64,000 bases of DNA from contig JABSSW010000034.1 in the NCBI GenBank assembly GCA_018902385.1, positions 1 to 64,000 of the forward strand, read 5' to 3'. Every line of letters begins with the position of its first letter. The stretch's first letter is position 1. Position numbers and translations under genes: made by a program. The notes below the pieces were generated by a model, which did no database searches, had not been told where the DNA came from, and was given only the letters and a program-made list of their open reading frames with translations. Below are positions 1 through 64,000 of the stretch, piece after piece. This stretch comes from Physcia stellaris (lineage: Eukaryota > Ascomycota > Lecanoromycetes > Caliciales > Physciaceae).

Positions 1-50
1 CTAACTAACCCTAACCCTAACCCTAACCTAACCCTAACCCTAACCCTAAA
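1..50. repeat. Telomere repeat tract (CCCTAA)n
   Basis: About eight CCCTAA units, some shortened to CTAA or CCTAA, run from the first base and then stop abruptly. CCCTAA read 5' to 3' on the plus strand is what the left end of a chromosome shows when the G-rich strand is TTAGGG, the usual telomere repeat of filamentous fungi. The window therefore begins at a true chromosome end. The irregular units may be sequencing or assembly noise at a scaffold tip. Confidence 0.95.
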
Positions 51-2100
51 TTATTAAAATTGTTTTCGTATTGTACAATTGTTTCGTAATTTGCATATCA
101 ATCAATGATTATATATAATTTCTATTTATTTAATCAAAATTGTAAAACAAAATAAATGTATTTCGAAATTGCAAAAATAACAAAAATCGATTCATTATCG
201 CAATAATGTTAAAATTTCGAAAATTTCATGATTATCAAATGTGTGTTAAATCGTAATTGAAATAATTGCGAAATAAATTTGTTTATGTTTTTTTCGTTCG
301 TACAATTGTTTCGCAATTTGTATATTAATCGTTGATAAAACACTTTTTATAAAAAAATGTCTTTGATTATTCTTTTTTGACTTTTTTGTTCGATCGAGAA
401 ATCAATTTTTTCGCGACAAAAACATCAATTTCAATCGCATTTTTATTTACAATCAATCACAATGCATCGTATTCATGAAATGAATTACAATTATAACGTT
501 TTTCAAACGCATTTCAACGTTGTAATAATAAAAAAAAAATGAATTGTATTAAAAATGATATTTGTTTTCAAAATATTGAGATTTTCGAATTGTCAAAATT
601 CAAAGAATTTTTTGTTAAATTCGATAATTTTCATCAATTGAAAATTCAAATTTTCAATCGAAACATATGTCAAAATCATTTCAAAACAAAATTCAATCTG
701 TGCAATTAAAATTTTTTTTTTAAAAAATTCAAAATTTGTTTGTCACATATGATTTTCATTCAATTAATAAAAATTGTAAAACAAAACGAATGCATTTTAA
801 CGTTTTGAAAATTATTAAAATTCGACAATTATCGCAATAATTTTGAAATTTCGAAAATTAAATTATTGTTAAATATTTATTCGCGAAATATTTCGTTTCA
901 TTTTTTTATAATATTTATAATGCAACGATACGTTTTTTATATTAATTCAATGCGTATTTGTTGAATTTTCAATATTTTTAATTATTTGAATAAAATTCAT
1001 TTCAAATTTCAAAAAAAAAATTAATTGTAAATTTTATTTATTGAATACAAATGATATTATCGTGCGAAATAAATAAAATCGCGAAAAAAATACAAAATTT
1101 TAATTTGAATAACGAAATTTCGCGATTTTTCAAAATTTTTGTTGAATTCGATAATTTTTATTAATTAAAAATTTCAATTTTTAATCGAAATATATTTATA
1201 AATTTGACGTTAAATTATTTTAATGAACATTTTTTTAAAAAATGTGTTTTCTGTTTAATAATTTTAAAATTTTTCAAACATATTTGTTGTTTAAATATTT
1301 GAATTATTAAAATAATAATATCGATAAATTAAATATTTTTGTGTTTATTACAAACAAAATTCAATTTTTTTTAAAAACAAATTAATTTTAAATATTGTAA
1401 AACGCATGTTTAAATGCAATAATTTAAATATATATATTTTTATTGAAAATTTAAATTTAAAATTAAAATTATTTATTATTTTCGTTTTGAATTGTAAAAT
1501 ATTTAATTTTATAATAAAATAATATATTTGTCAAATCAATAATAAATATTGTATTGTTTTGAATTCGTATAATCGTTTTGTATTTTAAATATTAATTGAT
1601 TTTAAAATTTATTTTTTGATTATTAAAATAAAAATAAAAATTTAATAATTACAACGTAATAATTATAACGTAATAATATAAAATTGTCAAAAATTAATTG
1701 ATAATCGAAAAAAAAAATCATTATATAATCGAAATATTTTTATTTTTAATATTTATTTATTTTTAATTCAATTTAATATATAAAATTATTTATATATATT
1801 TTATAAAAATAAAAAACATTATTTACGATAATATTTTGATCAAAAAATCAATTTTTTCGATTTAACAATATTAATTTGTATTATATTTTTATTCGTTATT
1901 TATCGAAATAAATCGTTTAAAACAAAAATTATAATTGTTTTTTTTTTCGTCGTTATTGAAATTCAATAATATTAATTGTTAAAATAGTAAAAATAAAAAA
2001 AAATCGAAAACGTTGTATTAAACTCGTCAATTTTTGTTATTTTAAACGTGATTAATTCGAAATTAAGAATTAAAATTGAAAACAAAATCTAAAAAAATCG
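51..2100. other. Subtelomeric AT-rich DNA, no gene seen
   Basis: Extremely AT-rich, with only short open frames and no recognisable protein. Short motifs recur: GTACAATTGTTTCG near 73 and again near 299, and ATTATCGCAATAA near 196 and 831, so at least two diverged copies of a unit of a few hundred bases are present. From about 1,200 to 1,900 the DNA is almost pure A and T. No tRNA, rRNA or promoter is visible. Confidence 0.7.
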
Positions 2101-2660
2101 AAATTTTATTTTAATAATGATTGTTCAATTGTTGTTTATTAAAATTGTCATTATAAAAATTTTCATCTTGATAAACGAATGTCATCATTCGAAAAAATCG
2201 ATTTCGACGATTTTTCGATCGACATTCTTCGTCAAAGTTCGATTTTGTCATACAAAATTGATTTTTGTGTTGAAAAAATCTTATAATAATTTATTTATTG
2301 TTTATTCATTTATCTATATCTTTTTTTATATTTTTATTTCTCGAACATGTTATTTTTTTTTTTTTTATCGTCATCTTTCTAATTGTTTATTTTTCTTTTT
2401 GATATTTTATCTGATTTATTTTTCACTCTATTTGTTTATCTGTTTACTTATATATTTTTCTATTTTTTTAACTTTTTAACTTTTTATCTTTTTATCTTTT
2501 TATTTTTTTATCTTTTTATCTCGAGAGCGATTTCGAGAAAGATTGTCGAATAGAAAATTCATTTATCATAATGAGAAATTTTTATATTTTTAGTTTTTAT
2601 TACTTTATTAATTGCAGATAAATTGTTAAATTACATAATTTATAACATTGTATGCAAACT
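2101..2660. repeat. T-rich tract with CTTTTTAT-type microsatellite
   Basis: A pyrimidine-rich stretch that ends with CTTTTTAT units at about 2470-2521. The plus-strand open frame at 2117-2479 is almost all Phe, Ile, Leu and Tyr and simply reflects the T-run. It is not treated as a gene. Confidence 0.6.
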
Positions 2661-2667
2661 ATTTTTA

Positions 2668-2730
2668 TCATCGTATGTTGACAATCGATGTTGTTTATAA
2701 ACAACATCGATGATTATACAATGAAATGTG
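2668..2730. repeat. Dispersed repeat with 22-bp palindrome, copy 1
   Basis: A perfect palindrome at 2687-2708 has core GTTGTTTATAAACAAC flanked by GAT and ATC. About 20 bp on each side (ATGTTGACAATC to the left, GATGATTATACAATGAAAT to the right) match the copy near 6309, so these two copies share a longer repeat than the palindrome alone. Confidence 0.85.
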
Positions 2731-2842
2731 ATTTTATTTGCGAGATATGATTTTTATTATATTTTTAAATTTCATGTTGTCTATAAATGTCAGAAAAAAT
2801 GACTCATATATATCATCATACGCTATTCATTATTGTGAAATT

Positions 2843-4440
2843 TCATTTTTGATGCAATGATACAATTTTACAATTATGAGTTCGAATTTCGTTTAAAGTT
2901 AACGCACAAAAGCACGAACGTCGTACAGAATTTCGAATAACTCGTTCAACAAAGAATGACTTTAGTGATTTCGATGATTTAATCGTATCAAATGAGAAAT
3001 CAAAAATATTCGAACGACGCAACAAAATTCAAAGACAAAACAATATATCGAACAAGTCAATGTTTGCGTCTATCAATGTGTCGAATAATGTAACGAAAAA
3101 TCAAAAAACGAAAATGATAATGTAATTCACGAGAACAAAAACAACGAAATATTTAATTATGAAAATATTTGATTATGAAAACAATCATTTGAAAATTTTC
3201 GAAACGTTGTTCGACTTTGACGATGAAAAACAAACAATCGATCAAAACACAATTCGAAAAATCAATTATTCAAACGAAACACATCAGTTTTTTGAAAATG
3301 AAAATATAATTAATGACAATAAAAAAAAAATGAATTCACATTTGAGTTTTTCGAAAAAATCGAATATTGAAATGAAATTATCGAAAAAATTAGAACAATT
3401 GATGTTTCAAAACGAAAAAACAAAATAGTATCAAAAAAATTCAATATCAAAATCAACATGAAACAAAATCTAATTGCGCTTTTACAAAAAATAAAATCAA
3501 TGTATAAAGAAGCATCGTTTTTTACGAACAACGTTGTTAATATTGAAATAATGAATCACAATTTTCAAAATCGATTGAAAAATCTAAAGAAAATAATCGA
3601 TGAATTCACAAAATCAAAAATTTTACACACGACATTATTTCAAACAACACAAAGAAACAACACAAAAAACAACGAGTATCAATATTAATCAGAATGATTT
3701 GTTTGATTAAACGCGATATCGTATGACGATACAATACATACGAGCGAAAAAACATTTACAAATTGATCAAAAACATTGAAATCGCTGCGATATGTGAGCA
3801 TCGATATCAAAATGCGAAATTGTTTTTCTCATGATCAATTTTACGTAATCGTGTCTATTTTAGAATCACGAATAAACACAATTTTCACATCGTTATATTT
3901 GAATTGAATGTGTTGTCAAACGATTTCTCGCGAGAAATTAATAGTCATCAATGAAAAAAGATTCTATTAAAGAAAATTGAATTCGATTAGAATTTAAATT
4001 AACGAAATTGCATCAGCATGAATTGATTTCATAATTTTGAAAATAAAATTTGCATTTCGAACGAGAATCAAAATTTAAAGTTTGCAAAACATATTTTGAT
4101 TTGCTAAAATTAATAAATTCACAAATATATTTTTACAAAAACGCATTTTTGAGATTTTTTTCGAAAATTTTATCAAAGTTTGCAAAGCGCGCAGACTGCT
4201 GAAATTTGAATTGATTCGATTTGATTTTTTCGAATTCGACAATGACAATTTTGAACTCATGACGTTTTGATGCATTTGTTTTTTTTTTAAAATCGCTGTT
4301 AATTTTCTCGTAACACGCAATTATCATGTAGATTAATTCAAATCGACAATGAAATTAACACATAATGAATTATTTTCAACATTGTGATCGTTGTTTTTTT
4401 TTTCAAAATGATTGAAAAAATTTTCATGCGTTTGTTTTTG
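2843..4440. other. AT-rich stretch with weak open frames; no gene called
   Basis: Two plus-strand frames (3159-3428, 89 residues; 3458-3688, 76 residues) lie close together. They are rich in Lys, Asn, Glu and Ile with a coiled-coil-like pattern and lack Gly, Pro and Trp. Together they might be remnants of one mutated coding sequence, but no family is recognised and composition alone could give such frames. Minus-strand frames at 4075-4327 are equally weak. No repeat array or RNA gene is seen. Confidence 0.35.
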
Positions 4441-4442
4441 CG

Positions 4443-5280
4443 TCATGTTGAATATCTCAAAAATTTCAAACACGACATTTGATTTTTTCGTGTAATGCGA
4501 TTGATGTAATTGTTATACGATGTATTAATTGATGTTGATGATGTTCTGTGTACGATAATTTTCTTTTTGAAAAAATGTTTTTCACGACAATAATTTTCTA
4601 ATGCGTTAAAATCGAACGTTGTGATCATTTTGCGAATATTTTTGAAATACGAATAAATAAAAAAAACAAATCGAAAAAAAAAAATTTATCAAAAAATGCA
4701 TGACGATGAATGATTGAAATTCACGATCACAATGCGATTTTGTTTTCATATCACAAAATTTTTTAAAACGAATTTGTGTTTTTCGCGTAAAATGAACATT
4801 TTGAAATGTTGAAATCGAAAAAGCGTGATAAAACGTTCAAATCGTATTTGAATAAAACAATGACTATTTTTTCGCAAAAACGAAATTTGATTGAATTGAT
4901 TAATTCGTTGAAATAAAATTTTGTTTCGATGAAATAATGAATCATTCAAATTGCATTCATTTTCTGATCAAAATTGCATTCATTTTCTGATCAAAATGTT
5001 TTGTGTACGATAATTTTTTCTTTGAAAAAATGTTTTTCACGACAGAAATTTTCTAATGCGTTAAAATCGAATCGATAATTTTCTTTTTGAAAAAATGTTT
5101 TGCACGACAGTAATTTTCTAATGCGTTAAAATCGAACGTTGTGATCATTTTGCGAATATTTTTGAAATACGAATATGTAAATAAAAAATGCAAATCGAAA
5201 AAAAAAAATTTATATAAAAATGCATAACGATGAATGAATCATTCAAATTGTATTCATTTTTTGATCAAAATTGCATTCAC
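4443..5280. repeat. Dispersed repeat block (three copies of one unit)
   Basis: The segment with GATAATTTTCTTTTTGAAAA and TTCTAATGCGTTAAAATCG occurs at about 4550-4660, 4998-5070 and 5065-5190. It is found again at 8107-8240, and inverted at about 8750-8845. On the minus strand the first copy reads NALENYCREKHFFKKK, and related residues recur in the other long copies, so the unit may come from a coding sequence. Two units of a 23-bp repeat (GCATTCATTTTCTGATCAAA) lie at 4953-5000, and related ones near 5240-5275. Confidence 0.75.
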
Positions 5281-6290
5281 TAAAATCGATTTTTCGATTT
5301 TTTCATTATTGTTCATTGATTGCATCATCAAAAAAAAAACTTAAATGCACATTCGAAGTTCGCGTGATCATTCATTTATTTATTTTGCAACATTTCATTC
5401 ATTTAATTTTTCGTCTTTTTATCGTTTTTATTTCGCATTTTGTTTTTTTTGCATTCATTTTTTTCATTCAATCGATTTTTCGCATTTTTCAAATTTTTCG
5501 CAACATTTTCAGATTGTCTCGTCGTTGTTTCATCGTTTTCAATGTTTGTTTTTCAGTTCATTTCGTGAAGACTCGTATCAATTAATCAATTTTACGATAC
5601 GAATTGAATACGAATCTAATTCGTTTGAAATTTTTTTGAATTGTTTCGTCGAATTTCTATAGCAAAATTCAAAATTTTTCATTTTGACAAGTTTCGTTTT
5701 TCATCGAACGTTCACATGAATTTCAATTTTTTGATCATTCAAAATTTCATTCATAATTGAATTTTTGATCAGAACGAATTATCGAACGAATTTGATCATG
5801 TTCGTTGATGTAATATTTGAATTGAAACGATTTCAATGATTTGCAACATTTTATCAATTTGACGAATGATTTTCACGAATACGAAATTTATGTTCAAAAA
5901 TCAATGTTACGAAACTGATATAATTTTTGAACGTAATACGTTTAATCAAATTAAATATACGAAATTTGCGCAATCAAAATCAGAAAATAAATATTGAAAA
6001 TGATTGAAAAGCGACGAAACAATTTGATGTTGTTGCGAAATTGCGAAAATTCGATTATTTGATTCAAATGTTGTTGAATGAGTTATTTTTTCATATGAAA
6101 AATACATGTATATGATCGCTAGTTTCGACATGTCATAAATAGTTTGTAATTGACGTGTGATGATTGTCGTTGTTGTCGATAAAATCGAATTTGTTTGAAA
6201 CTTTGTCATTTTCGCAAAGAAATTTTTTTCATGTCGAGTTGATTTTCGCGACATTATTGTCTAATTGAGTCAAGATCAGAGTTCAATCAT
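5281..6290. other. AT-rich stretch, no gene recognised
   Basis: Overlapping plus-strand frames at 5271-5662 are dominated by Phe, Ser, His and Ile, and a minus-strand frame lies at 5946-6254. All lack Gly, Pro and Trp and none resembles a known protein. They are best explained by loss of TAG/TAA triplets through the mutation pattern. Confidence 0.5.
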
Positions 6291-6293
6291 TAT

Positions 6294-6356
6294 TGTATGT
6301 TGACAATCGATGTTGTCTATAAACAACATCGATGAAATGATTATAAAATGAAATAT
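6294..6356. repeat. Dispersed repeat with 22-bp palindrome, copy 2
   Basis: The near-palindrome at 6309-6330 has centre GTCTATAAAC, so one side keeps a CT where the other has become AA. Flanks on both sides match copy 1 at 2668-2730. Confidence 0.85.
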
Positions 6357-6479
6357 ACAATTGTTGCAATAATGTTATCAAAAATAATTAATTTAAGCAC
6401 GAATTTCAGTCATCTTTTTATCATGCATGTTTGATTTTGAATTTTCTTTTTATTCGTTTCAATTCATTTGTAAATTTCT

Positions 6480-7119
6480 CGTTTCAATTATTTATCAAAT
6501 CATATTGATTTGTGTTGATCATAAAAACATCATAATGTTCACATCAAACGTTCGTTTTCAAATTTTGCGTCAAATTCGTCGCGCGTATCAGAAAATCGAT
6601 GAAATTTCACGTTTGATCGAGCGACAATTGCGACAATTGAATCGCAACGCTGAATTTCAAAATCGAACGAATCGAATCAAAAACAAAAAAACTCGACGAA
6701 AACGTAATTTGAAAAAAAAACGAACGACAAAAGACGAAAAAATCAAAATTGATGACATTGTCGTTGATCAAATTCGATTAAACGTTTTCGTGATGAAATT
6801 TATCATCGACACAATAAACAATATCAAATTTTCATCGAAACATCGCGAAGTCGTCGTTATTGATTCGAATTTTTCGAAAACGACAAACGAAAATTGAAAA
6901 TGAAAACGAAATGACGACGATTTTATGAACAATATTTTCGACGACATCATGTTGCGATTCGAAATTAATGTTATAATCGTTGTCGAGTCGTCGTCGCAAC
7001 AACGATCAAAATTCACTCGATTGAATCGACAGCGATTGTCATTCACGAACAACGATTTTAACGATAAAAAATTGAATAATCTCTTCACACAAAAATTTAG
7101 AAAATTTTTCGATTGAACA
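6480..7119 (+). pseudogene. Unrecognised coding relic, copy 1 (paralogue at 43.7-44.3 kb)
   Basis: An open frame starts upstream at 6427 (156 residues) and a second frame covers 6925-7116 (63 residues). The first contains a helical block (QKIDEISRLIERQLRQLNRN) followed by a very basic stretch, likely a coiled coil plus nucleic-acid-binding tail. The second ends in DDKKLNNLF-like residues and KFRKFFD (the copy here reads NDKKLNNLF). The same order, spacing and wording recur at 43,655-44,299. Homology starts about 60 bp inside the first frame and stops just after the second. Nothing else in the AT-rich part is conserved this well at protein level between two places. Family unknown: a mobile-element protein or a subtelomeric gene family member are both possible. 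Confidence 0.55.
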
Positions 7120-7876
7120 TTGCTTTTTGCACACTGAATTTTTTTCGAAATTCAAAAACTCAATTGCAAAAATGTTTTTTTAGACTCGAAATATCATATT
7201 TGTTATTCAAAACATGCATAACAATTGCAATATCGAAAAATTTCAAACAACAATCGTTGAAATTAAATGAACATTTAAAATCATTTGTGTAATCACGACG
7301 ATTTTTTTGTTTTATCATGATGTTGTTGTTCAAATCTGAATTGAAATATTTAGTCGTATAAAGATATTCGATCATGATTTGTACAAATTTTTCATGTTTT
7401 TCGTGAAACTTTATGTTGTATTTCGTAATTTATGATTATCGAAATTGACGAAATCTCGTTCATTATTGTGTTCGTTGTGTCATTGTCACGTTCGAAAACT
7501 CGAATGAATTTTTGATTGATTTGACAAATTCACTGACTAAAAAAAATCAATATGTCGAAACAGAATTATAAACGAATGTCGAGTTTTACACTATTCGTTG
7601 TTTTCAAAAAATCTCGAGTTGACATGTCATTTGAACATATTTTTTCATTTTCAAAGATTTTTATGAATGCATTTTCGTTCGCATACATGTTTTTTTTAAA
7701 TTTTGTCAAAATTTTTTTTCGTTTACAATTGATTTTGTCGAGTCATTGCGTATTGATTCGTTTTTCATGCGAAAACAACAAAAATCGAACGATATTCAAA
7801 TCATCGAAAAGTCGTGTGCACAAACTTTGAATGAATTGCAAACAAAATCGATAGCAAATTCAATGAATTAACGAAT
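7120..7876. other. AT-rich stretch, no gene recognised
   Basis: Weak frames at 7160-7375 (minus) and 7552-7830 (plus) show the same Gly/Pro/Trp-free composition as the rest of the block. No repeat array or RNA gene is visible. Confidence 0.45.
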
Positions 7877-8110
7877 GTTGATGATGTTTTGTGTAATACG
7901 ATTGATGTTGCTATACGATGTATTAATTGATGTTGATAATGTTTTGTGTAATGCGATTGATGTTGCTATACGATATATTGATTGATGTTGATGATGTTTT
8001 GTGTAATGCGATTAATGTTGATATACGATATATCGATTGATGTTGATGATGTTTTGTGTAATGCGATTGATATAATTGCTATACGATGTATTAATTGATG
8101 TTGATGATGT
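7877..8110. repeat. 55-bp tandem repeat, about four units
   Basis: GTTGATGATGTTTTGTGTAA and relatives start at about 7877, 7932, 7987, 8042 and 8100, a spacing of 55, 55, 55 and 58 bp. Each unit also carries a CTATACGATGTATT-like segment. A single 58-bp-type unit is present at about 4490-4550, next to the same flanking dispersed repeat, so the array grew from a pre-existing repeat. Confidence 0.85.
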
Positions 8111-8240
8111 TCTGTGTACGATAATTTTCTTTTTGAAAAAATATTTTTCACGACAATAATTTTCTAGTGCGTTAAAATCGAACGTTGTGATCATTTTGCG
8201 AACATTCTTGAAATACGAATATGTAAATAAAAGAAACAAA
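8107..8240. repeat. Dispersed repeat, copy 4 of the 4.5-kb unit
   Basis: Matches 4550-4660 closely, including the minus-strand peptide NALENYCREKYFFKKK and the upstream residues YFKNVRKMITTFD. It lies between the 55-bp array and the 23-bp array, the same order as the short forms near 4.5-5.0 kb. Confidence 0.8.
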
Positions 8241-8291
8241 ACAAATCGAAAAAAGAAAATTTATATAAAAATGCATGACGTTGAATCATTC

Positions 8292-8496
8292 AAATTGCAT
8301 TCATTTTTTGATCAAAATTGCATTCACTTTTTGATCAAAATTGCATTCATTTTCTGATCAAAATTGCATTCATTCTTTGATCAAAATTGCATTCATTTTT
8401 TGATCAAAATTGCATTCATTTTCTGATCAAAATTGCATTCATTTTTTGATCAAAATTGCATTCATTTTTTGATCAAAATTGCATTCATTTTTTGAT
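8292..8496. repeat. 23-bp tandem repeat, about nine units
   Basis: GCATTCATTTTTTGATCAAA plus ATT repeats head to tail with small changes (TTCTGATCA, TTTTGATCA, CACTTTTTGATCA). Each unit contains TGATCA, a short palindrome. Two or three isolated units occur at 4953-5000 and near 5240-5275. Confidence 0.9.
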
Positions 8497-8716
8497 TCAT
8501 TGATATCTCGTCATCAAATTTGCGAAATTGTCAAAATCAACAATTACAAAACAGATTATCATTTCGATCGCAAGTGAAATAAAATTGCGAAATGATTTGA
8601 AAAAAAAAATGTCATCGTGATGTTAATTATTGCAAATCAATAATGTGCAATCAAAATTCGTTCAAATTAATGTGTTTTGAACGATAAACATTGAAATTCA
8701 TTTCATTGTTCAAAAA

Positions 8717-8980
8717 TTGAAAAACAATCAACGAATGACATTGAAACAATTGATTTCGTATTTCAAAAACATTCGTAAAATGATCACAACGTTCGATTCA
8801 AACGCATCAAAAAATTATTGTCGTGAAAAACATTTGTTTAATGCAATTTTGTCGATCAAATCGTTTTTGAACGAGCAATTGAAAATTTCGTTAATTGACA
8901 TACAATCATTATACTATTTGAGTGTGTTGTTTTTCTCTGTGTTAATTCAATCGAAATTGAAATTTTGCGTTGATTCATGA
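8717..8980 (+). pseudogene. Open frame with shared dispersed motif, likely relic
   Basis: An 87-residue frame contains SYFKNIRKMITTFDSNASKN and YCREKHLF, the same residues that the 4.5- and 8.1-kb repeats encode on the opposite strand. This copy is therefore inverted relative to those. Downstream it reads FLNEQLKISLIDIQSLYYLS, which may be the native continuation of the protein. There is no Gly, Pro or Trp. No family is recognised. Its far end overlaps the direct repeat that starts near 8,905. Confidence 0.45.
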
Positions 8981-9070
8981 TACATTTTAATTTTCGAACA
9001 TTTCTGTCGCGTTTGTCTCGTTTCGTTTGTAATGACTCGAAATTTATATTTATACATTGACGAGTTTTGA
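8905..9070. repeat. ~160-bp direct repeat, copy A
   Basis: Shares GAAATTGAAATTTTGCGTTG and the following GATACATTTTAA...GAACATTTCTGTCGCGTTTGT with 10,185-10,345 in the same orientation. Many differences are C/T before T or C (CTGTCGCG against TTGTCGCG), in line with the local mutation pattern. Confidence 0.75.
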
Positions 9071-10184
9071 TGAGTGCAACAACAACGAAAATGAATATTA
9101 TGATAAAAAACGAATTGAATGAAAAAAATGATCAAATTGCTAATTACGATCGAAAATCAAATATGCTATGTGTTGACTAATTGATGATCATTGCATTTGT
9201 CGATTTTACAACATTTTTCATTCGAATTCGAGTTATGATAGTCAACGTTGTCGATTCGAATGATAATGTCTCGAATTAAATAGTGCATTTGACGTACAAT
9301 GAAAATTTCGACGATATTTTCGAATTGTCATTTACAAATTTCGCTCAATTCAAATATTTTATTTTTTTCGAGAATTTGTTCGACGACAACAAATGTTATT
9401 GCTATTTTTCATCAGAGTTTTTCTTCATTGATCAATTTTTTTTTTTGATTTCGTTCAGGCACGACAATCATGATCAAATTTGATCGACGAAAACTCAAAA
9501 TTCATGTTTTGTATTTCAATCAATTTCAAGAAAAAATCTAAATAATTTGTTGAACGATGACGAGTTTCTCGATGAAATTTCATCGAAAAAAAGACGAAAA
9601 TATTAGTATTGATTTTTGTGAAAATTTCAACAATGTTTTGATTTGCAACAGAAATTACGCAAAAATTTGCAACAATGTATTTCGACAATTCGTGATATTT
9701 TTTGTTCATCGAATCGACGATAATGACTGAAATGCGAACATTTCAATAACGTTTAGCGAAATGAAAATCGAATGCGTCAATCAGTGTTTCTTTGTTTCGA
9801 AATTGAAATTTTTTGTTTTCGTAAATATCAATAACAACGTTGTTTGATTTTCTCGTCGTCTCAAAAATTTTGAAACGATAAAAGATGATTTGCTCGTAAA
9901 ATTCGAAAGTGAAAACGTTTCGTTCGTTTGAAAATTTCAATGAACGATGAAATTTGCGTTTGAATCAAAGAAAATCAATTTTCGATAATGAAAATGCGCA
10001 ACAATTTAACAAATGTGAATGAATTTGAAAAGACATTGAATCATTGTTCAACATTGAAGAAATTCTTTTTGAATTCGAAAAATTCGAATTGATAATTTAT
10101 CAAAAACGATCAATGTTAAATTCGATTTTGACGTGTTTTTGCGTAATACGAATCATTGTCAACAATTCAATTGTCGCGTCATCA
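9071..10184. other. AT-rich stretch, no gene recognised
   Basis: Frames at 9283-9483 (plus), 9455-9709 and 9743-9940 (minus) are short, overlap in conflicting directions and lack Gly, Pro and Trp. No repeat array is visible. Confidence 0.45.
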
Positions 10185-10345
10185 TATTGTTTGAATGTGC
10201 TATTTTCACTTTGTGTTGATTCATTCGAAATTGAAATTTTGCGTTGATTCACGATACGTTTTAAATTTTGAACATTTTTGTCGCGTTTGTTTCGTTTTGT
10301 TTTCGATGACTCGAACGCAAATACATCGATTAAATTTTTCATTCG
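10185..10345. repeat. ~160-bp direct repeat, copy B
   Basis: Second copy of the 8,905-9,070 repeat, about 1.28 kb downstream and in the same orientation. The spacing suggests that the intervening segment was part of a larger duplicated or element-derived block. Confidence 0.75.
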
Positions 10346-11184
10346 AATTCGCGATGTTCGAGAATTTGTTCAAACAAATTGAAAAAATAAAAAATTATTC
10401 GTGAAATCAAATGTATTGAACTTTGTTGACATGTACGATGATTGAATTTCAAACGCATTTAAAATTTGAATTTGAGCGAAATTTTTTGCATAAATGTTCG
10501 ATGTGAAAATGAATTCATTGCGATTGTTTGTTTGAAAATATGTTTTTTTTTTGTGTTTTTTACAGAAATGTTCGAGATGATTCGAAATTTTTCGAACGAA
10601 TAATTGATTTGTGAAAATTGCGATGATTCGTTCACAAAAATGATATCGTTTTCGACTGAAATGATCATAAAATGTCAATGAATCAATCGACTAACGTCGA
10701 CTGATGACTATACGAAAATTTAAAAATACGTAAATGATGACGCGAGAACAAATATATATATAAATATATATATTAATTATATATGCGATCTGAATACGAT
10801 GTTAAAGAAGAAATTCGAATTCTGTTGCATTCAAATTCAAAATATTAACTATTGAAAAGATTGTTTGAATTTGAACGATTTTATCAATTTGATTTAAAAT
10901 TGATGAACGTTCACAAACGTTTCTCGATTATTTACAAGTCAAATTCGTCGATCGTTATTCATTCGCGAAATGAAAAAAAATACACGACTTCGTGCGTTAA
11001 CGCGATGTGAATATTTCAAATTAAAACAATTTTCGATATTCATCATTGATCGTTTTCAACAAAAAAAAAATTGATTCGAAGTTCGCGCTAAAAAATAGAA
11101 AAAATAAAAAATTTCGAAAACGAAACAGAAATCAAAATTTCGATTAAATGATGAAACAACGTTCACGACGATGAAAAATCATGC
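10346..11184. other. AT-rich stretch, no gene recognised
   Basis: Only minus-strand frames at 10370-10678 and a short AT dinucleotide run near 10,752-10,784. Nothing recognisable. Confidence 0.45.
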
Positions 11185-11228
11185 GATGTTGTTTATAAAC
11201 AACATCGATGTTGTTTATAAACAACATC
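11185..11228. repeat. Two 22-bp palindromes in tandem
   Basis: Two perfect copies of the 22-bp palindrome (core GTTGTTTATAAACAAC) lie head to tail at 11185-11206 and 11207-11228 with no bases between. Because each is its own reverse complement, the 44-bp unit is also a palindrome and could form a cruciform. Confidence 0.9.
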
Positions 11229-13300
11229 AATTTTTGTTCGAGACGAATCGAATCGAATTGCGAATTGAATAAATGAATTTTTTGATTTGTTTGAAAAATC
11301 GATTTTTGATCAAAAACGAATTATTCGAAATTTCGAAATTGAAATCGTGTTGTCGAAAACGATCGACAAAAAACGACGAACGTGACGCGATGATCGACGA
11401 AAACGCGATTTGAAAAAATGACGACGATTTTTGATGTTCGTTGTTGAAATAATTGTTTTTTTTTCTCAGATTGAACATTATAAAAAAAAACTTTTTTGAT
11501 TTTTGTCGTTTCGACTGTATTTCATCGAAAAAAAAATTGTCATTTGAATCATTCGAATGTTTGTCGAAAAATGAAATTGCGAATGAAAATTCGTCAATAG
11601 AAATTTCAAAATCGCTATTCGAACGCGCGATCAAAAAAACAAATCGAATTTGTTGTGATCGTTTCGAGCGTCGATTGTTTTTATTCTTTTTCATTTGTTG
11701 CGTTCGTTTCGCGATTTTGATCATTTTTTCAAGATTTTCGCATCGACTTTGAACTTTTGAACGATGTCGTTTTGACGTTTGTCTATAGAAACGTCAACAG
11801 AAAAAACGAGAAAAATGTTGTTTATAAACAACATATTTGCATCGTAACGAAATCGATTTTTAGAAATTTCATCAACGAAATCACTTTTCGATTGTTTTAA
11901 GCGATGATCGATTGAAAACTGTTTCAAATTCAAACGTTGACGAAATTCGATCTCGACGAAATATTCATTTTTTTGCGTCAAATTTCGAGCGTTGTTTCAT
12001 TTCGTGCGAAAATTTCGAATGTCATATTGTTTTTGATATAGAAGATTTGTTTTTTTTGCACGAGTCGAATTTTGATCATATCGTCAATGAAATTCAAAAT
12101 TTCGTTTTCAATCAAGATTTTGAATGCGTCAATTTCATTCGTGATGATTTCGATTGTTTTCATTGATTCGAAAATAATCAACATTTTATTTGCGACGTTC
12201 GTTTGAACAATTTGATCATATGAATGATCGAAATTTAAAATATAAAAATGACAAATCGAAATTTGATTCATGCGATGAATGCGTTCAAAACATTGCGAAA
12301 CGTTGAAAATTGAAAATCAAAAATCGACGAAAATGCAATCGCAACAATCGTTTTGCATATTTTGATCAAAATTGTCGAATTTGACGTTCGTGATCAAAAC
12401 ATCAACGTCGTTGTTTTTGCGATTAAATTCGTTCATGATTATCGTTTTTTTTGCAAATTTGTGTTTTGTTCGAATCACAATCGTTTCGAAATTCGTGTTT
12501 TGTAAAAAAATTTTCGTCAATCATTGAATGTACGATCATTCGCAAAAAATGATGATTTTTCGATTTTGTTTGCGACAAATGTGATGACACAAATGAATTG
12601 TGAAACAAAATTTCGCGACGTTTGTCAGAATGTCGTATGCGTATTCATTTCGATTGTCAAAACAATCGAGTTTGATTGCGAATTTGATTCACGTTCAATA
12701 CATGAATGTTTCATTGTCAAATTTATATTTTTTCAATCAATTCTCGAAATTCCTTTTTTTCGTCGAGACGATTTTTTTTTAATAAAATTGATCGAGATTC
12801 GACGCAATCGTCGCGTGACAAAAACGTTTATGCGTCGTTATGTTTTTCAATTCGATTTTCGATTTTTTATCGAATTTTTTGTTTAATTTTGAAATCGCTC
12901 GATCGTATATGACTGCGTATTGTTTCAATTGACGATTGTTTATTTCGATTTCGCAATGCATTCAATTTGCATGAAAAATGTCATGATCGATGCGCAAAAT
13001 TTCGTCAATCACGTTTGCAATGATCGAGACGAACGTGCGACGAAAAAAACAAAAAACGAAAATGACAAACAACACGCGATTCGTCGTTTCGAAATTTATT
13101 GAAACATTTTTTGTGAATGATTTGACAAATTTTTGAAAACGTATGAATTCAAAATTCATCGATATTTTTTGATGATGTTCGTCGTCAAATGATGATCGAT
13201 CAAAATCGTTTTGATTTTGTCGTAATTTTTGATTTTCGACATATTTTTTTTCATCGAAATCAAGTTTTCATTTCAGAAAATGCGCAATAAATCGTAAAAA
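11227..13300 (-). other. Degraded open frames, no family recognised
   Basis: Minus-strand frames at 11227-11724 (165 residues), 11721-11981, 11978-12271 and 12423-12608 follow one another. Plus-strand frames at 11912-12166, 12524-12886 and 12920-13102 cover much of the same DNA. Basic and acidic clusters are more frequent on the minus strand. No domain can be named, all lack Gly and Trp with at most one Pro, and chance open frames due to stop-codon depletion cannot be excluded. Palindromes interrupt the run at 11774-11834. Confidence 0.3.
11774..11834. repeat. Two palindrome-family copies
   Basis: A variant at 11774-11795 begins GACGTTT, ends AAACGTC and keeps the centre GTCTATAG, which contains CT and AG. 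A second copy at 11815-11834 is the common mutated form (ATGTTGTTTATAAACAACAT). The first shows what the centre looked like before mutation. Confidence 0.8.
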
Positions 13301-14081
13301 TCGAAAATTTTGTTGATTATCGACGTCGCGTTCAACAACAATCGTAAAGCAATTTCGAACGACAAAATTTGTTTCGTGATCAAAAAACGAACAGTTTTAA
13401 TTTTTTGCGTTTCGTCAAGAATCATTCGCTCAAAACATTTTCGTTTCACAAAAATTCATCGTTTCAAATCAATTTGTTCGTTGTTCGAATTTTCGACGTT
13501 ATTGATATTTTCGTCATCGTCGATGTCATGTTTTTCATCATTTTTTCGCGTTCGTCGTTTCGTTTCGCGTATTTTGTTTTTCGCAATCTCGTCGTTTTTG
13601 TTGCGCGAATATTTCGTTCGCAAAACGAAAATGATGTAAAACGTCAAAATGACGTGAATGAAAATTTTCGAAATATCAAAAAATTCGATCAAATATTGAA
13701 ACAAATTTCGCATGTTGTCGTTCAATGTCATGCGACGAACGTGATGAAAATCAAAACGTGAACTGTTTGCGAATATTTTCATCGTCAAATTCGAAAAAAA
13801 TTTCTGAATTTCAAAATTTCAAACGAAAAAATTTGCGAAAAAACAACGATAAAATTCGTTTTGTATTTGCGATTTTGAATTTTCGCGATCAACGTTTGAC
13901 ATTTCAACAATTGTTTGTTTCATTTCTTTTCATTCGCGTCTTTTTTTGATTGAACGTCAATAATTGAATTTGTGTCGACATTCGAAAATTCATGTTGTTC
14001 AATGTTCGCAACGTTTTTTTTCGACGATTGAGCGATATCAGAATCGACATTAAAATCGACATCAAAAAGACGTGATCAGTT
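13301..14081. other. AT-rich, conflicting open frames only
   Basis: Plus-strand frames at 13310-13639 and 13369-13761 overlap a minus-strand frame at 13456-13788 that is rich in Asn, Asp, Lys and Arg, like a disordered protein segment. Which strand, if any, was ever coding cannot be decided. Confidence 0.35.
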
Positions 14082-14123
14082 ATGTTGTTTATAAACGACA
14101 TGTTGTTGTCTATAGACGACGTC
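14082..14123. repeat. Two palindrome-family copies, one unmutated at centre
   Basis: 14082-14101 is a near-palindrome with TTTATAAA centre. Right next to it, 14102-14123 has the centre GTCTATAGAC and an arm GACGACGTC, so CT, AG and CpG are still present. It is the least mutated copy seen. Confidence 0.8.
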
Positions 14124-14266
14124 GATGAATTTTGCGTTTTGACGAATCGAATCGTTTCGTGTTGATAAACGTATTTTGTTATGACAATCAACGTCGTGAT
14201 TGTTTTGTTCAGTTTCATGTCGTCTGTCAAAATCGCATTTTCGAACATTTTTTCGATTTGAAATAT

Positions 14267-15687
14267 TCAATCAAAAACGACAATTTGATAAAATTTCAAT
14301 TGCGTTTCGAGTTCGATTTGTTCGACGTATTGTTCAAAAATCAAAAAATTGACGAAATCGATGTTGAGTTTTGCGCATGCAATTTCGTAATCGTTGACGA
14401 TAACTGTATGCGTGTTCATGTTGTTTTGAACAACGAAAAATTTTTTTCGATTTTTTTCATTGATTTCGATTCGACGTTCGTGAACGTCGTTTTGTTTTTC
14501 GAAAATGAATTTGTTGATTGACAGAAAATCTTGAATGTCGAGAAAGCGTTTGATTATTTTTCGTAAATTTTCGATACTCGAAATTATCGTGATCGTTTCA
14601 TCAATCAACTTCGAATAAACGAGACGATATTTTTTTTTCAAACGTTTGATCAAGCGATTCATTCGTCGATCGAACAAATGACGACGAATTTGTTTGAAAA
14701 TTCGCAAATCGTAATCGTCACGCGCTTTGATGCGTTTTATCGTATCGTTCAATTTTGCGACAAAACGAAACGAATTAACGATCAATCATTGTTTCAAATT
14801 GAAATCGATGAAATCGTTTATCATTTGATTTAATTTGATGATACGAGCAATTTTCTGCTCGTATTCAACATCGAATTCATATTCAGAATCGTTTTCATTT
14901 GTTTGTTTCGTGATTTTCAACGCGTTTTTGAAATTGACTTTGTAATTGCGCAATTGAATTTCGTTGAAAAACAACGATGACTTTGCTGTGATGTTTTGTT
15001 TTTTGTTGATTTCATCGTTTTTTTGAGAATTTCGAATGCGTTTTCGTCAATATTATCTGAAAAAACAGAATGTTCGATATCAATCTTCAAAATGAAATCG
15101 TGATAGTGAATTTCATTTTTTGACATCGTATTTCGATCGATTTCTTCGTCAAATTTCAAAAATTGATACATTGAGCAAAGAATCGTCGTGACGAAAAATT
15201 TTTGTTTCTCAAAATTAATAATGAGCAAATTTTTTTTGACATCAATGTCATTAAATTTTTGTGTGTCGTTCAATCATTCAAACAAATCGACGTTTTGATA
15301 CGAGAAAAAGTCGCTGATCTCGTCACGAATCTTTGTTCATTTTTCAAGAATGAATTGAATTTTGTCAGCAAAAATTTTGAAATGTGCGATATTTGAAAGT
15401 TCTAAATAATTTGTCACGCGAAAATCGTGATTCTCAATGCGATTTTCGACGAAATACACGTGAACGAGATTTTTTTTCATAGATTTTTTGACATGTTTTT
15501 CGTCATATGCGATCGTTTTGCTTTTGTTGAATTTATTGATGTCGATCGATTTTCGTTTCTTGATAAAAACGTTTTTCTTTGAAAACGTGATTTTGCGTTT
15601 GATCGACATGATGTCAATTGCGTGTAACGAAAAAAAAATCGATCGATGTTGTTTATAAATTTCGAACGCGTTTTCAAATGATGTCAA
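14267..15687 (-). pseudogene. Run of minus-strand open frames, unrecognised relic
   Basis: Reading from 15,687 leftwards, frames of 116 (15337-15687), 118 (14917-15273), 62 (14786-14974) and 172 residues (14267-14785) follow each other with little gap. They hold plausible protein-like segments: a basic block (KRKITFSKKNVFIKKRKSID) near the start, mixed charged helices (RMNRLIKRLKKKYRLVYSKL) and an acidic region. The plus-strand counterpart (14132-14521) overlaps only a part. This is the most gene-like run in 9-24 kb, but no family is recognised, and the frame changes mean it is broken if it was ever one gene. Confidence 0.35.
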
Positions 15688-16026
15688 AACGAATTTAACG
15701 TCGAATTAGCGTGATTTGAAAACGAATTCAACGTCAATTTCATCAAACGTTTCAATTCAAAATCAACTCATTTGATACAATGTTGCAACGAAAAAAATGT
15801 TGTTGAAAGAAATGCAATAAAAAATGCAATGAGCAAATAGAAAACAAAAAACGAATGCAAATTGTTTGTTTGATGTTGTGAAACTCGAAATGCAAACAAA
15901 TGATGATATGAACAAATGAAAAAAAAATGAAAACAGATGAAAAAATAATAATCGCAAAACGAATCGCAAAACGAAATCTATTTCTAATCAAAATTAACGT
16001 CATTTGATTTGTTTATAAACAACATC
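15645..16026. repeat. Palindrome-family half copy and copy
   Basis: A left half (GATGTTGTTTATAAAT) lies at 15645-15660 and a nearly complete copy (GTTTATAAACAACATC core) at about 16006-16026. The 340 bp between hold no recognisable gene; the minus-strand frames at 15752-16003 are Phe/Ser/His-rich. Confidence 0.65.
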
Positions 16027-16640
16027 GATGACGACGACGAATTGTACGTGCATTGAAATAAATTCGACGACATTAATTTTATCGATGATTCATTATGATA
16101 AATTCAGCGATTCACAATCATTTTGATGATGATAGAAATCGATCAAATGATATGATGAACGATACGATTCTTTATTGATTGAATGAATAAAAGTGATGTT
16201 TATAAACGACATTGATCGAAATTTGAAATTCTGTTTTCAGACAAATTTCGTTGTGAACATGATCGATTTAAACGACATCAATTAACAGAAATGCAATCGA
16301 AACACAAAAAAATGTCGATTTCAAAAAATGCAATTATTCATTCAAAAATTCATGATCAAAACAGAACATGATTGAAATGAACGTGATGTATTCAATTTGA
16401 TTGATTTTTACACGTCGAGAAATATTGAGATTGTGAATTTTTGACAATTGTTGAAATTGAATCGTTGTTTCACAAAAATATGAAAAAACGCTAATTTTAC
16501 ATTTGTTGCATTTTTATTCATGCTCATTCGTCGAATTAGAATCAATTTCGTGATTTCGACATCAAGAAATGCAACAATCAGAAAATTGTTATCATTTCAT
16601 GATCGATGCTTTTCGTTAATTGATTTTATTATTCAAGTTT
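16027..16640. other. AT-rich stretch, one partial palindrome
   Basis: A shortened palindrome copy (GATGTTTATAAACGACATTG) sits at 16195-16214. No gene is recognised in the rest. Confidence 0.5.
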
Positions 16641-16644
16641 GAAT

Positions 16645-16666
16645 TGATGTTGTTTATAAACAACAT
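16645..16666. repeat. 22-bp palindrome, perfect copy
   Basis: Perfect palindrome with core GTTGTTTATAAACAAC; the match extends to AATT on the left and AATC on the right. Confidence 0.85.
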
Positions 16667-18785
16667 CAATCGTTCAGTTTTGCGTTTTTGTAAATCGATT
16701 AAACGCAAAAAACGTTTTAAACATGCAAATGACGTACGAAAATCGATTAATTATTTTTAATTCGATCAAATTGATATAATGCATGACGTCTCGATAAATT
16801 TGATTCTTCTCGATCAATACGAAAAAAATTTTGAACAATTCAAAATTTTTTGTCGTACTCGATTGAATGCGAAACGATTTGTACAAATCGCGATATATGT
16901 TTGCGATTTTCAACATGAAAATATATTTTTTGATGATTGCATTATTCAAATCATCATTGACGTAAACGAAACGTCATGTCGATATATCGATTTCATTTTT
17001 TATGATGACATGAAACACGATTTGCATTATTTTGCAATAAATATCGATTTTCAAAATCGTCGTTTTCGCGACAAAAAAAAAATATTTATTTTCGATTTCA
17101 AATTGATTTTGCATTGTTTTTTGATTTTGTTTAACGTTTCAAATGCGAACATCACGCGTTTGAAAATCGCTAATTGATGTTCAATCGTGAATCACGTCAT
17201 TTTTTGCGACGTCATATTTGTCGATACATTTTTTGTCGTTTTGTGAAATGAACGACGTTCATATAATTGTTGATTGCGTATATCAAAATTTGTGAAATTG
17301 CGAATGTCGAAAATTTGATTTTGATCGAAATTTCGAAACTCGTTTGATTCGACGATGTGAACATATTGATTCGATTCGATTGATGTTGTCTATAAACGAA
17401 TTTTTGACAAAGCGTGAACAATGATCAATGACAAAAATCGCATCGCGAAACAAAACAAAAAAAATTGAATTTAATTTTAAAAACGAAATTAAAATTTACA
17501 GTTGTTAAAATTTCGAATTCGATGTACAGACAATTCAACTTGACTGATGTTGATGAAACGTAAAAATTGTTGAAAAACGATTCTTTGATCAGAAATTGTG
17601 ACGATGATGAATGAAAAAACAAATGTGAAAACGTGAAAAAATAACATGACGAAGAAAATGTAAACGATGATGTGAATATCGATCACATGACGAAAAAATG
17701 TATAAATACGATGATGTGAATATCGATCACGTGCATGTGAACAAAATAAAATTAAAATTTCGTGACATGTAAACACGATTGTCTATAAATAAGATAACGC
17801 GAATTGTGATCGAAATTCGACGTACGCAATTCAAATGTGATTCACGACAAAATTTAATTTAATATTTTTTTTTATTTAACGTTCGCAATTCAAATCGATT
17901 AATGTCGTTTTGCGAAAATCATCGAAAAAAAAAATTGACGAATTCGCGATCGAAACGTCTATTCATATAAATGATGAATTGAAAAAAAATTTCAATCAAA
18001 TGCGCATTTTTTGAATTTTTTCATTTTGAACGACGATATTTGTTTTGTATCGTTGTATTCGAACGAACATTGAAAAAAAATTAAATTTTCGAAAACGAAC
18101 AAATTTGAAAATTTTGTTGTCGATGAATTTGAAATCAAAAATTCGTCGACGACAATCGATTGATTCAAATGTCAAATTCAAAATTTCGATAATTTTTTTG
18201 TTTGTAACGTTGAAAATGCGTTCACGATCACGCGTTTCGAAATACGCGAAAATCGCGAAAAAATCTTGAACGCGAAAATGTTGTTTTCTCGCGATATTTG
18301 AACGCGAGAACGAAAATGATCAAAAAAATGTCAAATTGAATGAAAATTGAATGATAATACAGAACAAATGAAACGAGTCGTGAAATTGAACGCGAAATAA
18401 TTCATGATTTTCAAATGCAAAAATTTCGAACTTTGTTGAAAAAAGACTCGAATCACGAAACGAAATCATGATTTTGAAACAATGTTAATGAACGTCGAAA
18501 TTGCGATAATCAATAACGTTCACAATACAATGAAAAGTGATGAGTATGTGTGATCAACAACGTGCAATTGATTAAAAATGAAAATTGATGATTAAAAATG
18601 AAAATTGATGTTAAACGATTGTTGCGATGATCGCGTCGACAATTGAAATTCATTCGACATTAATATGTTTTTTGTTTAACGTCAATCGAATTCGAAAATG
18701 ATGTTTTGAATTGTTTTGTTCAACAATTTTCGATGACAATGTATCAAAAATTGCGAATTTTGTTCATATTTGTATTTGCGCGTTG
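16667..18785. other. AT-rich stretch with partial palindromes, no gene recognised
   Basis: Frames at 16674-16949 (minus) and 16779-17177 (plus, 132 residues) overlap and are unrecognised. Partial palindromes occur at 17382-17399 (GATGTTGTCTATAAACGA) and near 17,778-17,790. A 27-bp direct repeat (GATGATGTGAATATCGATCA) occurs at about 17,666 and 17,710. The rest to 18.8 kb is featureless AT-rich DNA. Confidence 0.5.
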
Positions 18786-18807
18786 AATGTTGTTTATAAA
18801 CAATATT
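18786..18807. repeat. Palindrome-family copy
   Basis: AATGTTGTTTATAAACAATA and following TT form an imperfect 22-bp palindrome of the same family. Confidence 0.75.
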
Positions 18808-21800
18808 CGCAACAATCTTTTAAATTCAAATTCGATTGTTGTGATTTTCTTGATGAAATGTGAAAAACGATGTGAATTTTCAAATCGATTTAGTTAATTT
18901 TAAATGATGCGTTCAATCAAATGTTAAAATTGAAAATAAAATGATGTGATGTCGTCAAAAAAAACAATTGTTAATAAATCAATTTCATTGAAAACGTTTC
19001 GCATCGAAATGTTGATTGTACGAATGAATCAAATTTCGCGTAAATCATTGCGACAATTTGAACGCAATTCAAAAACGAAATATGTGCATAATTTTGTTGA
19101 TGAACGATTCATCGAAATCTAATTCGATTAAAAAAATGATTGATTTGATTTTGAATTCAAAAAATTACGTCGAAAAACTTTATCAAATTAATTTTCACAT
19201 TTGAAAAATGAAAATATTGACAGATGAAATTTTTTCGACGCTCAAAATTCAATGTCATTTTGACAATCGAAAAGAAATTTTCATTTTTTTGCTTTTCATG
19301 AATTTTGAAAATCGCATATATGAAAAGTCATGCACATATTGTTTGCATTCGAAATATCAAAATTCAATAAATACGTTGTTTGCAAACAAATGTATTCATA
19401 AAAAATAAAAAAAGAAATTGCGATGATAAATTGAACAAAAATGAAAAAAAATTGAAATTCGTCGTGATTTTAATTTATCAAGTTACAAAATACGTTTTTT
19501 TGTTTTTTTTTTTTTTTTTTTTTTTTCGTCGTTTTCGTTCGTCGAGATTTTCGATCGATCATTGATTTCGTTCGATTTTGTTTTTTTTGTTTTTGTCACA
19601 ACGACATGAAATTTCTGAACGCGTCGACATCGTAAAATTGATTGCAAATGCAAATTTGTTGAATTTCGAAAATAAACGATTCATGCATTCGTAAAAATGA
19701 TCGTGATCAATTGTTTTGTGCGAATATGATGTTGAATTCATTGCGTTATTTTTTTTGTATCGCGAACGAAAATCGAAACATCGTCATGATGCGATTTCGA
19801 TACGCGATTGCTGTGTCGAAAAAAAAGCAAACGATAAATCAATTCGTTCGTTTCAATTCGATTTGATCGACGATCTCGATCACATGTTGAATATTATTGT
19901 TTTTATTGAATTTCAACTCGATGAACAAATGATCGCAATCGAAAAATGAAATACAAAAAAATTTTTGATGAACGACGACGACAAAAATTTGTTGAAATGT
20001 GACGTCGACAGAAAATTCTAAAATGAAAACGATGTAATGCAATCGATTCAAAAGTTGACGAAATCGAATTTTGTTTCAAATGCGTTTTTTGTCGCGAGAA
20101 AAATCGTTTCATTCGAAAAAAATTCGAAAACGATCGATTCATTTGTCATTGACGTAATATTTCTCAAAAACGTCGATTTTGTTGCTGTTCGAATCGTATT
20201 TTTTGAATGATCGTTTAAAAACAATTTTAAATTTGACATCATCGAGCAATTTGACGACAAAAACATAAATGAAATCATAAAATTTTGCAATTTTCTTTTT
20301 CGACAATCGAAACATGAAACGACGATTTTGTTTTTGTCGTTCGACGAAATTTTTGATGTGTTTCGTAATTCGTGTTTTGAAAATGTTTCAAATATTTTGA
20401 ATGTAAAATTGAACAATCAATTCGATTTCAATTATCATGATTTTTTGAACGCGTTTGTGATTGATCAAATCGTTTTTGTCGTCATAATCGAGAATAAAAA
20501 TTTTTATTCGATCGCGAAACAATTTGAATGTGTTGTTTTGTTTGATCATGATCGCAACGATGTCACGACAATTTTTGAAACGATTTTGCATGTCATCGAC
20601 AACGAAAATCAAACGAAAAGCAAAACGAAAATCGAAAACAAACAAAAATTCGATTTTCAAATGATGAAATGAACGAACAAAAAAAAATAATCGTATTTTT
20701 GAATGCATTTTTTATAATTGAATTCGCGTCGTCGAACGATTTTGACATTCGACGAATCAAAATTTCAATCGATCGTGAATAAATGTGATTGTCGAACGAC
20801 GCGTCGTTTGACGATATTTTGTCACAATTCGTTCATCGTGACAAACAAAATTCGCTCACGATAAATTGAAAAATTCGAAAAAACGTTGATCATGAAATTG
20901 TATCGTCGTTGTTCGTCAACGAAAACGAATTTCAAATCATTAAAATATTGTGACATTGAATGATCATGATTTCGATGAATAAAAAATAACGATTGAACGT
21001 GATCGTGATGAAAATGTCGATTTTTTTTTTGAACAAAATTCAATATGAACGATGACGAAAAAAATTTGCGAAAAAAATTTCACAAACAAAAAAATGTGAC
21101 GTTCGAATTTTCGAATCGTTGACAATTCATGATGATCAAAAATCAATTTCGACGAAATTGTGCACAAATTTCAACTTTTGAAAAATTGACAAACGTAAAC
21201 GATATTTTTTGCGTAAATCATTGACGATTTCGATTGACGTCGTATGAAAAAAATTGTGCGCGTCAATCAATGAAATGTCGATACGATGTTTGATTGTTCG
21301 TCACGTTTTGAATTGATGAATTTTGAATTTGAACGATGTCGATTGATTATCGTTGAATTTGCTGTGAACGCTTTCAAAAATCAAATCATTTCGACGATTA
21401 ACGATATGTCATCGATCGAATTTTTCGTCGACAAAAGACAAATTTTCGAAATATGTGTTGACGAAAAATTTGACATTTCGAACGAAAATAAATCAATAAT
21501 TTCGAATCATGACATAAATTTTGTGAAACGTTTGATCATCGTCTGTTCGAAAAACATTAATGAATATCATTTCGACGAAACAAAATTCGACATCACGAAT
21601 CAACATGAATGAATACGTCGCGTTGCGAATTCGACGAACGACGTTAATTTTGTCGTGAAAAAACGTTTTTCAATGTTCGAAACACGATGTTTTTCATAAC
21701 AACGTGATGTTTTTGACAGCGAAATCGACGTGATGCAAACAAAAAATATACTTTATTTCGAAATCAATTCAGATTTCGTTCATGAATTCGTCGAAAATGC

Positions 21801-22640
21801 GAAAACGTTGTTTCAAATGAATGATGAAAATCGTTCGCGTTTTTTTTAAAATTGATCGTTGAAAATGCAATTTTTGATTTCATTCAAAAATCATCAACAC
21901 GAATTTTTTGAATTTCGCAAATTCGTTGATCAAAATGACAATTTGAATTCAAAAACGACAAAATTGTCGACGAAAATGAATCGAAAATTGTTCATGAAAT
22001 GATCAACATTGTACATGTGAATTTTTTTTTTATTGTGCGTTTGAATTTTGACGATTTCAAAATTGAAAAAATGTCGCGTTCGAATATTGATCGACACGTT
22101 TGCGCGAATCGCAAATAATACAATTTGATTTATTCAAATTTTTTGAATTGCATTTTTCAAATGACGAAATTTCGAAAATTTCATGTGAAAAAAAAAAACG
22201 TGAATATTGTAATTTCAATTTCGATCATTGAAATCGATTTTTAAACGAAAATTCATGATTTTATGCGATTTGTGTTCGTCGATGAATATTTTTGAATCGT
22301 TCATTACACGTTAAAAATAAAATGAAACGTACGACAAATTCAAATCGTTTTTCAAATTTTTTAACGTTTTGAAATGAACAACGAAATCGTCGACATCGAA
22401 ACGTCGACGCAATTTTCAATTAAAATTGATTTGTGTTTGTTCGAAAAAAATTTCGAAAACGACGATATCGAAACGATACAAAGAAAATTCATCGCTAAAT
22501 AGATGATTTCAATTTATATTTCTATAATTTCGAAACGTGTCGTCGCGTTGTAACATTGTCGAAAAATGTAAAAAAACATCAATGTTGAAAGATGATTTTG
22601 AATGATTGTTTTGCATCATACGTCAATATTGCGCAAAATG
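18808..22640. other. AT-rich stretch, no gene recognised
   Basis: Contains a 24-base T-run at about 19503-19526. Open frames at 19716-19949, 20328-20672 and 21286-21612 (plus) and 20048-20416, 20388-20708 (minus) are 70-120 residues, overlap on opposite strands and have no Gly, Pro or Trp apart from rare exceptions. None is recognised. Cs are almost all followed by A or G here. Confidence 0.45.
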
Positions 22641-22642
22641 CA

Positions 22643-23612
22643 TCATGATCGCGAAAACACTTGATTTCTTTTTTGAAATGATGTTTTTTTTTTAAATGAT
22701 GTTATTTGAACGACTTTATTAACGATCGTTTTGATTTGCACGACGATCGTGAATAAATTCATCATAAACGCAAATAAATCGCGAAATTTCATGCAAAATG
22801 TTTGTTGTTGATTGATTGACGATGAAATTGTCATTTGACAAATGATTGTTATTGTTTTTTTGCACGTCATTGTTGAGATGATCAAAGTGTTTTGATTTTG
22901 CGTTTTTTCTCGATTCGCTCGAAAAATTGAAAAGAAATTGAAAAAGAAAGAAAAAGTCGAAATCGATATAAATGAACGAAAATGAAAATTGTTTTGATTG
23001 TTTTGAAAATTGTATCGATGAATTTTGCATCGTCGATGATTCGAATCGCGAACGAATTGTAAATGACGATAACGATAAAAAAAATTGATTTTTGACACGA
23101 AAAAACGACATCATCAATTGCGTCGACGCATTTTGACGACGAAATGACAAAAAAATTCGTTGCGAAATCGTAACGTTGAATAAAAACGCGATTTCGACGA
23201 AAATAAACGCATCGATCATTGTAAACGTTTTTGAAAAATTAATTGTCGACGTGTTAACATTTGAAACATGAAAAAACATCGTTTTCAAAAAAAATGTTGT
23301 AATGTTTTTATTTGCAATGTTAATACGATTTCGAAAATCAAAAAAATTTGTTGAAACGAAATTGCTTTCGACATCATGCTGTTTGTTATCAATGATGATG
23401 AAAAATTGTTTGTTCGTTTTAAATTTTTTAAAAAACGTCAACGATAAAGTTTGAATCGAAAACGAAACGATTTTTGAATTCTCTACATACGTTTGAAAAA
23501 AGAAACGAGATTGTCGTAATGTTAAACGTGTTGCAAATTCGAATTTTTGAAATATCGTCGATAATAATGACACAATCGTCGTCAAAAAATATGATTCATG
23601 TCGTCGTTTCAC
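22643..23612 (-). other. Long minus-strand open frame, probably not a gene
   Basis: The frame at 22719-23612 runs 297 residues with no stop, dominated by Phe, Ser, Asn, Thr and Ile, with no Gly, Pro or Trp at all. A second frame (22643-23098) overlaps it. Length alone would suggest a gene, but loss of AG and of TA raises the chance of long frames. It may be the mutated remains of a Ser-rich protein; no domain is visible. Confidence 0.3.
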
Positions 23613-24520
23613 ATGAAAAAAAACAATTTTCTGAAAATTCGTCGCGTGAATAAAATGTCGATTTTGATGAATTTCAACAAAATGACAAAAAACGTGAATT
23701 TTGTGATTTTCGAAAAAGTTGTGTTGATGAAAAAAATTGATGTATTTGTATTGAATTCGTTCATTGATTCATTGATGTCGATGTTCGTTTTTTTGTTTGT
23801 TTTATATTTTTGAATGTCAATTTTTTTCGTTGTTTTTTTTTTTTCGCAATATGATATTTGATTGAACGATTCATTGTCACAACAATGCAATAAATTTCAT
23901 TGTGAACAGATGACAAATGAACAAAAAGTTGATCGTGTTGTTCGCAAACAAAATATTTATCGAAAAAAAAAAAAAGCAAATATTTGAAAAAATAGAAAAC
24001 AAATCAATGACATGATTGATGAAAACAACATGAACGATTTGATGTTTAAAAAATATTTTGATCGAAAAAATTTTGACGATTGATAAAAATGTTTGATCGC
24101 GTCGATTTTTAAATTGAAATGAATGTTGATTGCAAAATTGCGTTTTGATCGCGATGAATTTTAACGTGCGCGATGATCGAATCGAATTCATAATAATGCG
24201 AATTCGTTGTCGAGCTTTGAATTGAAAACAATGAATAAATGTAATCAACGAAAAATGTTGTTTATAAATTACATTTTTGATTTTTTGTTTCGAAATCATG
24301 TTCGACAATGATGAATGCAAATGCGATTATTGATGTTGTAAATTGACGATTGAAAATCGCGTTTGATTGTGATAAACGTTTGATGTGCATTGCAAAAATA
24401 AACACATGTTTTAAAAATGAAATATTTAAAACATTCAACGTTAATGCTCGATAAAATAAAGCGAAATGATTGAATCAAAACGAATGATTTTTAGACGTGA
24501 TTTGATTGATCGCAAATTTT
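23613..24520. other. AT-rich stretch with last palindrome copy
   Basis: An imperfect palindrome copy (ATGTTGTTTATAAATTACAT) lies at 24255-24274, the last member of the family seen in the window. Other content is unrecognised, including a 147-residue minus-strand frame at 23877-24320. Confidence 0.5.
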
Positions 24521-24529
24521 GTTGTTGAA

Positions 24530-25330
24530 CGTTCATAATTTTGAATGATATAAAATTTTCGCAATTGAATGATTTTGCACATAATCGTTAAATCAATTTC
24601 GTGTCGACGACGTTGAAGTTTTTTTTTCGAATGTTACAAAAAAATTTCGATAACGATTATTTGATTATTTCATTTGAAATGATTGTTGAACGATATGTTG
24701 TCGCGAACAAATTGAAAAAATCGATTATCGTTATTTTGTATAAAATCAAAATTTCACATCGCATTGATTATTCACACATTGATTACACGAATTTGATTTT
24801 TACGACGTTGAATTGCGTTCGTTCAAAACGTCAAACATCAAATTTTCGATGATGATTATTTGCGTTTACATTTTCGAATGATGATCGTTGAATTGTAAAT
24901 TGAATTAAAAACAAACGCACGATTTTTGCTGCTAAATGTTCAAAAATTTGTATGAAATCAAAATTTCGCAATTGAATCACTTTTTACGCAATTGTCACAT
25001 CATTTTCATTTTTGCGAAATTGAATTTTTTCATCGAGCGTTACACATATCATGTTATCATTAAATATCAATTGCAAATGTATTATGAAATGATATCATAA
25101 TTGTTGAATTGAAAATTTTGAATGAACGCAAACTGAAAAGTCGAATTGTTATGAATTTGTATGAAACGAAATTTTCGCAATTGAATAACAATAACAATTC
25201 ATTCACTTGTCACATCATTTTCATTTTTGCAACATTGAATTTTTTTATCGAGCGTTACAAATATCAAATTTCACATGTTTATCATTTGTTATTTCAAATT
25301 TTGATGAAACGTCGTTCAAACGAATGATTT
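24530..25330. repeat. Dispersed ~200-bp repeat, three degenerate copies
   Basis: Segments with CGCAATTGAAT, TTGTCACATCATTTTCATTT and ATCGAGCGTTACAAATATCA occur at about 24735-24850, 24966-25058 and 25170-25285, roughly 205 bp apart in the last pair. Related copies are at about 57070-57170 and 59770-59875 (TTGTCACACAACTTTGATTT), there too close to the ~184-bp satellite. The repeat therefore travels with that satellite. Confidence 0.7.
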
Positions 25331-25399
25331 AAACAATCGATTTGATTGATTTTATTTTGACGTCGATCAAAACGAGTGATTGAAATTAACGATTTGATT

Positions 25400-25870
25400 G
25401 ATTCAAAACAAACAAATCGAGTTGAAAATTTCTAAATTTTTCGTCTGTTCGTCTCGTAATTCTAATTCGAATTCGCTATTCATTTGTTCGTGATAAAATC
25501 AATTTTAATTTCGCATTTTCGATACGTCAAATTTTCGTCGATAAAACGATTTCGATATCGATGTTTTATCGAGACTTTCGAATTTTCGAGATACAAAATT
25601 TCAAAAATTTCTTCAGTCGCTAATTCGATCGAACGTTTTCAATTTTATCACTTTTTATTTCATTTGAATAAATTTCGCAGATTTCAAAACTGATTTTACA
25701 TTAAAAATATGTCAAATATTCGATTCATTATCGCAATAATTTCATTGCGAAAAGAAACGACTTCGGTATCGATTTTTATCGGTTTAGTGTTTTTGCAATT
25801 CGAGATACAAAAATGAAAAATTTTATTAAAAAATCAGGCGCAATGCCCAAAATTATCGAAATCGATTTAT
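25400..25870. repeat. Degenerate remnants of the ~184-bp satellite
   Basis: Two weak units: CAGTCGCTAATTCGAT...TTTATCACTTTTTATTT near 25,615-25,665, and AGATTTCAAAACTGATTTTA near 25,679 with a GATACGTCAAAT segment near 25,527. They match the better arrays at 30.0 and 60.0 kb but are largely AT-converted. A short less-mutated tail (CAGGCGCAATGCCCAAAATT) is at about 25,837. Confidence 0.6.
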
Positions 25871-26335
25871 TTCGCAATAATTTTGAAAATCGATCGTTGT
25901 CAAATTTTGTTTTTACGTTGATTTTCGACAATTTGTCGATTTGATAATTCAACGCATTCGATAAAAATTCGATTTATTGATTATTTGAAATTCATTTTGA
26001 ATTTCAAAATAATCGTTTCGATTGAATCGTGTTTAAAATCGAAAAATCGTCGATTTTTCGTTTTACGAAATGTCGATTTTAAATTTTATAAAAAAATAAA
26101 ATTTGATTTTTTTTTTCAAATGAAATTTTTTGAAAAAAATCGAATAATTTTCAAAATTCGTTATCGATAAATTGTTTATATAAATGTTTAGAGTTCGTTT
26201 TTGTTGATTTGTAACAAATTTTCGAATAATTGTCGTTCAAAATCGTCAATTAATTGATTGAAAAATGTTCGTAATTTGTTGATTGAAATTTCAACGTTAT
26301 CGTATCGAAAAATATCGTTAGAAACGTTTGTAATT
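25871..26335. other. AT-rich stretch, possible 3' continuation of the relic
   Basis: No recognisable protein. If the minus-strand relic at 26.3-27.8 kb once continued into a helicase domain, it would lie here and further left; no DEAD/DEAH-type motif could be seen. Confidence 0.4.
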
Positions 26336-27840
26336 TTAAAATTTCTCGTTTCGTTCATCGAAATTTTTCGCGTTAAAGCTCGATAATTTTGTATTGTTTC
26401 GAAACAATTTCGTGAATCGTTTGAAAGACGTGTTCGAGTAAATTTTCGTGAAAAAACGATGACACGTTGAAATCGTTTTCGTCATCGTTTGTTTGTTTGT
26501 TCGTTTCGATAATTGACGTATAAAATAAAAATATCGAAGCATGTAAAGTAATTTGCTGCATAATTTTTCGATCATTGACGTTTTGATAAACGTTTTATCA
26601 ACAGAACTTATGATTTGCAAATAAAAAACGTGACAACAATACTGTCAAACGTTGCGTGTTTGTCGAGTCGTTTTTGTTTTTTTTTGACGTAATAATTCAA
26701 ACGTTAATCGAATAATAGACGTTTTAATTATTTGTTTAAATTCGTTTGTTGTTGTTTTTCGTTACTTCAATTTCGTTTGATTCGAGACAAAAGTTGAGTA
26801 ATTAATCGAATAGATTTTTGATATCGTCGTTGTAATAATCGGTTGCGAATAATTCGATTTTTCAATTTCGATTGAATAATAAATATAACAAATTAAATCT
26901 GCAAACGTCGAATAATAATCTTGATTTGTCGATGTATTTTGCAATTCTTGAAACGAATTCATTTTTTTGTTATGTGACGCAATATCGCTTGCTTTATCTG
27001 TATGTAACAATTGTTTTAATCGAATATCGAATTTTTGAATTAATTCGTTTGATTCGATTGCAAGTTCAATCGTTAATTCGTGTAAACAACGTAATTGTTC
27101 GTGTTGTTTCAAGAATTTTGTATTGACAAATTGTATTAAATCGTCAATTTTTATTTTCGAAATATTCGTGAAAATATGATTGTTGTAAAAACAAATTGTA
27201 TTCTTTGAATTGCGTCGTTTCGTTTCGTTGAATCGATTGCATTTTGATATCGTTTAATTGTTGATTATATTCGTTGATTTGATTTGTTTCGTCGTTTGTA
27301 AAATTTTGTTTGTAACGTTGAATTTTGACGTGTATCGTTAATTTGATTGTCGTTGAATAAAACAGCGAAATATTTTCGATATCGATTTGTTGTAAAAATT
27401 TGTGCGTAAATATTCGAATTATAAAACGAATTTGTTGATTGAGTCGTGTTTTTGAATTTATGTTTTTTGTTACAATGCATACGCATTTTTTTTTCGTTTC
27501 GTACAACGTACGAACAACTTTTGCATGAAAAAGCGTCGTTATATGTGTATAAAAACGGAAAAAAATGCTTGAAATTTTTCGAAATTTGAATATCTTTCGT
27601 TGAAACAAGTGAATAATTTTTCAATTCGTTGATAATTGATTTTTTTTCGTTGAAAGTTAAATTTCGATGTTGAACGTTAGAATTGAAATGAATAATCGAT
27701 TTGTCGTTATTTTCGTTGTTTATAACAACGTGACATTTTGTACAAAAAACGATTTTGAATTCTTCATTGTAATAAAGAAAATCGTTAATTTGTTGAACGT
27801 TGTCAATAACGTTAGAATTGTTAATATCGTAAAAAGACAT
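26336..27840 (-). pseudogene. Double-C2H2 (DUF3505/OrsC-like) protein relic of the telomere-linked helicase type
   Basis: Read leftwards from ATG 27,840. Residues 22-36 (YYNEEFKIVFCTKC) match the start of the fungal DUF3505-type fold, with Cys33, Cys36, His51 and His58 as a first zinc site. Residues 97-127 (a hydrophobic lead, then CKSCSYVVRNEKKMRMHCNKKH) hold Cys106, Cys109, His122 and His127 as a second. Then comes AQIFTTNRYRKYFAVL, the usual Q-x-F...YF segment. The similarity continues in another frame to 27,144 and again at 26762-27112 (MNSFQELQN...YYSTFADLICYIYY) and 26336-26620. In many ascomycetes this domain set precedes a RecQ-type helicase at chromosome ends; the helicase part is not seen here. 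At least three frames are used, so it is broken unless short introns account for some changes. The composition is Gly- and Trp-free, so it too has been mutated. The family call is from memory of the pattern. Confidence 0.65.
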
Positions 27841-27887
27841 TTTAAAAATTTTTTTTTTTAATGAAACAAATAGAAATAAGAACGTAA

Positions 27888-27995
27888 ACAATAAAACAAT
27901 AAAACAATAAAACAATAAAACAATAAAACAATAAAACAATAATAAAAAAAATAAAACAATAAAACAATAAAACAATAAAACAATAAACAATAAAC
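27888..27995. repeat. AATAAAAC microsatellite upstream of the relic
   Basis: About thirteen AATAAAAC units with one irregular stretch in the middle. It lies 50-155 bp upstream of the start of the minus-strand relic. Open frames that run through it (minus strand, to 28,083) give an artificial Leu/Phe/Tyr-rich leader that imitates membrane segments. Confidence 0.9.
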
Positions 27996-28129
27996 AAAAA
28001 ACAAAAACAATATATTGCAATATAAAACAATAAAGCAACAATGAAAAAACAATTGAAAAAACAAACAGAAAACAAATTAACAAATTGAAATAAACTTAAC
28101 GTTGAAAGATTTTTTTTTATATTTGAATT

Positions 28130-28335
28130 GTATTTCGCGTATGTAATACGTGTATAAACGTTGTACGTGTATATGTGTTTGTGAATATGTTGTTTGTGTA
28201 TATTTCGTGCGTGTGTTTCGTGTTTTGTTTTGTGTATATCGTTTGAATATGTATGTCGTAATGTTTCGTGTGTATATTTTGTATATTTGTTGCGAATATA
28301 TGTATCGTGTGTATGTTTCGTGTGTAAATGTGTGA
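28130..28335. repeat. GT-rich, strand-asymmetric tract
   Basis: The plus strand is mostly T and G (GTGTATATTTCGTGCGTGTG and similar), with hardly any C. The repeated word is roughly TGTGTATATTTCGTG. The frames on each strand are simple by-products. It may be a decayed minisatellite or, less likely, a decayed telomere-like tract. Confidence 0.7.
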
Positions 28336-28429
28336 AAATGAAAAGTGTGAATGATTGAAAATAAAATTACAAAGAAAATTTCGTTGTTTATATATTGCAA
28401 AAAAAATAAAATTTTATTATTAAAATTTA

Positions 28430-29420
28430 TTAAATTTATTCGTGCATGAATATTTATTTATTCATGCACGAATATTTATTTATTCATGCACGAATATTTA
28501 TTTATTCATGCACGAATATTTATTTATTCATGCACGAATATTTATTTATTCGTACGTAAATTAAATTGATTCGTGTAAAAATTAATTTGTATTGTTAAAA
28601 TTATTAAATTTATTCGTGCATGAATATTTATTTATTCATGCACGAATATTTATTTATTCATGCACGAATATTTATTTATTCATGCACGAATATTTATTTA
28701 TTGATACGTGAATTAAATTGATTCGTGTAAACATTAATTTGTATTGTTAAAATTATTAAATTTATTCATGCATGAATATTTATTTATTCATGCATGAATA
28801 TTTATTTATTCATGCACGAATATTTATTTATTCATGCACGAATATTTATTTATTCGTGTAAAAATTAAATTGTATTATCGAAATTAATAAAATTTATTTG
28901 TATTGTTAAAAATATTTATTTATTCATGCACGAATATTTATTTAAATTCATGCATGAATTAAATTATATTCGTGCATCGAATTATTTATTATATTCATGC
29001 ACGAATATTAATTTTATTCGTGCATCAATTAAATTATATTCGTGCATGAATATTTATTTAATCGTTTTTGAATAAATTTATTTATTCGTGCATATTATTC
29101 AATTTATTCGTGCATGAAATTAAATTTATTCGTGCATGAATTAATTTATTTATTCGTGCATGAATTAAATTATTAAATTAAATTTTATTCGTGCATCAAT
29201 TAAATTATATTCGTGTATTAATTAAATTTTATTCGTCATCAATTAAATTATATTCGTGCATGAATATTTATTTAATCAATTTTAAATAAATTTCTATTGT
29301 AAATATTATTCAATTATATTCGTGCATTAATTAAATTATATTCGTGCAAATTGAATTAAATTTTATTCGTGCATCAATTAAATTATATTCGTGCATGAAT
29401 ATTTATTTAATCGTGCATGA
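28430..29420. repeat. 22-bp minisatellite with near-palindromic core
   Basis: TATTTATTTATTCATGCACG plus AA repeats exactly every 22 bp (for example starts at 28451, 28473) in several runs to about 28,860. It then becomes irregular, with TTCGTGCATGAAT and TTCGTGCATCAAT words out to 29,420. ATTCATGCACGAAT and ATTCGTGCATGAAT, both common here, are reverse complements of each other. Runs are separated by three near-identical spacers containing AATTTGTATTGTTAAAATTA, so a higher-order unit of about 130-150 bp also exists. Confidence 0.9.
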
Positions 29421-29575
29421 ATAAAATTATTTATTTATGAATTAATTTTATTTTTAAATTAATTTTCATGTTTATTTAAACAATCATCATTTCACGTTTA
29501 TTTTTTTGTTGATTCAAATCATTTATTCAATCACAATTCATCATACAACGAATATATTTATTATTCAGCATAAAT

Positions 29576-29905
29576 ATGTCGATTTTTGTACACGAAAAAA
29601 TTCATATATCAATCGACAATTTCGAAACATATTTTGTTGATTTAATTGATCAAAAATTTATAATCAATGACGAACTTTTGATTATTTTGCTCAAATCAAA
29701 ACAAAACATCGAAATTTATTTTTGGATAAATATCGTTGATGACGACGAAAACGATGAAAATCGATTGAATAAAATTATAATTCGTGAATATAAACGATCT
29801 AATGTAAGTAATCAATAATTTGTATTAAAAATTATAAAATTTTAATTGTTATAGAAATTTATTCAATTTTCGAACGAACAAGAAAATTATTTTGAAAATT
29901 TGTGA
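29576..29905 (+). CDS. Possible small two-exon gene, unknown function
   Basis: ATG at 29,576 opens a frame of 76 codons (MSIFVHEKIHISIDNFETYF...) with one Trp and an acidic run (VDDDENDEN). It meets GTAAGT at 29,804; an ATAG acceptor ends at 29,854, giving a 51-base intron of typical fungal size. The second exon (29855-29905) adds KFIQFSNEQENYFENL and a TGA, for 92 residues in all. Without splicing the frame would add only four residues. Another GTAAGT...TTTACAG pair lies at about 29,938-30,026, so a longer transcript is possible. No signal peptide, membrane segment or known domain is visible. It sits between the 22-bp minisatellite and the ~183-bp satellite. Confidence 0.4.
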
Positions 29906-30039
29906 TCATAAAATTCAATAATTTTTCGAAATACAATGTAAGTTTGAAATTCGAATTGTATTGATTTAAATTATTAATTTATTTTTAATATACAATGATA
30001 ACATGTTAATTTTTTTTTATTTACAGTTTATATATCAAT

Positions 30040-31015
30040 TTTAATAGCAATTTCGATAACGTCTTTTTTTTATAAAATTGTCAAATTTTACGTCAATTTT
30101 CAAATCAATTGTACGCAAGAAAATTCGATATTCGAATAATTTTTCGACGAAAATTTCAAAAATTCGTATAAAATTAATCGTTAATGCGATTAATTTCAAT
30201 TTGATCACTTTTTAATTTGATTTTTCACGTAAATTTCATAATTGATTTTAGAATTTCGATACGTGTAATATTCATCGAGAAATGACTTCACGTTCAATCA
30301 AAGGTAGAAACTTCGCGAAATTTCGAGTTCATCGAAAACTTCAAAAATTCGTAACAAATTAGTCGCTAGTCCGATTCGATTCAATTTCATCATTTTTCAT
30401 TTCTGTTCTCTACGTAGATTTCAGAACTGATTTCAGATTTTTGATACGTGTAATATTCATCGAGAAACGACTCCATTTTCAACCAAATCTCGAAACTTCG
30501 AGAAAATTCGAGTCAAAAAAGTTTGAAAAATTCGTAACAAATTAGCCGCTAGCCCGATTTGGCCCAACCTCACCACTTTTCATTTTCATTTTTTACGTAG
30601 ATTTCAGAACTGGTTTCAAATTTTCGATACGTGTAATATTCATCGAGAAACGACTCCACTTCCAATCAAATCTTGGAACTTCGAGAAATTTCGAGTGAAC
30701 GAAATTTCAAAAATTCGTAACAAATTAGCCGCTAGCCCGATCCGGCCCAGTCTCATCACTTTTCAATTCAATTTTTTACGTAGATTTAAGAACTGGTTTC
30801 AAATCTTTGATACGTGTAATATTCATCGAGAAAACTCAATTCCAATCAAATCTCGGAACTTCGAGAAATTTCGAGTGAACAAAATTTGAAAAATTCGTAA
30901 CAAATTAGCCGCTAACCCGATCCGGACAAACTATATGTCTTTTTAACTCCATTTTTTACGTAGATTTCAGAACTGGTTTCAGAATTTCGATAGATGCAAT
31001 ATTCATCGAGAAAAA
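30040..31015. repeat. ~183-bp satellite array 1 with mutation gradient
   Basis: The landmark AATTCGTAACAAATTAG recurs at about 30166 (diverged), 30351, 30534, 30717 and 30897, a period of 180-185 bp. Each unit contains GATACGTGTAATATTCATCG, ACTTCGAGAAATTTCGAG-like words, and GCTAGCCCGATCCGGCCCA. The left units are AT-converted (GTTAATGCGATTAATTTCAA), while units three and four keep CC, CT and GG. The last unit is a variant (CCGGACAAACTATATGTC). Confidence 0.9.
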
Positions 31016-31049
31016 ACGACTTCACTTCAACAAATCTTTAGTGGTTGAA

Positions 31050-31127
31050 AGTGAAGCTAAGTAATCCTAATCTCACTCATCAAATCGGTTGGAAATGATG
31101 CATCACTTCCGTTAAAGTGAATGTTAA
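31050..31127. repeat. Conserved tail of satellite array 1
   Basis: GAAGCTAAGTAATCC, TCACTCATCAAAT and CCGTTAAAGTGAATGTTAA occur here, and in the same order and spacing at 61,145-61,220, after the other array. It has short inverted pieces (TCACTTCCGTTAAAGTGA), but no tRNA box pair is convincing. Confidence 0.75.
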
Positions 31128-31855
31128 TGATTGTTTTTTGAATTCAATTGTTGTGATCAAAATCGCACGAATGAATTTTTTTTACACGTTTGCGTCATCG
31201 TGAAAATTCAATAGATTTTGTTTCAAAAAAAATTTCGTTTCATGAAAAAAATGTTTTGTGAAACGATTCGCGAAATTTTTTCAATCGAATTTCGTTTCGA
31301 TTATTCGACGCTTTTCGCGTCGCGAATTAAATTCATAAAAATTTTAAATTTTAAAAAATTATTCGTGTTCATTTTCGAATTGCGAAATCGATAAAAACAA
31401 ATGTTTTACAAATTGCAAAATCGAATTCGTTTGATATTATTTTTTTTTCATGAAATTTTTGAAACTTTTTTCGTGTTGTTTTTCGAATATTCACACAGTT
31501 GTTGTCGCGACAAACATTATTTTCAATATACGTTTCAAATTCAATGATGAATGACAATTTCTGATAAACAATTAATCGATCAAATTTTTTTGAATAATAA
31601 TTTCATATATTTTGTTTCAAAATTGAAAAAACAAAAACGAACGCAATCAATCGTGCAATCGACATTCGTTTTTTGAATTTGTTTTTGATGTTTGCATGAA
31701 ATTTTTAACAACATTCTTGATTTCGAAACGAAATCGTTTTTTCAAATTTTCGACAATTGCGCGAATGAACAAATATCGCTCGAAACAATCGAATTTCAAT
31801 TCGAATTTGAAATACGATTCAACAATTTTTATAAAACAGAATTTTTTCATTTATT
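31128..31855. other. AT-rich stretch, no gene recognised
   Basis: Only minus-strand frames at 31369-31557 and 31647-31850 and overlapping plus-strand frames that run into the 92-bp array. No recognisable protein or RNA. Confidence 0.45.
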
Positions 31856-31859
31856 TATT

Positions 31860-32325
31860 GTTTGTTTCACATTACGATTCGAATTTTCGCAATCATTTCA
31901 TGTTCAATTCAAAACAATGTCAATCGATTTTGAAATTCATTCGTCAAAAAAATTGATTTCACATCACGATTCGAATTTTCGCAATCATTACATGTTCAAT
32001 TCAAAACAATGTCAATTGATTTTAAAATTCATTCGTCAAAAAATTGATTTCACATCACGATTCGAATTTTCGCAATTATTACATGTTCGATTCAAAACAA
32101 TGTCAATTGATTTTAAAATTCATTCGTCAGAAAAATTGATTTCACATCACGATTCGAATTTTCGCAATCATTACATGTTCAATTCAAAACAATGTCAATT
32201 GATTTTAAAATTCATTCGTCAGAAAAATTGATTTCACATCACGTTTCGAATTTTCGCAATCATTACACGTTCAGTTCAAAACAATGTCAATCGATTTTAA
32301 AATTCATTCGTCAAAAAAATTGATC
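31860..32325. repeat. 92-bp tandem array, five units
   Basis: TTCACATCACGATTCGAATT recurs at about 31865, 31958, 32049, 32141 and 32233. Each unit continues TTCGCAATCATTACATGTTC and ends CATTCGTCAAAAAAATTGA. The period (91-92 bp) is not a multiple of three, so the 179-residue plus-strand frame through it is incidental. Confidence 0.9.
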
Positions 32326-32820
32326 GATGAAATTTCGTTTCGAAAACACGATCGACAATGCTGCGTTAACGATCGAATACATGAACGAATTAATTCGAAA
32401 AATCTAAACAGATTGAATAGCGAAAAATTTCGTGTTTGCAAAAATTTTTCGTGTTTCAATCGAAAACTGAAATATACGACTCGATAATTTTTATAATTTT
32501 AATGTTTTTTTTCTTTTCATTTATTGCTTGTTTTACATTACGATTCGAGTTTTCGCAATCATTTCATGTTCAATTTAAAACAATGTCAATCGATTTTAAA
32601 ATTCATTCGTCAAAAAAATTGATTTCACATCACGTTTCGAGTTTTCGCAATCATTACACGTTCAATTCAAAACAATGTCAATCGATTTTAAAATTCATTC
32701 GTCAAAAAAATTGATCAATGAAATTTCGTTTCGAAAACACGATCGACAATGTTGCATTAACGATCGAATACATGAACGAAATAATTCGAAAAATTTAAAC
32801 AAATTGAATAACAAAAAATT
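32326..32820. repeat. Duplicated flank plus two more 92-bp units
   Basis: The segment GAAATTTCGTTTCGAAAACA...GAACGAATTAATTCG at 32328-32440 is repeated at 32718-32815. Between them lie two further 92-bp units (32,526-32,710). The array plus its right flank was therefore duplicated as a block of about 390 bp. Confidence 0.8.
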
Positions 32821-33200
32821 TTCATGATTTGCGAAAAATTTTTCGTGATCGCGAAAAATCTTTTTGACATCGAAAATTTTCGAAAATTTTCGAAAATTTT
32901 CGAAAAATGTCGAAATTGCAACAATTGCAAAAATTGCAAAAATTTTTCTTGATTTGCAAAAATTTTTCGTGATTTGCAAAAATTTTTCGTGATTTGCGAA
33001 AAGTTTTTCGTGATCGCGAAAAATTTTTTTGACATCGAAAATTTTCGAAAATTTTCGAAAATTTTCGAAAAATGTCGAGATTGCAACAATTGCAAAAATT
33101 GCAAAAATTTTTCGTGATTTGCAAAAATTTTTCGTGATCGACAAAAAATTTTCATGATTTGCGAAAAGTTTTTCGTAATCGCGAAAAATTTTTTTTGATT
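32821..33200. repeat. Nested repeats: 165-bp unit made of 20-bp and 10-bp words
   Basis: A unit of about 165 bp occurs twice (GACATCGAAAATTTTCG at 32,866 and 33,031). Inside it, GATTTGCAAAAATTTTTCGT (20 bp) and CGAAAATTTT (10 bp) each repeat in tandem, along with TTGCAACAATTGCAAAAATT. Many of the words are self-complementary. Lys/Phe/Ser-rich minus-strand frames through it are by-products. A related array is at 41,520-41,930. Confidence 0.9.
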
Positions 33201-35276
33201 GTTTGATATTTTCATCATTCAAATTTATTGTTTTTTTTTGATTTTCGATCGTGATTTTGAGTTTGAAAAATCATTTCAAAAATCACATGCAAAAATTGAC
33301 AAATCATTATCGCAATGAACATCATCAATTTATTGCAAATCGTTGATCACATTTTTTCATCATTTGATCATGAAATCAGTTTTTGATTTTGCGTTTTTTT
33401 GTGTTTGATAAAATGTTGAACAATTTCAATTTATTTTCACGACGATCATTTGTGATTTGAAATCAGATAAAAAATCGAAATTTTTTAATTTATGATTCGT
33501 TGATTCAATTTTGCAATATTTTCGTTTTATGATAAAATTTTTTTTTTCGAAACAATAATTTCGATATCGACAATGATAAACACGAATTGATAAAACATTT
33601 TGAAAAAAATCGAATAAACGTTTTAATAAATTTTTTGTTCAAACATTTCAAAAATCAAATTTGCGAAATATAACATTCATTAACGAAATTTATTTTCGTC
33701 AATTTTCAAATTAATCATTCATTTCTAAAAATCGTTATTTATTTTGTTTTATGTTTCGATGAATTTCGTGAAAAATTACAAACATTTCGCGAAAAATTAA
33801 AAACATTTCGTGAAAAATTACAAACATTTCGTGAAAAATTACAAACATTTAGTCAATGTGAACGACGTCGAAAAATAAACATCATGCGAAAAGATCATGA
33901 AAATCGATCAAAAAAATCTAAATTTTAATAATGATTTGTTTATCGAATTTACGTTATTTGCGTTCAAGACGTGAATGTTCGAAATAATTGTCGCATTCAA
34001 AACACGTCGATTATATTTTTAAATTATCGATTTGAATTATTGCTTTTTGTGTGCAAAGTTTGAGTCAACGATAACGAAAATCTTTTTTCATTCATTTTCG
34101 AAAATTACATCGCATTTCGACGTTAAATCAATGTTTTCGACACATGTTCGAATGCATGTCATTGAATGATTGCGAATATTCATTTCAATTATCATCGTGT
34201 TTCATTGAATGCATGTTTACACAAAATTCAAATATCGATTAAAATGTTCTGATTGATAATGATAAATTGACGATCATGATTCAAACATGAATTTCGACGA
34301 ATCTTTTCTGTTTTTGCGTTTTTCAAAAAAAACAAATCGAATGTGAATTTTTTATCAATCGTTGTTCATCATAATGTAATTTCTTTGTAAAGTCACACGA
34401 TTGAAAAATATGATGTATGATTTATTTTTCACAAAACTAGTAACATTGAATTGATTTCACGATATATCGTTTTCAAAAATAATAAACGTTGTTTGATCGC
34501 ATTGTTGTTTGTTTAAATATGTTCGTTGCTAATAAATGCTGATGATTTCAATCTGAATAAGAAATGTCAATATTGAAAAATTTTTTGATTTTTTTCAATT
34601 TTGATTTTTAATTATTTCACGAAAACATCACGAAAAACATTATGATTTAACTGTAAATAAAAATCAAAATTTTTCAACGTGTTTCGTGTCGAAAAAAAAA
34701 AAAAAAAAAAAAAAAAATCATTCATCAACGTTTTTGAAACGATAAAAAGAATTGAAACATCATGAAAAAAATGTTGATAACGAAAATATAATTTTGAAAA
34801 AAATTGCATCACGATATCGATTTTTGAAAAAATTCACATCGAATTTGATATCACAATTCATGAAACAATTTCATGTTTCGATAAAACGTCAATTGAAAAT
34901 TTGACGTTCAATGATTTGATTTATCGTCATCGTTGTCGTTGTTTTGAAATTCATTTTCATCATTTTCGTTTGAAATCGAATCAATCAATGTTTCGAATTT
35001 TTCGATTTTTTCGACAAAAAAATAATCATTTTCACAATAAATTTTTAAAACGTCGATTTCAAGAATCTTGACGATTTTTTCAAGTTTGACATATATTTCG
35101 TCATTTTTTCAAAACAGATTTTTTCAAAAATCGTTCAAGTTTCGTTGACAGTCGTGATTTCAATATCTGAACACATTAATGAAATTTCAAATCGTAATAT
35201 TTGAATTTGTTGTTTTATTTGTCATGACAATTGTCAACACAATTTTTGTTTCATCAAAAACATGAACGATATTCAA
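33201..35276. other. AT-rich stretch, 22-bp repeat and A-run, no gene
   Basis: Four units of a 22-bp repeat (TTTCGTGAAAAATTACAAAC) lie at 33762-33855. A 26-base A-run sits at 34692-34717. No open frame above about 70 residues and no recognisable product. Confidence 0.6.
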
Positions 35277-36369
35277 TCATTTTTGTTTTCGATTGTAATT
35301 CGCGCAATATTTTTTTTTTACTTGTTGAATATTCTGATTTTTTTTTGTTGAAAAACGAAAATAACAATTTGTCAAATGATTAATAATTTTTTTAAAATTT
35401 TGAAATTGTTTGTCGTCGATCATAAAATTGATTACGATAATCAACATCATTTGCACAAAAACATTGTAAATATTTAATTTTTGATCAACGCGAACGATTT
35501 GATGTAAAATTTGTAAAATTTTTTGAAAATTTTTGACGTCATAATCTTGAAACACAAAATGAAATTTTTTGAATGCAATGCGAAAAATTCGACACATTTC
35601 AATAACAACATTTTCGAATTCAAATTTTTTGCAAATTTTCAAAATTCGTGAATCGTTTTTTTCATCGCGTGAATTGCGTGTTATTTTGACAAATTCGATC
35701 ATGAAAAATTTTCAGATTTTCGAATTTGTTTCAACAAATTCGTTTTCAATTTCGAAAATTGTATAGTCATCGAACTGACGAAAACATTTTTTTGTTGAGT
35801 TTTTTTTGTCGTTTTGATTTCGATTCAAAAATTCAACGTTTAAAAAAAATTTTTTCATCATTCGATTTTGTTTCAAAATCGCAATTAAATCGAAAAATTT
35901 CACATTCGAAATTTTTCGTTTTTTCGAATTTAATTTGTTCGTTTTTGTTTCGATTCAAACATTCATCATGATTATCAAATTTTGTCTCAAAATCGCAATT
36001 AAATTCAAAAATTTCATATTCGAAATTTTTCGTTTTTTCGAATTTCGTTTGATTGTTTTTGTTTCGATTCAAATATTCATTTTCATCATTCAAATTTGTT
36101 TCAAAATTGCAATTCGATTCAAAAATTTCACATTCGTAATTTTTCATCATTTCGAATTTGATTTTTTTGATTTTGCGAATTTTTTCGCGTTCGACGATCG
36201 ATTTTTTGAAATCGATATTGCATTCGTTTTTTGTTGTGATCACGAACATTTTTTTCACGATTTTTTTCAAAAACGATTTCATGATTTCGAACGTTTGTTT
36301 TGTCATGAAATTGATGAATTTTTTGAACGACGTTTTTTTGACGAACGTTTGACATGATTGAATTGACAA
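35277..36369 (-). pseudogene. Unknown protein locus with three in-frame 38-residue repeats
   Basis: The frame at 35833-36369 (178 residues) starts MSIQSCQTFVKKTSFKKFIN and then carries about three copies of a 38-residue unit (KFEKTKNFEYEIFEFNCD followed by FETKFDNHDECLNRNKN). The DNA repeat is exactly 114 bp (CACATTCG/CATATTCG words at 35901, 36015, 36129), so it is in frame. Further frames on the same strand (35712-35903 and 35277-35702, 141 residues) continue with helical, mixed-charge sequence ending in a basic tail. The unit kept at a multiple of three, and the same strand used throughout, suggest a once real protein of roughly 350 residues. There is no Gly, Pro or Trp, and no family is recognised. 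The frame changes at least once, so it is probably dead. Confidence 0.45.
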
Positions 36370-36774
36370 TTTTAAAAATGCATTCGTGATTTATTGCATT
36401 ATTTTTTTGCGATAAAAATCATTTTTTGTTTTGAACGTCGTCGTTTTTGATTGTCGTAAATTTCAAAACAAAAATTGTAAAATCATTTTTTTTAAAAAAG
36501 TGTTGACGATTCAAATGATGAAAATTTTTGAAAAAATGATGATTGAAACGAATTTGCTTGATTGAAAACGCTGTTCGAAAAATGAAATCTGAATGAATTG
36601 TGAAAAACGTAAATCACAATTTGATACGAACGAATTTTCGATCGAAAAAAAAAAATGTTCAATTTATTGCGTATTCAAACTTGAAATGAATTGCGTTGAA
36701 AACGATGTCAAATAAATTCAAAAATTTGAAAATAAAAAAAAATAATTATTGAAAAAATCATGAGTGATTATCAT
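36370..36774. other. AT-rich spacer, no gene
   Basis: AT-rich with A-runs; nothing recognised. It ends where composition changes sharply at about 36,775. Confidence 0.6.
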
Positions 36775-36815
36775 TCTATTGCTCTGAATCTCGTTATTCT
36801 AGTAACATACATGGA

Positions 36816-37600
36816 GTGGAAGCACAGAAAGTGTGCGAGTGCCAAGACACTAGTCTCAACAAGGACGCACTAGTTCTTCTTTCGTCAGGTTATATCAACT
36901 GGTCCCTTGGTTACCTTCCTGCGAAGACTGTACTTCTCAACACTCCTTCACAGCATTCGCCAGTGCCTCCTGCCCAGTATCATAACGAGCTCAGCCTGGC
37001 CTGGAGCTTCCGTGCAAGCTCTCCCAGCGATGTAGATCCTGACTCCCCCAGCGATGTATTGCCTGGAGCTTCCGAGCAAGCTCCCCCAACGTGGTATGAC
37101 GTAGGTCCTGTAGGGCTAGGCCATACACCGATGCGAAGACTGCAGAAACGAGCGAATCGAGGTCCGATGACCTATTGGCTTCAGATATGACGTAAGGTCG
37201 AGTTGTAAGGCGTGCGACCGAATGACTGAAGGCGTTCTGGATGTGTCTCCATGAGGTGAAGCATCGATATGGGATCTGGTACCTGGAATTGGCTAGAAGG
37301 TACACCATGGAGCAAGTACCCTATGCCTGAGTTCTGCGATGGCGAACGAGAATGCGGGTCACACCATGTAGCATCATTGTGGATCTCAGGGTTCTCAGGT
37401 ACTTCTTGCGACATCAATGGCCCGATACCTATGCGATTTGGCTGTAGGAAGTCCATAAGGTATGCCGATGCGATGCGAGAAGCTGGAGATGGTCGAGAAA
37501 TCGATATGGAAGGAGTGCATCGATGCAAAGAGTGCAGATTCGAGCTTTTCTGACCTGACTAAGACCTGCCAGAGAATCAGGTCGATTAGTATGCGAAAAG
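36816..37600. other. Island 1 left half: uncertain coding content
   Basis: Short frames exist on both strands (plus 36816-37190, 124 residues; plus 37269-37553, 94; minus 36991-37308, 105; minus 37181-37528, 115). None resembles a known protein and all overlap. A 35-bp segment (GCCTGGAGCTTCCGTGCAAG...) at 36,999-37,033 is repeated at 37,061-37,095 and contains GAGCTT...AAGCTC, a short hairpin. The segment at 37,505-37,600 (GATGCAAAGAGTGCAGATTC and onward) has a relative in island 2 at 58,825-58,930. A non-coding or untranslated role is as likely as a protein. Confidence 0.4.
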
Positions 37601-37675
37601 GTCAGATATCTCCAGCACTATTTGTTCTTCTTGATCGAGTTCCTGCTCTGCAAGGTCGAGGTTGTAATGACTGCA

Positions 37676-37852
37676 TAGTACGCTCCCCCGAAGCGGTACT
37701 ATGTGACTTCATCGTTGTATCTGTACAGTACGCTTTTCCGAAGCTGTACTGCTTGACTGTATAGTACGCTCCCCCGAAGCGGTACTATCTGACTTCATCG
37801 AGTTCCGAGTATGTAATCGTCTTGGTCAGTACACTTTTCCGAAGTTGTACTG
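37676..37852. repeat. Four hairpin-forming repeats in two alternating types
   Basis: Four 26-bp units lie at 37676-37701, 37726-37751, 37762-37787 and 37827-37852. Units 1 and 3 have loop GCTCCCCCGAAGC between TAGTAC and GGTACTA. Units 2 and 4 have CTTTTCCGAAG between CAGTAC and TGTACTG. The ends are complementary and GC(T)T pairs with A(A)GC inside, giving stems of about ten pairs. Types alternate A-B-A-B; the spacers after units 1 and 3 share GTGACTTCATCG/CTGACTTCATCG, so a longer unit of roughly 85-100 bp was duplicated. Confidence 0.8.
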
Positions 37853-38039
37853 CCCTCGACTGTGCTCGTCCATTCTAGCGACTGTACTCGCTTTCTTTTC
37901 CTCGTATTTATCGGGCGACTGAAGTCTCAAAGGGTAGTAGGGAATAGAGGCGGTATCAGTCGTGTTAGATCAAGACGAAGTCACAACAAAGGTAAGTCCC
38001 TACCATATTCGTTAAACAATAAAACAAATAAACAAAGCA

Positions 38040-38235
38040 TACACATTCTAAAGCTCCCCCAGGCCGATTAAGGGCGGGAGGGGCGGGATATCGGATCCAT
38101 TAAAACAACAACTTTTATGCTCCCCAGGCCATGGCCGATCAACGATTAATAGGGTGGGGTGGGCGGGCAAACAAACAAACAAACATGCTAACTCCCCCAA
38201 AGTAGTGACCCCAAGGAGGTCAATACTCCCCCAAA
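38040..38235. repeat. GC-rich duplicated segment with ACAA microsatellite
   Basis: Two related ~60-70-bp segments (GCTCCCCCAGGCCGATTA... at 38,053 and GCTCCCCAGGCCATGGCCGA at 38,119) each contain a GGGCGGG or GGTGGGCGGG run. An ACAA-type run is at 38169-38184, and ACTCCCCCAAAGTAG occurs twice (38,191 and 38,225). It lies just downstream of the minus-strand gene, overlapping its last codons, so part is probably 3' untranslated sequence. Confidence 0.7.
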
Positions 38236-39458
38236 GTAGGGCGGGGGGGAGCAAAACTCCAATAGCGCTGCCCCATGGGTATCTCATTGTTCCCAACTCT
38301 TGAGGCATTTGGCGTGGCCCAGCCAGTAGGCCAATAGGTGGCAAAACGCCCTTGGCAATGCCTGCAAACAGGAGGCGAGCGAGAGACCCTTGGGAATCGA
38401 CAAGGAAAAGGGGTAGGTGAGGCCGAGGGCCACCGCGAGACCGAAAACTGGCGCGGAACGCTTCCGCGGGCATGAGTTGGCCCAGATGCTTCGGATTTGG
38501 CTGATTTGGAAGCAGGTGTGGCCACCGCATGGAAGTATGACGTAATGCGGCTTTTTTGTATGGGGCCACATTTGCTGGCGGGACTGCATTTGCCGAAGCT
38601 GCGAGGAGACAACGGCTTGTTCTGACTTGGCTGCAGGCCAAATGGACTCGGCTTCCCAGCGAACATGCGGAACAGGTCGTCCACGGTGAGATAGGGCCTC
38701 GATGGTTTCGGTGAAGGGGTACGAGGCGGAGTAGGCGGGCAAGCAATGCTTGCATTCTCCGAGGATTTGCACACCGATTTGGGTGTCGCAATCGGGAGAC
38801 GAGAGGGCTTCGGTGCAACAACTGGCCGTGAGGCGATTTCTGCCCAAGATATCGGCTTTCTTGGTGTTGCAACCGACAAGGATTCTGGTGAGGGTTCTGC
38901 AGGAGTAGCTGGTGACTCGGCTACTGATTTCGGTGACGTGGGCGGTGAGGAGGTTACCGATCGAGGTGACGAAGCAGGAGGTGAGGAGGTGATCGATTGA
39001 GGTGGCGTAGGAGGTGAAACAACAGACTGCTGAGCAGGCTTCGGCTTCTTCGCATGCCGAGTGCGGATATGCTCGTGGAGCTTGGTGTTGCTGTCGAATT
39101 TCGTACCGTTCTTGCAACGCCTACAAGTATATCCTTCAGCCCGTTTCTTGGCCAGACGGGCTTCTTCCTGTTGTTTCAACAGCTCCTTCGCTTCCTGCTT
39201 GACCTTGCTCTTCATTTGCAACTCGTGCTTCCGCAAAAGATAATTTTCTTGTGCCCTCTTTGCTTGTTGATACCAACTGCATCTCGAAACACTAGTAAGG
39301 CTTGAGTTCGTGTGCTCGTGATATAGGGTTGGTAGGTCTTGCGTTCTCGGATCATCCGCGGATAGGCAGGTGCAAAGAAGAGGTGACCAAGGAAGGAAAG
39401 CGGGCGGCGATTCGGAGGTGGAGGATGCGGGACTCGCAGAGGAGGTACGAGTCGTCAT
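38220..39458 (-). CDS. C2H2 zinc-finger protein of the YLTVDDLFRMF family
   Basis: 412 residues from ATG 39,458 to a stop at 38,220. Residues about 62-108 form a charged helix (QEAKELLKQQEEARLAKKRA). A C2H2 finger follows at 111-135 (Cys112, Cys115, His128/130, His135; KLHEHIRTRH). Residues 140-255 are a Pro/Ser-rich linker with repeated SPPxSP words and the block PRKPISWAEIASRP (199-212). The signature YLTVDDLFRMFAGKPSPFGL spans 256-275, then SRITSYF (303-309). A second CxxC (Cys365, Cys368) opens another finger whose remainder is not standard. Similar proteins are, to my recollection, multi-copy hypothetical proteins in repeat-rich ascomycete genomes, function unknown, possibly carried by mobile elements. 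Codon use includes Gly, Pro and Trp freely, unlike the neighbours. The last ~45 residues may be read-out rather than family sequence. The start is the first ATG of the frame. Confidence 0.75.
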   Translation of the reverse strand: MTTRTSSASPASSTSESPPAFLPWSPLLCTCLSADDPRTQDLPTLYHEHTNSSLTSVSRCSWYQQAKRAQENYLLRKHELQMKSKVKQEAKELLKQQEEARLAKKRAEGYTCRRCKNGTKFDSNTKLHEHIRTRHAKKPKPAQQSVVSPPTPPQSITSSPPASSPRSVTSSPPTSPKSVAESPATPAEPSPESLSVATPRKPISWAEIASRPVVAPKPSRLPIATPKSVCKSSENASIACPPTPPRTPSPKPSRPYLTVDDLFRMFAGKPSPFGLQPSQNKPLSPRSFGKCSPASKCGPIQKSRITSYFHAVATPASKSAKSEASGPTHARGSVPRQFSVSRWPSASPTPFPCRFPRVSRSPPVCRHCQGRFATYWPTGWATPNASRVGNNEIPMGQRYWSFAPPRPTLGEY

Positions 39459-39560
39459 TCTGACTGAGTGATAGGTAGATTTCGCGTAGAGGTCCGAGTA
39501 GGTAGATACGCGAGTTCGTAAGGTAACTAGGTAGGTCGAAAGCTTTTTTGCGACGCAAAT

Positions 39561-41515
39561 TCAGTTGAAATAAATTTTGTTCGAAAAAAATTGAACGAAA
39601 TTGCGATTAATTGCGTAAATTGATTCAACGAACAATGAACAATGAAAATTAAAATAAAAATGAATCGTCAAATCAACGATATTGATGTGAAAATGTTAAA
39701 TTGAAAAAAAAAAAAAAATGTTGAATCGTGTAAAACAAATGCTGAATAAACACGTATTTATGTTGATTGTAAATGAATTCTGATTTGAATTCAATTTTTC
39801 ACAAAACATTTGTTATTTGACTCGAGACGTCAAAATAAAAATGTAATAAAATTGCAATGAAACACGTTCTTGATGATGAATCAAAATAAATGACGTGAAT
39901 CAACGTAAATAATGACGTAATTCGAAAAATAAAACAAATGATAACGAATAAACAAAACTATGTGAATCAACGTAATTAAAAAAATAAAATCGAAAATAAA
40001 ACAATTGATGTCGATCAACGACGACGAAATCAAAATTCAAACAAGATGTCGCTCAATGCGAACGAAATTCGAAAAAATTGATTCAATTGAACGTAAAATT
40101 TTTGATTAAATGAAAAATTGTTGATGCAAAAAAGATAATGCGTTGTTGCAAAAATCAAATGATCAAATAACGCGAAAAATAAAGCAAATGATGTTGACAA
40201 CGATTCGAAAATGAAAATTCAAATAAAACGTCGTTCAATGCGAACGAAATTCAGAAAAAATTATTCAATTGAACGTTGAATTCTTGCAACAATGAATGAC
40301 ATTATTAAAACATTAAAAAAATGAAACATAAATTGAAAACGTTCAATAACGAAATAATGTGAACAATCAAACAGAAAATTTCGATTATTTGATGAAAAAA
40401 TGAAATGCGAACGAATTTCAAAAATTATTGACAAATTGCAAATCAATTCATTGAATGAATTGATGCACAAGAAAAATAATACGCAAAATGAAAAAATTCG
40501 AATTCAAATTTCAATGAATACGAAAAAATGTGCAAAAAATTGATTGTGTGAAATCGACGACGAAAAAATGATTTCAAAAATTAACGTTCAAACTCAACAT
40601 CGAAATCAAAACTATTCGAAAGAAAAAAAAAATTGTTGATCGAAATCAATCAAACGTTTCTGTATTCGAAAAAAATTTTTTCAAATCAAAAACGTTCAAC
40701 GTATTTTTTTTTTTTTTTTTGAAATTTATCAAGTTTTGTTTTTACACAACATTTTTTAGAAAAATTTCAATTATTTTTCATATCAGATTTTTAACAACAA
40801 TAGCAATGACATATTTCAAAAAATATATGAAATCACGCATTCAAAAACGATTTATCGTTAAAAAATTTTCAGTATTTATGACGATTTCTGTACGAAATAA
40901 AAAAATTTCGAAATTGTTGTTAATTGTAAAATATTTGTGAAATGATCAGAAATCGTGATAAATGAGAAAAAAATATATCGAAAATGAAAAAAATGAATGA
41001 AAAAAATAGAAAAATTCAACGAAACACGAAAAACGTCGATATTTTCGATTATTCGTTTTTGATAAAAAAATGAATTCGTTTGATTTGTTTCGATTTAATA
41101 ACGATTGTTTTTTCACGATCGATATAAAAATGTTTGAAATTTTGATTGATATCGAAATTTTAAACTGAAAATAATTTAATACATTGTTTGATGTTTTTTG
41201 AATAATATGATTTACAACAATAATTAAACGTCGTTTTAATGTGATATTCATGTTTTTTTTTTTGAATTTTTATTGTTGTTGTCGTTTTTGTATCGATTTC
41301 GTCGTTCGATATATTTTTGAAATTATTCGAAATAATTTTGCGTTTTTTGAATGATTTTTGTACATTTTTTTTTGTTGTATTGTTTAAATGTATTTTATTA
41401 TATGCATGCAAATGATTAATTTGTTTTTGAATCAACAACATCATTTGATTGAATAATTTATTTCGTAAACAATTAATTGCAATATTGATCATCGCAAAAA
41501 AAACAATTTCGAATA
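39561..41515. other. AT-rich stretch, no gene recognised
   Basis: CpT/CpC-depleted DNA resumes at once. Short frames at 40261-40470, 40719-40940, 40946-41251 and 41160-41900 (minus) are Phe/Ile/Asn/Lys-rich and unrecognised. T-run near 40,702-40,720. Confidence 0.5.
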
Positions 41516-41519
41516 TGTT

Positions 41520-41930
41520 TTCGAAAAATGTCGAGATTGCAACAATTGCAAAATTGCAAAAATTTTTCGTGATTTGCAAAAAATTTTCATGATTTGCAAA
41601 AATTTTTCGTGATCGCGAAAAATTTTTTTGATTTCGAAAATTCTCGAAATTATTCGAAAATTTTCGAAAATTGTCGAGATTGCAACAATTGCAAAAATTG
41701 CAAAAATTTTTCGTGATCGACAAAAAATTTGTCATGATCGCGAAAAATTTTTTTGACATCGAAAATTTTCGAAAATTTTCGAAAATTGCAAAAATTGCAA
41801 AAATTTCAAAATTGCAAAAATTGTCAAAATTGCAAAGATTACAATCTTTGCAAAACATTGCAATTTTTGCAAAAATCGCGAACAATTGCAAAAAATGCAA
41901 ACGTCACAAAAAAAAATGTAAAAATAACAA
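41520..41930. repeat. Nested A/T-word repeats, relative of 32.8-33.2 kb
   Basis: The words CGAAAATTTT, TTGCAACAATTGCAAAA and AAAAATTTTTCGTGATTTGC recur in the same orientation and combination as at 32,821-33,200. The last part turns into AAATTGCAAAAATTGC repeats. Confidence 0.85.
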
Positions 41931-42126
41931 ATGATTGTAAAATTTTGACGTTTTGATCGTGTTTGTTTTTTAAAACGCGATTGTGTTAATTTTGTTATTG
42001 TTTGAAATTCGAATTTATTTGATTCAATTTTTGCAAATTAAATATTTGTTTTTATTATCAATATTGCAAATAACAATTTTGATATAAAATTCGAATTAAC
42101 AATTGTTATGAATTAAATTTTTAATT

Positions 42127-42226
42127 TTTATTTATTGTTTGTTTCATATTACGTTGCGAATTTTCGTAATCGTTATATATTTAATTAAAATTAATAACAA
42201 TCGATTTCAAAAATCATTTGTCAAAA
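42127..42226. repeat. Lone diverged 92-bp unit
   Basis: TTTCATATTACGTTGCGAATTTTCGTAATCGT... followed by CAATCGATTT and CATTTGTCAAAATT matches the 92-bp unit of 31.9 kb. It lies about 200 bp beyond the nested repeats, so both parts of the 31.8-33.2 kb cassette are present here, in swapped order. Confidence 0.65.
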
Positions 42227-43654
42227 TTATAACAAATTTCTTTTAAAAAAATAACGAAAAATAAATGAAAAACGTTAAAAACAAAAAGATTATTTTTAAC
42301 AAAATCATAACGAACATAAAAAATCGTTAAATATTAATGCAATTTTTAATAACAATTTAATTTTGTACGTTGTTTTTCAACGAACACGTTGATTTGAATT
42401 TAACACGTTTGATAATTTTTTTATAAATTGTTTTTTTCGTTATCGAACGTGTAAAGTTTGTCAAACAGTTCGTAATATTGATACAATTTTTGATATTAAA
42501 TTCAAAATCAAAATCATTTGCAACGTGTGTATTCAATTTATTTTTATTTTCATGTTTGCGTTATTGTTTTTTTTTTGTTTTTTTCTGTTTATTCGATCGT
42601 AATAATTGATTTGTCGTTTGTCGAAACAATTATCGTTTGCGTTTAACAAAAAAATTAAATTTTATGTTTTATGATTGAATATATATTAATATTTGATTTA
42701 TCATTATCGTGTAAATTTACAACATTTTTGATTGATTGTTCAAACACATTATTCAAACAAACGATATTATTATGTTTTTTGTATGTTTTCGTTTAACGAT
42801 TTTTTTTTAATTGCGATATCAAATTTTGTAATCAATTGAATAACAATTTTAAACAATTGATTATAAATCATTGATTTTTTTTTCAAAAAAACAAAACGTT
42901 AAAACGAAACAAATTCAATTGATTTTTTTTTCGATATTGAAATCGACAAACAAATATAAATTCGATTCGTTTAATTCGATCGAATTATTGAATACACATT
43001 TCACAATCAATTTCAATAAACGATTGAATTTTTTTTTATATATATACAAATTTTAAAATAAATATTTCAAAATTCGATTAATTAATTGCAACAAACTATA
43101 GATGAATGCGCGTTTGAATAAATTTGATTGATTGAATTTTTTATTTAAATTGTAATTTTGTCGAATAAAAATTCGTTTCGAATCGCATTACATGATTGTA
43201 TTTTCAATATAACTAAATTGTAAAACGATATCGAATTGTAAATAAATTTCTCGTTTAATGTAAAAATTAATTCAAAATTCAAAATTCAAAATTCAAATTT
43301 ATATCATTGATCAGTTTCAAAACAATTGTCAATCGATTTGTATAAAACATTTTATTCAAACAAACGATTTATACAGAAATCAAATTTCGCATGTGATGTT
43401 CAATTTTTGCGTTATAAACGTCACGAAAACATACGATGTTGAATATTCGAATTTTCATTTTTCGATTTTCGAATGTTATTTTATTTTTCGCGTTGAACAA
43501 CATGAATGAATCAATACATTCGACGACAGCAATCAAGTTTTGATTCAACACGCACGATTAATCATTCGTGTGTCGTGCAAATTGAATTCATTTCTGTTTT
43601 GCGTGTGATATAATTTTTGATTTTTGTTTATTTTTGTTTCGAACACGATTCGAA
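42227..43654. other. AT-rich stretch, no gene recognised
   Basis: Contains only short frames (42871-43056 plus; 43369-43551 minus) and a CAAAATT run near 43,272-43,300. Nothing recognised. Confidence 0.5.
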
Positions 43655-44299
43655 TTTTGTTGTTTCGATTGTTTATCACAACATTCAATTTCGTTTTCAT
43701 TCAACGTTCATCATGTTCATTTTAAACACGCGTTTTCAAATTTTTCAACAAACACGACGCGTTTATCAAAAAATCGACGAAATTTCACGTTTGATCGAAC
43801 GACAATTGCGACAATTGAATCGCAACGTCGAATTGCAAAATCGAACGAATCGAATCAAAACAAAAAAAATCAAACGAAAACGCAATCTGAAAAAAAAACG
43901 AATGATCAAAAACAAAAAAATCGAAATTGACGACAAAATTGTTTTCGATCAAACACGTTTGAACGTTTTCATGATGAAAATCAACATCGATCAAAAAAAA
44001 AAACGAAATTCAAGTCGAAATTTCATGAAATCATCGTTTTGAATTCGAAATTTTCGAAAACGACAAACGAAAATGAAAAATGAAATCGAAATGACGACGA
44101 TTGAATGAACGACGATTTCGACGACACGATTTTGCAATTCAAAATTGTTGTCGTGTTCGTTGTCGAATCGTCGTCGAAACAACGATTCAATTCAACGCGA
44201 TCGAAACGTCAACGACGATCATGCACATGCAACGATTTCGACGACAAAAAATTAAACAATTTGTTTTCACAAAAGTTTAGAAAATTTTTCGATTGAACG
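43655..44299 (+). pseudogene. Unrecognised coding relic, copy 2 (paralogue at 6.5-7.1 kb)
   Basis: The frame at 43617-44042 (141 residues) contains QKIDEISRLIERQLRQLNRN and a basic stretch nearly identical to copy 1. The frame at 44105-44296 (63 residues) contains FDDKKLNNLFSQKFRKFFD, again nearly identical. The DNA similarity stops just after the second frame (CGATTGAAC). Conservation of both halves over 37 kb, on the same strand and with equal spacing, supports a shared ancestral coding sequence. Function unknown; coiled coil plus basic region suggests an RNA- or DNA-binding protein, which is inference. Confidence 0.55.
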
Positions 44300-45174
44300 T
44301 TTTTGATTGATTGTCGATTTGTTCACGATCGCAAAAACAAAAAACGTGTCAAAAATATGATTTTTTTCATTGATTTGTCGACGTCAATTTGATTTGTATT
44401 CAGTTTTGCTTTTTTGATTTTGAAAAAAAAATGTGTGACGACAATTTCACAAACACGATTGCAAAAATTTTTGATCGATCAATGTTACGTGTTTTTTTTT
44501 CATTGTTAAATAAAGAAATTTTGATGAAATTGAATTTGATTCGTCTGTAAATTTTTTGCAAAAACGAACAATTCAACAAAACAATTTTTCGAATTTGATC
44601 GTTCGTTTCTTTTTCAATTTTTGCGACTAGATTTTGAAACGCAAAAAAAAAAACAAAATTTCGTAAAAAAATGAAAACGTCAAAAAAAATCAGAAAGCGA
44701 TTGAACGAAACACAAAAAAAAAACAAAAAAAACGAAAAAAACGTGACATTGCTTTTTTGTTGAATTAATAAATTCGTTTTTTGTAATTTTTTTCAATTCG
44801 TTTTTTTCGCATTAGCATTCACGTCTAGTTCGAACGAGCAATGATCAATTGTTTTTTTTTTTTTTTTTTTTTAATTTATTTAACGCGATTTTTCTCATCA
44901 ATCGATTCGAAATTCAACGCGTTGAAATTTAAACAAAACGCATAAATAAAATCGTTGATAAAAAATAAATTTTGAAATTTCATTGACACATCATTGTTTA
45001 TCTATTTATCGTTTATCGTTACAGTGAAAATTTCAAAAAAAAGCAAACGACGACGTAAAACGTGAAATTGCAATTTTTCGACGAAATCAATTTTTCATTC
45101 GTAATATACTCGTTCAAAATTTACGAAATCATTTAAATTTTTACATTCAAACAAAATTTAATACGTATTAAATT
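44300..45174. other. AT-rich stretch with T-run, no gene
   Basis: A Phe-rich minus-strand frame (44400-44726) and a 22-base T-run at 44851-44872. Nothing recognised. Confidence 0.5.
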
Positions 45175-45681
45175 TTAATTGTCGTCAACAATTTGATTTT
45201 CATTCATGATAATATCGTGATCGATTTCGAAATTATTCATGTTTTTTTGACATGAATTTGACATCGTTTTCGAAATTTTTCGTTTTCGTTTTATTTGTTT
45301 TTTTTTCGTTGTTGTTGTATCGCGCAATCGAATTCGATGTTTGAACGTGTACATCAAATTGCGTGTGACGTATAATATTGTTTCAAACGTGTAAAAATCG
45401 CTCGATCGAACGTTGTTTATTCGTGATTGCACGATGACGTGATAAAACGTCGAAAATTGAAATCGACGTCGTCGTCGATGTTTCGAGTTTTTTCGACAAT
45501 ATGTCGTCGAACGTAAAGAGCAATTACGAGTTAAAATCACATAAGCGATTATACGAATCAACGATTGAATCACGAAAACACGATTGATATTGTTCGTGCG
45601 ACGATCAATGAACAAACATATATACATAAAATTGTGATTTTTAACAAACGACAACGTATTCTGAATCTTGACATGAAACAA
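45175..45681 (-). pseudogene. Unrecognised 168-residue open frame
   Basis: Starts MFHVKIQNTLSFVKNHNFMY and has a basic middle (HRRRRRF; TTKKKQIKRKRKISK) and an acidic, Asn-rich end (ILDHDII-like; NENQIVDDN). It has several Cys but no Gly, Pro or Trp. The frame is less biased to Phe/Ile than most in the region, and the reverse strand is not open. It may be the remains of a nuclear protein; no domain is recognised. Confidence 0.3.
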
Positions 45682-47035
45682 TTAAACTTTTCAAATCGAT
45701 TTTCGTCGTTTTTGAAATTTTAATTTGATCAATTAACACGCATTATCATGTTGTTTGTCGACGACAACGTTGTTTGATGTGCAAATCAATCGAATTCGCG
45801 TGAACGAATGAATAATTTCATTTTTTTTGTTTTTTCGTTTCGTTGTTTTCGATTCGAATCGTTTTCATCGCGAACATTTTGATTTTGTTCAGTTTTGTTT
45901 TTTTGATTTTTCGAGTTTCATTTCGAGTCGTTTGATTTGTTGTTTTTTTTCTTTCTTTTTTCGTCATGATCGTTGTCGATAAATCGAGACATTTGTTCGA
46001 TTATATATCATTTTCATTTCGCAAATGTAATTTTTCATTTGCTTAGCATTTGATTCGATTTTCACGAAAATATCGAAAACAAATTGATTTCAAATAACAT
46101 TTTCGAAAAGTTGTACGACAAAATTATCAAATATGAAAACGTTGTAAATTTTCATTTGATTTTTGAATTTTTGCGAATTTCGAACGAATCTTTTCGAGCG
46201 TTTGTTGATGATTCATCGTGTTGAAAAAACAAAACGATACAAAAAAAAAAATTGTTTACATGTTTTCGTCAAATTTATCAAATCAACAATTGAAATCATC
46301 GAGCAAAAACAATTTCGATTTGAATATAAATTCGAAACATTGATCAGATTTGATAAATGTTCGAACAAAAAAAAAAATTTTCGTTTTTTGAAAATATTCA
46401 TGATTTCAATGAACGCTTTTTGATGACAAACAAATTTTTAATTTTTGCGTCGCAAAAATTGATGTCGATCGTTTCGACATTTATATGTCAATAATTTGAT
46501 GATCATGTCGTTAAAAATTTTCACAATCGTTTTTTTCGTTTCAGAAATTTTTCGATCATAAAAATCAAACATTTTTTGAATGATGTTTTTTTCGAAAACA
46601 TTTGACAAAACGTGAAATTTAAAAATTCATGTGCGATTTTCACATTTTGAATGATATTTTTTCGAACACGCGTTTTCTGACGCGTTTGTGAAATTTGCAT
46701 GATGACGAATTGAACAATGTAAATATGTATATATATAACATCATGTCATGCGACATTAGACGCACGACGCGTGATGAATAAATCGATTTGACGTTCAAAT
46801 TTTTTCAATAAATTCATCAAAACGACGAGATTGTTTTTCAATCAAATTGTTTTTTCATAAAAATATCTCGTTGCGACAATGTAAATTGATCGAAAAAAAC
46901 GTCGTTTTTGATTGTTGTTTGTCATTTTGACAATCGTCAACATCAAAATATCGCATCATGTTATCGATCGATTCATCGTTCGCGTTATCGTATTGCGAAA
47001 TTTTCGTTTTTTTTTTTGAATTTTTTTCGCAAATC
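45682..47035. other. AT-rich stretch, no gene recognised
   Basis: One plus-strand Lys/Phe-rich frame (46163-46423) and a TATATATA run near 46,728. Nothing else is visible. Confidence 0.5.
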
Positions 47036-47530
47036 TATTTTTTTTTAAAAAATTGATTTTTCATTTTTCTTTGTTGAAATTGATTTTTCATTTTTTTTTT
47101 GATTGATTGATTTTTCATTTTTTTTTGATTGATTGATTTTTATTTTTTCTTGATTGATTGATTTTTTTTTTTTTGATTGATTGATTTTTATTTTTTTTTG
47201 ATTGATTGATTTTTTATTTTTTTTTTGATTGATTGATTTTTTATTTTTTTTTTGATTGATTGATTTTTATTTTTTTTTGATTGATTGATTTTTTATTTCT
47301 TTTTTGTTTGAATTGATTTTTTATTTTTTTTTGTTTGATTGATTTTTATTTTTTTTTGATTGATTGATTTTTCATTTTTTTTGATTGATTGATTTTTTAT
47401 TTTTCTTTTGTTTGAATTGATTTTTTATTTCTTTCTTGATTGATTGATTTTTTATTTCTTTTTTGATTGATTGATTTTTTATTTTTTTTTGATTGATTGA
47501 TTTTTTGTTTTTTTTTTGTTTGAACTGATT
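47036..47530. repeat. TTTTTTGATTGATTGATTTT minisatellite
   Basis: About 17 units of roughly 28-30 bp: TTGATTGATTGATTTT followed by a TATTTTTTTT or CATTTTTTTT run, with some units TTTGTTTGAATTGATTTT. It is strongly strand-biased (T and G on plus). Read on the minus strand it gives KKSINQKRNKKSINQ-type repeats at the end of the frame at 47397-47714. Confidence 0.9.
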
Positions 47531-48270
47531 TGATTTGATTCATTTCGATGTTATTCAAACTCGTCGTGATTTCACGATCAAGAATTTTCAAAACGAATTG
47601 AATTCGAAAAGACGATTTTGTAAAAAAAGCGAATTTGAAAAAAACGATCGTCGTTGAATCGAAACGTGTGATCGACAATTCATCAAAACGTTTGTTGACA
47701 ATTTTGATTTTCATTTCTGACGATGACGCGATTTTTTTCGATGTTAATCACGTTCGATTGAATTGAATTTGACGCAATTTTTCGAATGTCACGTTTTCGT
47801 TTGATTTGTTTTCTCGTCATTGTTGTTCTGTTCAACGAAATATTATGTTTGATGATAAAATGTCGATCGCGTGAAACGCAAAATTCAAAAAATCGATGTG
47901 ATTGCGTTCAAAAATCAAACAACGTAAAATTCAAATTCGATGCGTTTTGATTCGCATCATTCATTTGTTTGAAAAAATTATTTGAAAAAAAAACGCGACG
48001 TAAAAACAAACGAAATACGAAACTTTTTTTTCGACGACTTTTTCGAATTATTTTCGTCGTCGTTTTCGATATTGTTTGATTTTCGAAATTCGTCGATGTA
48101 TTTTGTCTGTCTGTCTTGTTGAAATTTGAAATAACAAAACGTTCAAGCGAAAAAATAACGACATCGTCGTTGAATTGCGCGATTTGATAAATGTCGTTGA
48201 TTTTTTCAAAACGTTCGTAACGTTTGATTGATTGTGAAATCGATGACAATCGATAATTCGAAAAAAATAA
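47531..48270 (-). other. Minus-strand open frames between two minisatellites
   Basis: The frame at 47908-48249 (113 residues, MSSISQSIKRYERFEKINDI...) and the frame at 47397-47714, which runs into the minisatellite, both lie on the minus strand. They could be parts of one mutated gene with simple repeats at its ends; no family is recognised. Confidence 0.3.
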
Positions 48271-48274
48271 TTTA

Positions 48275-48560
48275 TTCGAAAAAATTTTGTTTTTTCAATA
48301 AAATACTCGTCAAATGAGAATTCTCGTTTTTTCAAGAAAATTTTGTTTTTTCAATAAAATAATCGTCAGATGAAAATTGTTGTTTTTTCAAAAAAATTTT
48401 GTTTTTTCAATAGAATAATCGTCAGATGTTGAATTTGTTTTTTCAAAAAATTCTGTCTTTTCAATAGAATAATCGTCAGATGAGAATTGCTGTTTTTTCA
48501 AAGAAATTTTGTTTTTTCAGTAAAATAATCGTCAAATGAGAATTGCAATTTTTCAAAAAA
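48275..48560. repeat. 56-bp tandem repeat, five units
   Basis: CGTCAAATG/CGTCAGATG recurs at about 48308, 48364, 48420, 48474 and 48530 (periods 56, 56, 54, 56). Each unit has GTTTTTTCAA twice. It ends about 70 bp before the left LTR of the retrotransposon. Confidence 0.9.
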
Positions 48561-48631
48561 GAATTCTGCGCTAAACATCGTGATCGAAAAATACTTTGAA
48601 CGAAAAAAGTCTGAAATATTTCGCTGTTTAG

Positions 48632-48951
48632 TGTAAGAAATAAAAGTTCAAAATCTTCGAAAGTGCGACTCGCATCTCGTCAAACAATTCGATTATCGAA
48701 ATTCGAATGATTTCGAAGAAAATCAGTCTCAATCATTTTACAATTCGATCAACGATAAACTCAACAAACTCATACTGTCAATCGAAATCGATCGAATTCG
48801 TACGATTGAGTAAATAAAATGTGAATAAAAAACAATTGCAAAACGTAATTTGTTCTGTAACGATTAGTAAATCAATATACTATATCTCAAGCTATACATT
48901 TTTGATGCCAATAATTCATTAAACTATATTATTTTTAGTACGAGTTTTACA
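48632..48951 (+). repeat. Left LTR of the Ty3/Gypsy fossil
   Basis: 320 bp beginning TGTAA and ending ACA. About nine in ten positions match the right LTR by eye; most differences are C/T before T, or G/A after A. The five bases before it (TTTAG) and after the right LTR (TTTCG) could be a diverged target-site duplication. Confidence 0.85.
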
Positions 48952-51900
48952 TTCTAATCGCTATCATATTTCAAAATGATGTCACTCGTGTATATTTAAC
49001 AGAATACAATTTTGTTGTTTCGCATACATCATGTCGAACTCTGATAATGATTTGTTTTTTAAATTTGTCGAAAATGTTGACGTATTTTTCTGATTGATTT
49101 ATTACAAACAACAGATCGAAAAAGATCATAAGAAAGAAATCAAATTGCAAGCTCGAAATATTGAACGTTCGAAATTTGTAATTTTTATTTCATTTGTTTT
49201 TATTTCATCTACTTCTGCTTCTGATTCTGTCTGAAAATCTTTCGTCATGAAGATTATCGAGACGACATCGAATCAATATGAAAAAAAAATTACAAAAAGT
49301 GAAAAAATATTGCAAACAAATGAAAAATCAATTCACGCAAAACAACGTGAATCACATGATTCAATTTCCGAATTTAGTCAAAATCGCATACGTTGATATT
49401 TATCTTAAGTCAAATAGCAATGCGAACAAGTTTTGAAACGCAAAAATCGACTTTCATTCAGACAAGCAATACATTTGAAACGAATTCAAGATTTTTTTGA
49501 AAAGCGACATCGAACGAACAATCACGTTGCAACAGAATTTCTTGAAAAAGTATCGCAAACACAAACAAGATCACAATCAATCGATTAAAAATTACAATGT
49601 CGAACGAATAAATATGCTTGCTGAACTGAAATTCGAATTCAGATTCACGAAAACAGTGAAATTCAATGATTTTCGTGACGAATTACGTTTGAAACTTCGC
49701 TGCATGCTTTTTAAGAAAAAGAAAATTTTCACAAAAACGAAATTGCTTGAACGACTCAAGCGTATGAAAAACGCTCAAATTCTGAAAAAAAAACTCAAGA
49801 ACTTCAAGAAGCGTAAAATCTCGTTCGATACTGACAGCTCTGAAAGCGAGAACGAAAAATTCAAAATTGCGAAATTCAAAAGTAAAAAAATCAAAAATAT
49901 TAACAAAATCAATTCGAATCACGAATCAATCAAATCGAAAAATACTCGAATGTATCGTTGATTCGTCAGCGAATTCAAAAAATTCAGAACAAAAATAATT
50001 GTATAGATTGTGACAAATCAGATCATCAAATCGAAATCTGTACAAACAAGAAAAACAAAATCATTTTCGCTGATCAAACTTTTAAGCAGTCAAAAAACTA
50101 ATCGACTTGATGATTTTCGCTCAAATCGCTAAAAAAAAGAAATTTTCGAGTTTCGATTTCGATACGTCGTTTTTTTCAAACATGAACAAGAATCATGCTA
50201 ACAAGAAAAAAAAACGACGCAAGAAGTTTAGAAAACTCGTGATTCGTAAGTGCGTCAAAATCAAAATTAACATACAAAGCGAAAACAAAATCTGAAACGA
50301 ATCGAGAGCAATACTCGATACAGAAACGAAAATTAATTTGATAAGTCATGTTTATGCGAAAAAATTGAATTTTCGTCGTTTTGAAACTCTAAACTGTGAT
50401 GCAATAACAGTTGACAATCATCGTTTGAAAACGTATGACGTTTATTTCGTACAATTCGAAATGTCAAACGTCAAGAAAATTAATCGCTTTTTCGAGAAAT
50501 CGTTTCTGATCGTGAATTTGAATTGAGATTTAACGTTAAACATGTTCTGAATACAATTTTCGAAAATCAAAGTGAATTGAAACGACGACAATATCAAGAT
50601 TTGACGTTGCAAAAAAAACATCTCATTTTTATCACATGTCGTATCGAAAACATCGAATCAAAACAATTGATCGAAAACGTCATCGATAACGAAATCGAAA
50701 CGTATTTCATATTCGTACGAATGTATATTGACAAACAGTTCGACATGCATGAAATACATATTTCAAAACGAATTCAAATAAAATCTGTCTTGATTGAAAT
50801 GAAAAAAAAACTCGATATCAAAATCACTCTTTTCGATATCTTGAAGACGTATGAAAAACTCGATAACGAAAATAAAATTTACGAATTATCGAATCATGAT
50901 TCAGACGATCATGCTATTAATTTAAAAAAAAACAAAAAATCGTCGCATGAATCAATTTATTTTTTATTCGAAAATGAGTTTCGAGTATTACGTGCTTACA
51001 TCGAGAAACATTTAATTAACGATTTCATTCGATTTTCACAATTTTTTGCAAAAACGCTCATCTTGTTCGTCAAAAAAAAAAAACGATAGTTTACGATTAT
51101 GCGTGAACTACAAAAGTCTTAATGTTTTCACGATAAAAAATAAATATTTTTATCGTTAATCGTGAAAATCTAGATAGATTCAGCAAAGTCGTCAAATATA
51201 TCAGCATTGATTTGATTGTTGCTTATCATCGATTGCGTATCAAGCATGAAGACGAATGAAAAACAATTTTTCGTATTCGATATGATCATTTCGAATATAA
51301 CGTATTTTTTCGATTTCACTAACGTTTCGACGACGTTTCAAGAATTTCATCAATAGAATTTTAGCGATTCGTCTCGATATTAACGTCATTGTATATTTGA
51401 ATGATATAGTAATTTATTCGATGAACGTCGAAATTCATGTCGACGATGTCAAATGAATTTTGATCGTTTTAAAAAAAATAAGTTATACATTGTTTTTGAG
51501 AAATGCAAATGATTCGTTGACGAAATAGATTTTCTTGAATTCGTCGTTTTTTTTCAAAAGATGAAAATGCAAAACAAAAAAATCGAAATTATTCAACAAT
51601 GATCAGTATTTCGCAACGTTTTCGACATCATGTAATTTTTCAACATCGTTAATTTTTATCGACGATTCATTAAACATTTCAATAAAATTGCTGAATTTTT
51701 GATCGTTATGCTAAAAGATCACAAAAAACTTCGAAAAAATATTCGTAAACGCAAACGAAATCAAAGTCGAAATCGCAACAAATTATCGAATATTCACATT
51801 TTTTGATCAACGAAACATTGAAAATCTTCAAACAATTTCGCAAAACATTTATCGAAACATCAATTTTACGTCATTTCGATTTCGAGCGTGTTATTCGAGT

Positions 51901-54900
51901 CGAAATCGACGCATTCGACAAAATTCTAAAGATCATTTTATGTCAACAAGACGACGAAAGTCATTGACATTTTGTTGCGTATTTTCGCGTAAATTGATTT
52001 CGATCGAATGTCATTACGAAATTCATGACAAGAAATTGTTGATTATTGTGATTTCGTTCAAGCAATGAAAACATTATTTCGAAAACGCAAAAAACAAATT
52101 TTTGTTTTTATTGATCATCGCAATTTGAGACAATTTATGATACAACTAGATTGTCGTCACGTTAGATTCGATGAATTCAAAAATTGAATCGATATAATTT
52201 CTTAATCGATTATCGTTTCGATAACAAAAATTTTGTTGACGAATTTTCAAAACGATTTGATCACATGACGATTATTGAGAAAAACGTCGAAAACAATCGT
52301 CAAATTTTGAAACAATTGCAAAAATCATTGATCGCAAACTCGAAACGTTTCGAAAAAATGCGAATAAATGCGATCAAAATCATGAATGCGATGCATGTCA
52401 TGAAACGATTCATGAATGCGATGCATAACATGAAACGTCGATCGCATTTAAATGATTCAACAATCGAATCAATCAACGTTGTTTCGAAAACATTTGATTC
52501 AAAAAATTCAAAACGAAATCGAATTTCAATCAACGTTGTTTCGAAAACATTCGATTCAAAAAATTCAAAAAATTCGAAACATTCGATTGAACAAAAATCA
52601 AACGTGACATTCATAAAATGAAAAATTTTTGTGTTAAAATCAGCGATTGTATTTGAATGCGCAATGCATAAAGTTCGAATACAGATTGTTTTACGAAAAA
52701 AGACGACATATAACGACGAATCAACATTTTCATTGTTGAATTTCGTTCGTGATTTGATCGTTAAAAATCAATTCGTTTCTGAAATATGTCGAGAATTAAT
52801 TATTTCGAAAACAAAAACAGACAATTGACAACACAAAAATGAACTTTTGTATTACGACGACGTCGTTTACATTTCAGAAGAATTTGCGTGAAAACGTTAT
52901 TCGTGTCAATCACGATAATTCGTTCGTTGATCATTTCGACATCGAACGAACGTTGAAACTGATACGTCGAAAATATTATTGATCGAATCAAAATTTTATC
53001 GAAATTTTTGAAATGCGACAACAAATCAAAAAACATTGTGAAACATGCGTCGTTTGCAAACGAAACAAAGTTGCACGACACAAATCATACGACGAGTTTT
53101 TTTTTTTTTCCGATTTTTGAATTTAAATGAGAATTGATCTTTTCATGAATTTCGTGACAAAATTTTTTCAAATAAAGCGTGAAATGAAACGATTTACGAC
53201 TCGATTTTAATGATTGTGAATCGTTTAACGAAAATGATTCATTACATATCAGTAATTAAAACGATTTTCGCAAAAAATCTGATCGAAATTCTACTTCGCG
53301 AAATCATTCGATTTCACGATTTTTTTCGTCAATCGTCATCGACAGAAACTTCATTTTCACGTTCAAGTACAACGATGCGTTGTGTTACGTTTTGAAAATC
53401 AAACGTAAATTGTCAATCGTTTTTCATTTTCAAATCGATGAACAAATCGAAGCGAATGAACAGCGTCATGAAACAATTTTTTCGCGTCTTTGTCAATTTC
53501 GAGCAAAATGATTGAATAAAGCTGTTGTTTATAATCGAGTTCGTTTACAACAACAACAAACATGCATTCACAAATATTTTTTCGTTCGAAATTATGTTTG
53601 AATACTCATTTCGCATGTTCTTTCGAGAAAACATGAAACAAAAAAGTTAAATTCAAATTCGCAAAAAAAACACGTTGAACATTTAATTGAGCTATTTCGA
53701 ATATTGAAAAACAATTTATTCGTGACACAACAACAGCAAACGATGTATAAAAACGAACGCACGAAATCAATGTCATACAACGTCGAAAATTACGTGAATT
53801 TGAACGATAAAAACATCAAAACTAAACGAAACAAAAAGTTGAAATGAAAATTTTTGAGTCATTTCAAATTTTAAAACTATAAAAATCAAGTTTATCGTTT
53901 AAATTTATTCAAACGTTGACGCATTCACGACGTTTTTCACGTTTTTTTTTGAAAAAGTTCAATTTTAAAAAAAAAGAAAACATACGTCACATTTTTTGAA
54001 TTTTTTATCAAGTTGAAAATATTGAATTCGACGAAAACATGAAAATGAAAATCACGAAAAATTTATGAAATCGAAATCATTAAAAACAACAAAATTTTCA
54101 AAACAAATGAAATTTCAAACAAACTTTACAGCGAACTCGATTTCTATTATTTGATAAAATGAAAAAATTATGAAAACGCGACTTGAGAATTTGCATCGCT
54201 TGTCAAACATCTTCGAAAAATTTTGCGACAATTTCATAACGAAAATTCGAAAAAATCTGATGTCAATAAAGAAACAAATCATCGAAAATCAAGAAAAAAA
54301 TGAATTGAAATATTTATTGCATGTTAACACATTTCTCGTCTTCAAAACTCTGTGTGCTATTTACTGTCTAAAATTTACGACGCATGAAAAACTGAATCGT
54401 GTCAAAAACATCTTCAGAAACTGTTGTCCGATTTGATCGAGCGATGAGTCATTGAATAAAGATGTGAAATGAAATAAAAAAAAAATTTCGAAATTTGAAT
54501 ATCAATGCGATCGCGATTAACGAGCGTCTATCGCGTTACACATTTTTCATGATATCGATGTTGATATTCGAAATAAAAAAATGAAAAAATAAAAAAATGT
54601 TCGAATTCAAAACTTTTTGTCAACAAAGTTGTCAATCATCATATCGAAAGTTGTGAATGATACGAAATCAAACATTCGATTATGAAAACAACAAACATTG
54701 ATTCATCAAATTATGCTTTTTTTGAATCATTCAAAAAAATGTTTTTTCAGATTTTTAACGCAAATTGATTATTGAATTCGAAAAAAATATTTCGAAATGC
54801 GAAAATCACGATCATAATGCTTTTTTTTCAACGATTTCGATCAAAATCAAGACAAACAGAACAATCAAACAAACAAAATACGTCAAAGTTTTTGTTAACA

Positions 54901-54938
54901 TCTTGATTTCAAAAGATTTCGATGTTTAAAAAAACGTA

Positions 54939-55263
54939 TGTAAAAAATAAAAGTTCAAAATTTTCGAAAAAAGTGCGATTCGCAATTCGTCAAGCAATTC
55001 GATTATCGAAATTCGAATGATTTCGAAGAAAATCAATTTCAATCATTTTACAACTCGATCAACGATAAACTCAACAAAGTTCATATTTTCAATCGAAGTC
55101 GATCGAATTCGTACGATTGAATAGATTGAATGTATATAAAAACAATTTGCAAAACGTAGTCTGTTTTGTAACGATTAATAAATCAATATATTACATCTCA
55201 AATTATACATTTTTGATGTCAATAATTCATTAGATTATACTATTTCTAGTACGATTGTTTACA
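54939..55263 (+). repeat. Right LTR of the Ty3/Gypsy fossil
   Basis: 325 bp, TGTAA to ACA, direct repeat of 48,632-48,951. Shared landmarks include GATTTCGAAGAAAATCA and GATCGAATTCGTACGATTGA. LTR divergence cannot be used as a simple clock because most differences follow the local mutation context. Confidence 0.85.
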
Positions 55264-55299
55264 TTTCGTTGTATCAAACAGTCGTCGCGTTTTCAAAAA

Positions 55300-56610
55300 A
55301 TGCGTTCGAAAATCGTATCAAAAACGTTGAAAATTGAATGAAAAAAATTGAAAATTTCTATTTCGTCGTTTAGTTTTTTATTTCTGAATGAAAATCGAAA
55401 TTCGTTTTTTTCGATGATTTGTTCGAAAAAATTTGCTAAAAAACGACGAATCTATTACAAATAAAAAATCGAATTTCTTTTCGATTATTTTGACGAATCA
55501 AAATCGAAAAATTAAAAAAATTTAAAACAATTTGAATCGTGCGTTGAAAACGTCAAAACAAAAATTAAATTCGAAAAGTTTGAAAAATAGAAAATCGATT
55601 CGATGAATCAAATTTATAATTTGAAATTTCATTTAAAAATTTCATGTTTCATACAAAACGATGATTTTCAATTTTGATTGTTGCGTCAACGCAAATAAAA
55701 CAATTTGAAAAATGCGTTCGAAAACGTCAAACGAAAATTACAATTAAAATTCAAAAAATAGAAAATCGATTCGATGAATCGTTGATTTATTTGTTTTATT
55801 TTTTTTCGAAATTTTTCGATATTTTGTCTTTATCGCGTCGTTTGTCGCATTTTGACGAAAAATTTTGAATCGAAAACGAAATACGATTTCGACGTGATTG
55901 ACATGATTTTCGAATGTTTCGTTCGTCATGATCATGAAAATCTTTTCGTCAACGCAAATAGATTTTCAATCAAAATTCTTGATTTCGATAAAAATTGAAA
56001 ATTACAATTAAAATTCAAAAAATAGAAAATTTGTTCGATTAATCGTTGATTTATGAGTTTTTTGAAATTTTATTTATGAATTTCATGTTTGAACGATGAT
56101 TTTCAATTTTAAACATGTGACGTCAAAACAAATAGAAATTTGAATGATCGTTCGATACGTCGAACGAAAATTACAATTAAAATTCAAAAAATGAAAATCG
56201 ATTTGATGAATCGTTGATTTATGAATTTATCATTACATTTATATGATTGAACGATGATTTTCGATTTATCGCAACTTTGCATCAACACGAATAAAAATTT
56301 TTTGAATCGTGCGTTCGAAACGTCAGACGAAAATTACAATTACAACAAAAAAATAGAAAATCGACTGAGTGAATCGTTGATTTATGAATTTATTGTTTCG
56401 ATTTGAATCGTTTTCATTATTAAACGATGATTTTCAATTCATTTAATGTCGTTCAACGCAAATAAAACAATTTGAAAAATGCGTTCGAAAACGTCAAACG
56501 AAAATTACAATTAAAATTCAAAAAATAGAAAATCGATTCGATGAATCGTTGATTTATATTTTTTGAAATTTCATTTATGAATTTATCGCGTCGTTTACGA
56601 ATTTTGTTGT
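55300..56610. repeat. ~170-bp satellite, about six degenerate units
   Basis: GAAAATTACAATTAAAATTC followed by AGAAAATCGATTCGATGAAT recurs at about 55733, 55997, 56166, 56329 and 56500 (spacings 264, 169, 163, 171; one unit may be missing or extended). A weaker unit is near 55,560. Units also share GATGATTTTCAATTT and a GTCAACGCAAATAAAACAAT word. It begins directly after the right LTR. Confidence 0.85.
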
Positions 56611-57230
56611 GATCAAACGAAATACGATTCGATTGAACGATGAAATTCGAATGTCAAACATTCACGTAAATTTGTATGTAATGTAAAATGTTCGTCAATT
56701 GAATATTTGATTGCACGAATGTCAAAAAAATTGAAAATTTGAAATCGTTGAATTTTTTTGTTAAACGTTTCGAATATCAGATTTGATTGTATGAATATTA
56801 GAAAATGAATTTGAAATGATGATTTCGATGATTCGAAATTTTGCATTAATATCAGTATTTTTTGCGTTTTTATGCAATCGAACTTTTGAAATTGTATAAT
56901 TCGATTTTGAATTTTTGTCACAATAATTAAAAAAATCGTTAAATTTTTTCGTCAACGTTATAAAAATTAAAATTGTTCATATCATTTGCGTTTTTTTGAT
57001 TTAATGATGATTGTTGAAATTGTGTCATAAATTCGAATCAAACAAAAAAACAAAAAAACAATCAAATTTTCGCAATTGAATAATTTTATGAAAACAATTA
57101 AATTTAAATCATTTTGATTAAAACAATAAATCGTTTTCGTTCGACGTTACAAATATCATGTTTTATATATAAAATTGATATTGTGAAATTTTGTTTAAAC
57201 AATAGAATGTTCCTTTAAAAAAATTCTATC
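56611..57230. other. AT-rich stretch with one dispersed repeat copy
   Basis: Minus-strand frame 56613-56921 is unrecognised. At about 57070-57170 lies a copy of the dispersed repeat of 24.5-25.3 kb (CGTTACAAATATCATG). Confidence 0.55.
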
Positions 57231-57418
57231 GTTTTGTAATTTCTACAAAAGTTTACTTTTATTGGGTTAGAAAATCTTGGCGAAGAACATCAAAAATTTT
57301 GGTGCAATTTTTCGCACATTGCACACCAATTTTGATTTTTGATATGAATTTTTGTCAAACGTTATCAAATATTGTGATTTTAATGAGGGGAATCAATACT
57401 GTAACGTTTGTTTAAATT

Positions 57419-58660
57419 TTGACGTGGGCGCATCGAGTTATTGAAATGCAAGTTTTGATCGCATACAAATTGATGGATTCGGGGTTCGATGATCCAAACA
57501 CCAACAACGTAAAAATAACTTCAACTCCATATCAACTCAAGTTAGAATTTCAACGAAAACAAATCATGCAGCTGACGTTGGATTTAGGCCTTCTACGGCG
57601 CGATTTCGCGTGGTGCAGCAAATCGCCATGCCAAAAGCGAGAAAATGATTGCTTCCAGAAACTTATCCTACTTCTACGTCTACCAAATTTATTTGCTGAA
57701 AATCGTTCGAAATCAGCGCTCCTACGAATGTCATTCAATGACTGTAAAAAAAATCAAACATTTCGATGTTTTGATTTCGAACTGAAATCAATGGCCGAAA
57801 TGGAATGACGTTGGATAGACAAGAGCCTGGAAATCGATATCCGGTTTCCCACAGCCAGCTATTATTCAGGATCCAATGACTAAAGCACGTCCCATGTTTG
57901 ACGTTGCATTCGATGTTTCAAAGGTTAAGACACATACGCGTTCTCAAGTGGAATCACAAAAAACTGCTGCAAAAGGATCAGGAAGCTTGGGAGGGTCAGA
58001 TTCTTTCAATACTTTTGGCGATTTGAACGATTTGAAATCATACGAATCAATGGAGAACTTTCTTCGGATCTCGAATATCGGTTAGGACTGTCTGGAGGGG
58101 CTTTGTTTCAAGAGCATTTTCGTTTTCAACCTTGGACGGAGCGTTCTGTATGGAGTGGTTATGCTCATTGCAAATTCAAGAAGTATTACTCTCCTCTTTC
58201 TACGGCTGTTCGAGCCAACGATGAGGAAAATTCGCAATATGAGGGAGGAAATAGTCAGACATAGCAGTCGTTTTCTTCTCAAATCGTTGACGAAATACGC
58301 CTGCAATGCGATGCAAAGAAAGAGATGGAAACTTGATCCTCCACACAATATCCCAACCCCCGAAGAAGCTCAACTTGCAAAGGATATCAAGCGGGCGAAA
58401 AAGGCGAACGAACAAAAGCGGAGGCAACAAGAATAGAAAGGGAAAAGCATTCAGCTTGGCCAGACGTCAAACGGACGATTCTGATGAGTCGGACGATAAA
58501 TATATGACCGACGAATCGATCGATTCTGACAATCGTTCTGACGACGACGAGGGAGTGCAATGGAGCGAGTTGGTTGAATTGAGAACCGAAGCAGACGAGC
58601 ATAAATGGAAGCAAAAAAAGAGCTTTACTCGAGTATGCCATGGTCGATATAACCTCCACG
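57419..58660 (+). pseudogene. Unrecognised broken gene in island 2
   Basis: Protein-like segments follow on the plus strand. 57419-57808: MTWAHRVIEMQVLIAYKLMD..., 129 residues with Trp and several Pro. 57819-58085: includes SGFPQPAIIQDPMTKARPMF. A stretch in another frame about 58,085-58,255 contains GGALFQEHFRFQPWTERSVW. 58155-58436 ends in a helical, Lys/Gln-rich run (AQLAKDIKRAKKANEQKRRQ), and from about 58,440 an acidic Ser/Asp-rich run (TDDSDESDDKYMTDESIDSD) lies in the next frame. Several frame changes and stops mean it is not functional as it stands, unless some are introns. No family is recognised; a disordered nuclear regulator would fit the charge pattern, but that is inference. Confidence 0.5.
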
Positions 58661-58689
58661 AATTGCCCTCTTCAGGCCGAATCGACCTC

Positions 58690-58802
58690 CACCAAATGCC
58701 TTATCAAATGCTCCACCGAATGCTCCACCAAATGCCTCAGCAAATGCCTCACCGAATGCCTCACCGAATGCCTCACGTCGAATGCCTCACCGAATGCCTC
58801 CA
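58690..58802. repeat. 12-bp minisatellite AATGCCTCACCG
   Basis: About nine units of AATGCCTCACCG with variants (AATGCTCCACCA, AATGCCTCAGCA). Being 12 bp it keeps frame: plus frames read QMPHRMPHRMPH or KCLTECLTECLT. Confidence 0.9.
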
Positions 58803-58819
58803 TGCGCGGATCACTTCCG

Positions 58820-59260
58820 CAGGCATACACCGATGCAAAGACTGCAGATTCGAGCTTTTCGAGCCTTAATAAGCCAGAAGACCTCGCTGGAGAAACAGGC
58901 CCGATTTCAACACGAATGGCATATTCTCGATATCTCTGCCGCAGATGGCCAGGCCAGTCAGAATTCTGGGACCAGCATATGTACATAGTATCCAGAATGG
59001 CCAATATCAGGGCAAATCTATCCTGATACCCTATTGCGCTAACCCAATCGAGAACCATGATATGCTTCGAAGATATGGTCAAATGACTGCAATTTCTGCA
59101 GTTCAGACTCCATGATTTGGCATTGAGACCCCCAGTTATGGACTTCAGATTTGCGGCACTCTTTCCCGATTTTTAGCTCAGGGTCTACTTGGCGGCCAAC
59201 CACCAAAAATGTAGTTTGTTGTTGCAGTTGATTTACAACCTGCACATCAATCAGCAATCA
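58820..59260. other. Island 2 segment shared with island 1, plus uncertain frames
   Basis: CACCGATGCAAAGACTGCAG followed by ATTCGAGCTTTTC and, after a few differences, CTCGATATCTC matches island 1 at 37,508-37,605 over roughly 95 bp with gaps. Overlapping frames on both strands (plus 58640-59026; minus 58672-59082; minus 59039-59257) are not recognised. Confidence 0.5.
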
Positions 59261-59645
59261 AGTATAATTTCCACTTATCTAGCCAGGATTGTAGAGCAGA
59301 ATGAGCGCATTCCAATGCTGCAAAAATAACAGAAATCGGTTCATTATCGCAATAGTTCTGGGGCTTGAAAGGTCATGCTAGAAATGTGCCTGTAGAACAA
59401 CTCCGCAACAACGCCTGCGAAGCAACAATGCCATATCCACCATAACTCAATGCGCACTCGCTCGATTTTCGATATTTTTGATTCTTTGAATAGTACTCAC
59501 TTCGTGCTTCAAAACAAGCCTTCGAGTGTATGGTTTACTTACTGGGTTAAGAAGCTATTAAGGTGCGAAATCGATGAGATCGCAAGGGACCCTGATTTCG
59601 TAATCTTATCAGATTTGACCCTAACCCGACGTTAAAGTTCTCGAC

Positions 59646-60020
59646 AAAAAAAAAACTTCCGGGCCTACTTGTGTTCGTTTATGAAATTCTTTGTTTCGTT
59701 TATGAATTTATTGAGCGAAAACTAGAATTTTAGTTTTGAAAATCGATTTCATCAAATTTATCGCAATCAATTTTCGCAGTTGAATGTCTCGATGCGCATT
59801 TGTCACACAACTTTGATTTTTACATCGTTGAATTTCTTTCGTCAAACGCTATCGATATTTGATTTTACATATCGAATTCATGTCGTGAATGTCTTGTTTA
59901 TGAATTTCTTTCAAAGTTTCATTTATGAACTCTTTGCACGAAAGTCAAAATCTTAGCTTCTCATACAAAATCTCGTTTATGAGCTCTGATAAACGAGCGC
60001 AACAGGAATAGAAACGCTTC
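59646..60020. repeat. Dispersed repeat copies at the edge of island 2
   Basis: TTTATGAA words recur (59,676-59,730 and 59,896-59,990), and a copy of the 24.5-kb dispersed repeat lies at about 59770-59875 (TTGTCACACAACTTTGATTT, CGCTATCGATATTTGATTTT), the least AT-converted copy seen. Confidence 0.65.
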
Positions 60021-60029
60021 GATTCTGAT

Positions 60030-61030
60030 GTTTTATCTGAACTTAATCGAATACGAAAATTTCAAAAATTCGTAGAAAATCAGCCGCTAACCCAATCCGG
60101 CTCAACAATATCACTTTTTATTTTCATTTTTTACGTAGATTTCAAAACTGGTTTCACATTTTCGATACGTCAAATATTCGTCGAGAAAAAGCATCGATAT
60201 CGCAAAATCTCGAAACTTAGTCGAATTTTCGAGTTATCAAAATTCGAAAAATTCGTAACAAATTAGTCGCTAGCCCGATTTGGCTCAACTCTATGATTTT
60301 TCTATTCCGTTTTTCTTGTAGATTTCAAAACTGATTTCAAAATTACGATACGTCAAATATTCATCGAGAAACAGCATCGATACCGCAAGAATCTCGGAAC
60401 TTAGTCGAATTTTCGAGTTATCAAAACTCGAAAAATTCGTAACAAATTAGTCGCTAACTCGATTCGGCTCAACCCCACCACTTTTTTATTGAGTTTTTCT
60501 TGTAGATTTCAAAACTGGTTTCAAAATTACGATACGTCAAATATTCATCGAGAAACAGCACCGGTACCGCAAGAATCTCGGAACTTAATCGAATTTTCGA
60601 GTTATCAAAATTCGAAAAATTCGTAACAAATTAGTCGCTAACCCGATCCGGCTCAACCCCACCACTTTTTTATTCAATTTTTCTTGTAGATTTCAAAACT
60701 GATTTCAAATTTACGATACGTCAAATATTCATCGAGAAACAGCACCGGTACCGCAAGAATCTCGGAACTTAATCGAATTTTCGAGTTATCAAAATTCGAA
60801 AAATTCGTAACAAATTAGCCGCTAACCCGATCCGGCTCAACCCCACCACTTTTTTATTCAATTTTTCTTGTAGATTTCAAAACTGGTTTCAGAATTACGA
60901 TACGTCAAATATTCATCGAGAAACAGCACCGGTACCGCAAGGATCTCGAAACTTGATCGAAATTTTCGAAAAACTTGCTTGAAAATTTTTTAAAAAATTA
61001 ACCATTAACCCGATCGAGACATAATATATG
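60030..61030. repeat. ~184-bp satellite array 2, five to six units
   Basis: AATTCGTAACAAATTAG-type landmarks at about 60072, 60255, 60439, 60623 and 60807 give periods of 183-184 bp. Units share GATACGTCAAATATTCATCG, GAATTTTCGAGTTATCAAAA and CGCTAACCCGATCCGGCTCA. The last unit is the same kind of variant as in array 1 (CCCGATCGAGACATAATATA). Units on the right are less mutated than the second and third. Confidence 0.9.
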
Positions 61031-61144
61031 TGAAAAGATGCGTTTTCTTGAGGTGATCTCAGAACTGCTTTCAAATTTGCGATATGTCAAGTATTAAATC
61101 GAGAACTCGCGTCGGTATCGCTGAAACGAAAATTTCATCGATAT

Positions 61145-61220
61145 CGAAGCTAGTTAACTCTAATTTCACTCATCAAAATTTGCGATATCGGTGCATCGAT
61201 ACCGTTAAAGTGAATGTTAA
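61145..61220. repeat. Conserved tail of satellite array 2
   Basis: GAAGCTAGTTAACTCTAATT, TCACTCATCAAA and CCGTTAAAGTGAATGTTAA, in the same order as at 31,050-31,127. Confidence 0.75.
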
Positions 61221-61224
61221 AATG

Positions 61225-62990
61225 TAAAAAAAAAATGTAAATATGACGATCATTGCAAACATTGATGTAAATTTTACAAATTTGTTTGATGAAAAAAATG
61301 TTGCAAAAAAATAAATATCATAAGTTTTGAATTTGATATTGCGATTATTGAAACAAATAATTGTTTGAATGTAAAAAAATGTAAATATGACGATCATTGC
61401 AAACATTGATGTAAATTTTACAAATTTGCTTGATGAAAAAAATGTTGCGAAAAAAAAAAAATAAATATCATAAATTTTGAATTTGATATTGCGATTATTG
61501 AAACAAATGATTATTTGAATGTAAAAAAATGTAAATATGACGATCATTGCAAACATTGATGTAAATTTTACAAATTTGTTTAATGAAAAAATGTTGCAAA
61601 AAATATAAATATTGCAATTATTAAATTTGATATTACGATTGTTACAACAAATGATTGTTTTGATGTAAAGAAAAATGTAAATGTGACGATTATTACAAAC
61701 ATTAATGTAAATTTTGCAAATTTGTTTGATGAAAAAAATATTGCGAAAAAATAAATATCGTGATTTTTGAATTTGATATTACGATGATTATCGACAAATG
61801 TTTGTTATAATATAAAAAAAATGTAAATATAACGATCATTGCAAACATTGATGTAAATTTTGCAAATTTGTTTGATGAAAAAAATGTTACAAAAAAAAAT
61901 AAATATCGTGATTTTTGAATTTGATATTGCGATTATTGCAACAAATAACTGTTTTGATATAAAAAAAAATGTAAATATAACGATTATTGCAAACATTGAT
62001 ATAAATTTTGCAAATTTGTTTAATGAAAAAAATGTTACGAAAAAAATAAATATCGTGATTTTTGAATTTGATATTGCGATAATTGCAAAAAATATTTGTT
62101 ATAATATAAAAAAAAATGTAAATATGACGATCATTGCAAACATTGATATAAATTTTGCAAATTTGTTTAATGAAAAAAATGTTGCAAAAAATATAAACAT
62201 TGCGATTATTGAATTTGATATTGCGATTGTTGAAACAAATGATTGTTTGAATGTAAAAAAAAATGTAAATATAACGATCATTGCAAACATTAATGTAAAT
62301 TTTGCAAATTTGCTTGATAAAACAAATGTTACGAAAAAATAAATATCGTGATTTTTGAATTTGATATTGCGATAATTGCAAAAAATGTCTGTTATGATAT
62401 AAAAAAAAAATGTAAATATAACAATCATTACAAATATTGATGTAAATTTTGCAAATTTGTTTGATGAAAAAAATATTGCGAAAAAAATAAATATCGTGAT
62501 TTTTGAATTTGATATTGCGATTGCTGAAACAAATAATTGTTTGAATGTAAAAAAAAATGTAAATATGACGATTATTGTAAACATTGATGTAAATTTTGCA
62601 AACTTGTTTGATAAAAAAAATGTTACAAAAAATGTAAATATTGCGATTATTGAATTTGATATTGCGATTATTGAAACAAATGATTGTTTGAATGTAAAAA
62701 AAAATGTAAATATGACGATCATTGCAAACATTGATGTAAATTTTGCAAATTTGCTTGATGAAAAAAATGTTACGAAAAAAATAAATATCGTGATTTTTGA
62801 ATTTGATATTGCGATTATTGAAACAAATGATTGTTTGAATGTAAAAAAAAATGTAAATATGACGATCATTGCAAACATTAATGTAAATTTTGCAAATTTG
62901 TTTGATGAAAAAAATGTTACAAAAAAAATAAATATTGCAATCGTTGAATTTGATGTTACGATTGTTGCAACAAATAATTTGTGAAAAGTT
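61225..62990. repeat. 147-bp tandem array, twelve units, open on both strands
   Basis: The word TGACGATCATTGCAAACATT (or TAACGATCATTGC) starts at about 61244, 61388, 61538, 61684, 61830, 61978, 62125, 62272, 62419, 62566, 62713 and 62860. Periods are 144, 150, 146, 146, 148, then six at exactly 147. 147 is 49 codons, and plus-strand frames of 160 (61860-62342) and 175 residues (62457-62984) repeat a 49-residue unit (NIDVNFANLFDEKNVTKKIN and onward). The minus strand is also open (61887-62999, 370 residues; 62099-62995), Phe/Ile-rich. The first six units are the most irregular. It directly follows the satellite tail. Confidence 0.9.
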
Positions 62991-63078
62991 TTCAAACATA
63001 AAAAAACAATTTGATTATTTGATTAATGCATGATGCATTTTGAAAAAATACAAAAATATAAACATAAACAAAAACATA

Positions 63079-63188
63079 CGATTAATGAAAATTTCGACAT
63101 TGCGACACGCGTGTAATTTAAATTTTTAAAACAAAATTTAAAAATTTAAATTACACGCGTGTCGCAATGTCGAAATTTTCATTGATCG
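63079..63188. repeat. Near-perfect inverted repeat, 52-bp arms and 6-base loop
   Basis: Left arm 63079-63130 and right arm 63137-63188 pair at 51 of 52 positions; the loop is ACAAAA. Both arms contain ACACGCGTGT, itself a palindrome. As DNA it can extrude a cruciform; as RNA it would be a long hairpin. It lies about 90 bp after the end of the 147-bp array. Confidence 0.95.
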
Positions 63189-64000
63189 AATCATGTTATG
63201 ATTGCAAATAATTGTTATTTGTTTTTGTTAATTTGAAAATCTGAAAAAACATCATTTGAATGAATTTTGAATGTCGCAATATTGCGCAATGAAATATTTT
63301 TTAACATTGAATGTACAATATATTATAATCAGATTTAAATTGTGAATCAAATGTAAAAAAACATTTTCATAAACGAAATTATGATTTCATCTTGAAAATT
63401 GCGCTTGATATGACGAAATAATCGAAATGATTGAAAAAATTTTTGAAATGTCGAAAATTTTTAAATTCGACGAAAATCATTTCAATCTGAATTCATTCAA
63501 CAATATAATTTGTAACATGCAATCAATTTTCATGTTATGTAAAATCGAATTCGACGAATTCAAAATTATCGTTGTCGACATTGAAACGTATCGAATCGTC
63601 AACAAAAATATCATTAAAATTTTGAAATTCGACAACAAAATCGTCAAAAAAAAACAAAAAATGAAATACGATAATGTGATGCAAAAAAAAAAAACGAATT
63701 CGAAAAAATTGAAAATGTTTATCATTAAAAATTGTTGACAATAAATTTCTCAACGTTTTTTTGTTTTTTTTCAATTTCGTCATTCAGTTGAATATGTTCG
63801 TAATACGCAATCAAAAAAATGTTTGATTCGCATAAACGTCGATTGAAAACATGTTGTCAAACGTTTGATTTCATGTTGCGCAATTGATTTCGTATTTTCG
63901 ATTCATTTTCGTTTGCACGCGATTTGACATCGAAATGTTTGCATGTTGCGAATCGAAAAAATGAAAAAATTTGACTATCGCTGAACGAAAAGAGAAAAAA
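63189..64000. other. AT-rich end of window, no gene recognised
   Basis: A plus-strand frame at 63427-63738 (103 residues, MIEKIFEMSKIFKFDENHFN...) ends in a Lys-rich tail. It overlaps two Phe-rich minus-strand frames and has no Gly, Pro or Trp. It could be a relic; no family is recognised. Confidence 0.4.

Follow-up and report, generated by a model that had tools for sequence, protein, structure and literature searches.

Depletion of CpC and CpT in AT-rich DNA of Physcia stellaris resembles RIP with a near-reversed target preference

We analysed a window of 64,000 bp of Physcia stellaris (contig JABSSW010000034.1, positions 1 to 64,000). Its AT-rich DNA carries C-to-T changes at cytosines followed by a pyrimidine, with near-saturation at CpC, and two GC islands of the same window were spared. 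The AT-rich DNA is probably fungal subtelomeric sequence that was hypermutated by a RIP-like, methyltransferase-type process, which targets C before a pyrimidine on both strands, CpC first and CpT more slowly, and almost spares CpA and CpG. The window seems to start at a fungal chromosome end. The features are listed in Table 1.

Table 1. Features located in the 64,000-bp window
Feature	Positions	Strand	Evidence or remark
Telomere-type repeat, CTAACCC-like units, CC retained	1–49	+	Tandem Repeats Finder; CC count
CC/GG-stripped AT-rich DNA, block 1	52–30200		Dinucleotide counts
CC/GG-free stretch of 13,012 bp	12754–25765		Zero CC, zero GG
SNF2-type domain relic with 3 internal stops, within the CC/GG-free stretch	13066–13455	-	Pfam PF00176, E 6.6e-06, 25.9 bits (cut-off 24.9)
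CC-free relic of 183/184-bp satellite	25477–25721		~66–71% identity to satellite
OrsD-like open reading frame, one CC/GG (27557)	27265–28095	-	Pfam PF12013, E 2.7e-09
183-bp satellite, half mutated	30204–31037		Most CpC and CpT columns polymorphic, most CpG columns fixed
CC/GG-stripped AT-rich DNA, block 2	31040–36780		5 CC/GG at 31043–31109, adjoining satellite
GC island 1, unmutated, GC 0.52	36785–39540		Edges sharp within ~60 bp
CC/GG-stripped AT-rich DNA, block 3	39541–57204		CT in part retained at 48000–51000
Dispersed repeat copy	48614–48953	+	C/T differences from partner 54912–55265 almost all at CpT
Ty3/gypsy-type RNase H domain relic	51812–51985	+	Pfam PF17919, E 1.7e-07
Ty3/gypsy-type integrase zinc-binding domain relic	52878–53072	+	Pfam PF17921, E 2.4e-09
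Partner of 48614–48953, 85% identity	54912–55265	+	Self-comparison
GC island 2, unmutated, AT-rich left edge	57205–59690		Dinucleotide content
Intermediate zone	59700–60050		CC gone (o/e 0.06), CT largely retained (o/e 0.79)
184-bp satellite, half mutated	60056–60969		Top-strand CC per unit 4, 4, 6, 9, 10
CC/GG-stripped AT-rich DNA, block 4	61200–64000		Contains 147-bp tandem array 61227–62979

The AT-rich DNA analysed (56,212 bp, GC 0.264) retains 26 plus-strand CC/GG sites, where about 1,957 would be expected. The observed/expected ratios (o/e) were 0.01 for CC/GG, 0.22 for CT/AG, 1.31 for CA/TG, 3.30 for CG and 0.39 for TA; TC was not depleted (1.43), AA and TT were above expectation where CC was absent, and both strands were affected. 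The ratios in the islands (36760–39600 and 57200–59700; 5,342 bp) were 0.97 for CC, 0.97 for CT, 1.06 for CA and 0.99 for CG. When all 16 dinucleotides were compared between the AT-rich and GC-balanced parts of the window, the loss of CC and CT was limited to the AT-rich part. An earlier note, made from the sequence alone, had claimed that CT/CC and AG/GG are depleted where CA/TG and CG are abundant, and our counts show this effect to be stronger than claimed. Its examples were exact: the plus-strand Cs of 13501–13560 are all in CA (4 of 11) or CG (7 of 11), as are those of 10861–10920 (3 and 3 of 6). The signature, which the note had placed at 51–57200, is present there and continues to 64000, with breaks at both islands and at two half-mutated satellites.

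Among the 128 bins of 500 bp in the window, 107 were stripped and 11 were CC-rich (9 island, 2 satellite); 10 intermediate bins were placed in neither group. The counts per bin on both strands, stripped versus CC-rich, were 0.08 versus 52.8 for CC, 10.4 versus 57.9 for CT, 63.7 versus 63.0 for CA and 57.5 versus 58.0 for CG. CpG was not depleted in stripped DNA (CG 0.0573 per base, versus 0.0565 in the islands), and the frequencies of CpA and CpG there were 0.96 and 1.01 of those in the islands. Positions 1001–2000, where CA (0.032 per base) and CG (0.026) are at half the island level, count against full sparing of these contexts. TA had been described as not raised, which holds relative to expectation but not in absolute terms, where it reaches 1.19 times the island frequency. 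The proposed C-to-T change at CpT and CpC on both strands was supported, but the two contexts are unequal, CpC being struck harder and earlier and CpT more slowly. The base 5' of the C had a weak effect on the survival of CT (A 0.13, G 0.24, T 0.21, and C 0.42 with 4 sites).

We compared these frequencies with models of context-dependent mutation, for which the baseline was about 5 kb of different sequence (the islands). A two-parameter model with C-to-T change of 0.99 at CpC and 0.85 at CpT nearly reproduced all 16 dinucleotides (KL 0.0015, GC 0.269). Six other restricted models were much poorer: CpA and CpT (KL 0.077), CpT alone (0.084), a uniform, context-free GC-to-AT bias (0.140), CpC alone (0.151), CpA alone (0.315) and CpG alone (0.322). 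A free fit assigned 0.07 to CpA, which counts against full sparing of CpA.

Four units from each of two satellites were analysed by column. C/T polymorphism was found in one satellite at 9/12 CpC, 7/17 CpT, 2/12 CpA and 6/28 CpG columns (p = 0.004), and in the other at 12/13 CpC, 13/19 CpT, 4/12 CpA and 2/21 CpG columns (p = 1.4 × 10−6). The 183-bp unit at 30148–30330 has no CC. The gradient of CC among units could alternatively result from homogenisation of array centres. The polymorphic columns of the 147-bp array (CpA 23/27, CpG 5/8, CpT 5/5; p = 0.56) count against sparing of CpA and CpG, and the same context test gave p = 0.06 in a 92-bp array. One satellite string had no exact match in a prokaryote collection.

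A lenient self-comparison gave 28 repeat pairs after removal of tandem regions and of pairs less than 1,500 bp apart. Most of them are 56–62% identical and are probably chance AT-rich matches, and our conclusions rest on the three dispersed pairs with 80% identity or more. In these three, C/T differences were found at CpT in 26/31, at CpC in 1/1, at CpA in 7/55 and at CpG in 1/55 (Fisher p = 4 × 10−17), one pair supplying 24 of the 26 CpT differences. The corresponding values for all 28 pairs were 194/213, 10/10, 465/1234 and 401/1105. A pair of 78% identity, with differences at 10 CpA, 24 CpG and 9 CpT, counts against full sparing. Two pairs of 90% identity overlap tandem DNA (8047–8296/4480–4721 and 8119–8328/5073–5281), were removed by the tandem filter and so lie outside the 28; their C/T differences, at 3 and 4 CpA and at 4 and 4 CpT, count against full sparing as well.

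The segment 59205–59354 of island 2 is a GC-richer copy of the telomeric segment 56–205. From island to telomeric copy, T replaced C at 14 of 15 CpT (the remaining one is a gap), at 5 of 6 CpC and at 9 of 27 CpA, the last again at odds with full sparing of CpA. Together with three poorer matches, 19/26 CpC, 49/64 CpT, 26/94 CpA and 19/56 CpG are now T. The expected dominance of CpT and CpC in repeat alignments stands for the three dispersed pairs and both satellites, but CpA and CpG also change in some copies near the telomere and in the 147-bp array.

RIP is commonly recognised by a product index, TpA/ApT, above 1.1 and a substrate index, (CpA+TpG)/(ApC+GpT), below 0.75, as given in PMC10998396. 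The AT-rich DNA lies on the wrong side of both thresholds (0.40 and 1.44), and its composite index is strongly negative (−1.04); the islands gave 0.63 and 1.31. The prediction that indices built on CpA/TpA would miss the signature was thus borne out, and the AT-rich DNA showed neither the CpA preference nor the TpA gain of Neurospora-type RIP. The RIPCAL paper gives two further formulas, (CpC+GpG)/(TpC+GpA) and (CpT+ApG)/(TpT+ApA), and non-published indices are off by default (PMC2621366). The first was about 0.003 in stripped DNA versus 0.76 in the islands, and the second about 0.058 versus 0.74. These formulas would detect the signature, and RIP surveys that use TpA/ApT and CpA/TpG indices may overlook heavily mutated DNA entirely.

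Neurospora-type RIP happens between mating and meiosis. It acts on duplicated DNA longer than ~400 bp with identity above ~80% (PMC2621366), and requires RID, plus DIM-2 for older repeats (PMC11969663). The window shares with Neurospora crassa RIP the C:G to T:A transitions on both strands of repeat-containing DNA and the dependence on 3' context. However, the preference reported for N. crassa is CpA > CpT > CpG > CpC (PMC5496416), whereas here CpC comes first and CpA is nearly unchanged. In the Neurospora Tad1 family, CpT changes outnumber CpA changes according to RIPCAL (PMC2621366). Trichoderma reesei RIP likewise changes C to T in repeats, there shown by experiment, but with CpA and CpG as the leading contexts and CpC as the least favoured (PMC5496416).

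In Magnaporthe oryzae, Botrytis cinerea and Sclerotinia sclerotiorum, which have a RID/Masc1 gene, CpT to TpT figures as either a main or a secondary change (PMC4352252). CpA accompanies CpT in these species and CpC is not a signature named in the available part of that paper, whereas in the window CpC leads and CpA is nearly spared. RIP-like mutation in Basidiomycota (Microbotryum, Rhizoctonia) is also C-to-T hypermutation, but CpG is the named target and genes are also struck; in the window, CpG keeps its density and the islands are untouched. A table for Rhizoctonia solani AG8 has CpC as the densest SNP class (1/214 bp versus 1/370 for CpG), although it is CpG that the authors emphasise in the text (PMC4014442). 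In the available parts of the literature on RIP with CpC or CpT preference we found no CpC-led signature that spares CpA and CpG; the broad survey of Clutterbuck 2011 might contain one.

RIP and the C5 cytosine methyltransferases of the RID/Masc1 and DIM-2 types depend on the base that follows the C, and so does the mutation seen here; the agent would therefore be an enzyme of one of these types acting together with deamination. Its substrate would be repeats and heterochromatin, gypsy, SNF2 and OrsD copies included. The mutated relics comprise gypsy, satellite and other repeats, yet a large part of the stripped DNA lacks a good partner within the window. A six-frame Pfam search of the window with a limit of E 0.01 found no DNA methylase.

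Slow passive decay could give a similar picture without an active mutator if non-CG 5mC at CpC and CpT in heterochromatin deaminated spontaneously and the islands were young insertions. The graded series of CpC and then CpT loss (59700–60050, 48000–51000 and the satellites) and the sharp edges of island 1, as expected of a late insertion, agree with it. However, near-total loss of CpC with CpA and CpG so close to island frequency demands at least ~45-fold context selectivity, other decay ought to be visible over such long times, and a search of the island 1 edges for the direct repeat of a transposon insertion found none shared that exceeds 6 bp. We consider passive decay unlikely. A dedicated DNA cytosine deaminase, acting on repeats or transposon intermediates in place of a methyltransferase, would also produce C-to-T change on both strands with CpC near saturation. 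AID/APOBEC-type enzymes read the 5' side, in contexts such as TC, CC or WRC; here the context is on the 3' side, TC is retained, and the 5' effect is weak (CT survival 0.13–0.24 after A, G or T), so that this agent is very unlikely.

Build-up of O6-alkylguanine in poorly repaired heterochromatin could cause G-to-A change at purine-G. Its context would be that of SBS11, a damage signature in tumours for which regional confinement and saturation are not known. SBS11-type alkylation is expected to act genome-wide, and alkylation signatures are generally less exclusive in context. The C>T changes of SBS11 are at NpCpC and NpCpT (PMC12556801), the same two contexts as in the window. Genome-wide action is contradicted by the unaffected islands of the same window; alkylation would need to skip islands with edges sharp within ~60 bp and to reach saturation at CpC while hardly altering CpA and CpG, and it is likewise very unlikely. 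An artefact, whether of composition (low GC) or of technique (base-calling errors, chemical conversion of the library), has a negligible probability: no point in its support was found, AA and TT are in excess despite the absence of CC, with both strands affected, and CC is retained in the islands and in the AT-rich stretch 57212–57430 (GC 0.29; CC 1.18 of expectation, from 11 CC only; CT 0.44).

Beyond the RIP-like process itself, the fungus may well have a repeat-mutating enzyme with near-exclusive specificity for a 3' pyrimidine (CpC > CpT), roughly the reverse of the Neurospora order. Such an enzyme would disable transposons less through stops than through the loss of every Gly, Pro and Trp codon, would leave CpG and CpA intact, and would have been overlooked because RIP indices use CpA/TpA. 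Should a single enzyme prove to carry this specificity, it would follow that repeat mutators of fungi can shift from CpA to CpC/CpT, and nature would have supplied a strong comparison for studying how C5 methyltransferases recognise the base on the 3' side of the target cytosine.

Codons for Gly, Pro and Trp are missing from all six frames of 12754–25765. Because these codons are erased and new stops are mainly TGA, the frames are longer than chance but unable to encode normal protein. Pfam gave no convincing family on the island frames examined and Rfam gave no match; a pattern from the island 1 protein matched two stretches in viral contigs, neither confirmed as a relative. Pfam matches to LysE (E 0.0024) and YNCE (E 0.006) were taken as chance. 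The window also has one RT_RNaseH match (E 8.9e-05).

We counted dinucleotides on both strands of the AT-rich part of the window (56,212 bp, GC 0.264). CC/GG was found at 0.01 and CT/AG at 0.22 of expectation, with CA/TG at 1.31, CG at 3.30 and TA at 0.39. The plus strand retains 26 CC/GG against about 1,957 expected; 17 of them lie in three short zones (five at 25.8 kb, and five and seven adjoining the two half-mutated satellites), and the longest run without CC/GG spans 13,012 bp (12754-25765). The earlier note had proposed C-to-T change at CpT and CpC on both strands, unlike the CpA type of repeat-induced point mutation (RIP). The counts bear out the loss of both dinucleotides, and on recounting its two 60-base examples match its description.

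When the window was divided into 128 bins of 500 bp, 107 held at most two CC (both strands summed), 11 held at least 20, and 10 fell in between. The 11 CC-rich bins comprise nine in the two GC-balanced islands and two in the satellites. Per bin, the stripped bins differ little from the CC-rich ones in CA (63.7 vs 63.0, both strands) and CG (57.5 vs 58.0), whereas CC is 0.08 vs 52.8 and CT 10.4 vs 57.9. Because CA and CG densities are equal while CC and CT are lost, the cytosines of CpA and CpG have been retained and those of CpC and CpT are gone. Both islands have CC and CT at 0.97 of expectation; thus, depletion is not common to all DNA within this window. The segment 57212-57430, beside island 2, is AT-rich (GC 0.29), yet its 11 CC amount to 1.18 of expectation, with CT at 0.44. 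No convincing Pfam family was found for the island frames searched, and no direct repeat of more than 6 bp common to both sides was found at the edges of island 1.

We modeled the process with an order-2 baseline from 5,012 bp of the islands, a small baseline from which the mutated DNA does not descend, and with a C-to-T probability set by the 3' base only on both strands. Two parameters (CpC 0.993, CpT 0.851) gave a KL of 0.0015 and a GC of 0.269. A free fit of four parameters returned CpA 0.072, CpC 0.993, CpG 0 and CpT 0.855 (KL 0.0005). Compared with the KL of 0.0015 for CpC+CpT, the models rejected were uniform C-to-T (0.140), CpA+CpT (0.077), CpT alone (0.084), CpC alone (0.151), CpA alone (0.315) and CpG alone (0.322). 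In an example with CpC 0.995 and CpT 0.8, the largest misfits were CT/AG (0.0145 predicted vs 0.0104 observed) and TA (0.0439 vs 0.0527). Arithmetic with bootstrap upper bounds for the islands (CA 0.0726, CG 0.0627) indicates a preference for CpC of about 45-fold or more relative to CpA, and of about 65-fold or more relative to CpG.

Repeat copies were then compared by 3' base, as the earlier note had suggested. In three dispersed pairs within the window whose copies are 80% or more identical, C/T differences at sites with an equal 3' base fell at CpT in 26/31, CpC in 1/1, CpA in 7/55 and CpG in 1/55, in the direction that it had anticipated; 24 of the 26 CpT differences stem from the single pair 48614-48953/54912-55265. 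Both arrays of the 183/184-bp satellite family still hold CC, and their C/T-polymorphic columns (two arrays summed, four units each, unpolarised) were 21/25 at CpC, 20/36 at CpT, 6/24 at CpA and 8/49 at CpG. Between the GC-richer island 2 copy 59205-59354 and the telomeric copy 56-205, 29 of 39 substitutions were C>T or G>A, with change to T at CpT in 14/15, CpC in 5/6 and CpG in 1/6. CC is nearly gone and CT partly kept at 59700-60050 (0.06 and 0.79 of expectation) and at 48000-51000 (0.02 and 0.57), which indicates that CpC was mutated before CpT. Top-strand CC per satellite unit runs 0, 3, 9, 7, 5 from 30148 on and 4, 4, 6, 9, 10, 3 from 60056 on, so units adjoining stripped DNA tend to have less CC than inner ones. 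Spread from flanking DNA would fit this gradient, and so would homogenisation of array centres.

However, some results run counter to a pure CpC/CpT rule. CpA changed to T at 9/27 sites in the island 2/telomeric pair; with three poorer matches of the region added, the counts were CpA 26/94, CpG 19/56, CpC 19/26 and CpT 49/64. Near the telomere, at 1001-2000, CA (0.032 per base) and CG (0.026) are at half the island level; GC there is very low (0.118). Polymorphic columns were CpA 23/27, CpG 5/8 and CpT 5/5 (p 0.56) in 11 units of the 147-bp array, and CpA 3/17, CpG 3/11 and CpT 2/2 (p 0.06) in a 92-bp array. C/T differences numbered 10 at CpA, 24 at CpG and 9 at CpT in a 78% pair (6435-7121/43615-44301), and 3 and 4 at CpA and 4 and 4 at CpT in two 90% pairs. 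Older copies are barely informative on the first wave, because in stripped DNA almost only CpA and CpG cytosines can still differ. They are compatible with a minor CpA activity, chiefly near the telomere, for which the results leave room.

By preceding base, CT survival was 0.13 (A), 0.24 (G), 0.21 (T) and 0.42 (C, 4 sites). AID/APOBEC-type deaminases have their context on the 5' side. Since the context observed here is 3', the 5' effect is weak and TC is retained (1.43 of expectation in the AT-rich set), such a deaminase is argued against as the mutator and a methyltransferase-based process is favored. The best reading is a putative RID- or DIM-2-type methyltransferase, which with a changed context preference would drive C-to-T at CpC and then at CpT. 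Alkylation might also be considered, as the SBS11 signature is defined by the same two contexts (PMC12556801), but the sparing of the islands and the saturation of CpC argue against this source.

The published comparisons below come from excerpts of the cited papers. The order in the window is nearly the reverse of that of Neurospora RIP (CpA>CpT>CpG>CpC), and CpC likewise comes last in Trichoderma reesei (PMC5496416). According to RIPCAL, the target is usually CpA but is CpG in Microbotryum, and CpT exceeds CpA in the Tad1 family (PMC2621366); DeRIP, too, names CpA (PMC3017866). The signatures named in the excerpt of Amselem 2015 are CpA, CpT and CpG, without CpC, and CpA/CpT are tied to RID/Masc1 (PMC4352252). 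CpT targeting is already known, because van Wyk 2021 reports that CpT to TpT predominates when RIP-capable fungi are aligned (PMC7882544); CpA and CpT are reported in Anisogramma (PMC10998396). Monilinia has CpC-to-TpT double changes alongside CpA (PMC8959702). For Rhizoctonia solani AG8, a table gives CpC as the densest SNP class (1 per 214 bp, in both genes and repeats), and the text emphasises CpG (PMC4014442). In Pyricularia MAGGY, 5mC is higher at CpA than at CpC and CpT (PMC7979813). A CpC>CpT signature that spares CpA and CpG appears in none of these excerpts, nor in those of PMC5555474, PMC4595289, PMC11540331, PMC11969663, PMC11105155 and PMC12556801.

The window starts with telomere-type repeats. 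The stripped DNA holds relics of a Ty3/gypsy RNase H, a Ty3/gypsy integrase zinc finger, an OrsD-like frame and an SNF2 domain. OrsD is a chiefly fungal family. One plus-strand frame of the window gave an extra RT_RNaseH_2 match (E 8.9e-05), unplaced among the chunks scanned singly, which is possibly a second gypsy relic.

Coordinates of features in the window
Feature	Positions	Strand	Remarks
SNF2 domain, degenerate	13066-13455	-	within CC/GG-free stretch; three internal stops; LDE..KIK-like motif kept (by eye)
Long array, ~22-bp unit	28434-29453		self-matching also inverted; entirely CC-stripped
183-bp satellite array	30204-31037		half-mutated
Island 1	36785-39540		edges sharp to ~60 bp; 446-aa open frame with C2H2-like finger (finger judged by eye); ~110 bp internal repeat, 77%
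40-46-bp motif common to both islands	37122-37161, 37518-37563, 58824-58873		~85% identical
Island 2	57205-59690		
184-bp satellite array	60056-60969		half-mutated
147-bp tandem array	61227-62979		~12 copies; fully CC-stripped; many C/T differences at CpA

Where CC/GG is absent, Gly, Pro and Trp codons are impossible, and none occurs across the six frames of the 13-kb stretch. The mutation context yields TGA from TGG and TAA from TAG, and Gln codons are not turned into TAA or TAG. Stops per kb (both strands) were TGA 65.3, TAA 44.2 and TAG 3.7 in the AT-rich set and 33.7, 15.6 and 18.6 in the islands; thus, total stops are raised, mostly via TGA. In the 13-kb stretch, 19 frames reach 100 aa or more (longest 349 aa), compared with a mean of 0.6 and a mean longest frame of 99 aa in 20 base shuffles. 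Gene finders may annotate such empty frames.
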